DNA of 64,000 bases, taken from positions 4,318,501-4,382,500 of the forward strand of contig NZ_CP016809.1 in NCBI RefSeq assembly GCF_002741055.1, written 5' to 3'. The notes under the pieces were generated by a model that was not told the origin of the DNA, made no database searches, and saw only the letters and a program-made list of their open reading frames with translations. Below, one piece after another: positions 1-64,000 of the stretch. This stretch comes from Paenibacillus ihbetae (GTDB lineage Bacteria > Bacillota > Bacilli > Paenibacillales > Paenibacillaceae). The translations under genes and the position numbers were made by a program. How positions within the stretch are numbered: position 1 is the first letter of the stretch; each line of letters opens with the position of its first letter.

Positions 1-482
1 GCTTCCATTCGCCGATCGTGTATGACGCCGGCCTAAGACAGAGTATACTTAATGTCACGCGGGCGATATTCACCGGCAAGCCGGATGCGCTGTGCAGTGA
101 GCTGCTGCTGGAGCTGGCGGGGCATTTTAATGAAGACATTTTGAGGTCAGAAGGCAAGCGGGACAGCGGATTTGCCAAGAAAGCCAAGGCGCTGATGCAG
201 GAGCATCTGGATCAAGTGCTGCGATTGGATGAAATCAGCCAGGCGTTCGGCATGTCCAAATATCAGTTCATCCGCACCTTTAAAGCGAACAGCGGCATGT
301 CGCCTTACCAATATTACTTAAACTGCAAGGTGGAATGGGCTAAGCATCTCATCGAGGACAGCCGCGACGTATATCTCGCGGTTTCCCAATGCGGCTTTAC
401 GGATCTGGCACACTTGAACCGGCATTTCAAGAACGTGTACGGCACGACGGCCTATGATTACATGTCCCATTTTGGGGGATAA
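1..482 (+). CDS. AraC-family transcriptional regulator, C-terminal part (5' end outside window)
   Basis: The frame is open from the first bases of the window, so only the C-terminal ~160 residues are visible. They hold a typical AraC/XylS double helix-turn-helix: the first helix pair lies around ALMQEHLDQVLRLDEISQAF, followed by the family signature near the C-terminus (VSQCGFTDLAHLNRHFKNVYG). The part before it should belong to an AraC-type ligand-binding cupin domain. AraC regulators usually activate a nearby catabolic or transport gene. The partner is not visible here, because the next gene downstream is separated by a terminator-like hairpin. GTG at 18 is an internal codon, not the start. 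Confidence 0.9.
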   Translation, partial: FHSPIVYDAGLRQSILNVTRAIFTGKPDALCSELLLELAGHFNEDILRSEGKRDSGFAKKAKALMQEHLDQVLRLDEISQAFGMSKYQFIRTFKANSGMSPYQYYLNCKVEWAKHLIEDSRDVYLAVSQCGFTDLAHLNRHFKNVYGTTAYDYMSHFGG

Positions 483-617
483 TCTGTATCTTGTCAGAGT
501 AGACAATATGCAGGTGAAAGAGGCGGTTAGCATCGGCGGCAGATGAGCGAATGAGCGGATGAGGGACCGACCGGGGCTTTAGCCCTTTGCTCGTCCGACC
601 TAATGATCAAGGTAATG

Positions 618-671
618 GAAGCAACCCGCAGGAGACCCGCGTGTCGGATCCGGCCAGAGGGTTGCTTCTTT
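618..671 (+). terminator. Rho-independent terminator or leader hairpin ahead of the AviRa-like gene
   Basis: The arms GAAGCAACCC (618-627) and GGGTTGCTTC (659-668) are perfectly complementary and are followed by TTT. It lies 136 bases after the AraC-type gene and 140 bases before the AviRa-like gene. It may end the first transcript or act as an attenuator in the leader of the second. The rest of the 483-810 gap holds a smaller GGGCT/AGCCC hairpin near 568-582 and no convincing gene. Confidence 0.6.
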
Positions 672-810
672 GAGCTGTAGGGAGGTAACGGCCGCATCGC
701 TATCCGCCTTACATGCTTCAAAGGTTTGGAGATCCGGCGAATCGGTGTTAATCTGTAGTTGAATCAGCATAAGCATGCATGTATCTGCATGAACAGAGAT
801 GGAAGGAATT

Positions 811-1554
811 ATGACCATGGAATACCTATATGAATCGGCACCGCGCAGCTACGAGGATTTTGCCAGCGGCCGGGTGCTGCATAACGCCCGGGGCACAACC
901 TCGTTTCCCGTAAGGCTGGCAAGCGAGCTGGCTCAGCGATGCTTTCACATTCTGGAACAAAAGGGGGCTGAGGGTCCCTACACGTTATATGATCCCTGCT
1001 GCGGAGGCGCGTATTTGCTGACCGTGATCGGGCTGCTCCATGGACGGCGGCTGGGCCGGATCATCGGTTCGGATATTCAGCCCGATGTGCTTCAAATCGC
1101 GGGGAAGAACCTGTCCCTGCTGCGCAAGGAGGGGCTCGAGCAGCGAGCCGAGCAGATCAAGTCGCTGTATGAACAATACGGAAAGCCGTCCCATCGGGAT
1201 GCGCTGCAAAGCGCCGCTCGCCTGAAGGAGCTGATCGCCGAATCCGCGGTCGAAGAGGCGGCATGCTTCCAGCTGGATATTACGGACCCGAAGGGAGCGC
1301 TGGACCGGGCCCGGGGAACTCACATCGTCATGACGGATCTCCCGTACGGGGACTTGGTTAGCTGGGGCGGCGGAAGCGAAGATCCGGTGGGGCGCTTTTT
1401 CGAGCAGATCCACCCGACTCTCGATCCCGCCCGCTCGGTTGTCGCTGTCATTTCCGATAAAGGACAGAAATTAAAGCATGACCGGTTCCGAAGACTCCAG
1501 CATATGAAGATTGGGAAGCGGCAGGCTGCGATCTTCGAACCGCTGGGGGAATGA
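811..1554 (+). CDS. AviRa-like 23S rRNA methyltransferase (putative orthosomycin/avilamycin resistance)
   Basis: A Rossmann-fold SAM-dependent methyltransferase of about 247 residues. The SAM-binding loop DPCCGGAYLLTVIGLLHG is followed by GSDIQPDVLQIAGKNLSLL, a long helical segment containing EQYGKPSHRDALQSAARL, and the catalytic-type motif TDLPYG near residue 176. This order and spacing closely match AviRa of Streptomyces viridochromogenes, which methylates a guanine (G2535) of 23S rRNA and protects against avilamycin. That match is from memory of the AviRa sequence. ATG 799 has no ribosome site. GGAAGGA at 801-807 favours 811 or 817. It is a single gene with its own leader region. It could serve a housekeeping rRNA modification role rather than resistance. 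Confidence 0.75.
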   Translation: MTMEYLYESAPRSYEDFASGRVLHNARGTTSFPVRLASELAQRCFHILEQKGAEGPYTLYDPCCGGAYLLTVIGLLHGRRLGRIIGSDIQPDVLQIAGKNLSLLRKEGLEQRAEQIKSLYEQYGKPSHRDALQSAARLKELIAESAVEEAACFQLDITDPKGALDRARGTHIVMTDLPYGDLVSWGGGSEDPVGRFFEQIHPTLDPARSVVAVISDKGQKLKHDRFRRLQHMKIGKRQAAIFEPLGE

Positions 1555-1663
1555 CGCGCTGAGCCGGTCGGCCGGATCGAGGACTGGGCATAGGGCAATA
1601 GGCTTTGGAGAAACCATAAACCGCAGGAGAGAGGTAACAGCCCTCCAGCGGAACCATACACCG

Positions 1664-1880
1664 CTAAAAGACAGGCTCCCGTTTGCCGGTTACAATACCG
1701 GCAAATGGGGCAGTTAGAGAGGGTACCAGGCCCAGTCAAAACCCTAAACAGCTAAAAAGACGGATCCCGTTCGCCGGTTATATACCGGCAATTTGGGGCC
1801 AGTTAGAGAGGGTACCAAGCCCAGCCAAAAGCCCTAAACAACTAAAAAGATGGCTTTCGTTTGTCGGTTACAATGCCGGC
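1664..1880. repeat. Tandem 88-90 bp repeat with an internal hairpin, about 2.5 copies
   Basis: Units start at CTAAAA (1664), CTAAAAAG (1752) and CTAAAAAG (1842). Each holds a stem: TTTGCCGGT/ACCGGCAAA (1682-1705), GCCGGT/ACCGGC (1773-1789), and GTCGG/CCGGC with one G-U pair (1863-1879). The unit ends share the block AGTTAGAGAGGGTACCA, then CCCAG and CCTAAACA. The third copy stops after the hairpin. No credible gene lies in the 1555-2056 gap besides this repeat and the promoter at 1941-1999. Confidence 0.85.
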
Positions 1881-1940
1881 AGAGCGGAGGCTTTTTGGTA
1901 TGCAGCCAGCCGGTTGTTATAAGACATGCCTAAATCGCTC

Positions 1941-1999
1941 TTGATTATGAGAAAAAGGTGGGGTAAGATGGAAAACATATAAAATAAAATGTTTTCCAT
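1941..1999 (+). promoter_or_regulatory. Promoter with overlapping 32-bp palindrome upstream of yvaD-tetR
   Basis: TTGATT (1941-1946), 17 bp, TAAGAT (1964-1969) makes a good sigma-A-type promoter. An 11-bp perfect inverted repeat, ATGGAAAACAT (1968-1978) and ATGTTTTCCAT (1989-1999), overlaps the -10 end and the expected start of transcription. This is the usual place for an operator, most simply of the TetR regulator encoded second in the operon. Confidence 0.65.
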
Positions 2000-2056
2000 G
2001 ATTTCCGTGCGTGAAAAGGAAATTGGAAAATGGAGAATGGAGGATGGAGGATGGGG

Positions 2057-2476
2057 ATGAACCGAACATTAAAATCACTGATGCTCGCTACCGATATCGG
2101 ATTTATCCTGTATTGGCTGCTCATCGGCCTCAGCCTGATTCCGAAGGAGTATCTGTATCAGGATTATGACAATCCGCTGCTGGTGGCGTGGAATTTATCG
2201 TTCCTTCCGCTGGATCTGCTGATCTCCGGAACCGGCTTATGGAGCATGTATCTCTATAGGAAAGGTAATTATAAATGGCAGCCGTGGTGTCTGGTTTCGC
2301 TTGTGCTGACGTTTTGCTCAGGGCTGCAGGCCATTGCATTTTGGAGCATCCGGCTTGATTTCGATCTCTTCTGGTGGCTGCCGAATCTGTTCCTGATGCT
2401 GTATCCGCTCTTCTTCCTGCCGAGGCTGATCGGAAGCGGACGTTCTGTGACCGGGAAGGAGACGGTGGCGCTATGA
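2057..2476 (+). CDS. yvaD: YvaD-like integral membrane protein (DUF5360)
   Basis: A small membrane protein of about 139 residues with four hydrophobic segments: ATDIGFILYWLLIGLSLI; the stretch around VAWNLSFLPLDLLISGTGL; CLVSLVLTFCSGLQAIAFW; and LFWWLPNLFLMLYPLFFLP. Size and pattern match B. subtilis YvaD, of unknown function. In B. subtilis yvaD lies near a TetR gene (yvaF), and here a TetR gene follows directly with an ATGA overlap, so co-transcription and local autoregulation are likely. Starts at 2030 and 2051 are possible. GGAGG at 2046-2050 favours ATG 2057. Confidence 0.75.
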   Translation: MNRTLKSLMLATDIGFILYWLLIGLSLIPKEYLYQDYDNPLLVAWNLSFLPLDLLISGTGLWSMYLYRKGNYKWQPWCLVSLVLTFCSGLQAIAFWSIRLDFDLFWWLPNLFLMLYPLFFLPRLIGSGRSVTGKETVAL

Positions 2477-3033
2477 AGGACAAAATCGCCCAGGCCGCCA
2501 TTCAGGAAATCGCCCAGCGTGGACTGAAGTTCTCCATTCGGGATGTTGCAGGCCGTCTCGGGATCAGCACGAAGACCCTGTATCAGCATTTTGAATCCAA
2601 GGAGGAATTGGTCGACCATATCGTGGTCCAGTCCATCGGGAATATGATGGCGGAGGAGGAGAAGCTGATGAAGGACGATTCGATTCCTCTAGCGGATAAG
2701 CTGTTCCGGGCATTAACGCTCCTTCCGCAAGGCGTCGCCTTCCACGATATTCGCGTGATGAAGGAATTGGAGCTCCGGTACCCGGAGCAGTGGAGGCAAA
2801 TCGATGCCTACATGAATACAGGCTGGGAGAATATCCGGCTGATTATTCACGAGGGGGCTGCTGCAGGCATCTTTCGTCCTTTTGATGTCGAGCTGTTCAT
2901 TCAGGTATATGTAGGGGCATTATATCAGCTGATCGACCAGTATGCTTCCGGTGGCCGGCTGACGCTGCAGCAAGCACTGGAGCAGATGGTTGACTTCTTG
3001 ATGGAAGGCATCCGTTCGCCCGCTAACCGTTAA
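2473..3033 (+). CDS. TetR/AcrR-family regulator (YvaF-like)
   Basis: A 186-residue TetR protein. The N-terminal HTH covers about residues 1-48 (KIAQAAIQEIAQRG, then IRDVAGRLGISTKTLYQHF, SKEELVDHIV), and the rest is a helical ligand-binding domain. The start ATG 2473 overlaps the yvaD stop (ATGA), with GGAAGGAG at 2454-2461 as ribosome site, so the two are translationally coupled. It probably represses its own operon through the palindrome at 1968-1999. The ligand is unknown. Confidence 0.88.
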   Translation: MKDKIAQAAIQEIAQRGLKFSIRDVAGRLGISTKTLYQHFESKEELVDHIVVQSIGNMMAEEEKLMKDDSIPLADKLFRALTLLPQGVAFHDIRVMKELELRYPEQWRQIDAYMNTGWENIRLIIHEGAAAGIFRPFDVELFIQVYVGALYQLIDQYASGGRLTLQQALEQMVDFLMEGIRSPANR

Positions 3034-3087
3034 GTCCCCTCCTGTAGTCCGCCAAGCATACAAACGCCACGCAGATGTGGAGAATTT

Positions 3088-3110
3088 GCGGCTGCCGTGC
3101 AGCCGCTTTT
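3088..3110 (+). terminator. Terminator after yvaD-tetR
   Basis: The stem GCGGCTG/CAGCCGC (3088-3106) with a 5-base loop is followed by TTTT. It is 55 bases past the TetR stop and separates this operon from the convergent immA gene. Confidence 0.75.
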
Positions 3111-3214
3111 GGCTTTCCTGCGAATGCGTTACCCGCAGATTCGCGTGTCTGCCTCCCGTACATGATTGGATCATGATAGGTTAAAGATTGCACTGGATCA
3201 GAACGTATGTTCGA

Positions 3215-3640
3215 TTAAAGTCTAAAAAATAAAAGCATTTCCTGTGGAATGCCTGCCCGAAGGTAGAACTCATGCAACGACTCTCCCGGGCCAATGGTCA
3301 AATCCGCCGTCAATAACGCAACCGCAAACCGATTCGCCTGACGTTCAAGCTTGCCCGGACTGAAGTAGGAATGCTCCTCAAGGAAAAATCGGCTGATTCC
3401 CTTATGGAGCCGATCGTGACCGAGCTCATGGGCGCAGACGAAGCGCTGCCACTGCGGCGGCAGTTGACTATGAATGACGATAAACCTGCGTCTTAATTTG
3501 CGGAAGTACAGCCCCTTCGTTGTCTTGCCGAGGTCCGCGTACCGGATATGAATGCCGAGCGAAGCCGCAATTTCGAAGGGGCAGTTGGTATGATGTTTTC
3601 TGACAAGCTGACGGATTAACGGTTGTAAAAGATCATCCAT
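3215..3640 (-). CDS. immA: ImmA/IrrE-family metallopeptidase
   Basis: A 141-residue zinc peptidase of the ImmA/IrrE family (M78). The HEXXH motif is HELGH at residues 71-75, and the downstream helix LERQANRFAVALL supplies the third ligand region. In ICEBs1 and many Bacillota prophages ImmA cleaves the partner XRE repressor after DNA damage. The gene lies directly downstream of an XRE repressor on the same strand, which is the standard arrangement. The ribosome site AGGTG is 8 bases before the ATG. I infer that it controls induction of the tail locus that starts 4 kb away. Confidence 0.9.
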   Translation of the reverse strand: MDDLLQPLIRQLVRKHHTNCPFEIAASLGIHIRYADLGKTTKGLYFRKLRRRFIVIHSQLPPQWQRFVCAHELGHDRLHKGISRFFLEEHSYFSPGKLERQANRFAVALLTADLTIGPGESLHEFYLRAGIPQEMLLFFRL

Positions 3641-3716
3641 GCCGGTTCACCTGCAATATCGAGATTGTTATGGGTTGTCGTAGGGTTGTAATCGCTATGT
3701 ACTCCTTCATGACATG

Positions 3717-4136
3717 CTATTTTTTCCGTTTGTTCATCTGCTTGGCTTCCCAGAATAAGCCGGTCAGCACATCCTTGATGCGCTGCTTGTCCTCCTGGTT
3801 TAAGGGGATTCCGTCGAACATCAGCTCTCCGTCGTCCTCCAGCATTTTTTTGAAATCCCGTTTATCTTTGGCCGTGGCCCAATCGGGAACGGTCAGGTCC
3901 TCATGCAGGGAAAGCTCCGAGTCCAAATAACCGGCCTTGCTCATCAGTTCTTCATAGGGAACCCCGAGCGCATCGGCAATTTTGCGAAGCGTCTGCGGCT
4001 TGGGGATGCCGCGCAGCCCGTTCTCGATCCTCGAGATTTGCGATCCGCTGATTTCAGCGGCTTGCGCGAGCTGATTGATGCTTAAGCCTTTGTCTTCCCT
4101 CATCTGCTTCAAGTATGCTCCAAATCTGTGATCCAC
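3717..4136 (-). CDS. XRE-family repressor, partner of ImmA
   Basis: A 139-residue protein with an N-terminal lambda-repressor-like HTH (residues about 6-62: FGAYLKQMREDKGLSINQLA, then ISGSQISRIENGLRGIPK). The acidic, helical C-terminal tail ends in KQMNKRKK and is suited to ImmA recognition. GTG 4136 is chosen because GAGGAG lies 10 bases upstream. ATG 4157 in the same frame has only a weak ribosome site. It is transcribed away from arpU, with palindromic sites between the two. Inferred role: keeps the tailocin genes off until ImmA removes it. Confidence 0.85.
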   Translation of the reverse strand: MDHRFGAYLKQMREDKGLSINQLAQAAEISGSQISRIENGLRGIPKPQTLRKIADALGVPYEELMSKAGYLDSELSLHEDLTVPDWATAKDKRDFKKMLEDDGELMFDGIPLNQEDKQRIKDVLTGLFWEAKQMNKRKK

Positions 4137-4175
4137 GCTCCGGCCACTCCTCACCATAATCCATCTGTAACCTCT

Positions 4176-4394
4176 GTTTATAGTATAAACCCATCCGATA
4201 CCTTTGCCAACAGGTAAAATAAAAACAAAGTAATATTGCCAAAAGGCAAGAATATGAGAGCGAGAGGGCCCATTTCTTGATTTTTGCAGCACAATTGAAC
4301 GTTTACGAAGATCTCCAGATAGTGGTATTATAACGGAAAATACGAACAAATATACGAACAGTCGGCGTGGCCTTGATTTTCTGCCAAATGGCAA
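4176..4394. promoter_or_regulatory. Repressor operator region: three TTGCC-N4-GGCAA sites plus one 15-bp palindrome
   Basis: Sites are TTGCCAACAGGTAA (4204-4217), TTGCCAAAAGGCAA (4236-4249) and CTGCCAAATGGCAA (4381-4394). Two lie near the repressor start and one 41 bp before the arpU start codon. A separate perfect palindrome GTTTATAGTATAAAC (4176-4190) is closest to the repressor. The arrangement fits autoregulation plus repression of arpU. Confidence 0.7.
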
Positions 4395-4434
4395 AAGTAA
4401 GCTAGGATAAATCATCAATGGGGAGTGAACCGGT

Positions 4435-4944
4435 ATGAATCATATGTTACCTGAATTGGATCGCAGAAAAACCCAATACGCGATTGAGGCGGTATTCGAG
4501 AAGTATCGAATTTATAAAACGATAACGTTCGAGATGAGGGAGGCGAGCGTGACCGCATCGTACACGGAGCGATTCCATGGACCGACGAATGTGACTTCGG
4601 ATCAGACGGCAAAGGTAGCGATATATAATGTAGATATGCCTGCGGCAAGGAAGCACTACTGCGAAACGATCGAATCGATCGTGGAGCGGCTGGGAGCGCG
4701 CGAGCAGCTGCTGATAAGGGAACGGTACATGAAGCAGGACGATGTGTACGACTACAAGGTGTACAACCATATTTTCGATCCGCCGGTAAGTAAGGACACT
4801 TATGTTAAAATCCGCACCCGAGCTTTTTACAAAATGGCGTTGGTGCTTGCCGATCTGGGCATGTTGCCGCTGGATACCCTCGTGAAGCCCCTAACCCGGC
4901 TGAAAAAGAATGAAGGGGCCGAGGCGGTGGGGGCCCTAAGATAA
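4435..4944 (+). CDS. ArpU-family phage late-gene transcriptional regulator
   Basis: A 169-residue protein of the ArpU family, which regulates packaging and lysis genes in Gram-positive phages. Family-type segments are FEMREASVTASYTERFHGPT, NVTSDQTAKVAIYNVD, REQLLIRERYM (sigma-region-4-like) and VYNHIFDPPVSKDTYVKIRT. The start has GGGAG 9 bases upstream. It is divergent from the XRE repressor and preceded by an operator copy. By analogy it should switch on the structural operon beginning near 7556, although two unrelated genes intervene. It is followed by tandem short repeats and a terminator. Confidence 0.85.
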   Translation: MNHMLPELDRRKTQYAIEAVFEKYRIYKTITFEMREASVTASYTERFHGPTNVTSDQTAKVAIYNVDMPAARKHYCETIESIVERLGAREQLLIRERYMKQDDVYDYKVYNHIFDPPVSKDTYVKIRTRAFYKMALVLADLGMLPLDTLVKPLTRLKKNEGAEAVGALR

Positions 4945-5044
4945 ACCCGTCTCGGTAATTCGAGAAGATCGATCGCGGGAAGCACATCATGAAAGGTTGA
5001 TTGACCGGGCTTGGAGGACTTTTTAGCCTAGAGATAGATGACTT

Positions 5045-5126
5045 TTAGACAATGGATGGATCACTCCTTTAGACAATAATGGCTGACTCGTTAGACAATA
5101 ATGGATGACTCGTTAGATAATAATGG
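5045..5126. repeat. Four tandem copies of a 22-24 bp repeat
   Basis: TTAGACAAT or a close variant recurs at 5045, 5069, 5091 and 5113 (periods 24, 22, 22). The last three copies read TTAGACAATAATGG, TTAGACAATAATGG and TTAGATAATAATGG with GACTCG between. The array lies between arpU and its terminator and has no ribosome site or sustained reading frame. Apart from the terminator and the promoter region before 5279, the gap holds nothing else. Confidence 0.8.
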
Positions 5127-5141
5127 ACGACTGTGGGCCAG

Positions 5142-5171
5142 AACCGACTCTGCTGAGGGTCGGTTTTTTTT
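5142..5171 (+). terminator. Terminator after arpU
   Basis: The arms AACCGAC (5142-5148) and GTCGGTT (5159-5165) are followed by eight T residues. It is a strong intrinsic terminator. Confidence 0.9.
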
Positions 5172-5221
5172 ACGATTCATGAAGTGCATTGACAAGGAGC
5201 TTGTTGGCAAGTATCCTATTT

Positions 5222-5239
5222 ACATACTATTAAGTATGT
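5222..5239. promoter_or_regulatory. 18-bp operator ACATACT-N4-AGTATGT
   Basis: A perfect 7-bp inverted repeat with a 4-bp spacer, 40 bp before the dual-HTH TetR gene. A near-identical copy lies at 6296-6313 before the hydrolase gene. Confidence 0.75.
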
Positions 5240-5278
5240 GTTTGTGATATTATTAACCAGATCGAGGTGTGGGCCGAT

Positions 5279-6076
5279 ATGGATTCCAAGTCCAGAATCG
5301 TAGAAATTGCGTTAAGCATGGCGGACCGCCTGCCTCTTGATAAAATCAATTATGCCGATATCGCTGAAGCAGCGGGGGTTCACTGGACAACGGTCAGGCG
5401 TCATCTTGGCAGCAAGGAGCAGATGAGGGCATACCTCGCCGATCAGCTAAGCGATCAAGGGAGGGATCCGGCCAAGGCCGATACCCGTACGAAAATATTG
5501 GAGTCAGCTCGAAGCGTATTTGCACGCTGCGGTTACAATGGTGCTACGCTCGATCAGGTAGCTGCCGATGCCGGCATGAGCAAGGGGGCGGTATACTGGC
5601 ACTATGCCAGCAAGCAGGATCTTTATATGGCACTGCTCGAGCATAACGTTGCCGCGCAGCGGCGGCTGATTCCCATGCAGGCACAAGCCGTCCTGGAGGC
5701 TGAAGATCCGATCCAAGCGCTATCGTTCTGGCTCCGCGGGCAGTTCCGTGCCTGTTTGGAGCATCCGGACTCCGCCCTGTTGTTCCTGGAGTTTCTTGTA
5801 TCCAGCCGCGAGCGGGGTATCCGGGAGAAGCTGGCGGCTGTATTCGACGAGATGCATGAGCAGGTGTCGCACATGCTCGCCGAGCTCCAGCGAAGCGGCC
5901 GGCTGTCCGGCAAGGCGGATGCTAAAGCGATGTCCGTGTATATTCAATCCGTGATGCACGGATTGATGGTTACCGCTGTCATTCATCGGGACGATATGGA
6001 GCTGGATTCGATGATGGACGATTTTGCCGGCATGCTGTGGAACGGAATAGATCCTCGTCCCTCTCCCGAGCGCTGA
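5279..6076 (+). CDS. TetR/AcrR-family regulator with two tandem HTH domains
   Basis: 265 residues, longer than a usual TetR (about 190-210), because two TetR-type DNA-binding domains are joined. Domain 1 is at about 3-53 (SRIVEIALSMADRLPLDKIN, then ADIAEAAGVHWTTVRRHLGS) and domain 2 at about 69-118 (TRTKILESARSVFARCGYNG, then LDQVAADAGMSKGAVYWHYA). The C-terminal helical domain resembles AcrR-type ligand domains. ATG 5279 is chosen over GTG 5267 because GAGGTG lies 9 bases upstream. It probably represses itself and the following alpha/beta hydrolase through the shared operator. The role of the extra HTH is unknown; it may be degenerate. Confidence 0.85.
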   Translation: MDSKSRIVEIALSMADRLPLDKINYADIAEAAGVHWTTVRRHLGSKEQMRAYLADQLSDQGRDPAKADTRTKILESARSVFARCGYNGATLDQVAADAGMSKGAVYWHYASKQDLYMALLEHNVAAQRRLIPMQAQAVLEAEDPIQALSFWLRGQFRACLEHPDSALLFLEFLVSSRERGIREKLAAVFDEMHEQVSHMLAELQRSGRLSGKADAKAMSVYIQSVMHGLMVTAVIHRDDMELDSMMDDFAGMLWNGIDPRPSPER

Positions 6077-6211
6077 GCAGCACGGGGATATGCTCTAAAT
6101 GCGTTCACAGCGGACGGCTTATTACCGCGTGCCTCTCCCGGCCAGCGGAATACTGATGACTGCTGCATGATGATCAGCGTCGACGCTCGGAGGACAAGCC
6201 TTCAAAGCAAG

Positions 6212-6276
6212 GTTTACGCCACCCAATTCGCTCTGACAGAGACTTGAGGGTCTCTCAGACGTTTGGGTGGTTAAAC
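6212..6276. other. Long imperfect hairpin between TetR and hydrolase genes
   Basis: Nested arms GTTTA/TTAAAC, CCACCCAA/TTGGGTGG and CTGAcAGAGAC/GTCTCtCAG surround a 6-base loop, giving a structure of about 65 nt. It is followed by TGTATTTTTT. It could terminate the TetR transcript in both directions, or be a small repeat element. No reading frame is associated. Confidence 0.6.
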
Positions 6277-6295
6277 TGTATTTTTTATGTCGTGA

Positions 6296-6313
6296 ACATA
6301 CTAAAAAGTACGT
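6296..6313. promoter_or_regulatory. Second copy of the ACATACT-N4-AGTACGT operator
   Basis: ACATACT-AAAA-AGTACGT differs from the copy at 5222-5239 by one arm base and lies 34 bp before the hydrolase start. It implies control by the adjacent dual-HTH TetR protein. Confidence 0.7.
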
Positions 6314-6346
6314 GAAAGATATACTATAAAGAATTGAGGGATCAGC

Positions 6347-7303
6347 ATGTTATTTGCGTTCGGAACAGCTGTCGTTATTTTATTTCTTCTATATATATTT
6401 AGCGTATTCACCGTATGGTGCGCGAAGCGATTATATCCGCCTGCCGGATCGTTCGTGGAGGCTGAGGGGGTTCGGCTGCATGTCCACGACGCAGGAAACG
6501 GACAGCCGATCGTATTTTTGCATGGCGGGGTGCTGTGGGGAGAGGATTTCAAGGAAGCCTCAGCATGGGCAGTCCGTCAAGGGTACCGGGCGTTAGCCTT
6601 CGATCGTCCCGGGTACGGGTACAGCGGAAGATTCCGCAAGGGAATAACAACGCCGAAGGATCAGGCAAGGCTGCTGCATGGCGCGCTGCATCAGCTGGGA
6701 GCCGAGCGGCCGATCCTGGTCGCGCATTCATGGAGCGGGGTATTGGCGCTGACCTATGCGCTCGATTACCCGGATGAGCTGTCAGGGCTGGTCATCATAG
6801 GTGGAGGGATGTATAGAAAGCATTATCCGGCTGCGGAGGGAGACCTGCTGTCAAAGCTCGTGACCATGCCGATTCTTGGCAGCTTGTTCCTCTATACGCT
6901 TCTGGTCCCGATGGGACGGCTGCTATCGAGCGGTATGATGCGGGCCACCTTTGCTCCCGAACCGGTCCCGCCGGAATACGGAAGGGCCGTCCGTGCTTTA
7001 TGGTTCCGGCCCGGTCAATTCCGGGCCAACCGTGAGGACGTACTGGCATTCGCCCAAGCGTGTGACGACATTTCCGAGAGATACGGGGAGATCACGGTGC
7101 CAGTCGTCATCGCAGCCGGCGAAGCGGATCCGTTCCCGACGCTGGTGCACAGCACCTGGCTGCATCGGGAGATTCCGCATTCCAAGCTGATCATGCACCC
7201 CGATGCCGGGCATATGATTCCGCAGCTGCACCCCGGCATCGTGATGGACAGCATACAGATGCTGATCTCGTTAGAGCAAGAAGGGGCAATCGAAGCGCAC
7301 TAG
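6347..7303 (+). CDS. Membrane-anchored alpha/beta hydrolase
   Basis: 318 residues. An N-terminal hydrophobic helix (about 3-25) should anchor the protein in the membrane. The alpha/beta-hydrolase fold follows: oxyanion strand PIVFLHGG, nucleophile elbow AHSWSG (Ser128), acid Asp in AAGEADPF, and His in HPDAGHMI near residue 285. The elbow starts with Ala-His rather than the commoner Gly-His. The substrate is not predictable. It likely pairs with the preceding TetR gene through the shared operator. It lies between the tailocin control genes and the structural genes but shows no phage relationship. Confidence 0.85.
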   Translation: MLFAFGTAVVILFLLYIFSVFTVWCAKRLYPPAGSFVEAEGVRLHVHDAGNGQPIVFLHGGVLWGEDFKEASAWAVRQGYRALAFDRPGYGYSGRFRKGITTPKDQARLLHGALHQLGAERPILVAHSWSGVLALTYALDYPDELSGLVIIGGGMYRKHYPAAEGDLLSKLVTMPILGSLFLYTLLVPMGRLLSSGMMRATFAPEPVPPEYGRAVRALWFRPGQFRANREDVLAFAQACDDISERYGEITVPVVIAAGEADPFPTLVHSTWLHREIPHSKLIMHPDAGHMIPQLHPGIVMDSIQMLISLEQEGAIEAH

Positions 7304-7468
7304 TCGCAGGCCTTCGGGAAGGTATCGTCTTTTTACCGCCGCAAGTCATCCCAAACTTCGCCGAATGTTCGCCGATTCCCCGTCTCCGCTTGGTGCGGAC
7401 CGGTGTAAGATTATAGCATCGGGAATGAAGCGAAAGGGCAGCACCGCTAACCCCGCACAGGAAATGTG

Positions 7469-7493
7469 AACCGGCCATGGAGCCGGTTTTTTT
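7469..7493 (+). terminator. Terminator upstream of the tail structural operon
   Basis: The arms AACCGGC (7469-7475) and GCCGGTT (7482-7488) are followed by a T7 run. It ends the hydrolase transcript or, if the late promoter lies upstream of it, would require read-through. The start of the structural operon is only 63 bp downstream. Confidence 0.85.
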
Positions 7494-7555
7494 ATGCGGA
7501 CAAGCCCCCTTAGCCTCATTCCCGTTTCATTATCACACAGGAAGGAGGGGGCCGT

Positions 7556-7636
7556 ATGAATGGGCAAACGAACGAATGGATAAGCAAGTCGTTGTGTCAC
7601 CGGATGCCGGTTTCGCTTCGGCTATATGTTGAATGA
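7556..7636 (+). CDS. 26-residue small protein, translationally coupled to the first tail gene
   Basis: ATG 7556 is preceded by the very strong ribosome site GGAAGGAGGGGG (7541-7552). It encodes 26 codons, beginning MNGQTNEWISKSLCHRMP and ending LRLYVE. Its TGA (7634-7636) overlaps the ATG of the next gene (7633). The position suggests a leader cistron that sets translation of the following gene, which has no good ribosome site of its own. I recognise no family. Module 2 has no counterpart. Confidence 0.55.
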   Translation: MNGQTNEWISKSLCHRMPVSLRLYVE

Positions 7637-8487
7637 GAGAAGCGATTAAACAGGCCGTTATCCAATTGGTACCGGAGCTTGCGGGACGGATTTATGACGC
7701 GCATCCGCCAGAGAGCGCTGCAGATGATTTCTTTGCCGTTGTGCAGCTTGGCGAGGATGTATGGAAATCACCGTGGGCCGGCTACCGTCAGGTGATCAGG
7801 CTGAAGCTGTACGCGGGCGGGACTGCCGCTGCACGTCAGCTGGATTCGCAGGCGGAACGGCTCATACAGGGACTGCATCGGAAGCGGGTAACGGGTCCGG
7901 AAGACCATGCCTTCAAGCTTCATTATCTCGGCGTTCCGGAAGCGGATCAGCGGGATTTCAGCCTCGGCCGCACGCTCCGGGTGATCCGTTTCGGCGTTTA
8001 TGTCCCGGAGGCGTCAGCCAGCGGCCATGACTCCGGAAGCAACGGCGAACCGGATGAGTGGCTTTCCGCGCTGATCGCGTGGACCTCCAAGCAGCTCGGA
8101 AGCAGCTGGAGCGTGTACCGGACGGCATGGCCGGCGGACCGGGAAGATCATGCCGTGCTGTGGCGATTGTCGGGATGCGAGACGAAGATGGCCGGAGCCT
8201 CCGTCTACGAAATCAGCAAGAGCTTCACTGGTCATGTGGCGTCTACTTCTTCAGAGCATGAACAGTTAACGGCATTTTCGCTGGTGGAGTCGCTTGGCTC
8301 CGAGGCCCAGCTGCTGCTTGATCCCGAAGCTGGCCGGTATTTGTCCGTCGCCGGCATTTCCGGCGATTTGGAGGCCGATGCGATTTTGAACGGTCAGCTC
8401 AAGCTGACGCTCATCCAGCGGCAGATGCGTTCGGCGCAGGAGGCCGCAAGGATTCGCCGCGTTCATGTTCATCCGATTCTAAATTAA
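7633..8487 (+). CDS. Module 1 tail terminator/completion-like protein, apparently two-domain
   Basis: 284 residues at the head of module 1, where the tail terminator gene lies in contractile phages (XkdI/XkdJ region of PBSX). No confident family match. The two halves (about 1-135 and 148-284) look alike in layout, each with a start like a small-phage-protein alpha/beta fold, a strand-rich middle and a late QLKLTL- or TLRVIRF-type strand. This suggests a duplicated or fused terminator domain. The function is inferred from position: capping the sheath and tube at the distal end. Its start overlaps the 26-residue cistron. Confidence 0.6.
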   Translation: MREAIKQAVIQLVPELAGRIYDAHPPESAADDFFAVVQLGEDVWKSPWAGYRQVIRLKLYAGGTAAARQLDSQAERLIQGLHRKRVTGPEDHAFKLHYLGVPEADQRDFSLGRTLRVIRFGVYVPEASASGHDSGSNGEPDEWLSALIAWTSKQLGSSWSVYRTAWPADREDHAVLWRLSGCETKMAGASVYEISKSFTGHVASTSSEHEQLTAFSLVESLGSEAQLLLDPEAGRYLSVAGISGDLEADAILNGQLKLTLIQRQMRSAQEAARIRRVHVHPILN

Positions 8488-8499
8488 GGAGGGCTCGAG

Positions 8500-8709
8500 A
8501 TGGCGGTTAAGAAATCTATCAAGACGGAAGTGAACAGCGGAAGCGAGCCGCGGTACACATTGGCTGAGCTGACGGCTCATGCCAAGGAACGGTTCGGCGT
8601 CCGGCCTGAAGTCATTACCGGCGCTATGTACGGAGCAGCGGGCGAGCTGTTTACCGTAGCGGAGGTACAGGAACAAATCAAACATTTTATGAAAGCGAAG
8701 GTGGACTGA
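8500..8709 (+). CDS. Module 1 YqzN/YkzM-type small protein
   Basis: 69 residues with the YqzN/YkzM-like pattern: YTLAELTAHAKERFGV, then EVITGAMYG and FTVAEVQEQIKHFMKAKV. PBSX and skin elements of B. subtilis carry such a small gene directly before the sheath gene, as here. The ribosome site GGAGGG lies before ATG 8500. The function is unknown. Confidence 0.7.
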   Translation: MAVKKSIKTEVNSGSEPRYTLAELTAHAKERFGVRPEVITGAMYGAAGELFTVAEVQEQIKHFMKAKVD

Positions 8710-8711
8710 TT

Positions 8712-10181
8712 ATGGCGGGAGGAACATGGGATAGCACGAATAAACCGGTATTGCCGGGTTTGTATATGAATTTTAAAGCGGCGGCAGCCTCGGCGATTCA
8801 AGGCGGCGCACGTGGGACGGTCATCGTTCCCGTAAAGGCGAACTGGGGACCGGTACGCGAGTTTGTCGAGATCGGAAACGAGCATGCGATCGGCGAGTTA
8901 TTCTCCGCAGATCACGAGAATGGAGCAACCGCTTACCGGACGCTGTATCTGGCGCTGCTGGGCGGTCCGAAAAAGCTGCTCGCGTACCGTCTTGCGGACA
9001 GCACGGCTTCGGTGGCGTCCGTTACGCTGCAAGATGGCGAAGCGACGCCGTCCGATGTGCTGCAGCTTCAGGCTAAATACCCGGGCAGCCGCGGAAACGG
9101 CTTCTCGGTAACGATTCAGCCGTCGCTGATGGATCCGGCCGCTCGGGAGCTCCGCCTGTATGAAGGGGCCAAGCTGCTCGGCACCTATATTGGCGCCGAC
9201 GGTACGGCCGCATCGATCGCTGCGAAGGTGAATGAGGACGCGGAGAACGTCTGGGTGAGCGCGACCGTGCTCGGCGATGGCAGCGCAGTGCCTGCCGACG
9301 TCAACGGCGCAGCATTCACCGGCGGAACCAGCGGCAACAGCGGAATTGCCAATGCGGATTATCTAGAGTTTCAAGAAGCCGCCGAAGGCCGGCAGTTCGA
9401 TGTCGTGGCACTGGACGATGCGGCCGACATGTCCTTGCTTCAGAGCTTTGCCGCTTGGGTGAAGCGCCTCCGCCAGGAAGGTCGCGGAGTTATGGCCGTA
9501 TTCGGCGGAAGCGCGGCCGACGATGTGTCCAAGGATGCGCCGAAGACCGCAGCCGCCCGTTCGCTTGCGCTGAACCATGAAGGCGTTGTGAACGTCGGCA
9601 CCGGCGTGCGCTTGTCCGGCGTGGTTTACAGCTCTGCGCAGACAGCCGCCTATGTGGCTGGCTTGATTGCAGGTCAGCGGCTGAACCAGTCCGCTACATA
9701 TGCGGTGACGCCATTTGAGGATGTCACCCGCCGGTGGAGCCGCTCGGAACAGGAGCTTGCGGTTCAGAACGGTGTTTTCCTGCTTATCTTTGACGGACGC
9801 CAGGTGAAAGCTTTGCGGGGCATTAATACGCTCGTGAATCCGGCGGAGGGCCAGAACAATGCGTGGAAGAAGATTCGTTCGATCCGCGTCATGGATGCCA
9901 TTCATGCCGACCTGCAGGCGGCCGCTGAAGGCACGTACATCGGCAAGGTGAATAACACCGAGGAAGGCAGGCTAGCGCTGATCGGGGCCGTGAAGGAATA
10001 TTTGGGCCAGCTGTCGCTGAGCAACGTCATCGAGCCGGACGGCTATGACGTCATTCTGGACCCTGCCTACTACGGCGATTCCGCGGTGAAGCAGCCGGAG
10101 CCGGATCAAGTGTTCCTGCAATGGAACGTGAAGCTGACCGATGTGATGGAGCAGCTGTTTGGCACGTTTTACGTGCAATAA
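8712..10181 (+). CDS. xkdK: Module 1 contractile tail sheath protein (XkdK-like)
   Basis: 489 residues. It starts MAGGTWDSTNKPVLPGLYMN, the typical N-terminal strand of Bacillota sheath proteins that links subunits. A variable central region (about 95-210) follows, then a conserved C-terminal part: VALDDAADMSLLQSF, TYAVTPFEDVTRRWSRSEQE, IRSIRVMDAIHADLQ, YIGKVNNTEEGRLALIGAVKEYLG. It should form the contractile tube around the inner tail. Its paralogue in module 2 is about 50 residues shorter. Two bases separate it from the YqzN/YkzM-like gene. Confidence 0.95.
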   Translation: MAGGTWDSTNKPVLPGLYMNFKAAAASAIQGGARGTVIVPVKANWGPVREFVEIGNEHAIGELFSADHENGATAYRTLYLALLGGPKKLLAYRLADSTASVASVTLQDGEATPSDVLQLQAKYPGSRGNGFSVTIQPSLMDPAARELRLYEGAKLLGTYIGADGTAASIAAKVNEDAENVWVSATVLGDGSAVPADVNGAAFTGGTSGNSGIANADYLEFQEAAEGRQFDVVALDDAADMSLLQSFAAWVKRLRQEGRGVMAVFGGSAADDVSKDAPKTAAARSLALNHEGVVNVGTGVRLSGVVYSSAQTAAYVAGLIAGQRLNQSATYAVTPFEDVTRRWSRSEQELAVQNGVFLLIFDGRQVKALRGINTLVNPAEGQNNAWKKIRSIRVMDAIHADLQAAAEGTYIGKVNNTEEGRLALIGAVKEYLGQLSLSNVIEPDGYDVILDPAYYGDSAVKQPEPDQVFLQWNVKLTDVMEQLFGTFYVQ

Positions 10182-10324
10182 AGGCAGAAGTGGCTTACGG
10201 TAACGTGAAGAGCCGTATCGGCAAGGGCGCAGGGCGATTTAGGAACGAGTGGACCGGTTCGACTTTTGCGGCACCGTGAAGCCCGGTCAATCCAATCATT
10301 CAAAAATGCTGAGGAGGAATATCT

Positions 10325-10732
10325 ATGTTGGATGCTTCAAGAGTCATTATGGGAACGTATGGCCAGGCCTATATCGACGGGGTATGGCAGACGCATATTA
10401 ACAAGCTGGAAGCGAGCGTGGAGCTTGAGAAGCGCGAGCTGAAGCTGGTCGGCAACGACTGGACGGTGCATAAGAGCGGGAGCAAAAAAGGCACCGGCAC
10501 GATGAGCGGCTATAAGGTCACATCGGACATGATCGCCCGCGGCTTTACGAAGTTCGATATTATTTCCAAGCTGGACGACCCGGAATCGTACGGTCATGAG
10601 CGCGTGCGCCTGATCCGCTGCATGCCGGACAAGATCCAGCTCGCGAACTGGACTGCGGGTGAAGAAGTGCAGGAGGAGACATCGTTCACCTTTGAGGGGT
10701 ACGAGCTGCTCGATCCGATTTCGGCGGACTAA
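10325..10732 (+). CDS. xkdM: Module 1 tail tube protein (XkdM-like)
   Basis: 135 residues of the XkdM/core tail tube family. The features are KLEASVELEKRELKLVGNDW, then the HKSGSKKGTGTMSGYKVTSD strand pair and the C-terminal beta strand EETSFTFEGYELLDPI. Hexameric rings of this protein form the inner tube. It is preceded by GGAGGAA and a 143-bp gap from the sheath gene. It is followed by an intrinsic terminator, which may limit expression of the downstream genes relative to sheath and tube. Confidence 0.92.
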   Translation: MLDASRVIMGTYGQAYIDGVWQTHINKLEASVELEKRELKLVGNDWTVHKSGSKKGTGTMSGYKVTSDMIARGFTKFDIISKLDDPESYGHERVRLIRCMPDKIQLANWTAGEEVQEETSFTFEGYELLDPISAD

Positions 10733-10767
10733 TATTTCTATTATAAGAGTGAAAATAGCATAAATAT

Positions 10768-10820
10768 GCAGCATCGATCGATGATACATGCCGTGAATGT
10801 TGGGAGATGCTGCTCTTTTT
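10768..10820 (+). terminator. Intra-operon terminator after module 1 tube gene
   Basis: The arms GCAGCATC (10768-10775) and GATGCTGC (10806-10813) are followed by TCTTTTT. It sits between tube and chaperone genes, where partial termination would give more sheath and tube mRNA. Module 2 has only 27 bp at this junction and no such hairpin. Confidence 0.75.
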
Positions 10821-10908
10821 ATGGGAAAAGAGATGAATGGTTCACGCCTTGAATAACTGGTGGAGTGAACGATTGAAAGGCTAAAGAATCGGGAAAGGGG
10901 ACAACGAT

Positions 10909-11343
10909 GTGAGCTTGAACGAGCATTTGAGCGAAGAGCAAATTTTGGACAGCCTGTTCGAGGCGGCGGAGAAGCTGCCGGAGGAAACGGTGCGCATCAA
11001 GCGGCTCGATATGCAAATCGTGCTGCACGGTTTGACTTCGAGCAAGGTGGACAGCATCCGGGAGCGCTGCACGGTCCGCCGGAACGTGAAAGGCGCGGTG
11101 GATGAGAAGGTGGATACGGAGACGTTCAACGCGCTCCTGATTTCGGAAGCGACCGGCAGCTTGTCCGTCAAAGGGCTGACGCTGAACGGCTGGGGCGATC
11201 CGCGCATCACCAGCCGCTTGAAGCTGTCGGGCGGAGAGCAGGCGGTCCGCCGGATGCTGCTGGCCGGGGAGCTGGATGCCGTCGGCGATAAGGTGCTTGA
11301 GCTGTCCGGCTTCGGAGTCGAGATCGCCGACCTAAAAAACTGA
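10909..11343 (+). CDS. Module 1 tail assembly chaperone (gpG/XkdN-like), zero-frame product
   Basis: 144 residues, GTG start with AAAGGGG upstream. It lies between tube and tape-measure genes, the fixed position of tail assembly chaperones. Recognisable content is EHLSEEQILDSLFEAAEKLP, the middle GLTLNGWGDPRI, and the helical end VRRMLLAGELDAVGDKVLEL. The last codons are CTA AAA AAC TGA, containing the slippery heptamer A AAA AAC (11334-11340). Ribosomes slipping -1 would make the longer GT-type form ending at 11501. The two forms normally coat the tape measure before tube polymerisation. Confidence 0.85.
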   Translation: MSLNEHLSEEQILDSLFEAAEKLPEETVRIKRLDMQIVLHGLTSSKVDSIRERCTVRRNVKGAVDEKVDTETFNALLISEATGSLSVKGLTLNGWGDPRITSRLKLSGGEQAVRRMLLAGELDAVGDKVLELSGFGVEIADLKN

Positions 11344-11501
11344 TCGGCTCCGGGGGAATGACTACGATGCTGTACCACTTATGGGCCCGGCATCACCTTC
11401 TCCCCGGAGAGTTTTGGCGGCTGCCGCGAGGCGAGCGCTTATTGCTGCTCGCTTTTTCCCAGGAGGAAATGGACCGGCTCGCAGATCAGAGCGAAATGTG
11501 A
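11334..11501 (+). other. -1 programmed frameshift site and GT-type extension, module 1
   Basis: After slipping on A AAA AAC the -1 frame continues as LIGSGGMTTMLYHLWARHHL and on to FSQEEMDRLADQSEM, ending at TGA 11499-11501. It adds about 53 residues and stops 15 bases before the tape-measure start. Conserved -1 frameshifting in tail chaperone genes is established for many dsDNA phages; its use here is inferred from the heptamer and the open frame. Confidence 0.8.
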
Positions 11502-11515
11502 GGAGGTGAATCGAT

Positions 11516-13282
11516 ATGGCTGAAGCCATGAACTACCGGATGAATCTGGTCATTGATCCGAAAAACGTCATCAAGGCGAACCGCGAGCTGCGCGCCATGG
11601 AGCGCTACTTCGAACGCATCCAGGGCCGGGTGCTGCGAATCGGCAGAACCCGCATGGCACCGGAGATCGTGCTGAAGGACCGCGCCTCCAAAGGCCTGGA
11701 CAACCTGCTGGCCAAGATCAACCGCGTGAAATCGCAGGTGATCAATGCTTCGGGGAATGTGAATATGAATGTGAATGTCAAGCATTCCGCGCAGCCGCTG
11801 AACTTCGATCCCTTAGTAAAGGCACTTAAAGAAAATACAGTTGCCTTGAAGGGCCTTGCCGACGCGCTTGCGAAACTGCAGCTTGGCGGCGGGGGAGGAG
11901 CACAGAAGCCGAAATCCAAGCTTGATCATGCCATCGATATGTTTGGGGCAATGAAAACATTCGGAGGAGGTGCTAAAAGCGTAGGCGAGCTGCGCGATAA
12001 GACGAAAAAGGTAGGCGATGCCTGGCTTGGAAATGATACCAAAGCGAACAAAGACTCCTCCAATTCGGAGAGCTCCTATCCTAAAGAATCCAGAGTGGAG
12101 CGAGGGAGAAGGCAGCGAAAGGGAAGGGGATTTAGAACGATCGCTGCCGCGGGTGACTTGATTGAAACCGTAGGTAATGCAGGTACGGGGATTCTCGGAG
12201 GAGCCAGAGACTTCTGGAAAAGCGGAAGCGCGCTTTTTGGCGGTGGCAGCAGCGCCCCTGCGACCAGCGGGATAAGCGCAGGAAGCAGTCCGGCTGCACA
12301 AGCAGTGGCGAATCCTGGCAGCAAGGCTGCCGCGACACCGGCAGATAAAATAGCGGACACTGGCAGTACGGCATCTGGAGCGGGCAAAGGCACGGACAAC
12401 GGGGCAGCTTCGCAAGCGGCGGTAGCAGCAGATCCAAAGGTTGCTGCTTCCAAGGTGTCAGCAGGAGCAGTTCCAAACAAGCTTGCTTCCGGCTTCTTAA
12501 AGGGAGCAGGCAAGCGAATCTTGGGACCTTTAGGCTTCTTAGCTGACGTTAACGATATTGCGGCGGCCAAACCCGGAAAAGAGCGCAATCAAGCGATCGG
12601 CTCTGCCGTTGGCGGTGGTATAGGCGCAACGATCGGCGGCGCGATCGGGTCCGTTATCCCGGTGGCCGGCACCTTGGTAGGTTCGACCGTCGGCGGCGCT
12701 GTCGGCAGCTTCGTGGGCGAAAAAATCGGCGGTGCAATTAACGGGATTACGAAAACGTTCAAGTCGGGCGGAGATAAGGTATCGAAATGGTTCTCCAACA
12801 CGTTCTCGTTCGGGAAAAAGAAAAAGGACGTTGTTGCCGAGGCAAAGCCGGCTCCGAAGCCGGCGGCACCAGCCGTTTCTGCCCCAAGTGCCATGATTGC
12901 CAATCCGGCACCAGCAATACCTGCGGGTCCGGCAACCCCACGCCCGCCATCCGCCCCAGTCCTTCCATACTCCGGATCATCTTTCGGTCCACCGGCCATT
13001 GATCCCGCCCGAAGCCAGGCGTATGCCGCCGGCAAGCAGATGTCGCCGCAAATGGTTCAGATCAGTCCGGAGCAAATGAGCGCGCTGACGGGATATTTGC
13101 GGGATTCCAAAACGGAGGCGACAACCAACTATAATCTTCCGCCTGGAGCGGTGCAGGTTACGGTGCGTGAGGAGCATCCGGTGGATGTGGAGGGATTGAT
13201 TCTGCAGGTCGGACAGCGCCTGAGAGCGGAGTTGATGAAAGCATCCCAGAACCGGAAGCCGGCTGCGCCTATGCCATATTAA
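11516..13282 (+). CDS. Module 1 tape measure protein
   Basis: 588 residues. The N-terminal 100 residues hold the segment RELRAMERYFERIQGRVLRI, seen in PBSX-type tape measures. A long Ala/Gly/Ser-rich middle leads to a glycine-zipper region (about 355-415: AIGSAVGGGIGATIGGAIGS, then VGSTVGGAVGSFVGEKIGG) that could insert in membranes. A Pro/Ala-rich linker (about 440-500) comes next. The C-terminus binds the hub side (EEHPVDVEGLILQVGQRLRA). It is shorter than most phage tape measures. At about 1.5 angstrom per residue this predicts a tail of roughly 90 nm. AGGAGG precedes the start. Confidence 0.88.
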   Translation: MAEAMNYRMNLVIDPKNVIKANRELRAMERYFERIQGRVLRIGRTRMAPEIVLKDRASKGLDNLLAKINRVKSQVINASGNVNMNVNVKHSAQPLNFDPLVKALKENTVALKGLADALAKLQLGGGGGAQKPKSKLDHAIDMFGAMKTFGGGAKSVGELRDKTKKVGDAWLGNDTKANKDSSNSESSYPKESRVERGRRQRKGRGFRTIAAAGDLIETVGNAGTGILGGARDFWKSGSALFGGGSSAPATSGISAGSSPAAQAVANPGSKAAATPADKIADTGSTASGAGKGTDNGAASQAAVAADPKVAASKVSAGAVPNKLASGFLKGAGKRILGPLGFLADVNDIAAAKPGKERNQAIGSAVGGGIGATIGGAIGSVIPVAGTLVGSTVGGAVGSFVGEKIGGAINGITKTFKSGGDKVSKWFSNTFSFGKKKKDVVAEAKPAPKPAAPAVSAPSAMIANPAPAIPAGPATPRPPSAPVLPYSGSSFGPPAIDPARSQAYAAGKQMSPQMVQISPEQMSALTGYLRDSKTEATTNYNLPPGAVQVTVREEHPVDVEGLILQVGQRLRAELMKASQNRKPAAPMPY

Positions 13283-13346
13283 CGGTTGGAGGCACTAGGC
13301 AGGCAAGAAACTTTAGCAGCATTTTAACGGAAAGGAGGGGCCGGCG

Positions 13347-13982
13347 ATGGAGTTTATTTTGAAGAACGGCAAGGGGAAGGAATTTATATTTCCGGTTAAT
13401 CCCGAGGAAGTGACCATTTCACGGCAAAAGGGCTTTGAAACGGCAACGATTCTAACCTTTGGCGAGTTTGATTTTCCGCAGGGAAACAAAATCAAGGAAA
13501 TATCCTTCTCTTCTTTTTTTCCAAAAGAGTTCGACGAATCATACTGCAAAGGAAGCCGGGATTCGCACCCGAAACCGCAAACGGCCATGAATACGCTCAA
13601 TGAGTTCCTGGTGTCCAAAACGCCGCTTCAGTTTATCATTACCGAAACCGCGGTCAATGTACCGGTGTTCGTGGTTTCCCATCAAACGACGTTTCGCGGC
13701 GGGGAGCAGGGGGATGTGTATTTCGACCTGACCCTCCGGACGTGGAGTGAGATGAAAGTAGCGAAAACCGCCGGCGCATCGGGCATCAACAAAAAGCCGC
13801 GGGCCGACATGAAGGAGAAAAGCAAGACTTACACGGTCAAGCCGGGGGACTCCCTCTCCAAAATCGCCAAGCTGGAGCTCGGGGACAGCTCGAAATGGAA
13901 CCAGATCTATACACTGAACCGGCAAGCGATCGGCAACAATCCAAATGCCATTAAACCCGGTCAAAAGCTGGTGCTGCCATGA
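13347..13982 (+). CDS. xkdP: Module 1 LysM baseplate protein (XkdP-like)
   Basis: 211 residues. The N-terminal domain starts MEFILKNGKGKEFIFPVNPE, the strand pattern of XkdP/gp53-type baseplate proteins, with SFFPKEFDESY and an interaction segment LQFIITETAVNVPVFV. The C-terminal LysM domain (about 160-211: KTYTVKPGDSLSKIAKLELG, ending NAIKPGQKLVLP) binds glycan or the neighbouring hub. Its ATGA end overlaps the hub gene. It is a clear homologue of the module 2 gene at 24329. Confidence 0.93.
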   Translation: MEFILKNGKGKEFIFPVNPEEVTISRQKGFETATILTFGEFDFPQGNKIKEISFSSFFPKEFDESYCKGSRDSHPKPQTAMNTLNEFLVSKTPLQFIITETAVNVPVFVVSHQTTFRGGEQGDVYFDLTLRTWSEMKVAKTAGASGINKKPRADMKEKSKTYTVKPGDSLSKIAKLELGDSSKWNQIYTLNRQAIGNNPNAIKPGQKLVLP

Positions 13983-14956
13983 GTTATAAAGTGATTTTGC
14001 AGGACAAATACGATTTGTCGCCTCTGGTGGAAGCTATCAACTTAAGGGATTCCCTGGAGCAGGTCGCCTATCAAGGCACGGTGAACCTGGTGGTGACGCC
14101 GGACTTGCCGCCGATTTCACCCGGGATGGCGATTCGGATCAGCGGTATTCCCTATGGGAAGAAGGACTATGTTCCCCTGCTCCATCCAGCTGTGGTTTGG
14201 GAAGCGGAGACTACGAACAATGGCGTGAAGCGGATGACGCTGACGATCTATGACCGGACGGTCTATCTGGATAAATCCGAGGATGAATATTTGTTCCCGG
14301 CAAAACAGACGGCAACGCAGCGCTTCAAAAAGTACGCGGCCGACTGGAACATCAAGATTGCCCATCTGCCCGATACCGAAAAACAGCTCGGACGCTCCGT
14401 TTACCGGACGCAGTCGATCTATGCCAGCATGTTCGCGGATTTGCGGGAAACGGCCAAGGCCGGCGGCAAGCTGTACCATCCGCGCATGGTCCCTTCGGGA
14501 CTTGAGCTGTATGAGCTGGGGTCAAACCGCGAGGTATACGTCTTAGAGACGTTAACCGATACGATTCAGCAGCGGACGCTCGAAGGGGCGGCGACCAAGG
14601 TCAAGGTGCTGGCAACATCGGCCAGCGAGACCGGGAAGGAGGTCCCTTCGAAGGTAATGGCCATCGAAGAGAAGGATATCGCCAAATACGGGCAGCTGCA
14701 GGCGATCATCCAGGACGATGAGGTGAAATCCGCCGCGGCCGCGCGTCAGTTGGTCCGAAGCAGACTCCGGGGAATCCGGGAGACGATCACGGTAAACGCT
14801 CCGGACATCAACACAATTCGCGCAGGAGATGCCGTCATCCTCGGTTCGTCGAAGCTGCTTGTGATTTCGGTCAGCCGGGAGCTCGGCAATCCGGGAAGCA
14901 TGATGCTGGAGCTTGGGAGCTATGACGATGTAAAAAGGAGGTTTTATCTTGAGTAA
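13979..14956 (+). CDS. xkdQ: Module 1 baseplate hub protein (XkdQ/gpD-like)
   Basis: 325 residues of the XkdQ family, functionally equivalent to T4 gp27 and P2 gpD hubs, which connect tube, tape measure and spike. Strand-rich segments include VNLVVTPDLPPISPGMAIRI and NGVKRMTLTIYDRTVYLDKS. The helical motif QTATQRFKKYAADWNIKIAH precedes the C-terminal TRAGDAVILGSSKLLVISVS-like strand (here NTIRAGDAVILGSSKLLVIS). It starts inside the LysM gene stop and overlaps the next gene by 8 bases. Confidence 0.88.
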   Translation: MSYKVILQDKYDLSPLVEAINLRDSLEQVAYQGTVNLVVTPDLPPISPGMAIRISGIPYGKKDYVPLLHPAVVWEAETTNNGVKRMTLTIYDRTVYLDKSEDEYLFPAKQTATQRFKKYAADWNIKIAHLPDTEKQLGRSVYRTQSIYASMFADLRETAKAGGKLYHPRMVPSGLELYELGSNREVYVLETLTDTIQQRTLEGAATKVKVLATSASETGKEVPSKVMAIEEKDIAKYGQLQAIIQDDEVKSAAAARQLVRSRLRGIRETITVNAPDINTIRAGDAVILGSSKLLVISVSRELGNPGSMMLELGSYDDVKRRFYLE

Positions 14957-15338
14957 AGACCCCTATGGACAATTGGCATCCTCCTTACTGTCTTCCTTCC
15001 ATAAGCAGACCCGCCAAGCGATCGGCGGAGTGGGAGCCGTACTCGGCACGATAACTTCGACCGGACTCAAGCTGGATGATTTCAAGCATGAGCTGCAAGA
15101 GTATATGGTTGCCGAGCTTCCGGGCCAATTGTCGCTGCCTCGCCGAACCGTAGAAGGAACGATCAGCGGAGATGGCGGCAAGACGGCAGTCTCTTTGGAA
15201 ATGGAGGAAACGGAAGTGGAGGAGGCACTCTGGAAGCTGAACCAAGGATTACAGCCCGGTGATCGAGTGCTGGCGGTACGCGTCAACGGCGGCCATGACG
15301 TCGTCGTGGTGTGCAAGGTGGTGAGCGGCCATGGCTAA
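14949..15338 (+). CDS. xkdR: Module 1 XkdR-like baseplate protein (DUF2577-type)
   Basis: 129 residues at the XkdR position between hub and XkdS. An N-terminal helical part (QLASSLLSSFHKQTRQA) leads into an OB-like strand region: GAVLGTITSTGLKLDDFKHE, then VAELPGQLSLP and the end LQPGDRVLAVRVNGGHDVVV. These strands correspond to those of the module 2 protein, although the sequence is diverged and longer. The likely role is a spike/hub adaptor. It overlaps both neighbours by 8 bases, so it belongs to a tightly coupled operon. Confidence 0.75.
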   Translation: MSKDPYGQLASSLLSSFHKQTRQAIGGVGAVLGTITSTGLKLDDFKHELQEYMVAELPGQLSLPRRTVEGTISGDGGKTAVSLEMEETEVEEALWKLNQGLQPGDRVLAVRVNGGHDVVVVCKVVSGHG

Positions 15339-15792
15339 TTTGTTCCCCGAAACGGAGGACATGATCTGGACCGATTCAGTTGGGCCTGAAACGTCCGAAG
15401 ATCACGGGGCCGTTTTTGGGCGGAGCTGGCGGTTTGATTTTGAAGCCGGAGAATTTGTCATGACCCCAACCCGAAAATTGGTTGCCGCGGATGAGAAGGA
15501 TGCATGGGTCGTCTGGTGTGAAAAAACGATTCGAACTCCCCGCTACCGGCATTTGATCTATTCTCGCGGCTATGGCAGTGAATTGGAGGAGCTGATCGGC
15601 AAGGGGCATGGCCGTCCGTTATTGGAGAGCGAAATCCGGCGGATGGTATCCGAAGCGCTGCTGGCGGATGCCCGCACGGAGAGCGTGGATCAATTCCAGT
15701 TTGAATGGGAAGGGGAAGCCTGCCGTTTTAGCTGCCGCATCACGAGCGTACGGGATGAGACGGAAATGATAGAAAGCGTGGTGATGACCTGA
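15331..15792 (+). CDS. xkdS: Module 1 XkdS-like baseplate wedge (DUF2634, gp25-like)
   Basis: 153 residues. The region SWRFDFEAGEFVMTPTRKLV then VWCEKTIRTPRYRHLIYSRG, YGSELEELIGKG and LLESEIRRMVSEALLAD is the XkdS/gp25-like pattern. Gp25-like wedges join baseplate to sheath and start its polymerisation. The start overlaps the XkdR-like gene, and the TGA shares its last base with the ATG of the baseplate J gene. Confidence 0.9.
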   Translation: MANLFPETEDMIWTDSVGPETSEDHGAVFGRSWRFDFEAGEFVMTPTRKLVAADEKDAWVVWCEKTIRTPRYRHLIYSRGYGSELEELIGKGHGRPLLESEIRRMVSEALLADARTESVDQFQFEWEGEACRFSCRITSVRDETEMIESVVMT

Positions 15793-16946
15793 TGGCCGAT
15801 GTGCCGATGTATTTGCAGGAACAGACGGAAGAGAACATTTTGAACCGCATGCTGGCAAAAGTGCCTTCGGATATCGATAAATCCGAGGGCTCTTTTATTT
15901 GGGACGCGCAGGCGCCGGTGGCGTTCATGCTGTCCGAAGCGGCCCTGTGGGCGCAGGAGCTGCTTCGCCGAGGATTTGCCAGCACGGCGGCCAGCGACTC
16001 CCCGGATATCCGCTCAGCCGAGCTGGATCTTCGGACCGCCGAGCATGGCGTCACAAGACGCGACGCGGTAGCTTCATCGGGAAGTGTCGTGTTTACGGGG
16101 AAACCGGGCACGAATGTCCCGAAGGGAACGTATGTGGCAACGCCGGCAGACGAGACGACAGGGGAGTCCTCGGTAGAGTATGTCACGACAGCGAGTGTCA
16201 CGCTAGGACAGGACGGCACCGGCTCAGCCCCGATCCGTGCCGTAACTCCAGGGAAGAGCGGCAATGTGCCGGCAGGGGTCATCCAGCTGATGATGACCTC
16301 CGTCAGCGGCGTCACGTCCGTGACGAATCCCGAGCCGACGCGAAGCGGCACTGATATTGAGACGGATCAGTCGCTGCTGGAGCGATTTTACGCAAAGGTC
16401 CGAAGCCAGGGGACCAGCGGCAACAAAGCGCAGTATATGCAGTGGGCCAGCGAAATACCCGGCGTCGGCGGCGTGGAGGTCGCTCCGCTGTGGGCCGGAC
16501 CGGGGACGGTCGGCCTCTATTTGCTGGACACGGACAAGCGGGCGGCTAGCCAGGAGATCGTGGATGCCGTCCAGCAGCATATCGACCCGACGCAGGATGG
16601 ACAAGGGGAGGGGACGGCCCCGGCAGGTCCTATCGTCACCGTCATGCCGGCCGAGGAAGTCGAGATTCATATCTCGGTCAAGGTGCAGCGCACTCAGGAA
16701 CAGCCGTCCACGATTGAGGAAATCCGGGCGCTGATCGAGGAAGGGGTCCAAGCTTACCTGCAGCAAATCGCGTTTAACCGGAAGGATCCGCTTGTCCGGT
16801 ATACACGTATTGCCGCCGTGCTGCTGGATATCCCGATCATCGTCGACTATTCGGAGCTGACGATTAACGGCCATGCCGAGCAGCAAAACATCGAAATCGG
16901 CTCCGGCCAGGTGGCGGTGCTGGGGGCGGTGAGCGTAAGTGAATAA
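15792..16946 (+). CDS. xkdT: Module 1 baseplate J protein (XkdT-like)
   Basis: 384 residues of the baseplate J/gp6-like wedge family. Family features are LNRMLAKVPSDIDKSEGSFI near the N-terminus, a central beta domain (SGSVVFTGKPGTNVPKGTYV), then ETDQSLLERFYAKVRSQGTS, GNKAQYMQWASEIPGVGGVE, PLWAGPGTVGLYLLD and the C-terminal FNRKDPLVRYTRIAAVLLDI. The wedge transmits fibre binding into sheath contraction. It overlaps XkdU by 8 bases. The module 2 paralogue is 352 residues. Confidence 0.95.
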   Translation: MADVPMYLQEQTEENILNRMLAKVPSDIDKSEGSFIWDAQAPVAFMLSEAALWAQELLRRGFASTAASDSPDIRSAELDLRTAEHGVTRRDAVASSGSVVFTGKPGTNVPKGTYVATPADETTGESSVEYVTTASVTLGQDGTGSAPIRAVTPGKSGNVPAGVIQLMMTSVSGVTSVTNPEPTRSGTDIETDQSLLERFYAKVRSQGTSGNKAQYMQWASEIPGVGGVEVAPLWAGPGTVGLYLLDTDKRAASQEIVDAVQQHIDPTQDGQGEGTAPAGPIVTVMPAEEVEIHISVKVQRTQEQPSTIEEIRALIEEGVQAYLQQIAFNRKDPLVRYTRIAAVLLDIPIIVDYSELTINGHAEQQNIEIGSGQVAVLGAVSVSE

Positions 16947-17505
16947 GGCGAGGATCAACAGCTTGCGGGGACGCGAGCTGTTTTCATATCTGCCGGCTTA
17001 CTACGAGACGTCCCGCGTCATGCAGTCGGACATGGAGGCCAAGGGGAGCGAGCTGGACGCGCTGTATCAAGCGCTCAACGAAGCCGCGGACCAGTTCTTC
17101 GTCCGTACCGCGACTTGGGGGCTCGACCGCTGGGAGGAGGAGCTCGGTATCCCGACGGACCGGGCGAAGCCGATTGAGCAGCGGCGGGCTGTGCTGGAGT
17201 CGAAGCTGCGCGGAGCCGGAACCTTCTCCGGCCGGCTCGTCAAGAACGTCGCCGAAGCTTATGACGGCGGCGCGGTCGAGGTTACGTTTCAACCGGGGGA
17301 ATGGCGATTTACCGTCCAGTTCGTCGACACGCTCGGCATTCCGCCGAACCTGGAGGATCTGAAGGCGGCGATCGAGGAGATCAAGCCGGCGCATTTGGCG
17401 GTGGATTATGCGTTCAATTACCTGCTCATCCGTGACATCCATGAGACAATGACCTTGGACGAGCTGGGACAGATGCCTTTAAACAAATTTGCAGGAGGTG
17501 CCTGA
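16939..17505 (+). CDS. xkdU: Module 1 XkdU/YmfQ-like tail protein (DUF2313)
   Basis: 188 residues of the YmfQ/DUF2313 family, which links baseplate J to tail fibres. Conserved segments are SYLPAYYETSRVMQSDMEAK, ATWGLDRWEEELGIP, QRRAVLESKLRGAGTFSGRL, FVDTLGIPPNLEDLKAAIEE and IKPAHLAVDYAFNYL. It overlaps baseplate J by 8 bases, and the fibre gene follows one base after its TGA with TTG start. Roughly half its residues match the module 2 protein by eye. Confidence 0.93.
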   Translation: MNKARINSLRGRELFSYLPAYYETSRVMQSDMEAKGSELDALYQALNEAADQFFVRTATWGLDRWEEELGIPTDRAKPIEQRRAVLESKLRGAGTFSGRLVKNVAEAYDGGAVEVTFQPGEWRFTVQFVDTLGIPPNLEDLKAAIEEIKPAHLAVDYAFNYLLIRDIHETMTLDELGQMPLNKFAGGA

Positions 17506-17506
17506 A

Positions 17507-18883
17507 TTGGCCAGTAACACACCGAATTTAGGATTATTGAAAAAAGACCCGATGACGGATGGCAACGAGACATTCAACATCGAGACGATGCTGAACGAGA
17601 ACTGGGACAAGATTGATACTGCCGTCGGGAGCTGTGAGGCTGAAATAACTAATTTAAAGCAATCTGGCGTTGACGGGAAAAATCAATTGGAAACCGCCAT
17701 CATCGCCAAAGAAGGAACGGTTTCCAAGCAAGGGCAGATTGCAACGTTTGAGGAACTCAATGACGGGATTCGTTCCATCCCGACCGGTACAGATACAAGC
17801 GACGCAACTGCTGTGGCTGGAGATATTTTGGCATCTAAAACGGCCTACGGTCCTAACGGGAAAATAACCGGAACCATACCTAACCTTACCGGCATTAGAA
17901 CAGCTACAGGCACGGCTAAATGGCCGGATGGAGCGCTCGCTGTATACCCTGAGAAGGGCTATCAAAAAGGTGGCGCTGGTGATGGAGAAATAAAAGTTAC
18001 AACTGCACAATTGCAAGAAGCTGAATTAGCGCTTCGTTCCGAAAACATAAAGAATGGAGCCAATATTTTCGGCGTGGCTGGTAAATCTACCATAGTTGAT
18101 ACGGCTGACGCTTTACTCGATCCACAGTATTTGCTTGTTGGTCAATCGGGATATGACGACGGGTTTAAAAAAAACGGGCTGATGCCAAATCGAAGTGCGG
18201 AAAACCAACACATGCCGGGTTTAGAACAGACACTGTGGCCTGGGGATCGATATTTTATCCGCCCTCCACATGGCTATTATGACGGAAATACCTGGGTGGC
18301 AGCAACAGAGCCTGACTTGAAGCCTGAGAACATCCGCGCAGGTGTTAGGGTAGGTGGACCGGGGGGACCAGTGGGGACTTTTTCTCCAGGAAGTCGTAAG
18401 ATGGTAACGAATTACCTTCCAGAAAAGGAAATTCCAGATCCTAACACTTGGTTGATCATGGACTTGTTTGTCATACCGCCTAGTAGTAATTATGTAGACG
18501 TTTTTACCACTAAAAATAACACAATTGACAAAATAGAATCGTTCACTATGGCGGACGATTATAGCACAATAAAGACCGCAGCCCTAGTCCTTATTGATGA
18601 AGCAGGGGTAATGTACACACTAGTGACGACGACATCAGGCGGCGCTGATATCAGGCAGAACCTAACGGGATTTTACATCGCCAGAAAAGAGCGTGCAGGA
18701 AGCATGTACAGCAGACCGTTTGTAGGAGATACTGAACCTAACGTTACACCAATGCCAGCGTTCCCTGCTAACTTTAATCTTCTAGGGCAGCTGCGATTCT
18801 GTAGTGCCCACATGTACTCGGGAAATGATATGAGGCCTATAGCAAGAGCATACGCCAGAGACTTAGTGGTTGTTACAACTTAA
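17507..18883 (+). CDS. Module 1 tail fibre / receptor-binding protein
   Basis: 458 residues, TTG start with AGGAGGTG upstream (17492-17499). The N-terminus ASNTPNLGLLKKDPMTDGNE, then FNIETMLNENWDKID, is the standard baseplate-attachment region of Bacillota tail fibres. Middle repeats have the phage-tail form SKTAYGPNGKITGTIPN and GANIFGVAGKST. The C-terminal half (from about residue 200) shows no recognisable domain and should hold the receptor-binding surface. From about 17640 the sequence becomes clearly more AT-rich than the tail genes before it, a sign of separate acquisition of the specificity part. Confidence 0.85.
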   Translation: MASNTPNLGLLKKDPMTDGNETFNIETMLNENWDKIDTAVGSCEAEITNLKQSGVDGKNQLETAIIAKEGTVSKQGQIATFEELNDGIRSIPTGTDTSDATAVAGDILASKTAYGPNGKITGTIPNLTGIRTATGTAKWPDGALAVYPEKGYQKGGAGDGEIKVTTAQLQEAELALRSENIKNGANIFGVAGKSTIVDTADALLDPQYLLVGQSGYDDGFKKNGLMPNRSAENQHMPGLEQTLWPGDRYFIRPPHGYYDGNTWVAATEPDLKPENIRAGVRVGGPGGPVGTFSPGSRKMVTNYLPEKEIPDPNTWLIMDLFVIPPSSNYVDVFTTKNNTIDKIESFTMADDYSTIKTAALVLIDEAGVMYTLVTTTSGGADIRQNLTGFYIARKERAGSMYSRPFVGDTEPNVTPMPAFPANFNLLGQLRFCSAHMYSGNDMRPIARAYARDLVVVTT

Positions 18884-18889
18884 ATAACA

Positions 18890-19197
18890 GTGACTATGGA
18901 TATGTGCGTCATATACCAGAAAGCATCTGATCTGATTGGGCAAGTTCAGGAAGTCATTCTAGATTTGACGCAAAGATTGACGGTGGACGAGAAGAAAAAA
19001 CTGTACTACGACTACTACGATCCCGAAACAATTGAAAACAATATATCTGATTTACAACTGGTGAATGCTGATCTGACCAAACGATTGGAAGCCACATCTT
19101 TGAGAGTGCCAATGACAAGTCAACAATCTCTTCCCTGGAGGATACCGTGGGGGCACTATTCTTGGAAGTTGCTGTCCTGAACGGAGGTGCTGAGTAA
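18890..19197 (+). pseudogene. Module 1 fibre-accessory coiled-coil gene, frameshifted
   Basis: It starts at GTG 18890 or ATG 18896. The first 68 or so codons give a sensible helical protein (VIYQKASDLIGQVQEVILDL, then ISDLQLVNADLTKRLEATS). At the T-run 19099-19101 the frame then turns into an unlikely end and stops at 19180. Moving to the other frame at this point continues the coil as ESANDKSTISSLEDTVGALF and LEVAVLNGGAE, ending in TAA 19195-19197 just before the next start. One lost T explains this. It is the counterpart of the C-terminal part of the module 2 gene at 30920. It could be a real mutation or a sequencing error. Confidence 0.65.
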
Positions 19198-19198
19198 G

Positions 19199-19311
19199 AT
19201 GCGGTAATGATAGCCTTTAAGACCTTTGTCACCGCAAAATTTACCTCACCGGAAGAGTACACGCTAATGACAAATGTTGAATATGCAGCATTGGGTGCTA
19301 CAATTCGTTAG
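19199..19311 (+). pseudogene. Module 1 XkdX-like small gene, apparently broken
   Basis: ATG 19199 has GGAGGTG (19183-19189) upstream but reaches TAA at codon 3. An overlapping ATG at 19207 opens a 34-codon frame, IAFKTFVTAKFTSPEEYTLM and on to EYAALGATIR. Its VxxxxTxPEEY pattern matches the intact module 2 XkdX protein (VAFGVITPEEYEAITGE). Either the gene is broken by a 2-base insertion after ATGCGG or it starts at 19207 without a ribosome site. AT-rich DNA with a small CTTAG/CTAAG hairpin (19388-19402) follows up to module 2. Confidence 0.5.
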
Positions 19312-19462
19312 CCATTTTTATAATTATAACCTTAAAAAACATTATCAAGTGGTGTCTGATCTTTCGTAGAGATGAAAGTTGCAATTACTTAGCAATACTA
19401 AGCACATTATTTTGTTTCATTAACATTCGTTCTAATTTCACCTTACCGAAAGGAGCACCCCC

Positions 19463-19900
19463 ATGCTAACCCAACACATCACGGATGCCCTGGCATCCCG
19501 ACTAAACAGCTCCTTCCCCGGCATCCCCCTGATTTCCAAAGAGGATGCCGTTCCTATACCAGAACCACCCTACCTCCATACCGAGCTGGCGCTAGCCGAA
19601 TTCGAGCCGATATCGCAACGACGATATGCGGCTCGTTTTCGTTTCAACATCTTGTACGTGCCTGCGGCGGGGCAGTCCGTGGCAGGGATCATGGACAAGA
19701 TGCTGGAGAGCTTGACGGAGCTCGAAGCGGGCGGCCGGCCATGCCGGGCGGCGGCGGTCGCATGGGAGCGGCCGGAGCGGGAAGAAGCTGCGGCGGAAGA
19801 AGGATGCTTCCGCGCAGAGTATGTTATTCAGGTATCTTCGGATTCAGCCGAATCCGTTCCAAAGATGCAAACCTTACAACAAGGAGGCGGTTTGAAATGA
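19463..19900 (+). CDS. Module 2 tail terminator protein (DUF6838-type)
   Basis: 145 residues opening module 2, AAAGGAG before ATG. It fits the small tail-terminator family: HITDALASRLNSSFPGIPLI, PPYLHTELALAEFEPISQRR, then the strand RFRFNILYVP and EYVIQVSS at the end. Terminators cap the completed tube and sheath. It is half the length of the module 1 protein in the same position. The stop overlaps the next start (ATGA). Confidence 0.7.
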   Translation: MLTQHITDALASRLNSSFPGIPLISKEDAVPIPEPPYLHTELALAEFEPISQRRYAARFRFNILYVPAAGQSVAGIMDKMLESLTELEAGGRPCRAAAVAWERPEREEAAAEEGCFRAEYVIQVSSDSAESVPKMQTLQQGGGLK

Positions 19901-20070
19901 GCAAGAAACAGGCAGCACCGGCGTTTACGAAACACCAGCTGGTACAGTCCCAGCAATTCAGCAACCGGGAGAAGGATGTGCTGAACGCCATACTGGCAGA
20001 AGAGACGACGTACACGGTCCAGCAAGCGAAAGAACAGCTTACCACATTTTTGAAAAAGGAGGTCATTTAA
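19897..20070 (+). CDS. Module 2 YqzN/YkzM-type small protein
   Basis: 57 residues: FTKHQLVQSQQFSNREKDVL, then LAEETTYTVQQAKEQLTTFL and KKEVI. The end TVxxAKEQLxxFLKKEV is the YqzN/YkzM pattern. The start ATG 19897 overlaps the terminator stop, with AGGAGG (19882-19887) upstream. The sheath gene begins on the base after its stop, as in module 1 and PBSX. Confidence 0.75.
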   Translation: MSKKQAAPAFTKHQLVQSQQFSNREKDVLNAILAEETTYTVQQAKEQLTTFLKKEVI

Positions 20071-21390
20071 ATGGCCGGAGGAACATGGACAACACCTAAC
20101 AAAGTAAGACCTGGGGTATACACCCAAATCACATCGCAGGAGCAGCCGATCGGACGCGTCGGCGAACGCGGGATCGCCGCGCTGGGACTCTCGCTTCCAT
20201 GGGGAGAGCCGCATAAGCTCCTCGCCATCAACCCAGGCAGCAATCTGCTGGAGGTATTGGGCTACGATATCACGTCGCCTCAGCTGCTGCTGGTAAAAGA
20301 AACGCTCAAGCGGGCAGGAACGCTTCTGCTGTACCGCCTGAACAGCGGCGTTCAAGCTGCAGGAGCCGTAGCAGGGCTTAGCGTGACCGCTCGGCATGGC
20401 GGGGAGCGCGGCAACGATATCCGCATCGTGATCGAGAACGCGGTCGATGATGCGGGCAAGTTCGTCGTCAGCACCCTGCTGAGCGGCAAAGCCGTGGACA
20501 AGCAGCTCGTTACGAACGCCGAGGAACTGCAGCCGAATCTGTATGTAACCTTCGCGCCGGATACCGGCGATTTGGCCGCAACGGCAGGATTTGCACTGAC
20601 AGGCGGCGCGAACGGGACCGTGACGAACCAAGATCATGTCGATTTTCTGGCTGCGCTTGAGGTTCAAGACTTCCAGACGGTGGGGTTGGCTTCGGACGAC
20701 GCTACCCTCAAATCGCTGTATACGGCGTTCATCAAGCGCTTGCGCGAGCAGGAAGGCAAGAAGGTGCAGGCCGTGCTTCCGGATTATCCGGCGGCGGATT
20801 ACGAAGGCATTATCAGCGTGAAAAACGGCGTTGTCCTCACCGACGGCACCATCGTGGACAAGATTAAGGCGGTTGCCTGGGTGACGGGCGCCACGGCTGC
20901 TGCAGCCGTTAATGAGTCTCTGACGTATGCGGCTTATGATGAAGCGGTTGATACCGATATTCGTCTGAGCCATACGGAAATTGAAGAAGCTTTGACGAAG
21001 GGCGAATTCCTGTTCAGCTACAGCGGCGGTAAAGCCGTGGTAGAGCAGGACATTAACAGCTTTACGTCGATCGAGCCGGCCAAGGCGCGCCATTTTTCCA
21101 AAAACCGGGTGGTCCGCGTTCTGGACGGCATTGCGAACGATCTGAAGCTGATCTTCGAGCAATCCTACATCGGCAAAGTCGACAACAATGTGGACGGCCG
21201 AACGCTGTTCTGGGCAGAGTGCGCGGCGTATTTCGCTTCCCTGCAGAATATCGGGGCGATTCAGAACTTCAACGCGAATGAGGATATTGTGGTGACGCCA
21301 GGTACCGAGGGTGACGTGCTGTTCGTCGATATCAAGGTTCAACCGGTCGATGCAATTGAAAAAGTATACATGAAAGTGAAGGTGGTCTAA
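20071..21390 (+). CDS. xkdK: Module 2 contractile tail sheath protein (XkdK-like)
   Basis: 439 residues. It opens MAGGTWTTPNKVRPGVYTQI, very like the module 1 sheath. It then has ERGIAALGLSLPWGEPHKLL, the variable domain, and the conserved C-terminal core (VAWVTGATAAAAVNESLTYA, NSFTSIEPAKARHFSKNRVV, RVLDGIANDLKLIFEQSYIG, then KVDNNVDGRTLFWAECAAYF). Subunits would form a second, separate contractile sheath. The divergence from sheath 1 makes mixed assembly unlikely, but this is inference. Confidence 0.95.
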   Translation: MAGGTWTTPNKVRPGVYTQITSQEQPIGRVGERGIAALGLSLPWGEPHKLLAINPGSNLLEVLGYDITSPQLLLVKETLKRAGTLLLYRLNSGVQAAGAVAGLSVTARHGGERGNDIRIVIENAVDDAGKFVVSTLLSGKAVDKQLVTNAEELQPNLYVTFAPDTGDLAATAGFALTGGANGTVTNQDHVDFLAALEVQDFQTVGLASDDATLKSLYTAFIKRLREQEGKKVQAVLPDYPAADYEGIISVKNGVVLTDGTIVDKIKAVAWVTGATAAAAVNESLTYAAYDEAVDTDIRLSHTEIEEALTKGEFLFSYSGGKAVVEQDINSFTSIEPAKARHFSKNRVVRVLDGIANDLKLIFEQSYIGKVDNNVDGRTLFWAECAAYFASLQNIGAIQNFNANEDIVVTPGTEGDVLFVDIKVQPVDAIEKVYMKVKVV

Positions 21391-21391
21391 G

Positions 21392-21850
21392 ATGGCATTT
21401 TTACGTGCAAGCGATACGATTTCGGGACAAGAGGGCAAGGCATTCGTCAAGATTGGCGACCGTATGGAGGAAATGTTTTATATCAAAACGCTGGAAGCTA
21501 CGGTGGAGAAAGAGAAGGCTGAGCTGAAAACGATGGGCCAGCGCGCCGTCCAGCATAAGGCGATCGGCTGGAAGGGCAGCGGCACGATGACCATCTATTA
21601 TGTCACCTCGCTGTTCCGCGAGCTGATGATGGAATATATCCAGACCGGACAGGACGCTTATTTCATGATCGAGGTCCGCAACGAGGATCCGGGCTCGTCC
21701 ACCGGACGGCAGACGGTCATCCTGGAGGGGGTCAACCTCGACAGCGTCATCATGGCTTCCCTGGATACCGAAGCGGAGGCGCTGGAGGAAGAAGTGGCGT
21801 TTACGTTTGAGAACGTGCGGATCGAAACCCCGTTCAACCCATTGGCCTAA
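21392..21850 (+). CDS. xkdM: Module 2 tail tube protein (XkdM-like)
   Basis: 152 residues of the XkdM tube family. Segments: ISGQEGKAFVKIGDRMEEMF, LEATVEKEKAELKTMGQRAV, QHKAIGWKGSGTMTIYYVTS, and the end VAFTFENVRIETPFNPLA. It starts directly after the sheath stop. No hairpin separates it from the chaperone gene, unlike module 1. Confidence 0.94.
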   Translation: MAFLRASDTISGQEGKAFVKIGDRMEEMFYIKTLEATVEKEKAELKTMGQRAVQHKAIGWKGSGTMTIYYVTSLFRELMMEYIQTGQDAYFMIEVRNEDPGSSTGRQTVILEGVNLDSVIMASLDTEAEALEEEVAFTFENVRIETPFNPLA

Positions 21851-21877
21851 TACGAACAAACAAGAGGAGGAAGGAAA

Positions 21878-22300
21878 ATGAGCGATTTTAGCATGTTTTT
21901 TGCGGGTCAGTCGCCGGCGGAGATCACGGAGGAATTCGTGGTCTCCATTCGTTTCAAGGATGCGGAGGGCAAGCCCGTTCCGTGGAAGCTGCGCAGCATT
22001 ACGGAGGAGGAGAATCAAGAGTGCCGCCGTGCCGCCACCCGGAAGGTGAAGGGCAAGAACGGCGTGTATACGCCGGAGATCGATCCGAATGACTATATGG
22101 CGAAGCTGATGGTGACAAGCGTCATTTACCCGGATTTGAAAAACAGCGAGCTGCAAAAATCGTACGGCGTGCTCGGCGCGGAATCCCTGCTGCGCAAAAT
22201 GCTGCTACCGGGCGAGTTTGCGGCGCTCGGGGAGCGCGTGCAGGCCCTTAACGGCTTTGACCGCGATATGAACGAGCTGGTGGATGAAGTAAAAAACTAA
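21878..22300 (+). CDS. Module 2 tail assembly chaperone (XkdN-like), zero-frame product
   Basis: 140 residues with GAGGAGGAAGG upstream. Recognisable XkdN-type content: FAGQSPAEITEEFVVSIRFK, PVPWKLRSITEEENQECRRA, VYTPEIDPNDYMAKLMVTSV, LLRKMLLPGEFAALGERVQA. This is closer to classical phage chaperones than the module 1 protein. It ends GTA AAA AAC TAA, with the slippery heptamer A AAA AAC at 22291-22297, so a -1 shifted longer product ending at 22470 is expected. Confidence 0.9.
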   Translation: MSDFSMFFAGQSPAEITEEFVVSIRFKDAEGKPVPWKLRSITEEENQECRRAATRKVKGKNGVYTPEIDPNDYMAKLMVTSVIYPDLKNSELQKSYGVLGAESLLRKMLLPGEFAALGERVQALNGFDRDMNELVDEVKN

Positions 22301-22470
22301 TCAACGAGGGCGACGGCGACGCGAACTATGCGTACTACGCCCTCCACGAACTGCACATTCTTCCTCATGAGCTCATGGCGATGACGGTCCGGGAACGGGC
22401 CGCCATCTATGCCATGATCTCGATGCGGGTGGAGAAGGAGAAGCGGGAGCGGATCCGGAAGCGAAGATAG
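22291..22470 (+). other. -1 programmed frameshift site and extension, module 2
   Basis: From the heptamer the -1 frame reads LINEGDGDANYAYYALHELH, then ILPHELMAMTVRERAAIYAM and a basic tail EKEKRERIRKRR, ending TAG 22468-22470, 24 bases before the tape-measure start. The extension is about 57 residues and looks like a real protein (helix with MTVRERAAIYAMI). Its position mirrors module 1 exactly. Confidence 0.85.
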
Positions 22471-22494
22471 ATTTTAGAAGAAGGGGGTGAGGGA

Positions 22495-24327
22495 ATGGCG
22501 AGTGTGGGAAACCCTGCATTTTTTCTTAGTCCAGCCCTAATCAGCCGAGTTACGGGACTTGTAAACGGTATGAATCAGGCTTTTAATCAGGTGAATAACG
22601 TGATCACTGCCTCGACGAACGCAATGCAGAATTTGAATAACCAAATTGTTAACGGTGCCCAGCAGGCAAGCCAGCTGAGCCAAGTAATGGATTCGATGAA
22701 AAAAGCGTACTCCCATATGCAGTTCGTCGTAGAGACCGTGATTGTTCCAGCGGCGGAGGATCAGGCGCTTAAGGATCTATTCAAGATCAGGGTCGGCAAT
22801 CCCGAGGTCGGTACGGCCATGTTTGAAACATTCAAAAAGGATGCTTTATCCGCCGGTGTGGACGTCAAAGAATCATTGAATAATGCATTAACGTTTATGT
22901 CTATGACCAAAAATTCTGATCAGATTTCAGAGCTGAACAACTTTGCAGCAAGGCTGAGCAAGCTGTCACCCGGGGAAAGCAGCTCCACGGACGCAGCATC
23001 GGCCATTATGAGTGCGATGCAGGGGGATACTGATGCCTTAGCTGAACAATTTTTAATCCCTGAAGTCCACATGGATTCTTTCAAAAACGAGATCGAAGCG
23101 TCAAAGGGGAATTTTGATGCATTTCTTGTTTCAATGGATCAACTGCTTCAGAAAGCGGGAATGACCCAGGAAGGGTTGAACACCATGATGGATTCACCGG
23201 TAAACCAGTGGCAGGCGCTGCTTGGGAACGTGAATAATTCATTTTCTCAGATGGGGGCAGGTGCCCTGGAGTCGCTTTCCCCAATTCTTGATATGCTGAA
23301 TGCAGCCTTTGCATCAGGAAGTTTTGAGCCATTTATTTTGATCATTTCGATGGGGCTGACCTTAATAGCACAGCTATTTTTATGGGTAGCCCAGATTGTG
23401 CCGCCGGCATGGGAATTCCTGAAGAATGCCATCTCATCCGTCGGATTTGTGCTATATCCGTTAATAGCTGGGATTTTATTATTGCTCAGCATTTTTACAA
23501 TTGGAAAAGTCTTGACTACCGTATATTCGACGGTTGTTAATATCCTGTCTACAGCCTTTAAAGGTTTATGGGCCGTAATGAACGCGAATCCAATCATGAG
23601 GATTATTTCGTTGATTATTGGCATTGTCACGGTTATTTTGACTTTAATGTCGGCTTCGCAAGGCGTTAAACAAGCGTTTAGCAATGCTTTCGGATTTATT
23701 GTCGACTTGGCTCAGAATACGGTGAATACCGTTATCAAAATTATCAATGGCATCTTAAACGGGGTTAACAAAGTTACTGGGTTCTTCGCGAATCTGCTTG
23801 GGGTAGAGGCTAAAAAAATCGAATTAATTGAATATCAGGCTGATTATTCTGGCTTTAAAGAAGCCGGTCAGGATGCCATCGAGGAATTCTCCATGGACAA
23901 CCTCAAGAAGAAATTCATGCCGGAGCTTGATATGGGGCCAAGTTACGAGGACCTCCTCAAACAAAACAACGCCGGCAAAACCGGCTACGACGTCGCTTAT
24001 CCTAAACCCGCCCCGGCTCCAGCCATGCCCGCCACGCCTGCGATGCCTGCTATGCCGGCGGCGCCGGTGCCGGTCGCCCCTGCGGGCGGCAGCATCGACT
24101 CTATCGGTCAGGTGAACAACACGGTTGACGTAGCGAGCGAGGATCTCAAAGTGATGCGCGATTTGGCCGAGGTGAACGCGATCAGCAACATGATCACGTT
24201 AACGCCGACGGTTCAGATGACGACAGGGGATATTAATTCCGGCGCCGATCTCGATACGATTATGTCCCGAATTAACCGGACGCTGGAGGAGCAGTTCGTA
24301 TCCAGCGCGGAGGGGGTGTATTTGTAG
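22495..24327 (+). CDS. Module 2 tape measure protein
   Basis: 610 residues. The N-terminal third is Asn/Gln-rich helix (GLVNGMNQAFNQVNNVITAS), and the 80-250 region resembles tape-measure globular segments. Long hydrophobic helices follow at about 277-345 (PFILIISMGLTLIAQLFLWV, LYPLIAGILLLLSIFTIGKV) and 362-390 (MRIISLIIGIVTVILTLMSA). A PAPAMPATPAMPAMPAAP linker (about 502-525) precedes a C-terminal hub-binding part (LDTIMSRINRTLEEQF). The coding DNA from 22500 to about 23900 is AT-richer than its neighbours. Almost the same length as module 1, so the tails should be similarly long. Confidence 0.9.
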   Translation: MASVGNPAFFLSPALISRVTGLVNGMNQAFNQVNNVITASTNAMQNLNNQIVNGAQQASQLSQVMDSMKKAYSHMQFVVETVIVPAAEDQALKDLFKIRVGNPEVGTAMFETFKKDALSAGVDVKESLNNALTFMSMTKNSDQISELNNFAARLSKLSPGESSSTDAASAIMSAMQGDTDALAEQFLIPEVHMDSFKNEIEASKGNFDAFLVSMDQLLQKAGMTQEGLNTMMDSPVNQWQALLGNVNNSFSQMGAGALESLSPILDMLNAAFASGSFEPFILIISMGLTLIAQLFLWVAQIVPPAWEFLKNAISSVGFVLYPLIAGILLLLSIFTIGKVLTTVYSTVVNILSTAFKGLWAVMNANPIMRIISLIIGIVTVILTLMSASQGVKQAFSNAFGFIVDLAQNTVNTVIKIINGILNGVNKVTGFFANLLGVEAKKIELIEYQADYSGFKEAGQDAIEEFSMDNLKKKFMPELDMGPSYEDLLKQNNAGKTGYDVAYPKPAPAPAMPATPAMPAMPAAPVPVAPAGGSIDSIGQVNNTVDVASEDLKVMRDLAEVNAISNMITLTPTVQMTTGDINSGADLDTIMSRINRTLEEQFVSSAEGVYL

Positions 24328-24328
24328 C

Positions 24329-25045
24329 ATGAGCGATTACGGGCTGTTTCTGAGTTTTAACAATCAACAGGAAGTGTTCCGCTTCCCGGTCAATCCGGAA
24401 CGGATCGAAGTCAAGGACGGCAGTGAGGGAAAATCCTACACGGTGGCCGGACTCGGAGAGATCAACGCGATCCTGTATCCGAAACTGACCGAAATATCGT
24501 TTGAAAGCTTTTTTCCGGGACGAACGTATCCTTTCGTCAATACAAGCAAGGATAAGCTGAAACTCCCCATCGATTATGTAAACACCATCAAGGGATGGAT
24601 GGAAAGCCGAAGACCTGTGCGATTTGTCATGACGGGCCTGGTCCCCGATCCGCTCAGCGGTACGGACAGCGGGAATGTGGTACGGGCGATGAAATCCTTC
24701 GGCATCAACATGGCGGCCTCCATCGAGAGCTTCAGCTGGAACACGATGTCCGGTTCGCCGGAGGATATCGAATTTTCGATCACCCTCAAGCGCTATGTAT
24801 TCTATGGCGCCCGCAAGGTTGTGCCGGCCAAGGACAGCAAGGCGGCTGCGGTGAAGACCAAGGAGCGTCCGGATGACCGGAAGAAGCCGAATTCGTACAC
24901 TGTTGCCAAGGGAGACACGCTCTGGAGCATTGCCCAAAAGCTGCTCGGCAGCGGCTCCCGCCATACCGAAATCCAAAAGCTGAACGGCATTAAGGACCAT
25001 GAGGTCCGGAAGCTCGCCGTTGGCCGGGTTCTGAAAATCCCTTAA
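24329..25045 (+). CDS. xkdP: Module 2 LysM baseplate protein (XkdP-like)
   Basis: 238 residues. N-terminal domain: LSFNNQQEVFRFPVNPERIE, LYPKLTEISFESFFPGRTYP, VNTIKGWMESRRPVRFVMTG, and SIESFSWNTMSGSPEDIEFS. C-terminal LysM is at about 188-238 (NSYTVAKGDTLWSIAQKLLG, ending LAVGRVLKIP). It starts one base after the tape-measure stop. The likely role is to join the tube end to the baseplate hub. Confidence 0.93.
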   Translation: MSDYGLFLSFNNQQEVFRFPVNPERIEVKDGSEGKSYTVAGLGEINAILYPKLTEISFESFFPGRTYPFVNTSKDKLKLPIDYVNTIKGWMESRRPVRFVMTGLVPDPLSGTDSGNVVRAMKSFGINMAASIESFSWNTMSGSPEDIEFSITLKRYVFYGARKVVPAKDSKAAAVKTKERPDDRKKPNSYTVAKGDTLWSIAQKLLGSGSRHTEIQKLNGIKDHEVRKLAVGRVLKIP

Positions 25046-25058
25046 AGGAGGCGATGGC

Positions 25059-26024
25059 ATGATCGAGCTAATGGTGGACCGGAAGAACGGAAGCGTATGG
25101 GATCTCGGGCAGGTCGTCACCGACATCACGTGGAAGACAAGCCGCCAGGCGAAGCCGGCCAGTCTGGATATTCGCTTCGTGAACGATGGTCTGGCGCAGA
25201 GCCGGCAATTCCAGATCGAGAACGGCGACATTGTCCGGTTCCGCAAGGATGATAAGGACTTGTTTTACGGTTATGTTTTCTCCAAAGAGTGGGGCATGGA
25301 TGCCGAGGTGAAGCTCATGGCCTACGACCAGCTGCGCTACCTGTCCAGCAACGCTACCTACCGGTTTACCAACGCCAAAGTGGAGGATATTATCCGCAAG
25401 ATTGCCAAGGACTTCAATTTGAAGACAGGGACGCTGGCCGATACGGGACATGTCATTCCCGCGATGCTGGAGGCGGACAAGAAGCTGATCGATATCATCT
25501 GCAAAGCGCTGGACGCGACGCTGATGGCCACCAAGCAGTACTATATGTTTTACGACGAGTTCGGAAAGCTGACGCTCAAGAACATCAAGGACATGCTGCT
25601 GATGCTGGCCGTTGGGGAAGACAGCCTGATGACGGATTTTTCCTATAAAAAGAGCATCGACAACGAAACGTACAATCGAATTAAGGTTGTGCGCGATAAC
25701 AAGCAGACCGGGAAGCGGGACGTCTACCTCTATCAGCACGGAGAGAACATCGCCCAGTGGGGCCTTCTCCAGCTGTACGAGGTTGCCGATGAGAACATGA
25801 ATCCGGCGCAGCTGAAGCAGCTTGCCCAAAATTTACTGGAGCTGAAGAACAGGGAGCAGCAGACGCTCTCTATCGAGGCGATCGGTGATCTGCGCGTTCG
25901 GGCAGGGAACACGATTTACGTCAATCTCCCCGGCGAAGGCTTGAAGCCGTATCTCATCGATGAGTGCTCGCACAAGTTCTCGGACGGGACGCATACGATG
26001 TCGCTGAATATGAAGGTGGTGTAA
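25059..26024 (+). CDS. xkdQ: Module 2 baseplate hub protein (XkdQ-like)
   Basis: 321 residues with the classical XkdQ pattern: VVTDITWKTSRQAKPASLDI, IENGDIVRFRKDDKDLFYGY, VKLMAYDQLRYLSSNATYRF, KVEDIIRKIAKDFNLKTGTL, YKKSIDNETYNRIKVVRDNK. It is a gp27/gpD-type hub. AAAGGAGG precedes the ATG. It is better conserved relative to B. subtilis XkdQ than the module 1 copy. Confidence 0.93.
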   Translation: MIELMVDRKNGSVWDLGQVVTDITWKTSRQAKPASLDIRFVNDGLAQSRQFQIENGDIVRFRKDDKDLFYGYVFSKEWGMDAEVKLMAYDQLRYLSSNATYRFTNAKVEDIIRKIAKDFNLKTGTLADTGHVIPAMLEADKKLIDIICKALDATLMATKQYYMFYDEFGKLTLKNIKDMLLMLAVGEDSLMTDFSYKKSIDNETYNRIKVVRDNKQTGKRDVYLYQHGENIAQWGLLQLYEVADENMNPAQLKQLAQNLLELKNREQQTLSIEAIGDLRVRAGNTIYVNLPGEGLKPYLIDECSHKFSDGTHTMSLNMKVV

Positions 26025-26027
26025 GTC

Positions 26028-26327
26028 ATGATGCTGGATATTATCAAAAAAGCGAGCCTGAGCGCCGTGGGAAGCACGAATCCCGTATCGGTGCTGTATG
26101 GCACGGTAACATCTGTGAATCCTCTGGAGGTGAACGTGGATCAGCGTTTCAGCCTGACGGAGGATTTTTTAGTGATCGGAGAGTCCATGACGGAGTACAA
26201 ACTGAATATTGACGGTCAGGACGTGCTGATCCGCAAAGGGCTTGAGCTCGGAGATACGGTGCTGCTGCTCCGTTATCAGGGCGGACAAACGTATCTTGTG
26301 CTGGATCGGCTGGTGAAGCCGTCATGA
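26028..26327 (+). CDS. xkdR: Module 2 XkdR-like protein (DUF2577)
   Basis: 99 residues with the DUF2577 pattern: AVGSTNPVSVLYGTVTSVNP, LEVNVDQRFSLTEDFLVIGE and the end LELGDTVLLLRYQGGQTYLV. An OB-like small baseplate protein. It starts three bases after the hub stop and its end overlaps the XkdS gene. Confidence 0.9.
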   Translation: MMLDIIKKASLSAVGSTNPVSVLYGTVTSVNPLEVNVDQRFSLTEDFLVIGESMTEYKLNIDGQDVLIRKGLELGDTVLLLRYQGGQTYLVLDRLVKPS

Positions 26328-26737
26328 TTCCGCAGGGAGGCACGATTCAACCGGATACCGAAGTGGTGGAGAGTCTGGACCAGCCGAGTTTGACCTACCG
26401 ATTGAACCTGCAGGAGGGGACGTTGTCAGGTCAAATTGATGGACTGGAGGCGATCAAGCAGGCCGTTGCCAAGGTGCTCCAAACCCGCCGCTTCGAGCAC
26501 CTGATTTATAGCAGCGACTACGGCCATGAGCTGTATGATGTCATCGGTCGTGACCCGCTGTGGGCGTATGCCGAGATCGAGCGGCATATCAAGGAGGCGC
26601 TGCTTCAGGACGACCGGATCCTGTCGGTCGACGACATGAATATTTCTTTTGCCGGAGAGACGGCAATGGCGGAATTTACGGTCCGAACCGTATATGGGCC
26701 GTTTGCGATGACGAAGGAGGTGAGGGAGGATGTATGA
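26324..26737 (+). CDS. xkdS: Module 2 XkdS-like baseplate wedge (DUF2634)
   Basis: 137 residues: LTYRLNLQEGTLSGQIDGLE, then IKQAVAKVLQTRRFEHLIYS, SDYGHELYDVIGRDPLWAYA and MAEFTVRTVYGPFAMTKEV. This is the gp25-like wedge family. It overlaps the neighbours on both sides by a few bases. Confidence 0.92.
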   Translation: MIPQGGTIQPDTEVVESLDQPSLTYRLNLQEGTLSGQIDGLEAIKQAVAKVLQTRRFEHLIYSSDYGHELYDVIGRDPLWAYAEIERHIKEALLQDDRILSVDDMNISFAGETAMAEFTVRTVYGPFAMTKEVREDV

Positions 26738-27788
26738 GGATCAGACCTATGAAGCGATCCTGGAACGGATGCTGGGCCGGGTGCCGGATGGACTGGACAA
26801 AAGAGAGGGAAGCATTATCTTCGATGCGCTTGCCCCAGCCGCTGCGGAGCTTGCGCAAGCTTACATTGAGCTGAGCTCCTCCATGAACTTCAAGTTTGCC
26901 GCCACGGCTTCCGGTGAGTTTTTGGACCGGAGCATCGCCTGGTCGGGACTGACGCGTAAGCAGGCCACGAAAGCGCGGCTGCGCGGACGTTTTATAGGAG
27001 AACAAAATCGACCGGCAGAGGTTCCGATAGGGAGCCGTTTTTCGCTGGATGCGTTAAACTACACGGTCATTGGCCGGCTGGATGCGGGGGAATATGTGCT
27101 GGAATGCGAAACGGCCGGCAAAGAGGGCAACAGGAGGTTTGGCACGCTTCTGCCGCTTGAGTATATCGAAGTCTTGGTGAAGGCGGAGCTGCTCGAATTG
27201 CTGGCACCCGGGGAAGATACCGAGTCCGATGAGGCGTTGTATGATCGTTACCGGGAAAAAATCTCCCGACCCGTCACCAGCGCGAATCGAAATCAATATG
27301 AGCTGTGGGCGCGGGAGCAGGCCGGCGTTGGCAAAGCCAAAGCCTTTCCGCTATGGGACGGGCCGGGAACGGTCAAAGTCGTTCTGCTGGACAATGAGAT
27401 GAGATCGCCCGCGCCAACTATTGTAGAAGCTGTGCAGCAGTACATCGACCCCACGATGGACGGGATGGGCGAGGGAGCCGCTCCCGTCGGATCGGTTGTG
27501 ACGGTGACCGGGGCGGTTGAAGTGCCTGTCAACATTGAGGTGCAGGTGACTCTCCTGGATGGCGCGGGCTTCGACGGCGTCCAGCAAGCGATTGAGCAGG
27601 GCGTTCGGCAGTATTTGAAGGACCTCGCCATGACGGATCCACTGGTCCGGTATAACCGGATTGCCAACGTCATCCTGGATATTCCCGAAGTGATCGACTA
27701 CGAGGTGTTGACCGTCAACGGAGGGACCGAGAGCGTCTTGATTGAACCGGAAGCGGTCGCCGTACTGGGGACGGTGACGGTACGATGA
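26730..27788 (+). CDS. xkdT: Module 2 baseplate J protein (XkdT-like)
   Basis: 352 residues: YEAILERMLGRVPDGLDKRE, IIFDALAPAAAELAQAYIEL, SGEFLDRSIAWSGLTRKQAT, ESDEALYDRYREKISRPVTS, ANRNQYELWAREQAGVGKAK, PLWDGPGTVKVVLLD, and the end PLVRYNRIANVILDIPEVID. It is an intact wedge protein, close in layout to the module 1 copy but closer to PBSX XkdT. Confidence 0.95.
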   Translation: MYEDQTYEAILERMLGRVPDGLDKREGSIIFDALAPAAAELAQAYIELSSSMNFKFAATASGEFLDRSIAWSGLTRKQATKARLRGRFIGEQNRPAEVPIGSRFSLDALNYTVIGRLDAGEYVLECETAGKEGNRRFGTLLPLEYIEVLVKAELLELLAPGEDTESDEALYDRYREKISRPVTSANRNQYELWAREQAGVGKAKAFPLWDGPGTVKVVLLDNEMRSPAPTIVEAVQQYIDPTMDGMGEGAAPVGSVVTVTGAVEVPVNIEVQVTLLDGAGFDGVQQAIEQGVRQYLKDLAMTDPLVRYNRIANVILDIPEVIDYEVLTVNGGTESVLIEPEAVAVLGTVTVR

Positions 27789-28330
27789 GCAAGGCAGAGG
27801 TCTGGGTGGGATATCTCCCGTCCTTTTATCACGGCATCCGGGACATGAAAGCCATCGCCAATGCGGAAGGAGCTGAGCTGGACAAGCTGGATGAGAGTCT
27901 GGTGGATATGATCGATCAGTACTATCCGGAGACCGCGACCTGGGCGCTGTCCCTGTATGAGCAGGACCTGAGCATCCCGGTGAACCCGTCCAAGCCGCTC
28001 GAGCATCGGCGCTCGGTCGTCATTTCGAAGATGCGGGGAAGCGGCAAGGTGTCCGCTAGCATGCTCAAAAATGTCGCCCAAGCCTACGAGCGGGGCAGCA
28101 TCGAGGTTTCTGTCCAGCCGGCCGAGTACAAGGTGACGATTCATTTCAGGGATACCCTCGGCATTCCGCCGAATTTGAGCGATCTTCAATCGGCGATTGA
28201 AGCGATCAAGCCGGCGCACATGGCCGTCGACTATGCGCTGCGTTACCTTACGATCGCCGAGGTGGAGGGCATGACGGTGGAGCAGTTAACGGCTACGACG
28301 CAAGACAGATTGTTGGGAGGAGGAGCATAA
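27785..28330 (+). CDS. xkdU: Module 2 XkdU/YmfQ-like tail protein (DUF2313)
   Basis: 181 residues: VGYLPSFYHGIRDMKAIANA, ATWALSLYEQDLSIPVNPSK, EHRRSVVISKMRGSGKVSAS, FRDTLGIPPNLSDLQSAIEA, IKPAHMAVDYALRYL. It overlaps baseplate J by four bases, and the fibre gene begins directly after its stop. Confidence 0.93.
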   Translation: MSKAEVWVGYLPSFYHGIRDMKAIANAEGAELDKLDESLVDMIDQYYPETATWALSLYEQDLSIPVNPSKPLEHRRSVVISKMRGSGKVSASMLKNVAQAYERGSIEVSVQPAEYKVTIHFRDTLGIPPNLSDLQSAIEAIKPAHMAVDYALRYLTIAEVEGMTVEQLTATTQDRLLGGGA

Positions 28331-30907
28331 ATGACGAATCCGGTAACACCGAATATCGGGTTGAACAAAATCGATCGGACGTCGCCGGCAACGACGTATT
28401 TCGATCTGGAGAAATATATCGACCAGAACGCGGACACGGTCGACCGCTTCGCCGGTGAAGCGAGCCAGGCCATCGAGGCGCTGCAGCAGCGTCTGGATAC
28501 CGAGGAGCGCCGGGAGGTCGTGCTGCAGCCGGGGCTGCAGATCGTGAATGAGGAGCGCAGCGCACCCTTTTCGCTGAGCGGGATTAAGGGGCGGACGTTG
28601 GTGAATTTGTTGGGGCGGGATGGTAACTGTGAAAATGTTAGCAGATTTACTCCATGGCAAGCGACTCTAGCAGCCGAAACAGTTAATAAGACACAAGGCA
28701 ATCAATCGTTAAAGATAACGACAACAGCAACGCCCGGCGGATCAGGTGCATTAACGGGGTTCCCGGTTAAAGAGGGGAGTTATTATCTTATTGTTGCAGA
28801 GGTCAGGTTGGGATCCGGGACGTCGATTGGGGCGTACCTTAACGGTTTGGCTTACAGCAAAGGTAATACGAACTCTACCGACACCACAAAATTTAAAACC
28901 GTTTGGAAAGCGTATAGCGTGAGTGCTGCCGCTACGGTTTACGCAGTGGGGGAAGTCGTCGGACCTTCTGGAAGCGTAGGTTATGTGGACGCCATTCGTG
29001 TCTATGAGATCTCCGCAATTGATTACGCCGCACTCGACGGCATGACGCCGGAACAAATCGCCGCCAAGTATCCATACGTCGATAGCCTACAGCCTGTCCG
29101 TAATCCGTATGTGCTCCGGTACGGGGAGAATCTGCTACCGCCGTTTTATGAGTGGGCGCGCGGTAGCCAAACAAATGTTATTTCACCGTACGCATTAAAT
29201 TTGAATGCCATTGAAGCATTTCATATAACGACTTGTGAAGTTCCTTTCGTAATAGGTCAATCTTACACCTTAACTGCTACATTCTCAGGTGATGTAGGGG
29301 GATATATTCATGTTAGAGGATATGACTCTTCGGGCGCGATTAATAGTCTCGATATAACCACTTCACAGTCAAAAATAGGGATAAACGTCCTTAATTACAC
29401 TGTACCTGAAGGCACAGTTTCTATCGTTGTTATATTTACTAATACGAAGGTCGGAGTATTTAATGTTAGTAATCCTATGCTTACGCTCGGCTCCGAAACC
29501 AAACCGTTCAAACCACGCGAAGACTCCATGCTCGCGATGCAAACGGACTTATACGCTGATCCGGTTAATGGCGCTAATGCTGACGAAGTGTTCGAGAAGG
29601 ATGGGCAGTATTTTAAGCTGGCGAAGTGGAAGGGAAACGCATTAGATGGTTCATTGTCGTATGTAGTTCTTAACAACTATACCGGGTTTAAACGTGTGGC
29701 TGTTCCGGTCGGACAACTGCCTTTACCGCTAACCTTACAAAAGTATTGGGCAACTAAGTATCAAGGAAGTTTACTGAGTCTGATTGATACGTCGACGAGG
29801 GTAGATGCAGTGGACTATTCAGATACTCATGGCTGGTTGTTGTCTATTTCCAACACAGACAGCGGTTGGGGCGACAACTACACGCCGACAGCCGACGAGA
29901 TTAAGGCGTATTTTATAGGCTGGAAGATGTATGACGCCGCAGCTAATGCATCTTCTGTTTATAACGGTTCTGGCGGTAAGGCATGGGTAAATCTAGCCAA
30001 GTTCGTCAAAGGAGATCATTCGGAATACACAACAACGATACCTACCGTTCCAGCAGTAGAGTACACGCCATATCAACTCGTATACCAACTCGCAACGCCA
30101 ACGGTCGAACCTATCGTTTCCGAAGGCATGCTGACGTTTAACGAAGGCGATAACCAGATCGAAGTTGGAACGGGAATAGTGGTACGGGAGAGTGTGAAAC
30201 CTGTCGTTTGGTCGAATGGTTACACGTGGATCAACGGGAGAACTATTCCTAGCTATCCTCTGAAAAATAGGCCGAGTAAAATACTAACTATTTACAAAAA
30301 CGCGAGGCAAAATACCGGATGGCGTTATGAACCCGTAGATTCGGGATTTCAAGATATACACGGACTCGTGCAAGCAAGGATTGAAAATAGTCTCTTTGAT
30401 ACATCCGCTGCCTATTCTGCCACGTACCTAATGATGGACACGTCGCCAATCGTCCCATTCACCGGATCGTACGCAGCAAACGAAAAGATGATGCTCCAAG
30501 AGCTGACGGACACCGTGCAGCAGAATGCGACCGCTGTATCCGTGCTGATGAATAAGAAGGCGGATAAGGACTCAGCAGGATGGATTACGCCGACGTTGCT
30601 GAATGGAGCGATAAATGTTACAGGACTCCCCCCTGTTCGCATCATGAAGGATTCAATGGGATACGTACACATACAGGGGGCTATAAAACCAATGAATATG
30701 TCAGTCAGCACCGTGTTTAAACTGCCAAAAGGGTATCGCCCAGGTGTGCTGAATGTACTTATCGTAGCTGGGTTGCCAACGGATAGCGGCGATGTATACA
30801 CGCGCATTAACATCGATCCCAATGGTGACGTTGTGTTCGTGCCGACCAATAATCCTAATCATTGGGTCTCGTTCTTTAACATACCGCCGTTTCTCGCTGA
30901 ACAATAG
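28331..30907 (+). CDS. Module 2 large tail fibre / receptor-binding protein
   Basis: 858 residues, nearly twice fibre 1. The N-terminal attachment part is TPNIGLNKIDRTSPATTYFD, then a helical stretch (ASQAIEALQQRLDTEERREV). From about residue 100 there are successive beta-rich domains that look like carbohydrate-binding modules: SLKITTTATPGGSGALTGFP with YYLIVAEVRLGSGTSIGAYL, and a second with SYTLTATFSGDVGGYIHVRG. The C-terminal part (about 740-858) resembles a phage fibre tip (GAINVTGLPPVRIMKDSMGY, then VHIQGAIKPM). DNA from about 28620 to 30480 is clearly AT-richer than the baseplate genes. No catalytic motif for glycan cleavage was recognised. Confidence 0.85.
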   Translation: MTNPVTPNIGLNKIDRTSPATTYFDLEKYIDQNADTVDRFAGEASQAIEALQQRLDTEERREVVLQPGLQIVNEERSAPFSLSGIKGRTLVNLLGRDGNCENVSRFTPWQATLAAETVNKTQGNQSLKITTTATPGGSGALTGFPVKEGSYYLIVAEVRLGSGTSIGAYLNGLAYSKGNTNSTDTTKFKTVWKAYSVSAAATVYAVGEVVGPSGSVGYVDAIRVYEISAIDYAALDGMTPEQIAAKYPYVDSLQPVRNPYVLRYGENLLPPFYEWARGSQTNVISPYALNLNAIEAFHITTCEVPFVIGQSYTLTATFSGDVGGYIHVRGYDSSGAINSLDITTSQSKIGINVLNYTVPEGTVSIVVIFTNTKVGVFNVSNPMLTLGSETKPFKPREDSMLAMQTDLYADPVNGANADEVFEKDGQYFKLAKWKGNALDGSLSYVVLNNYTGFKRVAVPVGQLPLPLTLQKYWATKYQGSLLSLIDTSTRVDAVDYSDTHGWLLSISNTDSGWGDNYTPTADEIKAYFIGWKMYDAAANASSVYNGSGGKAWVNLAKFVKGDHSEYTTTIPTVPAVEYTPYQLVYQLATPTVEPIVSEGMLTFNEGDNQIEVGTGIVVRESVKPVVWSNGYTWINGRTIPSYPLKNRPSKILTIYKNARQNTGWRYEPVDSGFQDIHGLVQARIENSLFDTSAAYSATYLMMDTSPIVPFTGSYAANEKMMLQELTDTVQQNATAVSVLMNKKADKDSAGWITPTLLNGAINVTGLPPVRIMKDSMGYVHIQGAIKPMNMSVSTVFKLPKGYRPGVLNVLIVAGLPTDSGDVYTRINIDPNGDVVFVPTNNPNHWVSFFNIPPFLAEQ

Positions 30908-30919
30908 AGGGGGGATTAT

Positions 30920-31531
30920 ATGAAAGCCGTACCTAAGGTAAATATTGACGGCCTCTATCTGGAGGACGAACTCGTGGACGATACCTTTACCGGTGTCGTC
31001 CCTTTTTATTCCCCGGTTCTACCCATTTCCAATGGACCGGAGCATCTAGATACAGTTATCAATATCTCGAATGCTAGCACCGGAGATGAACTAGTCGACC
31101 GGGAACCGGCAGGCTATATCGTCGGCATCCCGGTTCCACCCGGTCTCTTCCACCCGCGCTTCGATCTTGAGGCGTGGCGGGAATACGAGGACTCGATCCT
31201 AGCAGCGGAAGCCGCCTATCAAGAGGCGATGAGGGCATGGAACTCCACTCCAGAGGAGGAGCGGGGCAACCGGCCGGTCTTGAACATTCCACCGATGCCC
31301 GCCCTATGGATCGAGGGGCTAACCCCCGAGGAGATTGAGCGAATCACTGCACCCCAGCCGCAAGCCCCAAGCGAGTTGGACTGGCTGGGCACAGAGCTGG
31401 TAGCACGGGAATTGGAGATGCTGGAGATTCGCCGGCAAAACGAAACACTCGGCGCGCAAGTCGTAGGGCTGGAGCTACGTCTGCTGTCGCTTGAAGGCAG
31501 TCCATCCGAAGGAGGGGAAACGTATGTTTGA
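30920..31531 (+). CDS. Module 2 fibre-accessory protein (XkdW-position)
   Basis: 203 residues, GAGGGGGG upstream. The first half (VDDTFTGVVPFYSPVLPISN, YIVGIPVPPGLFHPRFDLEA) resembles short tail-fibre assembly or accessory proteins encoded after fibres. The C-terminal about 45 residues form a coil (LGTELVARELEMLEIRRQNE, then LGAQVVGLELRLLSLEG) equivalent to the broken module 1 gene. It overlaps the XkdX gene. Probably needed for fibre folding or attachment; this is inference from position. Confidence 0.65.
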   Translation: MKAVPKVNIDGLYLEDELVDDTFTGVVPFYSPVLPISNGPEHLDTVINISNASTGDELVDREPAGYIVGIPVPPGLFHPRFDLEAWREYEDSILAAEAAYQEAMRAWNSTPEEERGNRPVLNIPPMPALWIEGLTPEEIERITAPQPQAPSELDWLGTELVARELEMLEIRRQNETLGAQVVGLELRLLSLEGSPSEGGETYV

Positions 31532-31661
31532 GAATGATTTTGAACGCTTGAAATATTACTACGAAAAAAGGTGGGCGCAAAAGCCCCAGCTTCGACAGTA
31601 CGTAGCGTTTGGCGTCATCACGCCAGAGGAGTACGAAGCCATTACAGGGGAGGCTTTTTGA
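31524..31661 (+). CDS. xkdX: Module 2 XkdX-family small protein
   Basis: 45 residues: FENDFERLKYYYEKRWAQKP, then LRQYVAFGVITPEEYEAITG. The YYxKxW...VxxGxITPEEYxxITG pattern is the XkdX family, found after fibre genes in Bacillota phages and PBSX; function unknown. GGAGGGGAAA lies upstream of ATG 31524, and the gene overlaps the accessory gene by 8 bases. Confidence 0.85.
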   Translation: MFENDFERLKYYYEKRWAQKPQLRQYVAFGVITPEEYEAITGEAF

Positions 31662-31739
31662 TCTTCTAAGAGTTTCGATCAGAATCCAAGACTTCAACGG
31701 AGAAGGCGGAATGCTGCTGGAGAAGCGAAGCGTTCGCCT

Positions 31740-31792
31740 TTGTCCCCGGATTTTAACCTTGCTTAAAAGTCTTCACAAAAATCCGGGGACAA
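31740..31792. repeat. 15-bp perfect inverted repeat
   Basis: TTGTCCCCGGATTTT (31740-31754) and AAAATCCGGGGACAA (31778-31792) with a 23-base loop. The gap between XkdX and holin (31662-32013) has no gene. This inverted repeat, the tandem repeat after it and a terminator-like hairpin fill it. It may be a folded RNA or a small dispersed repeat element. Confidence 0.8.
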
Positions 31793-31800
31793 CAGCGATC

Positions 31801-31930
31801 GGAGGCAGGATCCGCATGCGCAGTGCTGTTACGCCAACAAAGGCGAGGCAGGATCCGCATTCGAAGTGCTGATACGCCAACAAAAGGTGGAGGCAGACTC
31901 CGCAAGCGCAGTCCTGATAACCAATCAATT
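31801..31930. repeat. Three tandem copies of a 43-45 bp repeat
   Basis: GAGGCAG starts at 31802, 31845 and 31890. Copies read GAGGCAGGATCCGCATGCGC, GAGGCAGGATCCGCATTCGA and GAGGCAGACTCCGCAAGCGC, each followed by AGTGCTG or AGTCCTG and, in the first two, ACGCCAACAAA. Copy 3 is the most diverged. Not coding. Confidence 0.8.
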
Positions 31931-31955
31931 AGCTTCTTAGAGCCACATTCCTTTC

Positions 31956-31979
31956 AAGCCCTCGGCCGCCGAGGGCTTT
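31956..31979 (+). terminator. GC-rich hairpin just before the lysis genes
   Basis: The arms AAGCCCTCGG (31956-31965) and CCGAGGGCTT (31969-31978) with a 3-base loop are followed by TC. The stem is strong but the T tract is very short. It could be a weak terminator that lowers lysis-gene expression from the structural transcript. Confidence 0.6.
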
Positions 31980-32013
31980 CTCATCCCTTCAACGATAAAA
32001 AGGAGGAACGATT

Positions 32014-32466
32014 ATGTATGAGCACATCGGTCAACTGTTTAAGATGCTGGTGGCTGGGACGGGTGCCGTAACCGGGTATGTCTGGGGCGGCTGGTCCCTG
32101 CCGCTGCATTTGCTGCTGTGGTTCGTGGTGATCGACTGGCTGACCGGCTGGGGGGCGGCCTGGATGAATGGCGAGCTGCGGAGCCGGAAGGGCTACGCCG
32201 GCATCGCCCGGAAAATCACGATTTTTCTCATCATCGCGTTAATGCACCTGGTTGACCGGGTGCTCGGCGAGATGAACTATTTTCAAAACACGGTCATCTT
32301 CTTCTACCTGGCCAATGAGCTGCTGTCCATTCTTGAGAATGTTGGGCGGATGGGCGTACCGATTCCGCAATCGCTGCGTAATGTGGTACAGGTCTTCCAG
32401 ATCAAATCGGAGGAAGGTGAGAAGAAAACCGCTGGGAAAGGAGACAAAAAGGATGAAGCCTCATGA
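32014..32466 (+). CDS. Phage holin (toxin secretion/phage lysis family)
   Basis: 150 residues. Membrane segments: about 9-27 (KMLVAGTGAVTGYVWGGW), 30-45 (LHLLLWFVVIDWLTGW), 68-85 (ITIFLIIALMHLVDRVL) and 92-110 (QNTVIFFYLANELLSILENV). The basic C-terminal tail ends EKKTAGKGDKKDEAS. The DWLTG motif and general layout fit the holin 4 family. It overlaps the endolysin gene by 14 bases. It is the only holin in the locus, so it should release particles of both modules. Confidence 0.93.
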   Translation: MYEHIGQLFKMLVAGTGAVTGYVWGGWSLPLHLLLWFVVIDWLTGWGAAWMNGELRSRKGYAGIARKITIFLIIALMHLVDRVLGEMNYFQNTVIFFYLANELLSILENVGRMGVPIPQSLRNVVQVFQIKSEEGEKKTAGKGDKKDEAS

Positions 32467-33238
32467 GTTTATCGCCAAGCTGGCGCCGATCGCGACCGAG
32501 GACATGAGAAAATACGGCGTACCCGCTTCGTTGACGCTGGCGCAAGCGATTTTGGAGTCAAACTGGGGGACGAGCGGGTTGACGCAAAAGGCCAATAATC
32601 TGTTCGGCATCAAAGGAACGGGTCCGGCCGGCAGCGTAACGATGCCGACAACGGAGTACCGGGGGAACACGCCGTATACCGTTCAGGCCCATTTCCGCAA
32701 GTACAACGGCTGGCATGAATCGGTGGACGACCACACGAGACTCATTTTGAACGGAACGAGAGACAAGCCGAAGCGCTATCACGGAGTTTTATGGGCGGAC
32801 TACAAGACGGCGGCCACGGAGATCTGGAAAGGCGGCTATGCGACAGATCCCAAGTATCCGCAGAAGCTGATCTCGATCATGGAGCAATATTCGCTCCACC
32901 GTTATGATCTGCCTAGTCCCGAGGAGGAGGAACGCATGAAAATCGAACAGTTGACGGCCGAGCTGCAGAAAACCCAAGGGGAACTGCGGCAGCTCGCTAA
33001 CCAATACGCTTCGGCTTTGAACACGCTGAGCGAGCAGGGGAACACAATCAAGCAGTTGCAAGCTAGGCTGAAGAAGCTGGAAGCCCGGCAGCCTGATCAG
33101 GTTCCGGCGTGGGCAGAGGATGCCGTGAAGGCGGCCAAGAAGGCGGCAGCGCTGAAAGATCCCGACGGCAGCTACGATTTTTACCGGATGCTCACAATCC
33201 TGCACCGCATGGGGATATTTAGCGATCCGAAGAAGTGA
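32453..33238 (+). CDS. Endolysin: N-acetylglucosaminidase (GH73-type)
   Basis: 261 residues from ATG 32453. The glucosaminidase domain (about 1-150) shows LTLAQAILESNWGTSGLTQK with the catalytic Glu in AILESNWG, NLFGIKG, YRGNTPYTVQAHFRKYNGWH and GGYATDPKYPQKLISIMEQY. A coiled coil (about 160-210) and a small C-terminal domain (WAEDAVKAAKKAAALKDPDG, then YDFYRMLTILHRMGIF), of a type seen in Bacillota phage lysins, follow. It cleaves peptidoglycan glycan strands at lysis. Overlap with holin marks one lysis cassette. Confidence 0.93.
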   Translation: MKPHEFIAKLAPIATEDMRKYGVPASLTLAQAILESNWGTSGLTQKANNLFGIKGTGPAGSVTMPTTEYRGNTPYTVQAHFRKYNGWHESVDDHTRLILNGTRDKPKRYHGVLWADYKTAATEIWKGGYATDPKYPQKLISIMEQYSLHRYDLPSPEEEERMKIEQLTAELQKTQGELRQLANQYASALNTLSEQGNTIKQLQARLKKLEARQPDQVPAWAEDAVKAAKKAAALKDPDGSYDFYRMLTILHRMGIFSDPKK

Positions 33239-33774
33239 TCCCTGATGAGGATCGAGCTTAAGCGGCTTGCGAAGCGATATGAGGATGCTGTAATGCCATT
33301 GTGGATAGCTGCCCCTCCTGTCATGACGATGGGGGAGGCGGCTATTAAATCTTTTGAGGAGAGTGGGTTTTAGGCGCCGTAGCATTCTATCGCAAGGAAG
33401 CACTCGAGACACAGGCGAAATCCTTCCTCATAAACTCGATACCATGCCTGCCAATATACATACGTTCCTCTCGACCTATCCGTTATCCTACAACCTTCCA
33501 CCCTAATGGCCGTAACCCGTTCAATATATTGTTTACTCCATATTCCATTCCTTACCTCATTAAAAGAGTCCGTTTCGTTCCTTCAAGTTCAAAAAGACAA
33601 TAGCCCTCCTTTATGTAAGTTTATCTAACCTTCCTGAACGGGATATTTAGTTATTTTTGTAAATTCGGCCGCTCCCAGGAGATTGTATTTTTCTTTCCGA
33701 TGCCGGATGGCATATAATCGGAAGTACATATTGCGTTAGAACGACTACAAATAGATAAACAGGAGTGAGGAAAC
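33239..33774. other. Intergenic region after the tailocin locus
   Basis: No convincing gene. An unsupported 42-codon frame (33245-33373) lacks a ribosome site and contains a terminator-like inverted repeat, GCTGCCCCTCC/GGGGAGGCGGC near 33308-33346. At the right end a TATAAT (33713-33718) lies inside the inverted repeat TTCCGAT/ATCGGAA (33695-33701 and 33717-33723), a possible promoter-operator for the dNTPase gene. Confidence 0.5.
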
Positions 33775-35190
33775 ATGACGCTGAAGGAGCTTAGAGAGCA
33801 TCGCCAATATCCGGAGCAGACGAAGTCCGATGCCTCCCGCGCGGTGTATGAACGGGACTATTCCCGTTTGATCCATTCGCCGACGTTCCGACGGCTTCAA
33901 GGGAAATCGCAAGTGTTCGGTGCAGGGACCGGCGATTACTACCGGACACGGCTGACGCATTCGTTGGAAGTGGCGCAGATTGCCAGGGAGGCCGCAAGGA
34001 GCCTTGCCCGAAGCTACCCGGAAGTGCTGCCGGAAGCGGCAGAGAATGCAGGGCTGATGATTGATCCCGAGGTGGTGGAATGCGCGGCGATTGCCCATGA
34101 TTTTGGACACCCGCCCTTCGGGCATAAAGGAGAGGAAGTGCTCCAGGGCATATTGGAAAAGCTGATTGATCGGAAGACCGAGGAGGCGCTGACGCGTCAG
34201 CCGGGAATCCCGTCGCCGGAGCAGGCGGCACAGGTGCAGCAGGCGATGCGGCGGAAATATGAGCATTTTGAAGGCAATGCGCATAATTTCCGGCTGATCA
34301 TGTTCCTGGAAAAAAGGGAAAACGTAAACGGGCTCAACCTGTCCGACGCGGTGCTGCTGGGGATCAACAAGTATCCCTTCTCCGGCTTGGAGAATCCGAA
34401 GGGGATGTACCGGCACGAATGGGAGTATATCTCGCACATCCGGAAGGAGTGGGGCATTCCCGGCACTCAGCGGACGCTCGAGGCGCAGCTGATGGATTTA
34501 TGCGATGACATCGCCTATTCCGCCCATGATCTGGAGGATGGGATTAAGGCCGGCAAGATTGAGGTGCATGAGCATTTTCTTCGGGACAGCCATTTGAACA
34601 AGCTGATCGTGCAGAAAATCATGACCTTGGAAGACGAGGTGTGGAAGGGATGGACCAAGGAGCGGATCCATCCGAAGGTGGAGTCGGTGCTGGACGAGTT
34701 CCTGCGCGTCTGGAACGAGAAAATGCCGACCTGCGAGAATGACTACTCCCGCACCCGGCGCGAGGTGAAGGCTTACTGGGTCAGCCTTTTCGTCGGCAGT
34801 CTCGGTGTCATCCCGAACGGGAACTGGAAGAAGGTCACTTTCGTCAAAGACGGGGCCGAGGACGAGGATATGCTGCGGACGGTTAGTGTGCTGAAGAGCT
34901 TTGCATGGGTGACGATGATTCGCGACCTTCGGGTGCAGCGGCTGCAAAAGCGCAGCGAGTGGATCATCAAGCGTCTTTGGGATGCCTTTCTCGATCCTGT
35001 CGCCTCTCAGGCCATAATTCCGTCCGACTGGCTCCAGCGCTATGAGGCCGACCAGAAGCGGGAGAATCCCATCTGGACGTGGGAGCATATGGTCATCGAT
35101 TATATTGCGGGCATGACCGATGCTTTTGCGGAAAAAATATACAATGAGCTGTACGGGCTGAAGGTGGGATCCATCTACGACCTGGATTAA
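33775..35190 (+). CDS. dgt: dGTPase-type dNTP triphosphohydrolase
   Basis: 471 residues of the HD-domain dGTPase family, which hydrolyses dNTPs to nucleoside and triphosphate. HD motif: His62 in RTRLTHSLEVAQI, His108-Asp109 in AIAHDFGHPPFGHKGEEVL, and Asp in LEAQLMDLCDDIAYSAHDLE. The N-terminal DYSRLIHSPTFRRLQGKSQV is the family signature. GGAGTGAGG precedes the start. It lies after the tailocin locus without an obvious link; dNTPases can limit phages, but a housekeeping role is equally likely. Confidence 0.93.
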   Translation: MTLKELREHRQYPEQTKSDASRAVYERDYSRLIHSPTFRRLQGKSQVFGAGTGDYYRTRLTHSLEVAQIAREAARSLARSYPEVLPEAAENAGLMIDPEVVECAAIAHDFGHPPFGHKGEEVLQGILEKLIDRKTEEALTRQPGIPSPEQAAQVQQAMRRKYEHFEGNAHNFRLIMFLEKRENVNGLNLSDAVLLGINKYPFSGLENPKGMYRHEWEYISHIRKEWGIPGTQRTLEAQLMDLCDDIAYSAHDLEDGIKAGKIEVHEHFLRDSHLNKLIVQKIMTLEDEVWKGWTKERIHPKVESVLDEFLRVWNEKMPTCENDYSRTRREVKAYWVSLFVGSLGVIPNGNWKKVTFVKDGAEDEDMLRTVSVLKSFAWVTMIRDLRVQRLQKRSEWIIKRLWDAFLDPVASQAIIPSDWLQRYEADQKRENPIWTWEHMVIDYIAGMTDAFAEKIYNELYGLKVGSIYDLD

Positions 35191-35258
35191 AATCGGATCC
35201 TGTGGCGACCCGGAATATAAAGGGAAAGCGACGTGCAAAGCCCTTGGAGGTGGACTTA

Positions 35259-36296
35259 TTGAATCAAACATTGAAGCTTGGCGTCCTTGATCTCGTTCCG
35301 CGTCTTGGAGAAAGTACGTTTGAAGACACCTTGCAGCAGGCTGCGGAATTAGCACGCTGCGCCGAAGCATGGGGCTATCATCGGTATTGGGCGGCGGAGC
35401 ACCACGATCTGGAGCATTTGTCCTGTGCTTCTCCCGAAATATTGCTGTCCCATATCGGGGCGCGGACCGAGCGCATCCGGCTTGGCTCCGGCGCCGTTCT
35501 GCTGCCGCATTACAGCCCGCTCAAAGTTGCGGAAAACTTCCGCATGCTGGCAGCATTATATCCCGGCCGCATTGATCTTGGCGTCGGCCGGGCACCCGGC
35601 GGCTCGGCCCATACGAGCATGGCGCTAAGCGGCAACTTCCTCGGCCATGTCGCCGATCTGCCGAACCGGATCCGGGCGCTGACCGAGCTGCTGGAGGACC
35701 GTTACCGGTACGAGGACGTGCCGGTTGCGGCCAAGCCGGTGCCGGGAATTTCTCCTGCGCTCTGGATGCTGGGGACCAATACGAAGAGTGCCGGCTATGC
35801 GGCCGAGTTCGGGACAGGCTACGTCTTCGGGCAGTTTATGAGCGATACGGACGGCGCCGAGGTGCTTCGATCCTATCGGGAAGCATTCAGGCCTTCGGCT
35901 CACCTGAAGAAGCCGCAAACGATCGTGGCTGTGAGCGTCATTTGCGCGGAAACAGAGGAGCTTGCCCGTGAAATGGCTGCGGCAGCCGCACGCCTCAGGC
36001 AGGAGTACAGTGGGCAGCTGGGGCAAGATAACGCTGCCCGGCCAGGGCAAACCGGGGGCGATGGGCAGGATGGGCAAGACGAGCAAAATGGACACGATAG
36101 ACAAGACGAGCACAATGGACATGATAGACACGATGGAGGACCCTTTCCTCGGACTCTAACAGGTACCGCAGAAAGCGTAAAATCGGTGCTGAAGCAAATG
36201 GCCGAGAAGTACGAGAGCGACGAATTTCTTATCGTAACCCCGGTCGCCGATTATGCCGCCCGGCTGAAGTCGTACCAACTTTTGATGGGGATGTAG
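35259..36296 (+). CDS. LLM-class flavin-dependent oxidoreductase with low-complexity insertion
   Basis: About 345 residues of the bacterial luciferase-like fold, FMN- or F420-binding (YtmO/YwcH-like). N-terminal LKLGVLDLVPRLGESTFEDT, then YWAAEHHDLEHLSCASPEIL, IRLGSGAVLLPHYSPLKVAE, IDLGVGRAPGG and the C-terminal SDEFLIVTPVADYAARLKSY. TTG 35259 is chosen because GGAGG (35246-35250) is 8 bases upstream. Residues about 250-295 are a hydrophilic Gln/Asp/Gly/His-rich insertion built from 9-residue repeats (DEQNGHDRQ, DEHNGHDRH). The substrate is unknown. Confidence 0.88.
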   Translation: MNQTLKLGVLDLVPRLGESTFEDTLQQAAELARCAEAWGYHRYWAAEHHDLEHLSCASPEILLSHIGARTERIRLGSGAVLLPHYSPLKVAENFRMLAALYPGRIDLGVGRAPGGSAHTSMALSGNFLGHVADLPNRIRALTELLEDRYRYEDVPVAAKPVPGISPALWMLGTNTKSAGYAAEFGTGYVFGQFMSDTDGAEVLRSYREAFRPSAHLKKPQTIVAVSVICAETEELAREMAAAAARLRQEYSGQLGQDNAARPGQTGGDGQDGQDEQNGHDRQDEHNGHDRHDGGPFPRTLTGTAESVKSVLKQMAEKYESDEFLIVTPVADYAARLKSYQLLMGM

Positions 36297-36388
36297 GCAT
36301 TACGGATTCTTGATTGCGCTAAGCATGACCATGGGGCTGATTTTCAAGGAACAAGCGGTTAAACATATATAGTAGAAGAGATGATATT

Positions 36389-37369
36389 GTGACACGAAAA
36401 ATGAGCAACCGAATAAATGGATCGGGTTTATTCCCGGCGATGGCGAAGCCGACCTATCTATACACCTTCGCTTCCCACGAGACGGAGCTGGAGCTGTGCA
36501 GAATGGAGCTGAGGGCGCTGTTCGGACACGAGCCGGATGGTACAGACTGGTTGGAAAGCGATACCTGGGTTGATCCGGACCGAAGCCCGTTCGTGACCGC
36601 ATGCGTCGAGGTTATAGCGGCAGACAGCTCCATCGAGCGGCTTGCGGAACGAGCCGCGGGCATCCCGCTTAACGGAGGGACGTTTAAGGTGATCGCTCTG
36701 CAGGCAGTGAAGCATCAATCGTACGAAGAACTCCGGGCGATGGAACGGATTGTAGGTGGAAGCATGAAGGGCCGGGCCGACATGAAGACGCCCGAGCACC
36801 GGTTCGGCCTGCTGTCGGTTCAAGGAGGGTGGAAGCTCGGACTGCTCCATCTCCCGCGGCGGGCTTGGCACCAGCATAAGCAGAAGCCGCAAAATTACTC
36901 GACCGGCCTTACATCCCGCCTCGCACGGGCTCTTGTCAATATAGCAGCACCGGATCCACGTGCCAAGCTGCTCGACCCCTGCTGCGGGATGGGCAATGTG
37001 CTGATTGAGGCGCTGTCCATGGGCATCCGCTGCGAGGGCTGTGACATCAATCCGCTTGCGGTACGGGGAGCCCGAGTTAATCTGGCTCATTACGGGTACG
37101 ATGACAGCATCGTAGCCATACGGGACATGAACACCCTGGAAGGGCATTTCGAGACCGCGGTTCTGGATCTTCCCTACAATGTGTGCTCCGTATTTCCGGA
37201 AGAGGATCAGCGCCGGATGCTGAACAGCCTGCGCCGCTTGGCAAACCGGGCGGTAATCGTGAGCACCGAGCCGCTGGCTGAGCAGCTGGAGCAGGCCGGA
37301 TGGCAGGTGCTCAGCAGCTGCACGACCCGCAAAGGAACCTTCGAACGAAGCATCTGGCTGTGTGAGTAG
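36389..37369 (+). CDS. Trm11-like RNA guanine methyltransferase (UPF0020 family)
   Basis: 326 residues. The N-terminal half is a diverged substrate-binding domain (THUMP-like position). The methyltransferase domain has DPCCGMGNVLIEALSMGIRC, EGCDINPLAVRGARVNLAHY and the catalytic-type motif DLPYN in FETAVLDLPYNVCSVFPEED. This order matches tRNA N2-guanine methyltransferases of the Trm11/TrmN type. GTG 36389 or ATG 36404 could be the start; neither has a strong ribosome site. The exact target RNA is unknown. Confidence 0.82.
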   Translation: MTRKMSNRINGSGLFPAMAKPTYLYTFASHETELELCRMELRALFGHEPDGTDWLESDTWVDPDRSPFVTACVEVIAADSSIERLAERAAGIPLNGGTFKVIALQAVKHQSYEELRAMERIVGGSMKGRADMKTPEHRFGLLSVQGGWKLGLLHLPRRAWHQHKQKPQNYSTGLTSRLARALVNIAAPDPRAKLLDPCCGMGNVLIEALSMGIRCEGCDINPLAVRGARVNLAHYGYDDSIVAIRDMNTLEGHFETAVLDLPYNVCSVFPEEDQRRMLNSLRRLANRAVIVSTEPLAEQLEQAGWQVLSSCTTRKGTFERSIWLCE

Positions 37370-37598
37370 TAAGCATCGACCGGGATAGCCAGGCGAGTCT
37401 TTCAGTTTAGACAAGGAACCTTCGTCCGAAGCTTCTAGCTATGAGCCAGTCACCAAAGTGAAGGACCCTCAGCGGCGTTGTGCTAAAGGGCAAGGTCCTC
37501 ATCCTAAGAATTTAGCTATAGGCGCTTCATCGACCGGCAGAGCTGGTTGAGCTGCGGCGGCTTTACTGAGGCTGCTTGGAAGGAGCGCCGGCATCGCC

Positions 37599-37639
37599 AT
37601 TCTTCGGGAACGAAACGACACCGCTATTCTTCGGGAACG
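37599..37639. repeat. Short direct duplication at the 3' end of the ATL gene
   Basis: ATTCTTCGGGAACG occurs at 37599-37612 and 37626-37639 (period 27). The second copy encodes the last residues of the ATL protein on the minus strand, and the first lies just beyond its stop. A small tandem duplication. Confidence 0.75.
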
Positions 37640-37935
37640 TAGCGGTATTTATCCAAATCGATTACGCCGCGATGATTCACGCTGACCCCTTCTCCTTGAA
37701 GATACAGCTCCTGCATCATCCTGGATTCGTCATCCTGGATTGCAATTTCTCCCTTGGCATTGACAACCCGGTGCCAAGGGAGCTTATGTATGCGGCTGAG
37801 AGAGTGAAGGATGCGGACAACCTGCCGCGCTCCTCTCGGACTGCCGGCCAATCGGGCGATTTGCCCGTAAGTCATGACATGGCCTTCGGGGATGCTCTTG
37901 ATGATTTCAATAACACGCTGCGTAAAGGGCTGCAT
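37624..37935 (-). CDS. Alkyltransferase-like protein (ATL), MGMT family without catalytic Cys
   Basis: 103 residues covering the DNA-binding C-terminal MGMT domain. GHVMTYGQIARLAGSPRGAR holds the HTH with the Arg finger. The active-site motif reads PWHRVV (Trp54) where methyltransferases have PCHRV. Replacement of Cys by Trp is typical of ATL proteins, which bind O6-alkylguanine and hand it to nucleotide excision repair. AAAGGAG lies 13 bases before the ATG. Confidence 0.92.
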   Translation of the reverse strand: MQPFTQRVIEIIKSIPEGHVMTYGQIARLAGSPRGARQVVRILHSLSRIHKLPWHRVVNAKGEIAIQDDESRMMQELYLQGEGVSVNHRGVIDLDKYRYVPEE

Positions 37936-37978
37936 GGATGATCAAACTCCTTTTATATCCAACATGGTATCCGAATTA

Positions 37979-38020
37979 CAAAAAAGGACGCTCCCGGCGG
38001 AAATCCGCCCCTGAGCGTCC
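37979..38020 (-). terminator. Terminator of the D-2-hydroxyacid dehydrogenase gene
   Basis: GGACGCTC (37986-37993) pairs with GAGCGTCC (38013-38020). Read on the minus strand the stem is followed by TTTTTT. It is 50 bases past the stop codon of the gene at 38071. Confidence 0.88.
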
Positions 38021-38070
38021 TTTCGCCTTGTACTGGGAGAGCCTTTACTTCCGAAGTTTCACGAGGAAGG

Positions 38071-39024
38071 CTAATAGGATCTGCTGTAATCAATGACATT
38101 GCGGGTCAGAGTCCCGTTCTTGACGTATGATTTCAGATTATCCAGAAAAATCTCCACAGCGCGTTCCCCGTACCGGTCCGTATCGCCGGCCATATGCGGC
38201 GTCATAATCACGTTGTCCATCGTCCAAAGCGGGTGCTCGGGCGGAAGCGGCTCCTCCTCGAACACATCGAGGCCGACTCCGGCAAGCGCGCCGGATTGAA
38301 GGGCCTGAACCATATCGCTGGTTACCACAGTAGCCCCCCGTCCCACATTAACGAAGAAAGCGGAGGATTTCATCACGGAGAAACGCTCGTGATTAAAAAT
38401 ACCCTTGGTTTGGGTCGTCAGCGGCAAAATGTTGACGACGTAGTCGCCTTGGGACAATGCCTCATCCAGTTGACCCACCGTGTACATCACGTCCACATGC
38501 GGGTCCGGCTTGCCGGAATTCCGTACGCCGATCGTCCGCATGCCGAAGGCCTTTGCGATGCGTGCGGTATGGCTGCCGATCTGGCCGACGCCGACGATCA
38601 CCATCGTTTTTCCCGCAAGCTCGGTGAAGGTCCCCGACGTATCCCAGCTCTTGTTCGATTGCTGGCGGACCGCCAGGTGGAGATTGCGGTTGAAGGCGAG
38701 AATCATCGCAAAGATATGCTCCGTAATGGGAACGCTATGTACCCCGCTGGCGTTCGTCAGCAGGATGTCTCGTTCTTCGAATTTTCTCAGGGGCAATTTA
38801 TCCACGCCTGCCGACCATGCCTGAATCCATTTCAGCTTGCTGTCTTGGGCGAGCGCTTCCTCCTCGATCGTACGCGACCAGCCGAGCAGAATGTCGGCGT
38901 TACGGATCATTCCTGGAGCAAGATCCTTCGCTTTGGTGACGGTCAGCTCGTAACTGGGGGCGATTTCCTTGATTTTTTGCCGCTGTTGGGGTGTAATGTC
39001 ATGTAAGGCAATGATATTAGGCAT
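38071..39024 (-). CDS. D-2-hydroxyacid dehydrogenase family protein
   Basis: 317 residues from ATG 39024, preceded by AAGGAGG; longer upstream frame lacks any ribosome site. NAD-binding domain: TMVIVGVGQIGSHTARIAKA (GxGxxG), then NILPLTTQTKGIFNHERFSV, FVNVGRGATVVTSDMVQALQ and GLDVFEEEPLPPEHPLWTMD with the catalytic Glu. His is in NVIMTPHMAGDTDRYGERAV. The N-terminal flavodoxin-like domain contains SAGVDKLPL and TNASGVHSVPITEHIFAMIL. The substrate (hydroxypyruvate, glyoxylate or another 2-oxoacid) cannot be told. It is a stand-alone transcript ended by the hairpin at 37979-38020. Confidence 0.92.
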   Translation of the reverse strand: MPNIIALHDITPQQRQKIKEIAPSYELTVTKAKDLAPGMIRNADILLGWSRTIEEEALAQDSKLKWIQAWSAGVDKLPLRKFEERDILLTNASGVHSVPITEHIFAMILAFNRNLHLAVRQQSNKSWDTSGTFTELAGKTMVIVGVGQIGSHTARIAKAFGMRTIGVRNSGKPDPHVDVMYTVGQLDEALSQGDYVVNILPLTTQTKGIFNHERFSVMKSSAFFVNVGRGATVVTSDMVQALQSGALAGVGLDVFEEEPLPPEHPLWTMDNVIMTPHMAGDTDRYGERAVEIFLDNLKSYVKNGTLTRNVIDYSRSY

Positions 39025-39143
39025 GGTACTACCTCCTTGGAATGTAATGAGAGCCTGGGCATAAATTACATCTATTTCGTTCATCTTATCAGATATTGCG
39101 GTTTTCCGCATAGGCGCAGACAATCGAAAGGAAGTGAATAGGT

Positions 39144-39725
39144 TTGACACACATGGATTCGAATGCGATGGATCGTCTGTTTGTTGCTGTCCATTTGTCA
39201 CCGGATGCTTCTGCAAGCCTGGGTGCATGGGCGGACAAGCTGAAGCCGCAAGCGTCGTTCCGCAAATGGGTGCATCCGCAGGATTACCATATAACCGTTC
39301 AATTTCTCGGCGATACGTCGAGGGAGCGAATTCCCGAGCTGACGGCAGGGCTGTCGGCGGCAGCTGCTGAGCATGCACCATTCACCTTAGGGGTCCATGA
39401 AGCGGGGGTTTTCGGCGCAAGCGTTTCGCCGCGAATTTTATGGGCTGGAATCCGGGGTGATGTGGACGCCCTGGCGAAGCTTCAGCGCTCCGTCGTGTCG
39501 AGGATGGAATCGTACGGTTTCGTACCGGAGGATCGCCCATACCGCCCGCACATTACAATTGCCCGTAAATTTCAAGGGGATGAAAAATTTTCAATGGACA
39601 TTATTGGAAGCCCTCCTGTAAACATCCAGTGGGACGTTCATGAACTGGTTCTTTTCCGAACAAATTTACATGCAACCCCGATGTACGAAATCGTTGGAGT
39701 GGCGCGGCTTTCAAGAAATTTCTGA
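39144..39725 (+). CDS. thpR: RNA 2',3'-cyclic phosphodiesterase
   Basis: 193 residues of the 2H phosphoesterase superfamily (formerly 2'-5' RNA ligase). Two HxTx motifs: DYHITVQFLGDTS and YRPHITIARKF, about 100 residues apart. MDRLFVAVHLSPDASASLGA is the family N-terminus. It hydrolyses 2',3'-cyclic phosphate ends of RNA. The TTG start has AAGGAAG upstream. It is divergent from the dehydrogenase gene. Confidence 0.92.
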   Translation: MTHMDSNAMDRLFVAVHLSPDASASLGAWADKLKPQASFRKWVHPQDYHITVQFLGDTSRERIPELTAGLSAAAAEHAPFTLGVHEAGVFGASVSPRILWAGIRGDVDALAKLQRSVVSRMESYGFVPEDRPYRPHITIARKFQGDEKFSMDIIGSPPVNIQWDVHELVLFRTNLHATPMYEIVGVARLSRNF

Positions 39726-39822
39726 AACTAAAAATAAAATGTTCATAAAATTACCATGTTTTCAATGCCCAAAAATGTGGTTACATAGTGTAGGAATGTG
39801 CCGACATTATAGGAGGAAAAAT

Positions 39823-40698
39823 ATGGTTATTAAACTACTTCGGCAAAATCGCTGGGTTGCGCTGCTTCTTGGTGCGCTCTTGGTGAGTTTGTCTCTTATA
39901 AGCTTGCTTGGTATGCAAACAACAGAAGGGGAGCAGCTGGATGCAGCGCCAGTGCTTGCGAAGACAGCGCTGGCTGCGGAAGGCATCCCCGATCCGGCTG
40001 GGAATAAATCAAAGATTATAAGTAATGGGGAACCTGTCAATATTTTATCTTCAATTGTTTACCAACCATGGAATATGAAGGGCGACGAGAAGCTCTCCTT
40101 TCCTAATATAGAGCGTGGCACCACCGCCACCGGGAACCCGAATTCACAGTCGAAAGCGAAGACGGCTAAAGCGCCGAAGGCCAAGACTGCCGAGGATAAA
40201 ACGGGGAACAAGAAGGGGACGCATGTCGCCAAGTCACAGGCCGAAAGCCTAAAACCCCCCACAACTTTATTCTTCACGAGAACAAAGACGTTGACCCAGG
40301 ATCAGAAAGACCAAGCAACCTGGACCTACGATTTGTCAGCTGAAGAACTGCTTCTGCTCCAGAAGATTGTCATGGCAGAAGCGGAAGGCGAACCGTACGA
40401 AGGCAAAGTGGCAGTTGCCAATGTTGTCTTAAACCGGCTGCGGTCAGCCAATTTTCCCGATACCATTACTGAAGTCATCTATCAAAAGCATCAATTCAGT
40501 CCTGTAGCGAACGGGCGTCTTAAGCGTGTCAAGCCGAACGAAGAGACGATCAAATCCGTCAATGCGGCGCTTCATGGCCATAAGGCGGTTCAGGATGACA
40601 CGTATTTTTTTCTGTCTCTAAAGCTTGCTCAGGATCTGACCGTGCATCATTCCAGAACGTTTGTGAAGAAAATAGGAAACCACTCTTTTTACAAGTAG
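39823..40698 (+). CDS. SleB-like cell wall hydrolase (hydrolase_2 family)
   Basis: 291 residues from ATG 39823 (AGGAGG at 39811). An N-terminal membrane/signal segment (VALLLGALLVSLSLISLLGM) precedes a Lys/Ala/Thr-rich linker (about 100-155) and the SleB catalytic domain: LLLLQKIVMAEAEGEPYEGK with the catalytic Glu in MAEAEGE, VAVANVVLNRLRSANFPDTI, TEVIYQKHQFSPVANGRLKR and a C-terminal YFFLSLKLAQDL. A lytic transglycosylase-type enzyme active outside the membrane, possibly in germination or wall turnover. It has no peptidoglycan-binding repeat. Confidence 0.9.
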   Translation: MVIKLLRQNRWVALLLGALLVSLSLISLLGMQTTEGEQLDAAPVLAKTALAAEGIPDPAGNKSKIISNGEPVNILSSIVYQPWNMKGDEKLSFPNIERGTTATGNPNSQSKAKTAKAPKAKTAEDKTGNKKGTHVAKSQAESLKPPTTLFFTRTKTLTQDQKDQATWTYDLSAEELLLLQKIVMAEAEGEPYEGKVAVANVVLNRLRSANFPDTITEVIYQKHQFSPVANGRLKRVKPNEETIKSVNAALHGHKAVQDDTYFFLSLKLAQDLTVHHSRTFVKKIGNHSFYK

Positions 40699-40740
40699 TC
40701 CCCGAACGGGTAAACTAGGTTGTAGGAGGTGTGTTTAACG

Positions 40741-41424
40741 ATGAAAATAACGTACTACGGCCATTCTAGCATTCTAGTGGAAGCGGGCGGAAAGAGCGTC
40801 ATCATTGACCCGTTCCTATCCGGAAATCCCGGATCCGGCATCTCGCCAAGCGATGTAAAGGTGGATGCGGTGGTGCTTACCCACGGGCACTCCGACCACT
40901 TTGGCGACTGCATTGAAATTGCCAAGAACAACGATTGTCCCGTCATTGCGGTCTATGAGCTTGCCGTCTATTGCGGGAACCAGGGCTTGAAATCCTATGG
41001 CATGAACATCGGGGGAAGCGCGCAGTTTGACGGCTTCAAGGTGAAGTACACCCCTGCGTTTCACTCCTCATCCATTTCGACGGGAGACACCTGGATTTAT
41101 GCTGGTCAGCCCGGCGGCGTCATCCTTACGATGGGGGACAAGCAGTTCTATCACGCGGGCGACACGAGCCTGTTCGGCGACATGAAGCTGATCGGCGAGA
41201 TGCATAGCATCGATGCGGCCGCGCTGCCGATCGGGGATATGCTGACGATGGGACCGGAGGATGCGCTGCTTGCGGCGCAGTGGATTCGGACCAAGCACGT
41301 CATTCCGGTGCATTACGATACGTTTCCGGGCATTCGTCAGGATGCGCAGGCATTCTGCGACGAGCTCGCGAAAACCGGCGTTTCCGGGCATCCGCTGAAG
41401 GCGGGAGAAAGTCTCGAGATCTAG
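40741..41424 (+). CDS. UPF0173 metal-dependent hydrolase (MBL fold)
   Basis: 227 residues, ATG 40741. The metallo-beta-lactamase core has THGHSDHFGD (HxHxDH at 48-53), a later His in YTPAFHSSSIS, HAGDTSLFGDMKLIGE, and the C-terminal HVIPVHYDTFPGIRQDAQAF. This is the YtkL-like UPF0173 family whose substrate is unknown. AGGAGG at 40724-40729. GTG 40729 in frame is less likely. It ends 41 bases before a bidirectional terminator. Confidence 0.93.
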   Translation: MKITYYGHSSILVEAGGKSVIIDPFLSGNPGSGISPSDVKVDAVVLTHGHSDHFGDCIEIAKNNDCPVIAVYELAVYCGNQGLKSYGMNIGGSAQFDGFKVKYTPAFHSSSISTGDTWIYAGQPGGVILTMGDKQFYHAGDTSLFGDMKLIGEMHSIDAAALPIGDMLTMGPEDALLAAQWIRTKHVIPVHYDTFPGIRQDAQAFCDELAKTGVSGHPLKAGESLEI

Positions 41425-41465
41425 ATTCATAGAACCATAGATTTAATCGCTTGACTATCCATAAC

Positions 41466-41504
41466 AAAAAGCTTCCCTGTCTGACTTGCGACAGGGAAGC
41501 TTTT
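41466..41504. terminator. Bidirectional terminator
   Basis: AAAAGCTTCCCTGTC pairs with GACAGGGAAGCTTTT around an 8-base loop, with A and T runs on both sides. It serves the UPF0173 gene (+) and the glycosyltransferase gene (-). Confidence 0.92.
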
Positions 41505-41571
41505 ATTATGCGGCCGGGTATGAAACTATGGGAATAAAGCAGTTGAACACCGTAAGAATAATCGATCATCC

Positions 41572-42744
41572 TTAAGGCTGATCCGAGACCCGGGGGGCTT
41601 CGTCTCCTATAGCGGGCGGCTGCTCATCCCTCAGCAGCTCCATGACCTCTGCGGCGCAATGCTTCGGCGCCAGATGCGACGAACGCGACCGGGCGGCAGA
41701 GCTGCGCTGCTCCTGAACCTGCTCGTACTGATTGGACAGCAGATCCAGCCATTTGTCGATCACGGACGGAGAATCCAATATTTCGGCAAAACCCCTGCTG
41801 ACAAAGAAATTGGAGTTCTCCTCCTCCTGTCCCGGGATCGGCTCATAGAACAGCATGGGGATGCCTTTTGCCACGCCCTCTGTACAGGTCATGCCGCCCG
41901 GCTTTGTAATCAGGAGGTCGGAGACGTCCATCAGCTTATGTATATCGTCACGGTAGCCCCATACGTGGATGTTCGGGTGCTGAAAGATGGGATCTTCGCG
42001 CATGCTGGCTACCAGCTTCTCATTCTGGCCCATACAGAAGACGAGCTGGATATCATTCGCCCTCGCCGCCAGCTTGCTGAGCAGCTCCTTGTTAAATACG
42101 AGGCCCCAGCCCCCTCCCATGATCATCACGGTAGGCATGCTGTTGATGCCAAGCTCCGCCTCCAGGGCTTTCCTGTCGCCGCTCTCCCAGAACTTCGGAT
42201 GCACGGGAATGCCGGTCACGCGGATGAACTCCGGGGGAACTCCCCGGTGCATCAGCATCTTCTTCACATGGGGAGTGGATACCAGGTATTCGTCCACCTC
42301 CGAATTGACCCAGGTGCCGTGGGCATCATAATCGGTAATCAGCGTATAAAGCGGAACCGAGAGCCCTTGGCGCTTCAAGCGGGAGACGACCGCATTCGGA
42401 AACGGATGGGTGCAGATGATCAAATTCGGCTTCAGCTGCTCGATCAAGCGCTCGGCCTGTGCGTAGAAAATGCGATGCAGCGCCAGCCTCGTCAAACGGT
42501 TTAGCGATTTCTTATATTGCGAACGGTACAGCATGCCGACAAGGCGCGGCCGGGTGCTGACGGTTTTGCGGTAAGCGGACAGGATCAACGGGCCCACCGT
42601 CGGGTTAAGAAAATTACCCAGCTCGATTACGCGGCAGTGGATTCCGGGATTCATCCGTCGTATCCCTTCAGCCAGCGCATAAGCTGCTTGCGTATGCCCC
42701 GTACCGAATCCTTCGGAAAAAAGGAGCACTCTTGTATATCGCAT
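41572..42744 (-). CDS. UgtP-like diacylglycerol glucosyltransferase (MGDG synthase family)
   Basis: 390 residues, GT28/MGDG-synthase fold. N-terminal LLFSEGFGTGHTQAAYALAE is the Gly-rich acceptor-side loop, and LIICTHPFPNAVVSRLKRQG, YTLITDYDAHGTWVNSEVDE, VTGIPVHPKFWESGD and VMIMGGGWGLVFNKELLSKL follow. The nucleotide-sugar site is LITKPGGMTCTEGVAKGIPM and FYEPIPGQEEENSNFFVSRG. It should move glucose from UDP-glucose to diacylglycerol, supplying membrane glycolipid and the lipoteichoic acid anchor. The C-terminal about 40 residues are Ser/Glu-rich and not conserved-looking. AGGTG precedes the ATG. Confidence 0.9.
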   Translation of the reverse strand: MRYTRVLLFSEGFGTGHTQAAYALAEGIRRMNPGIHCRVIELGNFLNPTVGPLILSAYRKTVSTRPRLVGMLYRSQYKKSLNRLTRLALHRIFYAQAERLIEQLKPNLIICTHPFPNAVVSRLKRQGLSVPLYTLITDYDAHGTWVNSEVDEYLVSTPHVKKMLMHRGVPPEFIRVTGIPVHPKFWESGDRKALEAELGINSMPTVMIMGGGWGLVFNKELLSKLAARANDIQLVFCMGQNEKLVASMREDPIFQHPNIHVWGYRDDIHKLMDVSDLLITKPGGMTCTEGVAKGIPMLFYEPIPGQEEENSNFFVSRGFAEILDSPSVIDKWLDLLSNQYEQVQEQRSSAARSRSSHLAPKHCAAEVMELLRDEQPPAIGDEAPRVSDQP

Positions 42745-42979
42745 GATTTCACCTACTTCTTTCTCCCTCTATCTTACAGAACAGGAATCATTTTTTGAAG
42801 AGCGCGTGAAAAAAAAGAGCATGCGTCCTATATATACGCGCCGATGGGGGAAAGCATTTCAATTATTTTGTCCATCCACGAGGGGGATGCATCCTTGCCC
42901 AGACCTTTTTCTTCTATAATATAGAGATGGTTGAATAGAGCTCCCGAGGGCTCCATGATCTAAATATGAAATAAACCTA

Positions 42980-43045
42980 TTGCAAACCGAATGACAATCT
43001 GGTAAAGTAAATTTTGACCAAATGACCAAAAGTGTATTTCGGTCA
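42980..43045 (+). promoter_or_regulatory. Promoter and 23-bp operator of the YhgD-like TetR gene
   Basis: TTGCAA (42980-42985), 17 bp, TAAAGT (43003-43008) is a likely promoter. A half-site TGACC (43015-43019) and the palindrome TGACC-N13-GGTCA (43023-43045) follow at and after the expected start. An equally spaced palindrome lies before yhgE at 43803-43825. The rest of the 351-bp gap has no gene. Confidence 0.75.
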
Positions 43046-43094
43046 GTTTTACGAAATCGGACGAAGTGCGCTTATTACAGGAGGAGGGGTTGGC

Positions 43095-43676
43095 ATGTCA
43101 GCTGTGGACCGTCGGAAGCAAGTGCTTGATGCGGCCTCCAAATCGTTTGCCTTGTTCGGCTACAAGGCGACGACGATGGAACAGGTGGCGAAGATCGCGA
43201 ATGTGGGCAAGGGCACGATTTATACGTTTTTTACGAACAAGGATGAGCTGTTTGACGAGATTTTGCACTCGGCGATCATGGAGATGAAGCGGATGGCCGA
43301 GCGGGAAATCCGGGAGGACAGGGAATTCTTCGACAATCTGTATCGTGTGCTGGATGTCCTTCTGGAGTTTCGGAGCGAGCATGAGCTGTTCATTAAGCTC
43401 TCGCAAGAGGTGAGGGATATCGGGACGCCTAAAGCGCATGAAGGATTGACCAAGGTAGAGAACGGGATTGTCGGCTATTTGAAGGGGATTGTGGAACGCG
43501 CTATGGCAAGCGGCGAGATCAAACCGCTGGATGCCCAGGTGGTATCCTTCGTCATGCTGAAGCTGTACATTGCCTTAACAACCGACCTCAACCAGCTGCA
43601 TGCCCCCCTGAGCAAGGAGCAGATCAAGGAATATATGATGGTGTTTCTGGCTGACGGGCTAAAGACCTCGCAGTAA
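43095..43676 (+). CDS. yhgD: TetR/AcrR-family regulator (YhgD-like)
   Basis: 193 residues from ATG 43095 (GGAGGAGGGG upstream). The HTH is at about 5-50 (RRKQVLDAASKSFALFGYKA, TMEQVAKIANVGKGTIYTFF, TNKDELFDEI). The C-terminal domain is typical of YhgD-type regulators located next to YhgE. Paired 23-bp palindromes before this gene and before yhgE indicate that it represses both. The inducer is unknown. Confidence 0.9.
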   Translation: MSAVDRRKQVLDAASKSFALFGYKATTMEQVAKIANVGKGTIYTFFTNKDELFDEILHSAIMEMKRMAEREIREDREFFDNLYRVLDVLLEFRSEHELFIKLSQEVRDIGTPKAHEGLTKVENGIVGYLKGIVERAMASGEIKPLDAQVVSFVMLKLYIALTTDLNQLHAPLSKEQIKEYMMVFLADGLKTSQ

Positions 43677-43802
43677 GAAATAGAAAGGGACTCTTTTCTT
43701 GGTCTGCCGTATTTAGGAGACCTTCCGTTCACGGATAAGATCATAAGATCAGGCGGGTGAATGAGGAGGTCTTCTTGGATCGGGCATTTTTTTCGTCTCG
43801 AC

Positions 43803-43825
43803 TGACCGAATGAGCATATTGGTCA
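43803..43825. promoter_or_regulatory. 23-bp operator upstream of yhgE
   Basis: TGACC-N13-GGTCA with the same arm sequence and total length as the site at 43023-43045. It is 92 bp before the yhgE start, so the two genes form a regulon. Confidence 0.75.
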
Positions 43826-43916
43826 TTATGTACTGGCTTGCCATGTAATACCTCCACGAATGTGGATCATGTCGGCATGCAACACCGTTATTTAGAGAAA
43901 AAGGGGAGAGACTCCG

Positions 43917-46184
43917 ATGAAGTCATTATCTGTATTTGCAAAAGACATCGGCGCGGCGCTTCGTAATCCGAAAATTCTGATTCCGATCATCGCCGTGCTG
44001 TTCATACCGGTGATGTACAGCGGTATGTTTCTTGGAGCCTTCTGGGATCCCTACGGGAAGATGGATGATCTTCCCGTCGCCGTCGTCAACAACGACCAGG
44101 GAGCCGTATTCGAAGGCAAGGAGCTTCAGGCAGGTAAGGACCTGGTAGCCGAGCTCAAGAAGGGTAAAGATTTTAACTGGCAGTTCGTGAACAAGGGCGA
44201 AGCCGAGCAAGGGATGAAAGACAATAAGTATTACATGACGATCACCATTCCTGAGAACTTCTCGCAGCAGGCGACGACGTTAATGGATGAGCATCCTCAG
44301 CCGGCCCAGATCGTATTCGAGCCGAATGAGGGCTATAACTTCCTCGCCGCGCAGATCGGCGGAACGGCTGTGAAGGAAATCCAGTCCAAGGTGTCCCAGA
44401 AGGTGACGGAGGCCTACACCGAAACGCTGTTTGACCAGATCGGCAAAGTGTCGGATGGTTTGAGCGAAGCGGGGGACGGCGCATCCAAGCTGTCGGAAGG
44501 CGCGGTCAAGCTTGATGACGGAGCCGTGAAGCTGAAGGAGAACCTGGCGAAGCTCGTTAGCGGAACCCAGGAGCTCCAAAACGGCTTGGCGCCTCTGACG
44601 CAAGGCATGCAGGAGCTGAACAGCGGCGCCGGCAAGCTTAGCACGGGGGCGGGAACACTGTCCTCGGGCTTGGAGCAGTTGAAGAGCGCTCACGGCCAGC
44701 TTACAGCCGGCGCGGAGCAGGCGAGCAAGGGCGGCGCGAAGCTGCAGTCCGGGATTGAAGCTGCGGCAGCGGGCAGCGCGAAGCTGAATGAAGGCCTGCA
44801 GGCCAACCAGGCCGGTGCCGCGCAGCTGGCAGCCGGTGCGAAGAGCGCTGCCGAGGGCAGCGGCAATTTGAAGGCAGGACTCCAACAATCGCTTGAAGCT
44901 GCGGCTTCCCTCGAGCAAGGGGCTAACGCGGTCGCAGACGGCCTGAAGCAGCTTGCGGAAGGGAACCCTGAGCTTGCGCAAAGCCCGGAGATGCAGAAGC
45001 TGCTGGCTGCCAGCCAATCCGTTGCTTCCGGTACCTCGCAGCTGAATGCCGGCCAGAAGAAGCTGGCCGATGGCGCAGCAGCCCTGGATCAGGGGGTACA
45101 GCAGCTGAATGCGGGAGCGGGCAAGCTCAGCAGCGGTGCTTCGGAGCTTGCTGCAGGCGGCAAACAGCTGGCATCCGGCGGTAAGGAGCTGCTGGCTGGC
45201 GCGAAGCAGCTGAATGCAGGACAGACGCAGCTGGTTGACGGCATGAAGCTGTTTGGCACGAAGCTTGGCGAGGCGGCAGCCGGAGGCAAAGAGCTCGCAA
45301 GCGGCGCCGCAACGCTGGCACAAGGCACGCAGCAGCTGGCAGGCGGAGCGGGCAAGCTCGGCAGCGGCGTAGGCGCGCTCGCCGACGGCTCGAAGCAGCT
45401 GGACTCCGGCGCGGGTCAGCTGGTCAGCGGCATGAGCGAATTGAAGGACGGCAGCGGAGAGCTGGCCGGCAAGCTGAACGAGGCCGCCGACAAGACGGGC
45501 GATATCAAGACGACGGACGAGACCATTACGATGTTTGCCGGACCGGTGCAGATCGATGAGCACAAGGTGAATGAGGTGCCGAACTACGGCACGGGCTTCG
45601 CGCCTTACTTCCTGTCGCTCGGCTTGTTCGTCGGGGCCTTGATCTCGACGATCATCCTGCCGATTCGCAACTCCTCCGTGCCGGATGCATCCGGCTGGAA
45701 CCGATTCGTCAGCCGCACGCTTTCATTTGCCGGTATGGGCATGCTTCAGGCGCTGCTGGCGGTCATCGTCATGCTCTACGGGCTGAAGCTTGATGTGCAG
45801 AACGTACCGCTCTTCTACCTGTTCTCCTTCGTGACGAGCCTGTCCTTCATGTTCCTGGTTCAAGCGTTTGTCACTTGGCTCGATCAACCGGGGCGCTTCG
45901 TTGTCATCGTGATTCTGATCTTCCAATTGACGACGAGCGCAGGTACCTTCCCGCTGGAGCTTATTCCGGACTGGATGAAGGTGCTGAACCCTCTGCTGCC
46001 AATGACCTACAGCGTGAAGGGGTACAAGGACGTCATATCGACGGGCAACTTCGACGGCATGTGGAGCAATACGGGCGTGCTGGCCGGATTCGGCCTCGTA
46101 TTCCTGGTATTGACCGCCATTTACTTTTTGTCGAACTGCGGTGTTAAGAAATCGGTAAATACCGAGAACGCAGTATCGGCATAA
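43917..46184 (+). CDS. yhgE: YhgE/Pip-family membrane protein
   Basis: 755 residues. One N-terminal membrane helix (about 20-40: IPIIAVLFIPVMYSGMFLGA) is followed by a conserved extracytoplasmic domain (PVAVVNNDQGAVFEGKELQA, then KYYMTITIPENFSQQATTLM). A very long helical repeat section (about 180-530) contains many units of the type LxxGxxxLxxGxxxL (for example LNAGAGKLSSGASELAAGGK). Five C-terminal membrane helices (about 558-750) resemble ABC-2-type permeases. The family includes phage infection protein Pip and type VII secretion-associated proteins. Here its control by YhgD suggests export or membrane stress. GGGGAGAG precedes the ATG. Confidence 0.93.
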   Translation: MKSLSVFAKDIGAALRNPKILIPIIAVLFIPVMYSGMFLGAFWDPYGKMDDLPVAVVNNDQGAVFEGKELQAGKDLVAELKKGKDFNWQFVNKGEAEQGMKDNKYYMTITIPENFSQQATTLMDEHPQPAQIVFEPNEGYNFLAAQIGGTAVKEIQSKVSQKVTEAYTETLFDQIGKVSDGLSEAGDGASKLSEGAVKLDDGAVKLKENLAKLVSGTQELQNGLAPLTQGMQELNSGAGKLSTGAGTLSSGLEQLKSAHGQLTAGAEQASKGGAKLQSGIEAAAAGSAKLNEGLQANQAGAAQLAAGAKSAAEGSGNLKAGLQQSLEAAASLEQGANAVADGLKQLAEGNPELAQSPEMQKLLAASQSVASGTSQLNAGQKKLADGAAALDQGVQQLNAGAGKLSSGASELAAGGKQLASGGKELLAGAKQLNAGQTQLVDGMKLFGTKLGEAAAGGKELASGAATLAQGTQQLAGGAGKLGSGVGALADGSKQLDSGAGQLVSGMSELKDGSGELAGKLNEAADKTGDIKTTDETITMFAGPVQIDEHKVNEVPNYGTGFAPYFLSLGLFVGALISTIILPIRNSSVPDASGWNRFVSRTLSFAGMGMLQALLAVIVMLYGLKLDVQNVPLFYLFSFVTSLSFMFLVQAFVTWLDQPGRFVVIVILIFQLTTSAGTFPLELIPDWMKVLNPLLPMTYSVKGYKDVISTGNFDGMWSNTGVLAGFGLVFLVLTAIYFLSNCGVKKSVNTENAVSA

Positions 46185-46231
46185 GGGTGCCATCCAGTCG
46201 ATGCGCCGAAGCAGCGATAAGCAGTATCCAC

Positions 46232-46272
46232 AAGGGGCTCTCCAAGGTCATAGGACCTGGGGAGCCCCTTTT
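46232..46272 (+). terminator. Terminator after yhgE
   Basis: AAGGGGCTC (46232-46240) pairs with GAGCCCCTT (46262-46270) and TT follows; inner pairs CC/GG extend the stem. It lies 48 bases after the stop. Confidence 0.88.
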
Positions 46273-46370
46273 CTGTGCTTGTGAATTCACCGGGAATTCT
46301 GAGGCTCGAACGAAAAGGAGGGAGGACAATCGGACATGGAGGGGGTTCGGAATGTTATATTTGCATTATT

Positions 46371-46560
46371 TTTTGCACTATTCTACATGATTTCAAACAT
46401 CTATCCATAACGTGTTTTCTTAAAAGTAATTCTTATCATCTTCATAAAAAGTTTGAATTGCCCCCATCGTATGACGGTGATACAATAATCTGTACTAATT
46501 AATCTAACGTATCAGGTAAGGAATGACCTTTGTCCATTTTGCACTAAACTGCATCATTTC
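46371..46560. repeat. Direct 24-bp repeat upstream of the glutamate synthase gene
   Basis: Copy 1 (46371-46394) and copy 2 (46537-46560) both read TTTTGCACTA-N2-CT-N-CAT-N-ATTTC, with 20 of 24 bases equal, 166 bp apart. Copy 2 is 100 bp before the gltB start. The AT-rich gap (46275-46659) has no gene. The copies may be binding sites of the glutamate-synthase regulator or duplicated promoter pieces. Confidence 0.65.
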
Positions 46561-46659
46561 TAATCGGTGTTCTTGCTTCAGCATGGGGATCGATGCAGGG
46601 TCGTATGCTTTTAGTTCATTCAGCCGCATTTTATTCTATAACAAGAAAGGTTGCATTCT

Positions 46660-49600
46660 ATGAAACATACCGATTTTCCCCAGAAACAGGGCCTCTATGA
46701 TCCGCAGTTTGAAAAAGATGCGTGCGGTATGGGTTTCATCGCCCATATCAAGGGCAAACCATCCCATGCCATCGTCAGCAGCGCGCTGACGATGCTGGCC
46801 AACATGGAGCATCGCGGCGGTCAGGGCAGCGAGCCGAACTCCGGCGATGGCGCAGGCATTATGCTGCAAATTCCTCATGCCTTCTTCGCCGAGGAAGCGG
46901 CGAAGCTGGGCTTCGAGCTTCCTGAAGCCGGACAATACGGCGCAGGCATGCTGTTTCTGTCCCATGACCCTGAGGTTCGTGCCGCACATGAAGACCAGCT
47001 GGCCGCGATTATTGCCGAGGAAGGGCAGACGCTGCTCGGCTTCCGGGATGTCCCGACCAACGACGAGATGCTCGGCAAATCCGCAAAATCGGCGAAGCCG
47101 TATGTCCGTCAGGTATTCATCGGACGGAGCGAGGATATCTCGGATGATCTTGCTTTTGAACGCAAGCTCTACATTATTCGCCGCCGCGCCGAGCTGGCGA
47201 TCCGTTACAGCGGCAAGCCCGAGGGCGACAGCTTCTACGTGTCCAGCCTCTCCTGCCGAAAAATCGTATACAAGGGCATGCTGACGACGGAGCAGGTGGG
47301 CCAGTTCTACCTCGACCTGCAGGAGGAACGCCTGGAATCGGCCATCGCGCTGATTCACTCCCGGTTCAGCACCAACACCTTCCCAAGCTGGGAGCGTGCG
47401 CATCCATACCGCTTCATGATCCATAACGGCGAGATCAACACGCTGCGCGGCAACGTGAACTGGATGCATGCCCGCCAGTCCCTGTTCGAGCACGAGCTGT
47501 TCGGCAGCGATCTGGAGAAAATCAAGCCGATTATCAACCCCGACGGGTCGGATACCGGCATGTTCGACAATACGTTTGAATTCCTGTATCTCAGCGGGCG
47601 CTCCCTGCCGCATGTGGCCATGATGATGGTTCCCGAGCCATGGAGCAACCATGAGAGCATGGATGATACGAAAAAAGCATTCTACAAATACCACAGCACC
47701 TTGATGGAGCCATGGGACGGCCCTGCGGCGATGGCCTTTACGGACGGCGTCCAGATCGGCGCTACGCTGGACCGGAACGGTCTGCGTCCGTCCCGTTATT
47801 ACGTTACGAAGGATGATCTGATCATTCTCTCCTCCGAAGCGGGGGTACTGGATATTCCGGCGGAGAACGTTCTGTACAAGGACCGTCTGCGTCCGGGACG
47901 GATGCTGCTTGTAGACACCAAGGAAGGCCGCATCATCTCCGACGAGGAGGTCAAGGCGGCGATCGCGGCCGAGCTGCCGTACGGGGATTGGCTGGAGGAG
48001 CATCTGGTCGAGCTGCATGACCTTCCGGATGCGCCGGAAGCTCCGGAGCCGAAGCACGAGAACGTGCGCCAGCTTCAGCAAGCCTTCGGTTATACGTACG
48101 AGGAGCTGCGCAAGGTACTGGAGCCGATGGCGATCACTGGAGCCGAAGCCATTGCTTCCATGGGATACGATGCGCCTCTGGCGGTGTTGTCCGAGCGCCC
48201 GCAGCGCTTGTTCAACTATTTCAAGCAGATGTTCGCCCAGGTTACGAATCCGCCGATTGACGCGATCCGGGAGGAGCTGATCACCTCGACCGCTACGACG
48301 ATCGGACCGGAGCGGAACCTGCTGAAGCCGGAGCCGGAAAGCTGCCGTCATATCCTTCTCGATTCGCCGGTGCTGTCCAATGAGGACTTCGCGAAGCTGC
48401 GCCATGTTCGCCGTCCCGGCTTTAAATCGATGACGATTCCGATCTTCTTCCCGGCGGCCGAAGGGGCCGAGGGTCTCCGCAGAGCGATCGATACGATGTG
48501 CGAAGCGGCGGACCGCGTCATCTCGAAGGGACATAACATTCTGATCCTGTCCGACCGCGGCGTCGACAAGGACAACGCGGCGATTCCATCGCTGCTGGCC
48601 GTCTCGGCGCTGCATCACCACCTGATCCGTCAGGGGACGCGGACCAAGGTTGCGATTTTGCTGGAATCCGGCGAGCCGCGGGAAGTGCATCACTACGCGC
48701 TCCTGCTCGGCTACGGCGTGAGCGCCGTCAATCCGTACCTCGCGTTCGAAACGCTCGACGATATGATCCGGGAGGGCATGCTTCGCGGCATTTCCCACGA
48801 GAAGGCCGTGAAGAACTATATTAAAGCGGCAAGCAAGGGCGTCGTGAAGGTTCTATCCAAAATGGGGATCTCCACCATCCAGTCGTACCGCGGTGCACAG
48901 ATTTTCGAGGCAGTCGGCCTGAAGGAAGACTTTGTCGAGAAATACTTTACCCGCACGCCATCCCGCATCGGCGGAATCGGGCTCGAGGAAGTTGCGCTCG
49001 AGGCGCTGGCCCATCATGAGCGGGCCTTTTCCGATAAGGACGGCAATGATAAAGTGCTGGATTCCGCCGGCGAATACCAGTGGCGGGCTGACGGGGAAGA
49101 GCATCTGTTCAATCCGAGAACGATCCACCTGCTGCAGCAGGCGGTACGTACGGGCGATTACGCCACGTACAAGAAGTATGCCGAGCTGGTGCAGGGCGAG
49201 AACGAAGCGCATCTGACACTTCGGGCTCTTCTGAAGCTCAAGCCCGCGGGTGCACCGGTTCCTCTGGATGAGGTGGAGTCGGCCGCGTCGATCATGCGCC
49301 GCTTCAAGACCGGCGCGATGTCGTTCGGCTCCATCAGCAAGGAAGCCCACGAGAGCCTGGCTATCGGGATGAACCGCATCGGCGGCAAGAGCAATACCGG
49401 CGAGGGCGGTGAGGATCCGGGGCGCTTCGTGCCGGATGCGAACGGCGATTCCCGCCGCAGCGCGATCAAGCAGGTAGCATCGGGCCGCTTCGGGGTAACG
49501 TCCAACTATCTGGTGAACGCGGACGAAATCCAGATCAAGATGGCTCAAGGCGCGAAGCCGGGCGAGGGAGGACAGCTCCCTGGACGTAAGGTATACCCTT

Positions 49601-51255
49601 GGGTAGCCGAGGTTCGCGGCTCCACGCCGGGGGTTGGCCTCATCTCCCCGCCGCCGCATCACGACATTTACTCGATCGAGGATTTGGCGGAGCTCATCTA
49701 TGATTTGAAGAACGCGAACCCGCGCGCGGACATCAACGTGAAGCTGGTGTCGGAGGTGGGCGTCGGCACGATCGCCGCAGGTGTGGCGAAGGGCCGGGCG
49801 GATATCATTCTGATCAGCGGTTACGACGGCGGCACAGGCGCTTCGCCGCAGGGCTCCATTCGCCATGCCGGCATGCCGTGGGAGCTGGGGCTGGCGGAAA
49901 CCCACCAGACGCTGATCATGAACAATCTGCGCGACCGCGTCGTGCTGGAGACGGACGGTAAAATGCTGAACGGGCGCGACCTCGTTGTGGCCGCGCTGCT
50001 CGGGGCCGAGGAATACGGATTCTCCACGGCGCCGCTCGTGGCGATCGGCTGTATCATGATGCGGGTATGTCAGATGGACACTTGCCCGGTCGGCGTAGCG
50101 ACCCAGAATCCGGAGCTGCGCAAGAACTTTACGGGGGATCCCGAGCATGTCGCCAACTTTATGCGCTTTGTCGCTGAAGATATGCGGGAGATTATGGCGG
50201 AGCTCGGCTTCCGCACCGTAGATGAGATGATCGGGCGCACCGACTGCCTGGATGCCGTGAAAGCCGATAATCATTGGAAGAAGAAGGGCGTCGACATCTC
50301 GGCGCTGCTGTACTCACCGGAGCTTCCGGAAGGCAGCACGCGGTATCGCTCCCAGCGGCAGAACCATGGGCTTGAGCAGACGCTCGACATGCGTTCCCTT
50401 CTGGAAGCCGCCCAGCCTGCGCTGGAAAGCGGCTCTCCGGTAGAAGGCGCGTTCCCGATCACGAACGTGGATCGCGCGGTAGGCACCATTCTGGGCAGCG
50501 AGGTTACGCGCAAATACGGAGCTGCCGGATTGCCGGAGGACACGATCCGCTTCAGCTTTACCGGATCGGCTGGTCAAAGCTTCGGCGCCTTCGTGCCGAA
50601 GGGAATGACGCTGACGGTAGAAGGCGATGCCAATGACTACATCGGCAAAGGCCTGTCCGGAGGCAAGCTCATCGTGAAGCCTTCTCCGAAGGCGACCTTT
50701 AAAGCGGAGGAGAACATCATCGCCGGTAATACCGCGTTCTACGGAGCTACCGGCGGCGAAGCTTACATCCGGGGAATTGCAGGCGAACGCTTCGCGGTTC
50801 GTAACTCCGGTGCGAGCATCGTTGTAGAGGGCGTAGGCGACCACGGCTGCGAATATATGACCGGCGGCCGGGTGGTCGTGCTTGGCGAGACGGGACGCAA
50901 CTTCGCGGCCGGGATGTCGGGCGGCGTCGCATACGTCTATGATCCGGATGGAACCTTCGTTCAGCGCTGCAACCTGGAGATGGTGCTGCTTGAGCGGGTG
51001 GAGGAGCCGAAGGAGAAGGACATTCTGTTCCGGATGATCCAGCAGCACTCCATCCACACGGACAGCGTGCCTGCCCAGCAAATTCTCGGGGAATGGGATG
51101 AGGCGGTTCAGCGCTTTGTTCGGGTTATTCCGAAGGATTACAAGCGCATGCTGCAGCAGATCGAGAAGGCTGAAGCCCAGGGCCTGGCGGGTGAAGCCGC
51201 GCTGCTCGCTGCGTTCGAAGCGAATATGAAAGAATTGGCTCGCTCAGGCAGCTAA
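46660..51255 (+). CDS. gltB: Glutamate synthase large subunit
   Basis: 1531 residues. After a short propeptide (about 21 residues) the class II amidotransferase begins at Cys22 in [20 protein letters not shown]. Central and FMN domains include [20 protein letters not shown] and [20 protein letters not shown]. The 3Fe-4S cluster ligands are in [15 protein letters not shown] (C-x5-C-x4-C). The C-terminal beta-helix is Gly-rich ([20 protein letters not shown]). It makes two glutamates from glutamine and 2-oxoglutarate. The small subunit gene gltD is not next to it; a terminator follows. ATG 46660 has AAGAAAGG upstream; TTG 46651 is less likely. Confidence 0.97.
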
Positions 51256-51285
51256 AGGCCGATAAGACTTTTTTACGCATAAATT

Positions 51286-51328
51286 AGCTGCATTGTGTTC
51301 TTTATCAGAATACAATGCAGCTTTTTTT
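51286..51328 (+). terminator. Terminator after gltB
   Basis: AGCTGCATTGT pairs with ACAATGCAGCT and a T7 run follows. The remaining gap to 51574 shows a TATAAT near 51470 but no gene. Confidence 0.93.
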
Positions 51329-51574
51329 CATATATAAGAAAACGGTAAGGCTGCACTGCATACTCGTACATGGCGAAGGGGCGGCGAACCTCAATATTCG
51401 ACAAAAATAGAAGCTTTCGCGGAGGACAATGCTTCCACCAGACGACACCATCATAAGAAAGGGTCCGGTATAATATTGGTAAGTAAGTTGTTTGTCGGTA
51501 AATCGTACATACAAGTTGAAGAGCAGTAAGGGATGGATTAGGGAATATAGTAGATAGGAGAGTCGTTTAAGAAA

Positions 51575-51724
51575 ATGAGTATGGACAAGGAGAGAAGCTC
51601 AGGAAGCACCGAGCAGAAGCTTGACCGACTGAAGACGGATCTGGACATTCACAAGCTCATGATCCAATTAGGAATCCATCCTGAAAAATGGCTGCAGGCA
51701 AAGGAACGTCAACAAGGACAATAA
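51575..51724 (+). CDS. 49-residue hypothetical protein
   Basis: A small frame: SMDKERSSGSTEQKLDRLKT, then DLDIHKLMIQLGIHPEKWLQ, ending AKERQQGQ. It is hydrophilic and mostly helical. AGGAG lies 14 bases upstream, rather far. It has an internal second ATG at 51581. A terminator follows within 32 bases. No family recognised. The composition and the downstream terminator argue for a real gene, but expression is unproven. Confidence 0.5.
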   Translation: MSMDKERSSGSTEQKLDRLKTDLDIHKLMIQLGIHPEKWLQAKERQQGQ

Positions 51725-51755
51725 CACGGTCAACATATGTGAATACTGTTGCACA

Positions 51756-51803
51756 AAAATCCCCGGCGGAAGGATCGACAGGATCGAACCCGCCGGGGAT
51801 TTC
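51756..51803. terminator. Strong inverted repeat, terminator of the convergent genes
   Basis: AAATCCCCGGCGG and CCGCCGGGGATTT pair perfectly over 12-13 bp. A T run follows on the minus strand (TTTTTG). It serves the XRE gene (-) and probably the 49-residue gene (+). A second small hairpin TTTGCCG/CGGCAAA lies at 51809-51828. Confidence 0.85.
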
Positions 51804-51858
51804 GTTGATTTGCCGCACGTACGGCAAACGGGCATGGAAGAATAAAGCCGGGAACCCC

Positions 51859-52227
51859 TTATTTCATGGAGCGCTCCATTCGCACAAAAGCAATGAACCG
51901 CTTGGCTTCTTCCTCCGTCAGCTTGCGACCATCGATCGTGAGATTAAAACGCTCCAGCAGATCGTCGTCGGAAAGCTCCAACTGGTCGACAAACTCACGC
52001 ACCTCCGGCTCCAGGACTGCTTTTGGCAGTGCCGTTCGTCCGATGAGATAATCTATCGATACGTCAAAGAGGTCTGCAAGGCGGGTCAATGTTTCAAAAT
52101 CCGGTTTGCGCCGGTTTTTTTCATAATGGGATAGTGCCGCACGAGTGATTCCGACAGAAGCAGCAAGCTCTTCCTGGGTCCATCCCCGCTGTTCGCGTAA
52201 TTCAGAGATTCGTTCTCCGTAGTTCAT
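51859..52227 (-). CDS. XRE-family repressor, larger paralogue
   Basis: 122 residues. The N-terminal HTH starts MNYGERISELREQRGWTQEE, with the recognition part GITRAALSHYEKNRRKPDFE, then LTRLADLFDVSIDYLIGR. The C-terminal extension of about 57 residues (VREFVDQLELSDDDLLERFN, ending FIAFVRMERSMK) may mediate dimerisation or be a ligand-sensing arm. The start is taken as the second ATG (52227), matching the N-terminus of its paralogue at 54361-54555; ATG 52233 is also possible. Its recognition helix is nearly the same as the paralogue's. GATAC-N5-GTATC sites lie before both genes. Confidence 0.88.
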   Translation of the reverse strand: MNYGERISELREQRGWTQEELAASVGITRAALSHYEKNRRKPDFETLTRLADLFDVSIDYLIGRTALPKAVLEPEVREFVDQLELSDDDLLERFNLTIDGRKLTEEEAKRFIAFVRMERSMK

Positions 52228-52337
52228 ATGCATTGATCCCCCTTTCGATGGAGTGTTTGTATCTATAGAAGCTGATTACATCGATCTGTCATCAAGATGC
52301 CTGTGACCAAAATTATGGGAAAATCGGTATTATGCGG

Positions 52338-52398
52338 TTGACTAGATACAATATGTATCGTATTATGTTGAGTAGTAATAGTAGATACGAATCGTATC
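52338..52398 (+). promoter_or_regulatory. Promoter with GATAC-N5-GTATC operators
   Basis: TTGACT (52338-52343), 17 bp, TATTAT (52361-52366) is a good promoter reading right. The spacer is almost filled by GATACAATATGTATC (52345-52359). A second site GATACGAATCGTATC lies at 52384-52398. Repressor binding would block polymerase directly. Confidence 0.8.
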
Positions 52399-52495
52399 TA
52401 AATTCGGTCAATGGGTGACATTTAGTATCATTTTATCCAGCAAGGAAACGTCCCATACCAAAAAAATCGATAAGGGATGGCGGAGATATCTTATC

Positions 52496-52858
52496 ATGTT
52501 ACACGAACGGCAGCACCAAATCACCGTTAGCATTCGTCTGCTGCGAATCGGAGAGATGACTATTCATGGGAAAAGCCACCCGGTTATCCCGTTGGAGCTG
52601 GTCCCGAATGGGCTGGTATTCCTATGTCCGTGGAAAATCCCAATACAATCTAATATTACGCTCGGTTATGTGATTGACGATCGGGTGGATCATCTTCTGT
52701 TAACAGGCTCTCTTGAGGATCGGGGGCTCTTTCAAGGTCATTATATGTACCGGTTGGAGTTCGAAGCGGACCGCGAGCAGAAAAGCCGGATCATCGGCAT
52801 GCTGAACAGAATGATGCTCCATGAACTTCAGCCAAGCAAGCTAAAATTGTACAGCTAA
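52496..52858 (+). CDS. Hypothetical protein, possibly PilZ-like
   Basis: 120 residues from ATG 52496 (CGGAG 10 bases upstream); an in-frame GTG at 52415 is weaker. Strand-rich content: RLLRIGEMTIHGKSHPVIPL, then LVPNGLVFLCPWKIPIQSNI, LLTGSLEDRGLFQGHYMYRL and EFEADREQKSRIIGMLNRMM. The layout (beta strands, a G.GF-like turn, then YRLEFE and helix) recalls diverged PilZ domains, but the RxxxR c-di-GMP motif is not evident. The gene is under a promoter with two XRE operators, so it should be repressed by one or both of the XRE paralogues. Confidence 0.55.
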   Translation: MLHERQHQITVSIRLLRIGEMTIHGKSHPVIPLELVPNGLVFLCPWKIPIQSNITLGYVIDDRVDHLLLTGSLEDRGLFQGHYMYRLEFEADREQKSRIIGMLNRMMLHELQPSKLKLYS

Positions 52859-53234
52859 AAAACACCAGACATCTCCGGGCGTGGCCGCTGACAAAAAAAC
52901 TTATGACTTAAGACGTGATATACGAACTTCGGCTCATTGTTATTCTACTATATTTACGATGCCCGGTCATTAGTTCTTTTACCTTAAATCGGAGCGTCCT
53001 AAATGGCGAAAACATTGACGATTTAGCTCGTAATGGCATTTACGTGAACCAGGCGAACTACTCTCCCGATACCTCTTTTCAGCATGAATCATTATGGATT
53101 CAGCTATATTCCACGCAATGCTCCTCCTCATAATACGACAAAATAAGTTTCCAATCGACAATTTTTGAGCGAGGCGTTTTGTTGATGTATGTTGGTCTAA
53201 TCATAGTGGTGATCTACTAGGAGGGCAGCTTCGA
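52859..53234. other. Intergenic region before the LCP gene
   Basis: An AT-rich 376-bp gap. A 72-codon frame (52915-53133) has no ribosome site and an unlikely composition. No hairpin or repeat stands out. Confidence 0.4.
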
Positions 53235-54176
53235 ATGAGAATATGGAGAAAATGGTGGATATGGCTGCTCATCGTCCTCGTGGTCGTGCCTGCGGGTTAT
53301 GTGACGTATGTGTACCAGTCCATCAAATCGACTGCGCATCAAATTTACGAGGAACGAGAGGAAGGATTGCCGCCGGCAGTTCCAGTGACTACGGTCGAGC
53401 AGAAGATCCGCGTCAAGCCGGATAAATTGAAAAATGCGGATCAGCCGGTCCCGTTTACGGTGCTTATGCTTGGGGTGGACGAACGACCGAATGACAGGGG
53501 CCGCTCGGATACGCTGATGCTGATGGCCGTGAACCCTGCCAAGGGCTCGATCATGATGTTCAATGTTCCAAGAGATACCCGTACGAGCATCGTCGGGCAC
53601 GGCAAGGTGGATAAAATCAACCATGCTTACGCCTTCGGCGGCGTAGATATGTCCATTCGCTCGGTAGAGAACTTCCTGCAATATCCGATTGATTATTACG
53701 TTAAAGTCAATATGGAAGGCTTCTCGCAGATCATTGATTCGCTTGGCGGCGTAACGGTAAACAACCAGATGGCGTTTGATTATGCGGGCCATCATTTCGG
53801 CGAAGGCGTACTGAAGCTGAGCGGGGAGGAGGCGCTGGCCTTTTCCCGGATGCGTTTCGAAGACCCGAAGGGGGATCTGGGGAGAAACGCCAGACAGCGG
53901 GAAATTATCAAGGGAGTTCTTGATAACGCGATGAAGGTTACGACGGTGTTCAAGCTTGAAGCCCTGTTGGATGATGTCGGGGGCAGTGTCAAAACGGATA
54001 TATCCTTCGATGAGATGAAACGGTTCGTCACCGATTATATGCAGAAGCTGGAGCGGATCGATCAGGTGGAGATTCAGGGGCGCGGCCAGATCATCGACGG
54101 AATATGGTACTATATTGTCGATCAGAATGAGAAGGCCCGCATTCACTCCCTGCTTAGCGATTTTATGGGGAGCTAG
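53235..54176 (+). CDS. LCP-family (LytR-CpsA-Psr) cell wall glycopolymer ligase
   Basis: 313 residues. N-terminal membrane helix (about 4-24: WRKWWIWLLIVLVVVPAGYV). The extracytoplasmic LCP domain has VLMLGVDERPNDRGRSDTLM (conserved Asp/Arg), NVPRDTRTSIVGHGKVDKIN, HAYAFGGVDMSIRSVENFL, VNMEGFSQIIDSLGGVTVNN and ALAFSRMRFEDPKGDLGRNA with the RQREII arginines. LCP enzymes attach teichoic acids or other glycopolymers to peptidoglycan. AGGAGG lies 10 bases upstream. A strong terminator follows. Confidence 0.95.
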   Translation: MRIWRKWWIWLLIVLVVVPAGYVTYVYQSIKSTAHQIYEEREEGLPPAVPVTTVEQKIRVKPDKLKNADQPVPFTVLMLGVDERPNDRGRSDTLMLMAVNPAKGSIMMFNVPRDTRTSIVGHGKVDKINHAYAFGGVDMSIRSVENFLQYPIDYYVKVNMEGFSQIIDSLGGVTVNNQMAFDYAGHHFGEGVLKLSGEEALAFSRMRFEDPKGDLGRNARQREIIKGVLDNAMKVTTVFKLEALLDDVGGSVKTDISFDEMKRFVTDYMQKLERIDQVEIQGRGQIIDGIWYYIVDQNEKARIHSLLSDFMGS

Positions 54177-54220
54177 GGCTTGCGTCCGTAGTCTGGCGAT
54201 GGTCAAGCGAAGAGGTTCAT

Positions 54221-54272
54221 GAGGAAAAGGAGGTGCAGGTTATCTGCCTCACCGCCGTTTCCTCTTTTTTTT
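54221..54272 (+). terminator. Terminator after the LCP gene
   Basis: GAGGAAA (54221-54227) pairs with TTTCCTC (54258-54264), extended inside by AGGTG.../CACC and GCAGG/GCCT pairings. A run of T follows. Confidence 0.88.
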
Positions 54273-54360
54273 ATTCGGCAAAATAGGAGCGCTTTCATCG
54301 GAAGCCGGATGCTGGATCCAGCCTGCCCTTTGCCTATATTCATCCTCTCTTAACCGGAAG

Positions 54361-54555
54361 CTATCGTCCGATAATTTTATCGATCGTGGTCTCGAATATG
54401 TCCGCAAGACGTGTCAGCGTCTCCAGATTGGGCTTTCTTCGGTTTTGTTCGTAATGGGATAGAGATGCGCGGCTAATACCGATCAACTCTGACAGCTCTT
54501 CTTGAGTCCATCCTTTCTGTTCCCGCAATTTCGCTATGCGAGATCCATATGTCAT
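54361..54555 (-). CDS. XRE-family repressor, 64-residue HTH-only paralogue
   Basis: 64 residues, an HTH domain alone: MTYGSRIAKLREQKGWTQEE, LSELIGISRASLSHYEQNRR, then KPNLETLTRLADIFETTIDK and IIGR. It aligns over its full length with residues 1-64 of the XRE gene at 51859-52227, including the recognition helix. GAGGTGAAT lies upstream. Three GATAC-N5-GTATC-like sites lie in its own promoter region, one overlapping a -10 (TACATT at 54629-54634 on the minus strand, -35 TTGACG at 54652-54657). Confidence 0.9.
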   Translation of the reverse strand: MTYGSRIAKLREQKGWTQEELSELIGISRASLSHYEQNRRKPNLETLTRLADIFETTIDKIIGR

Positions 54556-54621
54556 TCATATTCACCTCACTACGCTCCTCAAGGATTTAAAGAAATCAAT
54601 GACTATTTCTAGGTTTGTTAT

Positions 54622-54786
54622 GATACAAAATGTATCCTAAAATGGAGATATCGTCAATACATATTGTATCAAAGTGTCAATAATGAAACAAATTGTATCA
54701 TCGAATATGCGATCAATATTTTTCTATTTTATTTGACAAAGGTCAGCATATTTTATAATATTTTTGGTGCGGATACAAAATGTATC
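54622..54786. promoter_or_regulatory. Divergent promoter region with four GATAC-N5-GTATC-type operators
   Basis: Sites: GATACAAAATGTATC (54622-54636), AATACATATTGTATC (54656-54670), GAAACAAATTGTATC (54685-54699), GATACAAAATGTATC (54772-54786). The rightward promoter is TTGACA (54733-54738), 17 bp, TAATAT (54756-54761), with the last site at the expected start. The leftward promoter overlaps the first site. Confidence 0.8.
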
Positions 54787-54836
54787 ATAGCGGCATAAGC
54801 ATAACAGCTTATGAATCCCGGAAAGGAGATGACGGG

Positions 54837-54989
54837 ATGAGCGAAGGGTTGATGTATTGTGTCAGCTGCTGCCGAATACTGCCCGTGATGGAAAGCTACA
54901 CTTTGTATAGAACCGGATTTTATAAGCATAATGTCCCTGCGGGGATGTGCAAGGAATGCCAGGCGGGTTTATCGGAGGAGCGCAAATAG
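54837..54989 (+). CDS. 50-residue zinc-ribbon-like small protein
   Basis: MSEGLMYCVSCCRILPVMES, then YTLYRTGFYKHNVPAGMCKE and CQAGLSEERK. The pairs C8-x2-C11 and C38-x2-C41 suggest a treble-clef or ribbon zinc site. AAAGGAG lies 8 bases before ATG 54837. It is transcribed from a promoter carrying an XRE operator, divergent from the 64-residue repressor. No family recognised. It could be a DNA- or protein-binding effector whose release depends on the repressors. Confidence 0.7.
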   Translation: MSEGLMYCVSCCRILPVMESYTLYRTGFYKHNVPAGMCKECQAGLSEERK

Positions 54990-55132
54990 CATTTACGGGG
55001 TTATTGGGGAATGGATTGGACGTTGAAGCTCGGCATAAGGCCTGTTATAAGTGCGCACATTTAGTCTTTTGTTCTGGTATTGTATAATGGGCATGTTTCG
55101 AAGCGATAGGATACCAGGGCAAAGGAGAGTAG

Positions 55133-56053
55133 ATGATGCAGCAGGAACCGCTTGTAAGGCTGCTCGGCGTGACGAAGAAGATATCGTCCAGGGTGCTGGT
55201 GGACAACGTGACCTTTGATATACCGCCGGGCCAGATCTTCGGATTTCTTGGGCCGAACGGCGCAGGCAAGACAACAACCATCCGGATGATGGTCGGACTG
55301 ATGTCCATTACGGAGGGAGATATCGTGATCGGAGGCTACAGCATCCGGTCGCACTATGAGCAGGCTGCCGCATTGATTGGGGCCATCGTCGAGAACCCGG
55401 AGATGTATAAGTATCTGTCGGGGTATAACAATTTGAAGCATTTCGCCCGGATGATGCCGGGAATATCTGAAGAACGCATCCGCGAGGTGGTGGAGCTCGT
55501 GGGGCTTGAGCATCGAATCCATGACAAGGTTCAGACCTATTCCCTTGGGATGCGCCAGCGGCTGGGCGTGGCGCAGGCCCTGCTTCATCGGCCGAAGCTG
55601 CTCATCCTGGACGAGCCTACGAATGGATTGGATCCGCAGGGGATCCGCGAACTGCGCGACTACTTGCGCAGATTAACGCGGGAAGAGGGGACGACCGTGT
55701 TCGTATCCAGCCACCTGCTGTCTGAGATGGAGCTGATGTGCGATCGCGTCGGCATTATCCGGCACGGCCGCCTGATCGATATCCGGCAGCTTCGGGGTGC
55801 GGACGGCGAGCGGACGGCCGAGGAGACGGCTTTTACCGTTCATGATGCTTCATCGGCTGCCGCATTGCTTCAATCCTTCGGGGCGAAGACCGAAGGGAAC
55901 AAGGTGATTGTCCGGGGCAATCCGGAGACCGTCGCGGATATCAATGCCATTCTGGTTGGAGCGGGGATTCGCGTATTTTCGATCCAGCCGGTAACCGAAT
56001 CGTTGGAGGATCAGTTTTTGGAAATGACGGGAGGGGATCGCCATGTGGAGTAG
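55133..56053 (+). CDS. ABC transporter ATP-binding protein (BcrA/NatA-like)
   Basis: 306 residues. Walker A GPNGAGKTT (40-48), Q-loop region IVENPEMYKYLSGYNNL, signature YSLGMRQRLGVAQALLHRP, Walker B LLILDEPTNGLDPQGIRELR, and switch His in VFVSSHLLSEMELMC. The C-terminal about 85 residues form the extra domain seen in BcrA/NatA-type exporters. It overlaps the permease gene by 11 bases. Substrates of such pairs include peptide antibiotics and sodium; not decidable here. AAAGGAG upstream. Confidence 0.94.
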   Translation: MMQQEPLVRLLGVTKKISSRVLVDNVTFDIPPGQIFGFLGPNGAGKTTTIRMMVGLMSITEGDIVIGGYSIRSHYEQAAALIGAIVENPEMYKYLSGYNNLKHFARMMPGISEERIREVVELVGLEHRIHDKVQTYSLGMRQRLGVAQALLHRPKLLILDEPTNGLDPQGIRELRDYLRRLTREEGTTVFVSSHLLSEMELMCDRVGIIRHGRLIDIRQLRGADGERTAEETAFTVHDASSAAALLQSFGAKTEGNKVIVRGNPETVADINAILVGAGIRVFSIQPVTESLEDQFLEMTGGDRHVE

Positions 56054-56819
56054 CTTTCCCCGTCTGGTCGCCAACGAGAATATGAAAATCTATTTCCGCG
56101 TAAGAACCTGGATCATGCTGGCGATCCTCGTGTTTTTCAGCGCCGCGATGCCGGCGATGCTGTATGTAACGGGAGCTGCGATGGACGCATGGACCGTCTT
56201 TACATGGACGGAGAGCTTTACGCTTTACCTGAGCGCGATCTTTACCGTTGTCATTGCCGCTGACATCGTTGCCGGGGAGTTTGCGACGGGGACGATCAAG
56301 CTGCTGCTGATCCGCCCGCTCCGTCGGGGGAAAATATTGATGTCTAAATGGGTCGCCGTCCTGCTGTTCATCCTGCTCTGCGCAGTCCTGACAGCTTTAG
56401 TCGGCATCGCGCTCGCCCAGCTGTTCTTTGCGGGTGCGAGCAGCATGGGCTCCGGATCCGGAGCTTCGTCGATCTCAAGCTCATTGCTGCTGCTGCTCAC
56501 CGATACGATCCAGCTGGTCATGATCGCGCTCGTTGCGTTTATGCTGTCGACGGTGTTCCGGTCGGGCAGCCTCGCCATCGGTATCTCGCTCCTGGTCTTG
56601 TTTACGAAGGATCTGTTCGGCTTTATGCTGAACCCGGATAAATACGCTTGGGCGAAATACATCCTGTTCCTTCATATCGACCTGAGCGGATATATCCAAT
56701 CGCCGATCGGGCCCGGCGGGGTTTCTCTCAGCTTCTCCATCTTCATTTTGGCCGCGTACAGCCTCGTCTTTTTGCTGGTTGCCTGGTGGGCCTTCGCCAA
56801 GCGGGATGTCGCCGCCTAG
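56043..56819 (+). CDS. ABC-2-type transporter permease
   Basis: 258 residues with six membrane segments (first at about 20-40, TWIMLAILVFFSAAMPAMLY; last at about 228-248, FSIFILAAYSLVFLLVAWWA). The intracellular helix after helix 2, FATGTIKLLLIRPLRRGKIL, contains the typical coupling segment of NatB/BcrB-like permeases. It forms an exporter with the preceding ATPase. The operon ends in the hairpin at 56885. Confidence 0.92.
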   Translation: MWSSFPRLVANENMKIYFRVRTWIMLAILVFFSAAMPAMLYVTGAAMDAWTVFTWTESFTLYLSAIFTVVIAADIVAGEFATGTIKLLLIRPLRRGKILMSKWVAVLLFILLCAVLTALVGIALAQLFFAGASSMGSGSGASSISSSLLLLLTDTIQLVMIALVAFMLSTVFRSGSLAIGISLLVLFTKDLFGFMLNPDKYAWAKYILFLHIDLSGYIQSPIGPGGVSLSFSIFILAAYSLVFLLVAWWAFAKRDVAA

Positions 56820-56884
56820 ATCCGCATGACGACCGAAGTTTCGTTCGGTAATCCATGTGCTGATTTATATTTAGGCAAAAAAAT

Positions 56885-56934
56885 AAGAGCTCCTTCGGCC
56901 AAAATGAGTGACGGCTGAAAAGGGGCTCTTCTTT
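56885..56934 (+). terminator. Terminator after the ABC operon
   Basis: AAGAGC (56885-56890) pairs with GCTCTT (56925-56930), with inner pairs CCTT/AAGG and GCC/GGC, followed by CTTTT. A small ACCGAA/TTCGGT hairpin lies upstream (56831-56849). It may also serve the bactofilin operon from the other side. Confidence 0.8.
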
Positions 56935-57076
56935 TGCTTGGAGGGCCTTGGAGGGGAGAAGGAACGGTAGGGCGGATCTGCCCAGCCGGCAGGCTGAACT
57001 TCCTGCCGCAAAGCCGTTTTCTCGTAGATCACCCGCAGAAAGTGTATGCCAAACCGAAGGTCGCACATCCCCCGAA

Positions 57077-57490
57077 TCAGCCTGCTTCCGGCTGCTGCAG
57101 CGATGGTGCGGCTTCCGATTGTTCCAATGCGGCACTAGCCGCTTCCGCATGATCCATCCGGCTGGCTCCGTTCAATAATCCGCCTTCCATGATAATCAGG
57201 GATCCGGCGTAGACATCGCCGTACATCTGTCCGCTCGGGGTTATGGTCAGCTTGCCCTCGGCAATGATGTCCCCGTATACCTTCCCCGCTACAATCACCT
57301 CCTTGGCGGAGATATTGGACCGGCACGATGCGCTCTCGCCAATGGTGACGCTGCCCTGGCTTTCGATGGATCCGTTAAACCGGCCGTCGATCCGCAAATT
57401 ATCCTCGGACTGCAGCACCCCCTCAAACTCGCTGCCCGGTCCGATCAAGGAATCGATAAGATGAGCTGCTTTGCGTTTCTTTTTCTTCAT
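57077..57490 (-). CDS. Bactofilin (polymer-forming cytoskeletal protein)
   Basis: 137 residues. The beta-helical bactofilin core (about 15-105) has TIGESASCRSNISAKEVIVA and GKVYGDIIAEGKLTITPSGQ repeats with the SEFEGVLQSEDNLRIDGRFN start. A basic N-terminus (MKKKKRKAAHL) could bind membrane. The Ala/Glu-rich C-terminal tail is not conserved-looking. Bactofilins polymerise without nucleotide and often scaffold wall enzymes. It directly follows an M23 peptidase gene, a widespread pairing. Confidence 0.94.
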   Translation of the reverse strand: MKKKKRKAAHLIDSLIGPGSEFEGVLQSEDNLRIDGRFNGSIESQGSVTIGESASCRSNISAKEVIVAGKVYGDIIAEGKLTITPSGQMYGDVYAGSLIIMEGGLLNGASRMDHAEAASAALEQSEAAPSLQQPEAG

Positions 57491-57529
57491 AATCGGTTGT
57501 CCTCCTTACCAATCAAATAAAGTTCTGGA

Positions 57530-58504
57530 TTACTGCACATAACGCATAGGATCAACGGTCTCATCGTTTTTGACAACCTGAAAGTGCAGGTGAGGCCCTG
57601 TGCTGCGCCCGGTAGATCCCAGCTGGCCGATGATCTCTCCCTGGGCAACCTGGTCTCCGACCGATACGCTCAGCTTGTTCAGGTGCATATACCAGGTCTC
57701 CAGGCCGTTAGGGTGCTTAATCACGATGTACAGCCCTCTTGCGCCGCTGCGCTCTGCCGCGGTAACCTTGCCGCTCCCCGCTGCATAGATCGGATCGCCG
57801 ACTTTGCCGGCAATATCGATTCCGGCATGATAGGCGGAGCGGCCGGTAAACGGATCGCTGCGATAGCCGAAGCTTGAGGTCAGCCGCCGCGATTCGGTCG
57901 GCCACAGCGAAGGAAGGCCTTCCCGCCGCTCCTGGGTCTCCTGGGCTTGGTCCAGCGTTCGCGGGATATGGCGCTCCAGCTGGGATAGCAGCTGCTGCAT
58001 TTCCTCAAAGTCATCCCGAATGTCGCTCGCCAAATTCAGCATTTCGTTCTCGTGCACGGCAATGAATTCTCCGCCGACATGCAGCTGCCCTTCATCGGAA
58101 GCCGAGGATGTCGGCGTGCTCGATAAAGACCCGTGCTTCTCAATAAATTGCTGGAGCTGCTGCTCCAGCTGCTGAACGCGCTCCATCTGCGCTTTCGTTT
58201 CTTCGGCCTCGCCCGACAGCTGGATGATGGCTTTGTTCAAGCGCTCGATGGCCTCATCTTTGTCGCTGACGGTCACTTCCATCTTCAAGGCCTCGAGGCT
58301 CTTGAGCGTCAGCTGCTGCTCCAGATTCGAAATGGTCTGGGCCGATTGAATCTGCAGCGACACGATCAGCCCGGCGATCGACAGTACCGCGGCCGCCGGC
58401 ACCGCGATCATCAGAGGCTTGGACAAATGAAACTGCTTGACGGAATGCTGGGCATCCCGGAGCACCAGCAGGGTTAAGCGTTGGTTACGGTGCGCGGTTT
58501 TCAT
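57530..58504 (-). CDS. M23-family peptidase with membrane anchor and coiled coil
   Basis: 324 residues. A membrane helix at about 31-50 (LMIAVPAAAVLSIAGLIVSL), a coiled coil at about 55-130 (EQQLTLKSLEALKMEVTVSD and following), and a C-terminal LytM/M23 domain: TSSFGYRSDPFTGRSAYHAG with the zinc His in YHAGIDIAG, and STGPHLHFQVV. It cuts peptidoglycan cross-links from outside the membrane. Its partner is probably the bactofilin, which would position it for cell-shape control. GGAGGGGAG precedes ATG. It is co-transcribed with bactofilin (39-base gap). Confidence 0.94.
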   Translation of the reverse strand: MKTAHRNQRLTLLVLRDAQHSVKQFHLSKPLMIAVPAAAVLSIAGLIVSLQIQSAQTISNLEQQLTLKSLEALKMEVTVSDKDEAIERLNKAIIQLSGEAEETKAQMERVQQLEQQLQQFIEKHGSLSSTPTSSASDEGQLHVGGEFIAVHENEMLNLASDIRDDFEEMQQLLSQLERHIPRTLDQAQETQERREGLPSLWPTESRRLTSSFGYRSDPFTGRSAYHAGIDIAGKVGDPIYAAGSGKVTAAERSGARGLYIVIKHPNGLETWYMHLNKLSVSVGDQVAQGEIIGQLGSTGRSTGPHLHFQVVKNDETVDPMRYVQ

Positions 58505-58794
58505 GGCATCTCCCCTCCATTCATGTTTAGTGGTTATAGCATCCTCCGCAAGACTTGGCCAGCTCCTTATCTTCTATGTATTCTACTCTTTCGAAAAACA
58601 TGTCAAAAATGAGATGGGAACCTATATTATTCAAACACGTCCGGCATTGGGTAATTGAATAAATACATTATTAATTGGTCAAAGCTGTAGTTATCTGTCT
58701 TTATTTACGCTACTTATCCAGATAGCTGCCTGACGCCAAGGATCAGCAATTTCCGTATAGAAGACCACTATTATTTTCGTTAGGAGGCTGCCGT

Positions 58795-60225
58795 ATGGTG
58801 TGGCTTCTGCTTGTTCTCATTGTGTTTATTTTGCAAATGGGTGCCGTGCTGCTGCTTGAATTCCGCAATCCTTCCAAGACGGTTGCCTGGATGTTTATTC
58901 TGTTCTGCCTTCCGCTGCTCGGGTTCGTGATCTATTTTTTCGTTGCACAGGATTATCAGAAGCGTCTCAAGATTCGCCAAAAAGGCACCAGGCTGTTTCG
59001 GGAGATGAAGGAGCATTTCTGGGAGCGGGCGGCCGTCGTCCTGCGTAAGGAGGATATGAACAATCCCGGCTTTCATTATCATGATCGACTGTTTAATCTG
59101 TTAAAGCATCTTTCCGAAAGTCCGATCACAGGGTGCAACCAGACCCGTGTCCTGACCGATGGCAAAGAGACCTATGATGCGATGCTGAAAGCGATGGAGA
59201 AGGCCAAGGATCATATCCATGTCGAGTTTTATATTTTTAGAAACGATCGGATCGGTACGAAATTTCAGGATGTGATGATCCGCAAGGCCAAGGAAGGGGT
59301 CAAGGTTCGTCTTGTATGCGACGGGCTGGGGAGCTATAAACTGAAGAAAGCGTTCATTCGGCGGTTTAAGGAATCCGGGGTGGAGTTCTATTTTTTCCTG
59401 CCTGCCATGGTATCCATGTTCAGCCGCAGAATCAATTACAGAAACCACCGGAAGATCGTCGTGGTGGATGGTACAGTCGGATTCCTCGGCGGCATCAACG
59501 TAGGGGATGATTATCTCGGGGAATATCCGGACATGGGCTACTGGCGGGATACCCATCTGCAGGTTGAGGGAGATGCGGTCTATTTTTTGCAGAGCGTATT
59601 CCTGCACGACTGGAAGCTGGCATCCGGCGAAGCGATCTCGAATCCGGGCTTGTATCCCGAGCATCACTGTACCGGGAAGGAGCAGGTGCAGATCTTGAGC
59701 AGCGGACCGGATACGAGCTGGAATGCCATTCATGAGATGTGCTTTGGGGCCATATCGGTTGCCAAGGAGCGCATCTGGATTACATCGCCGTACTTCATTC
59801 CGGATGAAGGGCTGTATGAAGCATTGAAAACGGCGGCGGTAAGCGGCGTTGATGTGCGGATTATTATCCCGGATCATGCGGATTCACGGCTCGTCAAGCT
59901 GGCGTCGCTGTCGTACGTGGAGGAGCTGCTGGCGGCCGGAGTGTCCTTTTACGAGTATGAAAAAGGATTTATCCATGCCAAGGTGCTGATCGTTGACGAG
60001 CTCCTTGCTTCCGTAGGCACGGCGAATATGGATATGCGGAGCTTCTTCTGCAACTTCGAGCTGACGGCCGTGATGTTCGACAAGCCGCCGATCCAGCGGC
60101 TGGTATCGGATTTCAAGGAGGACCTTAGCCACAGCAGATCCATCGATCTGGAAACGTTCCATGCGAGGGGGAGATGGCAAAAGGCGGCCGAAATACTGTG
60201 CCGGATGCTGTCCCCGTTGCTATAA
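58795..60225 (+). CDS. cls: Cardiolipin synthase (PLD family)
   Basis: 476 residues. Two N-terminal membrane helices (about 2-18 and 28-52) and two HKD motifs: YRNHRKIVVVDGTVGFLGGI and FIHAKVLIVDELLASVGTAN. It condenses two phosphatidylglycerols to cardiolipin and glycerol at the membrane. Length and layout are standard for Bacillota ClsA. GGAGG lies before the ATG. Confidence 0.96.
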   Translation: MVWLLLVLIVFILQMGAVLLLEFRNPSKTVAWMFILFCLPLLGFVIYFFVAQDYQKRLKIRQKGTRLFREMKEHFWERAAVVLRKEDMNNPGFHYHDRLFNLLKHLSESPITGCNQTRVLTDGKETYDAMLKAMEKAKDHIHVEFYIFRNDRIGTKFQDVMIRKAKEGVKVRLVCDGLGSYKLKKAFIRRFKESGVEFYFFLPAMVSMFSRRINYRNHRKIVVVDGTVGFLGGINVGDDYLGEYPDMGYWRDTHLQVEGDAVYFLQSVFLHDWKLASGEAISNPGLYPEHHCTGKEQVQILSSGPDTSWNAIHEMCFGAISVAKERIWITSPYFIPDEGLYEALKTAAVSGVDVRIIIPDHADSRLVKLASLSYVEELLAAGVSFYEYEKGFIHAKVLIVDELLASVGTANMDMRSFFCNFELTAVMFDKPPIQRLVSDFKEDLSHSRSIDLETFHARGRWQKAAEILCRMLSPLL

Positions 60226-60391
60226 CTCCATATCTCTTAGCGTTAAAGTCAGCTGGCGGAGGAATGACATGCATATAGAGGTTGATCTTTGAAAATGGTA
60301 GTAGCGGCTTTCATTAATATGATAGAATATTTATAGGAGTGCCGCTAATAAATATACAGTAGCCAAGGTTCATAATGAACGGGGGAGATTT

Positions 60392-61345
60392 ATGTCAAAT
60401 GATGTGAAGATTTCTGCACAGCCGCACACACAGCCGGAACCGCAGGCCGTGCCGCCGCTGAAAGCGGACCAGCAGAAGCCGGAGAATCCGAAGAGCGGAT
60501 CGATTGCTTTAAAGCTTCTCCGTCGTCTGGTGTTCTTAACTTTCGGTGCAATGCTGATGGCGGTGGGACTGGAAATTTTTCTGGTGCCGAACAAGATCAT
60601 TGACGGGGGAATTACCGGCATATCGATTATGGTGTCCCATATAACCGATGTCCCGCTCGGGATATTCCTGACTTTATTCAACCTTCCGTTTCTGTTTATG
60701 GGTTATAAACAGATCGGTAAAACCTTTGCTTTATCCACGTTGTACGCCGTACTGGTCATGTCGATCGGAACCTATTTTCTTCATCCTGTCGCTCCGATTA
60801 CGATCGATCCGCTGCTTGCTGCCGTCTTTGGCGGAGTACTCCTTGGCGTGGGCGTCGGTCTGGTCATTCGATCAGGAGGATCGATGGACGGTACGGAAAT
60901 TGTAGCGATCTTAATTACCAAGCGAACGCCGTTCTCGGTCGGGGAAATCGTGATGTTCATCAACGTATTCATTCTCGGCAGCGCGGGCTTTATCTTTGGC
61001 TGGGATCATGCCATGTACTCGTTGATTGCTTACTATCTGGCATTCAAGCTCATCGACATTACGATCGAGGGCATCGACCAGTCCAAATCGGTCTGGATTA
61101 TCAGCGATAAGCATAAAGAAATCGGCGACGCGCTGACCCAGCGGCTTGGACGCGGAGTCACTTATCTTGAGGGCGAGGGTGCCTATTCCGGCGACAGCAA
61201 GAAGGTGATTTTTGTGGTCATTACCCGGCTGGAGGAAGCGAAGCTCAAGTCGATCGTGGAAGATTGGGATTCGCAGGCCTTCGTGGCGGTCGGCAATATT
61301 CATGATGTCAAGGGCGGCCGGTTTAAGAAGAAGGCGATTCATTAA
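60392..61345 (+). CDS. YitT-family membrane protein (DUF161/DUF2179)
   Basis: 317 residues. A Pro/Gln-rich disordered N-terminus (about 1-40) leads into five membrane segments (about 48-240, for example LVFLTFGAMLMAVGLEIFLV, VFGGVLLGVGVGLVIRSGGS, IVMFINVFILGSAGFIFGWD). The C-terminal cytosolic DUF2179 domain is about 232-315 (GIDQSKSVWIISDKHKEIGD). The family is widespread in Bacillota and its function is unknown. The long N-terminal extension is unusual. GGGGGAG upstream. Confidence 0.93.
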   Translation: MSNDVKISAQPHTQPEPQAVPPLKADQQKPENPKSGSIALKLLRRLVFLTFGAMLMAVGLEIFLVPNKIIDGGITGISIMVSHITDVPLGIFLTLFNLPFLFMGYKQIGKTFALSTLYAVLVMSIGTYFLHPVAPITIDPLLAAVFGGVLLGVGVGLVIRSGGSMDGTEIVAILITKRTPFSVGEIVMFINVFILGSAGFIFGWDHAMYSLIAYYLAFKLIDITIEGIDQSKSVWIISDKHKEIGDALTQRLGRGVTYLEGEGAYSGDSKKVIFVVITRLEEAKLKSIVEDWDSQAFVAVGNIHDVKGGRFKKKAIH

Positions 61346-61367
61346 ACGTTATTGAACTTGAATACGT

Positions 61368-61419
61368 AAGGGTTCCACCTGCTCTGGTTTCTGCAAGAAG
61401 CGGGCGGAGCCCTTTTTTT
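61368..61419 (+). terminator. Terminator after the YitT gene
   Basis: AAGGGTTCC and GGAGCCCTT form an imperfect stem extended by CC.GCT/AGC.GG, followed by a T run. Confidence 0.85.
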
Positions 61420-61475
61420 GATGCCAAAAGCATACCTCTACAGGAGCACGATGAAGTTCCTGCTGCGCATTGCGG

Positions 61476-62537
61476 CTAAGCGGGGCTTCCCGTCTTCTTG
61501 TAGTGGCGTATGATGCGGGCGATTTTGTAGACGGCGGCCGACTGGCCGATGGCTTGGTTTACCGTTCCGGTGAAATATAGTCCCGTATCCGGGTGATGGA
61601 AGGCAAACGCGCCGGATTGGCCCCAATGGCCGATCAAGCCGTCTTTCATGTTAAGGAGGGACAACGGCTGCCGGACAATGCCTGAGCCGTAGAAGAAGGT
61701 GCCGGGTGTCCACAGGAACCTCCATTCCATGAGGTCCTTCAGATCGGTCTGCGGGAACAGATCGCCGTGGAAAAACGCGCGAAGAAAGGTCATGGTCTCA
61801 CGGGCCGTGGAAACGATGCCGCCTTCCGGTGCGATGGAGGACATGTACAAGGGAATATGAAGCCGGGTTTGCCGATAGTAAAAGGAAGCGGGTCTCCCAT
61901 CCAGCGGGTCCTTGTATACGTAGGTCTGGGTCAGGTTCAGCCTGTCGAAGATGTACTCCTTGAAAGCCGCCTCGATCGGCTGGCCGGTTATCGTTTCAAT
62001 CAGCTTCCCTAACAGCTGATAATTGGTGTCGGAGTATTGGGCTTTCATGCCCGGCGGGAATTTCGGACGAAGCTGCCTGACGGCTTCAAGCGTCTTCTCT
62101 AGCGGCCAGGACTGGTCCTTCCCGGCGATTAAGTCGGCGAAGACGCGTCCCGAGAAATAATCGGGAAGGCCCGAGGTGTTGGACATCAGCTGCTTGATCG
62201 TAATCTCCCGGGAATAGTCGATGCTGCGATAAACGTGAATGCCCTTGATCAGCTTTTCGGGTAAGTACTCGCCGATCCGGTCATCGAGCCGCAGCCGCTG
62301 CCGTGACCGCAGCTGCAGAAGAACGGCCGTGACGTACAATTTGGTTACGCTGGCGATAAAATAAGGGGTCTCCGGCTCCATTTCCCCGCCGCTGCTGATG
62401 ATCGACAGCGACCGGTCCTGATTCTCGGCGCATATGACGGCGCCGAATATGTTTCTTTTGCGCGCCATCGCCGCCATCCAGCGATCCATCAGCATTTGAT
62501 CCAGCGGCGATGGTCCTGCCTTATCCTTCATTTTCAT
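61476..62537 (-). CDS. Serine hydrolase (class C beta-lactamase fold)
   Basis: 353 residues, beta-lactamase family. SxxK is SVTK (63-66) in FIASVTKLYVTAVLL, the second motif is YSDTN in GMKAQYSDTNYQLLGKLIET, and the third is GHWG in DGLIGHWGQSGAFAFHHPDT. No signal peptide is seen, so it is probably cytosolic; a D-aminopeptidase or esterase role is more likely than penicillin resistance. It may be divergent from the YitT gene for convergent termination only. Confidence 0.92.
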   Translation of the reverse strand: MKMKDKAGPSPLDQMLMDRWMAAMARKRNIFGAVICAENQDRSLSIISSGGEMEPETPYFIASVTKLYVTAVLLQLRSRQRLRLDDRIGEYLPEKLIKGIHVYRSIDYSREITIKQLMSNTSGLPDYFSGRVFADLIAGKDQSWPLEKTLEAVRQLRPKFPPGMKAQYSDTNYQLLGKLIETITGQPIEAAFKEYIFDRLNLTQTYVYKDPLDGRPASFYYRQTRLHIPLYMSSIAPEGGIVSTARETMTFLRAFFHGDLFPQTDLKDLMEWRFLWTPGTFFYGSGIVRQPLSLLNMKDGLIGHWGQSGAFAFHHPDTGLYFTGTVNQAIGQSAAVYKIARIIRHYKKTGSPA

Positions 62538-62642
62538 GCCTCCCTAACCATAGATTGGAATCCTTCGCCATGCAGCTTCAAAGCCTTGCTGCTTGACAAT
62601 TTGGCAATCCTCAGAGTTTGCCCGAGAGAAGGGAGGGGCGGT

Positions 62643-63218
62643 TCAGGTTGCGTCCGATTGCCGCAAGCGTGCAGCCCGAATGAAATCCTCGGCCGCCTCA
62701 TCCATCATGGCCATTACCTGCTCCTCGTCGAGACTCGTTGTAAACAAATCGTTGGCGACCATGACGGACAGGCCGGTCTGGAACGTCTGCATTTTGATTA
62801 AAAGCGCCCGAAGCTCCTCGCCGGAAAATCCCGCTAGATCGGGATCCTTCTTCATCAGCCCGACCACCTCATTAAGCTGTTGCTCATCATGCTTCATATA
62901 CGGATTGTTCTTCATGATCAAATCCCGGTACAGCAGAGGGAATTCCCTGGCAAAGCGGAGGCTGGCCATTCCGATATCACGAAACGGCTGTCCGGTTCGC
63001 TGCTCGGCAATCATCTGCTTGGCTGTGTGAAGCGCGTGTTCCACCACTCGCTGCAGGAGCTCCTCGGCGTCGGCGAAATTGACGTAGATCGGGGCGATTG
63101 AGCATCCCAGGCGGTCGGCCACTTTCCGGATGGAGACGGAATCGAGCCCCTCCGCACAGGCAATGTCAAATGCGGCCAGAATGATGTCTTGCTTTGTGAA
63201 TTTAGGCTTTGGTGCCAT
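62643..63218 (-). CDS. TetR/AcrR-family regulator
   Basis: 191 residues. HTH: FTKQDIILAAFDIACAEGLD, then SIRKVADRLGCSIAPIYVNF with ADAEELLQRV. The C-terminal domain is helical (FRDIGMASLRFAREFPLLYR). AAGGAG precedes ATG 63218. It is 105 bases upstream of, and transcribed the same way as, the serine hydrolase gene, which it may regulate. A 14-bp perfect palindrome lies 39 bp before its start. Confidence 0.9.
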   Translation of the reverse strand: MAPKPKFTKQDIILAAFDIACAEGLDSVSIRKVADRLGCSIAPIYVNFADAEELLQRVVEHALHTAKQMIAEQRTGQPFRDIGMASLRFAREFPLLYRDLIMKNNPYMKHDEQQLNEVVGLMKKDPDLAGFSGEELRALLIKMQTFQTGLSVMVANDLFTTSLDEEQVMAMMDEAAEDFIRAARLRQSDAT

Positions 63219-63256
63219 ATGTATGCTCCTTGTTCAAGAATGATAACACCTGATAT

Positions 63257-63270
63257 ATAACATATGTTAT
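63257..63270. promoter_or_regulatory. 14-bp palindrome upstream of the TetR gene
   Basis: ATAACATATGTTAT is a perfect palindrome between the TetR gene (-) and the radical SAM gene (+). It is a candidate TetR operator that could control both. Confidence 0.6.
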
Positions 63271-63432
63271 TTATTGATTATAAGAGATTGTATTCCCAAT
63301 TACTAGCGGAATGTTTGACAAACTGATTTGTAAATCCAGTAAATTCCGATTATAATGGGAACATGTGTTTGTTATAATAAAATCATAACATTTTCGGAAT
63401 AGAACAGGTTGCGACAAGGAGGCGAAGGGGAT

Positions 63433-64000
63433 ATGGCACAAACGACTTACGAGAGCATTTCGACCAAGCAAACGCTCAACCGGGTCAAGGAAGAGCGGAT
63501 GCCGTTCGACTGGTCGATCAATCCGTACAGAGGATGCGGGCATGGCTGCAGCTTCTGCTATGCGCGCGCCTTCCAGTCCTTTATCGGGATGGGGGCGGAG
63601 GATGAATTCCAGCATCATATTTTCATGAAGACCAACGCGGCGGAGGCGCTGGCGAAGCAGCTGTCCGATGCAGCCGCCAAATTCGGCCATGACATCGAAG
63701 CGATGCGGAGGTCGATCGGACAGGTGACCATCGGGACGGCTACGGATCCGTACCAGCCGATCGAGGGGAAGGCGGAGATCACGAGGGAATGCCTCAAGCT
63801 GCTGGCGAAGTACCGGATCTCAACCAGCATAACCACCCGCTCGCCGCTCGTGCTGCGCGATATGGATATCCTGACCCGGATGGAGGACGTTTCGGTCAAT
63901 ATCAGCCTTAATACGCTGGACGCCGATCTGATCCGCAAGCTTGAGCCGGCTTCGCCGCATCCTGCGAGCAGGTTGGAAGCCGTGTGGAGGCTGTCTTCCG
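63433..64000 (+). CDS. SPL-family radical SAM protein, N-terminal part (3' end outside window)
   Basis: 189 residues visible, open to the window end. ATG 63433 has AAGGAGG (63416-63422) upstream. The radical SAM cluster motif is CX3CX2C with Cys35, 39 and 42 in NPYRGCGHGCSFCYARAFQS. Then VTIGTATDPYQPIEGKAEIT, RISTSITTRSPLVLRDMDIL and SVNISLNTLDADLIRKLEPA. This is the spore-photoproduct-lyase-like family (Rv2578c/SplB-like) of unknown substrate. Its C-terminal part is missing only because the window ends. Confidence 0.9.
   Translation, partial: MAQTTYESISTKQTLNRVKEERMPFDWSINPYRGCGHGCSFCYARAFQSFIGMGAEDEFQHHIFMKTNAAEALAKQLSDAAAKFGHDIEAMRRSIGQVTIGTATDPYQPIEGKAEITRECLKLLAKYRISTSITTRSPLVLRDMDILTRMEDVSVNISLNTLDADLIRKLEPASPHPASRLEAVWRLSS

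What the first reader, a model, noticed from the sequence alone, without database searches (positions are those of the whole stretch)
7556..33238. Two complete contractile-tail modules in tandem, sharing one lysis cassette
The sequence shows two full sets of PBSX-like tail genes in the same order (terminator, YqzN/YkzM, sheath, tube, chaperone with frameshift, tape measure, LysM, hub, XkdR, XkdS, baseplate J, XkdU, fibre, accessory, XkdX) at 7.6-19.3 kb and 19.5-31.7 kb, then a single holin-endolysin pair. Known contractile tailocins usually encode one particle per locus; pyocin loci can pair an R-type and an F-type, but two R-type sets are not something I know as described. The copies are strongly diverged, so this is an old duplication or a merger of two tail lineages. 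Induced cells may release two particles with different fibres (458 and 858 residues), widening the target range.
Basis: partly seen in the sequence, partly recalled or inferred. Interest (0 to 1): 0.9.

Follow-up and report, generated by a model that had tools for sequence, protein, structure and literature searches.

The report
Double contractile tailocin locus in Paenibacillus
A Paenibacillus-type soil bacterium carries, side by side and followed by one set of cell-bursting genes, two complete and very different gene sets for phage-tail-like particles that probably kill rival bacteria, a pairing shared by a number of related species and so far described mainly from Pseudomonas.

Summary
In detail: two complete XkdX-type contractile-tail gene sets (A 7633-19180, B 19463-31661) stand head to tail, followed by one holin and one endolysin. 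They are not a duplication: A follows the tail module of the Mu-like Bacillus phage BalMu-1, B and the endolysin follow Brevibacillus phage Jimmer1. Each set has its own terminator, sheath, tube, frameshift chaperone, tape measure, hub, sheath initiator, wedge proteins and fibre. Two sheaths close together occur in 13 of 100 genomes of the genus, A and B hubs close together in 28 of 75 of a sister genus. Core genes of both sets have low dN/dS, fibres diverge. Best explanation: two separate R-type tailocins released by one lysis event. New variant of a known kind; no particle was observed.

The parts
3215..3640 (-). ImmA/IrrE-type metalloprotease (Peptidase_M78), likely anti-repressor
   Evidence: PF06114 69.2 bits; near full-length homologue in 40 of 72 loci examined (window included), a partial one at a stretch end in 1 more
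3720..4157 (-). Cro/C1-type HTH repressor
   Evidence: PF13560/PF01381; a homologue divergent from ArpU in the loci that show ArpU and reach that far
4435..4944 (+). ArpU-family late-gene activator
   Evidence: TIGR01637 69.3 bits, cut-off 43.1
7468..7489 (+). terminator-like hairpin in the leader
   Evidence: similar sequence in most of the 15 aligned loci, not in G010
7556..7636 (+). 26-codon leader ORF, stop overlaps the A terminator start
   Evidence: sequence read directly
7633..8487 (+). module A tail terminator-position protein (284 aa)
   Evidence: phrog_2146; 31% to BalMu-1 at the same place
8500..8709 (+). module A YqzN/YkzM-like small protein
8712..10181 (+). module A sheath
   Evidence: PF04984, PF17482, PF17481
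10325..10732 (+). module A tube
   Evidence: PF09393 168.9 bits
10909..11343 (+). module A assembly chaperone; A AAA AAC slippery site at its end, 53-codon -1 extension
   Evidence: PF08890
11516..13282 (+). module A tape measure (588 aa)
   Evidence: position; weak PHROGs matches only
13347..13982 (+). module A LysM protein (XkdP)
   Evidence: PF01476
13979..14956 (+). module A hub (XkdQ)
   Evidence: PF24032; 49% to BalMu-1 XkdQ
14949..15338 (+). module A XkdR-position protein
   Evidence: phrog_2403; 32% to BalMu-1
15331..15792 (+). module A sheath initiator (XkdS)
   Evidence: PF10934
15792..16946 (+). module A baseplate J (XkdT)
   Evidence: PF04865
16939..17505 (+). module A XkdU
   Evidence: PF10076
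17489..18883 (+). module A fibre
   Evidence: position; phrog_28171/38337; fast divergence
18890..19180 (+). module A small fibre-end ORF
   Evidence: ORF; no family above cut-off
19463..19900 (+). module B tail terminator
   Evidence: PF20765
19891..20070 (+). module B YqzN/YkzM-like small protein
20071..21390 (+). module B sheath
   Evidence: PF04984, PF17482, PF22671, PF17481
21392..21850 (+). module B tube
   Evidence: PF09393
21878..22300 (+). module B assembly chaperone; A AAA AAC slippery site, 57-codon -1 extension
   Evidence: PF08890
22495..24327 (+). module B tape measure (610 aa)
   Evidence: phrog_1068 tape measure 284 bits
24329..25045 (+). module B LysM protein
   Evidence: PF01476
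25059..26024 (+). module B hub
   Evidence: PF24032 410 bits; 52% to Jimmer1
26028..26327 (+). module B XkdR (DUF2577)
   Evidence: PF10844
26324..26737 (+). module B sheath initiator
   Evidence: PF10934
26730..27788 (+). module B baseplate J
   Evidence: PF04865
27785..28330 (+). module B XkdU
   Evidence: PF10076
28331..30907 (+). module B fibre (858 aa)
   Evidence: phrog_13022, phrog_2929 tail fiber
30920..31531 (+). module B fibre-accessory protein
   Evidence: phrog_22769
31524..31661 (+). module B XkdX
   Evidence: PF09693 57.1 bits
32014..32466 (+). shared holin
   Evidence: PF05105
32459..33238 (+). shared endolysin (glucosaminidase); ORF listed from 32315
   Evidence: PF01832; 51% to the Jimmer1 endolysin

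Best explanation
The locus encodes two separate R-type (contractile) tailocins. A repressor, its likely ImmA-type protease and an ArpU activator probably switch the tail genes on; A and B are read in one direction, probably mostly from the start before A; each module assembles its own tail with its own chaperone, tape measure, hub and fibre; the sheaths, tubes and hubs are probably too unlike each other to mix; a single holin and endolysin then lyse the cell and set both particle types free, each aimed by its own fibre. Shown: gene content, order, integrity in the window, conservation, low dN/dS, two phage origins, one lysis pair. Inferred: control by the upstream genes, joint transcription, assembly of two particles, killing of related bacteria.
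For: Complete sets by Pfam/PHROGs; only two sheath matches in the genome, both here. A matches BalMu-1 in 11 of 12 core genes and B matches Jimmer1 in 11 of 12, each better than the other phage where both match, so each module is a tail kit of its own. A-B identity in the window is 27% sheath, 35% tube, marginal for the hub, none for terminator and tape measure. The slippery site AAAAAAC is kept in both modules of all 13 g1 pairs, the window included. Layout in 13 of 100 and 28 of 75 genomes. dN/dS window vs G070 (A/B): sheath 0.07/0.05, tube 0.02/0.01, hub 0.03/0.04, J 0.06/0.06; dgt 0.03. In a tree of 81 XkdU sequences the A copies form one group with no B copy inside. No terminator-like site between A and B. 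No capsid, portal, terminase or integrase family in 42 ORFs between 799 and 37369 scanned with Pfam.
Against: No particle, transcript or killing was measured. A weak promoter-like match (19277-19304, 9 of 12) lies between A and B (20 such matches found in the region, 12.7 expected), so B may have its own start. The LexA-like box found before the A terminator in 23 of 47 loci is absent in the window, G030 and G010, so SOS control of this copy is open. Some relatives look damaged: G061 A tape measure 343 aa, G232 A sheath and B hub and J shortened, G231 B sheath and hub shortened; hits split in two in G041 (hub), G065 (A LysM), G011 (J) and G061 (A XkdU); G062 has lost A. Some of this may be assembly error. 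G096 has no ImmA or ArpU hit in about 8 kb held upstream, and 10 of 10 sister-genus pairs show none in the 1.6-4.2 kb held upstream.
Confidence: 0.75

Rival explanations
1. Only one module is used; the other is a silent or conditional spare, kept by recombination or chance.
For: Single-module loci beside ArpU are common (A alone in 11, B alone in 15 of the g1 loci mapped), so one module suffices; G062 shows loss of A; some pairs look damaged.
Against: Core genes of both modules have low dN/dS in several species pairs; both keep the frameshift site and tape measures of limited length range; the pair is seen in 41 genomes.
Confidence: 0.12
2. The two sets build one composite particle (two sheath types in one tail, as in Afp/PVC-type injection systems, which are recalled to carry several sheath proteins).
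For: One direction of reading, one lysis pair.
Against: Each module has its own terminator, hub, sheath initiator, J and tape measure, which a composite tail would not need; single-module relatives exist; sheath and tube diverge to 27% and 35%. No AAA+ ATPase family above cut-off among the ORFs of the locus (one sub-threshold AAA_lid_9 match in the endolysin).
Confidence: 0.05
3. The locus is the decaying remnant of two neighbouring prophages with no present function.
For: Both modules have phage relatives; some relatives carry broken genes.
Against: No head, packaging or integration family found; intact frames in the window; low dN/dS on core genes and fast change in fibres; ArpU side shared by many species.
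Confidence: 0.05

Closest known systems
Pseudomonas protegens CHA0 R-tailocin cluster (tailocins #1 and #2), PMC7815802 (passages)
   Same: Two complete, differently arranged R-type sets in one chromosomal hotspot, each with its own tape measure, lysis genes in the same cluster; authors infer two independent prophage origins
   Different: Gram-negative; between mutS and cinA/recA; PrtR regulator; holin, two endolysins and spanins; here HTH/ImmA/ArpU genes and one holin plus one glucosaminidase
Pseudomonas chlororaphis double tailocin cluster as described in the review PMC12090994 (passages)
   [quoted passage not shown] this one is Gram-positive and from other phage lineages
PBSX-like particle of Bacillus pumilus 15.1 (PMC8347963, passages)
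   Same: Related tail genes in a similar order and a sigma-like positive regulator; seen after mitomycin C
   Different: Has terminase, portal and capsid genes and packages host DNA; none of these families was found here
Clostridium beijerinckii strains with two R-type tailocin genomes (PMC10538166, passages)
   Same: Bacillota with two contractile tailocins in one genome
   Different: Described as tailocin genomes of a resolvase and an integrase type with very similar structural cassettes; the passages seen do not describe a tandem of two unlike sets with one lysis pair
Bacillus phage BalMu-1 and Brevibacillus phage Jimmer1
   Same: Tail relatives of A and of B, gene by gene
   Different: Phage genomes with head genes; BalMu-1 tape measure 1441 codons against 588 in A

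Membership tests
R-type tailocin | complete contractile tail set (sheath, tube, tape measure, baseplate, fibre) | tested here: met
   met twice
R-type tailocin | no capsid, portal, terminase, integrase | tested here: met
   no such family in 42 ORFs between 799 and 37369 scanned with Pfam; not all very small ORFs were scanned
R-type tailocin | lysis cassette and phage-type regulator in the cluster | tested here: met
   holin, endolysin; ArpU, HTH repressor, ImmA
R-type tailocin | conservation at one chromosomal site with variable fibres | tested here: met
   the dgt side was seen in 11 g1 loci only, other stretches mostly end too early
R-type tailocin | DNA-free particles that kill related bacteria | not testable with these tools
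   needs induction, EM and killing assays
Double R-tailocin cluster (Pseudomonas type) | two complete unlike sets with one lysis cassette in one locus | tested here: met
Double R-tailocin cluster (Pseudomonas type) | mutS-cinA site and PrtR-type control | tested here: not met
   neighbours are ArpU/HTH/ImmA upstream and dgt downstream; it works like, but is not a member of, that lineage
PBSX element | capsid and terminase genes, packaging of host DNA | tested here: not met
   no such family found; packaging itself not testable
Afp/PVC-type eCIS | AAA+ ATPase in the particle locus (recalled) | tested here: not met
   no AAA+ family above cut-off among the ORFs scanned in the locus

The most novel reading that the evidence does not exclude
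Because the same long fibre family sits on A baseplates in some species and on B baseplates in others, fibres may cross-load between the two tails of one cell, so that one lysis event releases up to four particle types from two tails and two fibres.
Probability: 0.15. Interest if true: 0.65.

Novelty: new variant of a known kind. Interest (0 to 1): 0.5.

Why it matters
[quoted passage not shown] Related species hold A alone, B alone, A-B or B-A, so gain, loss and pairing of weapons can be followed, and the question why many tailocin producers keep only one particle becomes testable in ordinary soil strains.

Tried and rejected
Tandem duplication: rejected, since each module is closer to a different phage and several gene pairs are not alignable. 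XkdU exchange between modules: tested with a tree of 81 sequences (XkdU ORFs not within 2.2 kb of a J start were left out); the A copies form one group without B copies. A LexA-like site at 3200 in the window: it lies just downstream of the ImmA gene, and 30 matches in the window against a shuffle mean of 18.6 make single matches weak; not used. One ancient pairing versus repeated pairing: the FastTree trees (no support values shown) put g1 and g5 pairs in separate clades with single-module loci between them; this fits losses or independent pairing, left open. The family-wide sheath and hub listings are cut off by the tool, so pairs outside the two genera may have been missed; I saw none in the listed rows. 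In one search the query named Xre was out of frame; its numbers were dropped and the repressor is judged. In one search, values with dS near zero or saturated were not used, and the B_yqzN row (an over-long ORF) was set aside. Ten mapped g1 loci without ArpU beside them (G016a, G007b, three contigs' worth of G050, G059a and others) lie elsewhere in their genomes and were not counted as single-module loci of this site. A structure prediction for the A terminator protein did not finish.
Full report
What is there. Pfam and PHROGs scans of the ORFs show two tail gene sets on the plus strand with the same order: terminator, small YqzN-like protein, sheath, tube, chaperone, tape measure, LysM protein, hub, XkdR-position protein, sheath initiator, baseplate J, XkdU, fibre. 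Set A spans 7633-19180, set B 19463-31661, then holin 32014-32466 and endolysin to 33238, then dgt at 33775. The assembly is one 6.59 Mb contig with only these two PF04984 sheath matches. Both chaperone genes end in the -1 slippery heptamer A AAA AAC directly before the stop and continue for 53 (A) and 57 (B) codons in the -1 frame. The site is kept in both modules of all 13 g1 pairs; at the called ORF ends it was not found in A of G020 and of G232.

Upstream lie a Cro/C1-type repressor (3720-4157, minus), an IrrE/ImmA-type metalloprotease (3215-3640, minus; PF06114, 69 bits) and an ArpU-family activator (4435-4944; TIGR01637, 69 bits, cut-off 43). A near full-length ImmA homologue with ArpU beside it was found in 40 of 72 loci mapped, and a partial one at a stretch end in one more. 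That ImmA proteases act on such repressors in other mobile elements is recalled, not tested.

Two lineages, not a duplication. In the window A and B share 27% (sheath), 35% (tube), 39% (J) and 49% (XkdU) identity; the hub gives only a marginal match (E 0.035) and the terminator and tape measure none. By tblastn, A matches BalMu-1 in 11 of 12 core genes (not the tape measure) and B matches Jimmer1 in 11 of 12 (the terminator only weakly, 28 bits; B XkdU matches BalMu-1 instead, 70 bits); wherever both phages match, the own one scores higher. The shared endolysin is 51% identical to that of Jimmer1, so it goes with the B lineage. The A tape measure has 588 codons against 1441 in BalMu-1 and 1429 in phiCD27; B has 610 against 677 in Jimmer1.

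Conservation. Of 100 genomes of the genus (g1, the window's own included), 80 have a sheath match and 13 have two sheaths within 20 kb on one strand: 11 in A-B order with both modules like the window's, G061 in B-A order, and G007 with A followed by a divergent B-like set. In the sister genus g5, 65 of 75 genomes have an A hub, 32 a B hub and 28 have A followed by B within 13 kb on one strand; in G182, G231 and G232 the B hub match is cut short. Together 41 genomes, within the 394 of the family searched, whose match lists are truncated. In g1 the ArpU side is shared by 12 of 13 pairs (not G096), by 11 A-only loci and by 15 B-only loci, G062 included. The dgt gene was seen downstream in 11 g1 loci (nine pairs, A-only G020 and G072), 62 to 12202 bp after the endolysin; most other stretches end too early, but A-only G003 (12 kb held downstream) and B-only G045 (18 kb held) show none, so the dgt side is not shown for every kind of locus. 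Of ten g5 pairs mapped, dgt was hit downstream in 6, and no ArpU or ImmA in the 1.6-4.2 kb held upstream. Trees of four concatenated proteins, 45 A and 47 B loci, place the A modules of 12 g1 pairs in one clade, with A-only G020 inside, and their B modules in one clade next to B-only G062; G007 falls elsewhere in both; g5 pairs form their own clades, with single-module g5 loci among them. G062 keeps the first 86 codons of the A terminator before a lone B module, which shows loss of A. G187 and G188 have a holin between A and B and a lysin after B (in G187 a GH25 family protein), an arrangement that a merger could leave.

Selection. Between the window and G070, dN/dS (A/B) is 0.07/0.05 for sheath, 0.02/0.01 for tube, 0.03/0.04 for hub and 0.06/0.06 for J; dgt gives 0.03. 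Terminators are looser (0.22/0.25), and the A tape measure is 0.21 here and 0.27-0.32 between G070 and G065 or G069. Against the very close G030 some small or nearly identical genes give higher values (B terminator 0.49, B XkdU 0.45 and A LysM 0.58 with dS of 0.09, 0.03 and 0.007). Fibres have dN of 0.48 or more in the three comparisons with the window. Tape measures are 44-72% identical to the window's in most pairs (97-98% in G030), yet A stays at 577-596 aa in 10 g1 pairs (G061 with a 343-aa ORF and divergent G007, 762 aa, left out) and B at 565-663 aa (G007 with 848 left out). A core under purifying selection with a changing fibre fits weapons in use.

Fibres. In G015, G203 and G239 the A module carries a fibre related over 98-100% of the query to the window's B fibre (39-43% identity), and in G096, G062, G050, G034, G005, G060 and G185 a B module carries a fibre whose best match is the A fibre, mostly over a short stretch. 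Fibre cassettes therefore seem to move between the two kinds of baseplate over evolutionary time, though XkdU does not. This is the ground for the bold reading that fibres may also cross-load within a cell.

Control. In 23 of 47 loci with an A terminator a LexA-like box (recalled consensus CGAACRNRYGTTYG, up to 2 mismatches) lies 240-340 bp before that gene, against 370 of 14176 control windows of 100 bp in the same loci (2.6%). The loci are related, so the 23 are not independent. The window, G030 and G010 lack it, as do all ten g5 pairs and A-only G178, G230, G236 and G250; g5 G203 has a match. Before B, within 500 bp, a match was seen in 3 of 30 loci only. No terminator-like site lies between A and B, but a weak promoter-like match does (19277-19304), so joint transcription is likely, not shown. 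A hairpin at 7468-7489 precedes the operon.

Literature. I saw passages of PMC7815802, section 5 and passages of PMC8319346 (Pseudomonas clusters that appear to encode 1-4 particles), passages of PMC12090994, PMC10538166, PMC8347963, PMC9406221, PMC10598620, PMC9854653, PMC12923769, PMC10931772 and PMC12961389. PMC12923769 describes a fibre of a Paenibacillus extracellular contractile injection system, which is another kind of system. Ten searches of an open-access library, of which I saw listings and abstract starts, showed no report of a Paenibacillus tailocin or of a tandem R-type pair in Bacillota; most subscription papers are not held and most listed papers were not opened, so this is weak evidence of absence.

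Verdict. The kind (two R-type tailocins with one lysis cassette) is known from Pseudomonas; the Gram-positive setting, the phage lineages, the control genes and the spread are new as far as I could search. No step of particle assembly or killing has been shown.

Noticed in passing
5267-7303: TetR-type regulator and alpha/beta hydrolase between ArpU and the first tail gene; among the loci also seen at this place in G010, other loci have a shorter gap or other inserts.
   Followed up: partly
4200-4400: Several TTGCC-NNNN-GGCAA-like inverted repeats between the repressor and ArpU, candidate operator sites; seen by eye only.
   Followed up: no
7400-7500: A block (GGTGTAAGATT...ATCGG.AATGAAG) and a following terminator-like hairpin are conserved before the operon in most of the 15 aligned loci; could be a late promoter with attenuation.
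   Followed up: partly
31790-31930: Imperfect short repeats with GGCAGGATCCGC-like units between XkdX and the holin, also present in G030.
   Followed up: no
L079 (G062) 6399-8876: Truncated A terminator (86 codons) followed by a 629-codon ORF before a lone B module: remnant of a lost A set.
   Followed up: partly
L123-L124 (G187): Holin between A and B and GH25 lysin after B, a split lysis pair.
   Followed up: partly
L044-L045 (G061): Reversed order B-A, with LexA-like boxes before both modules and a short A tape measure ORF.
   Followed up: partly
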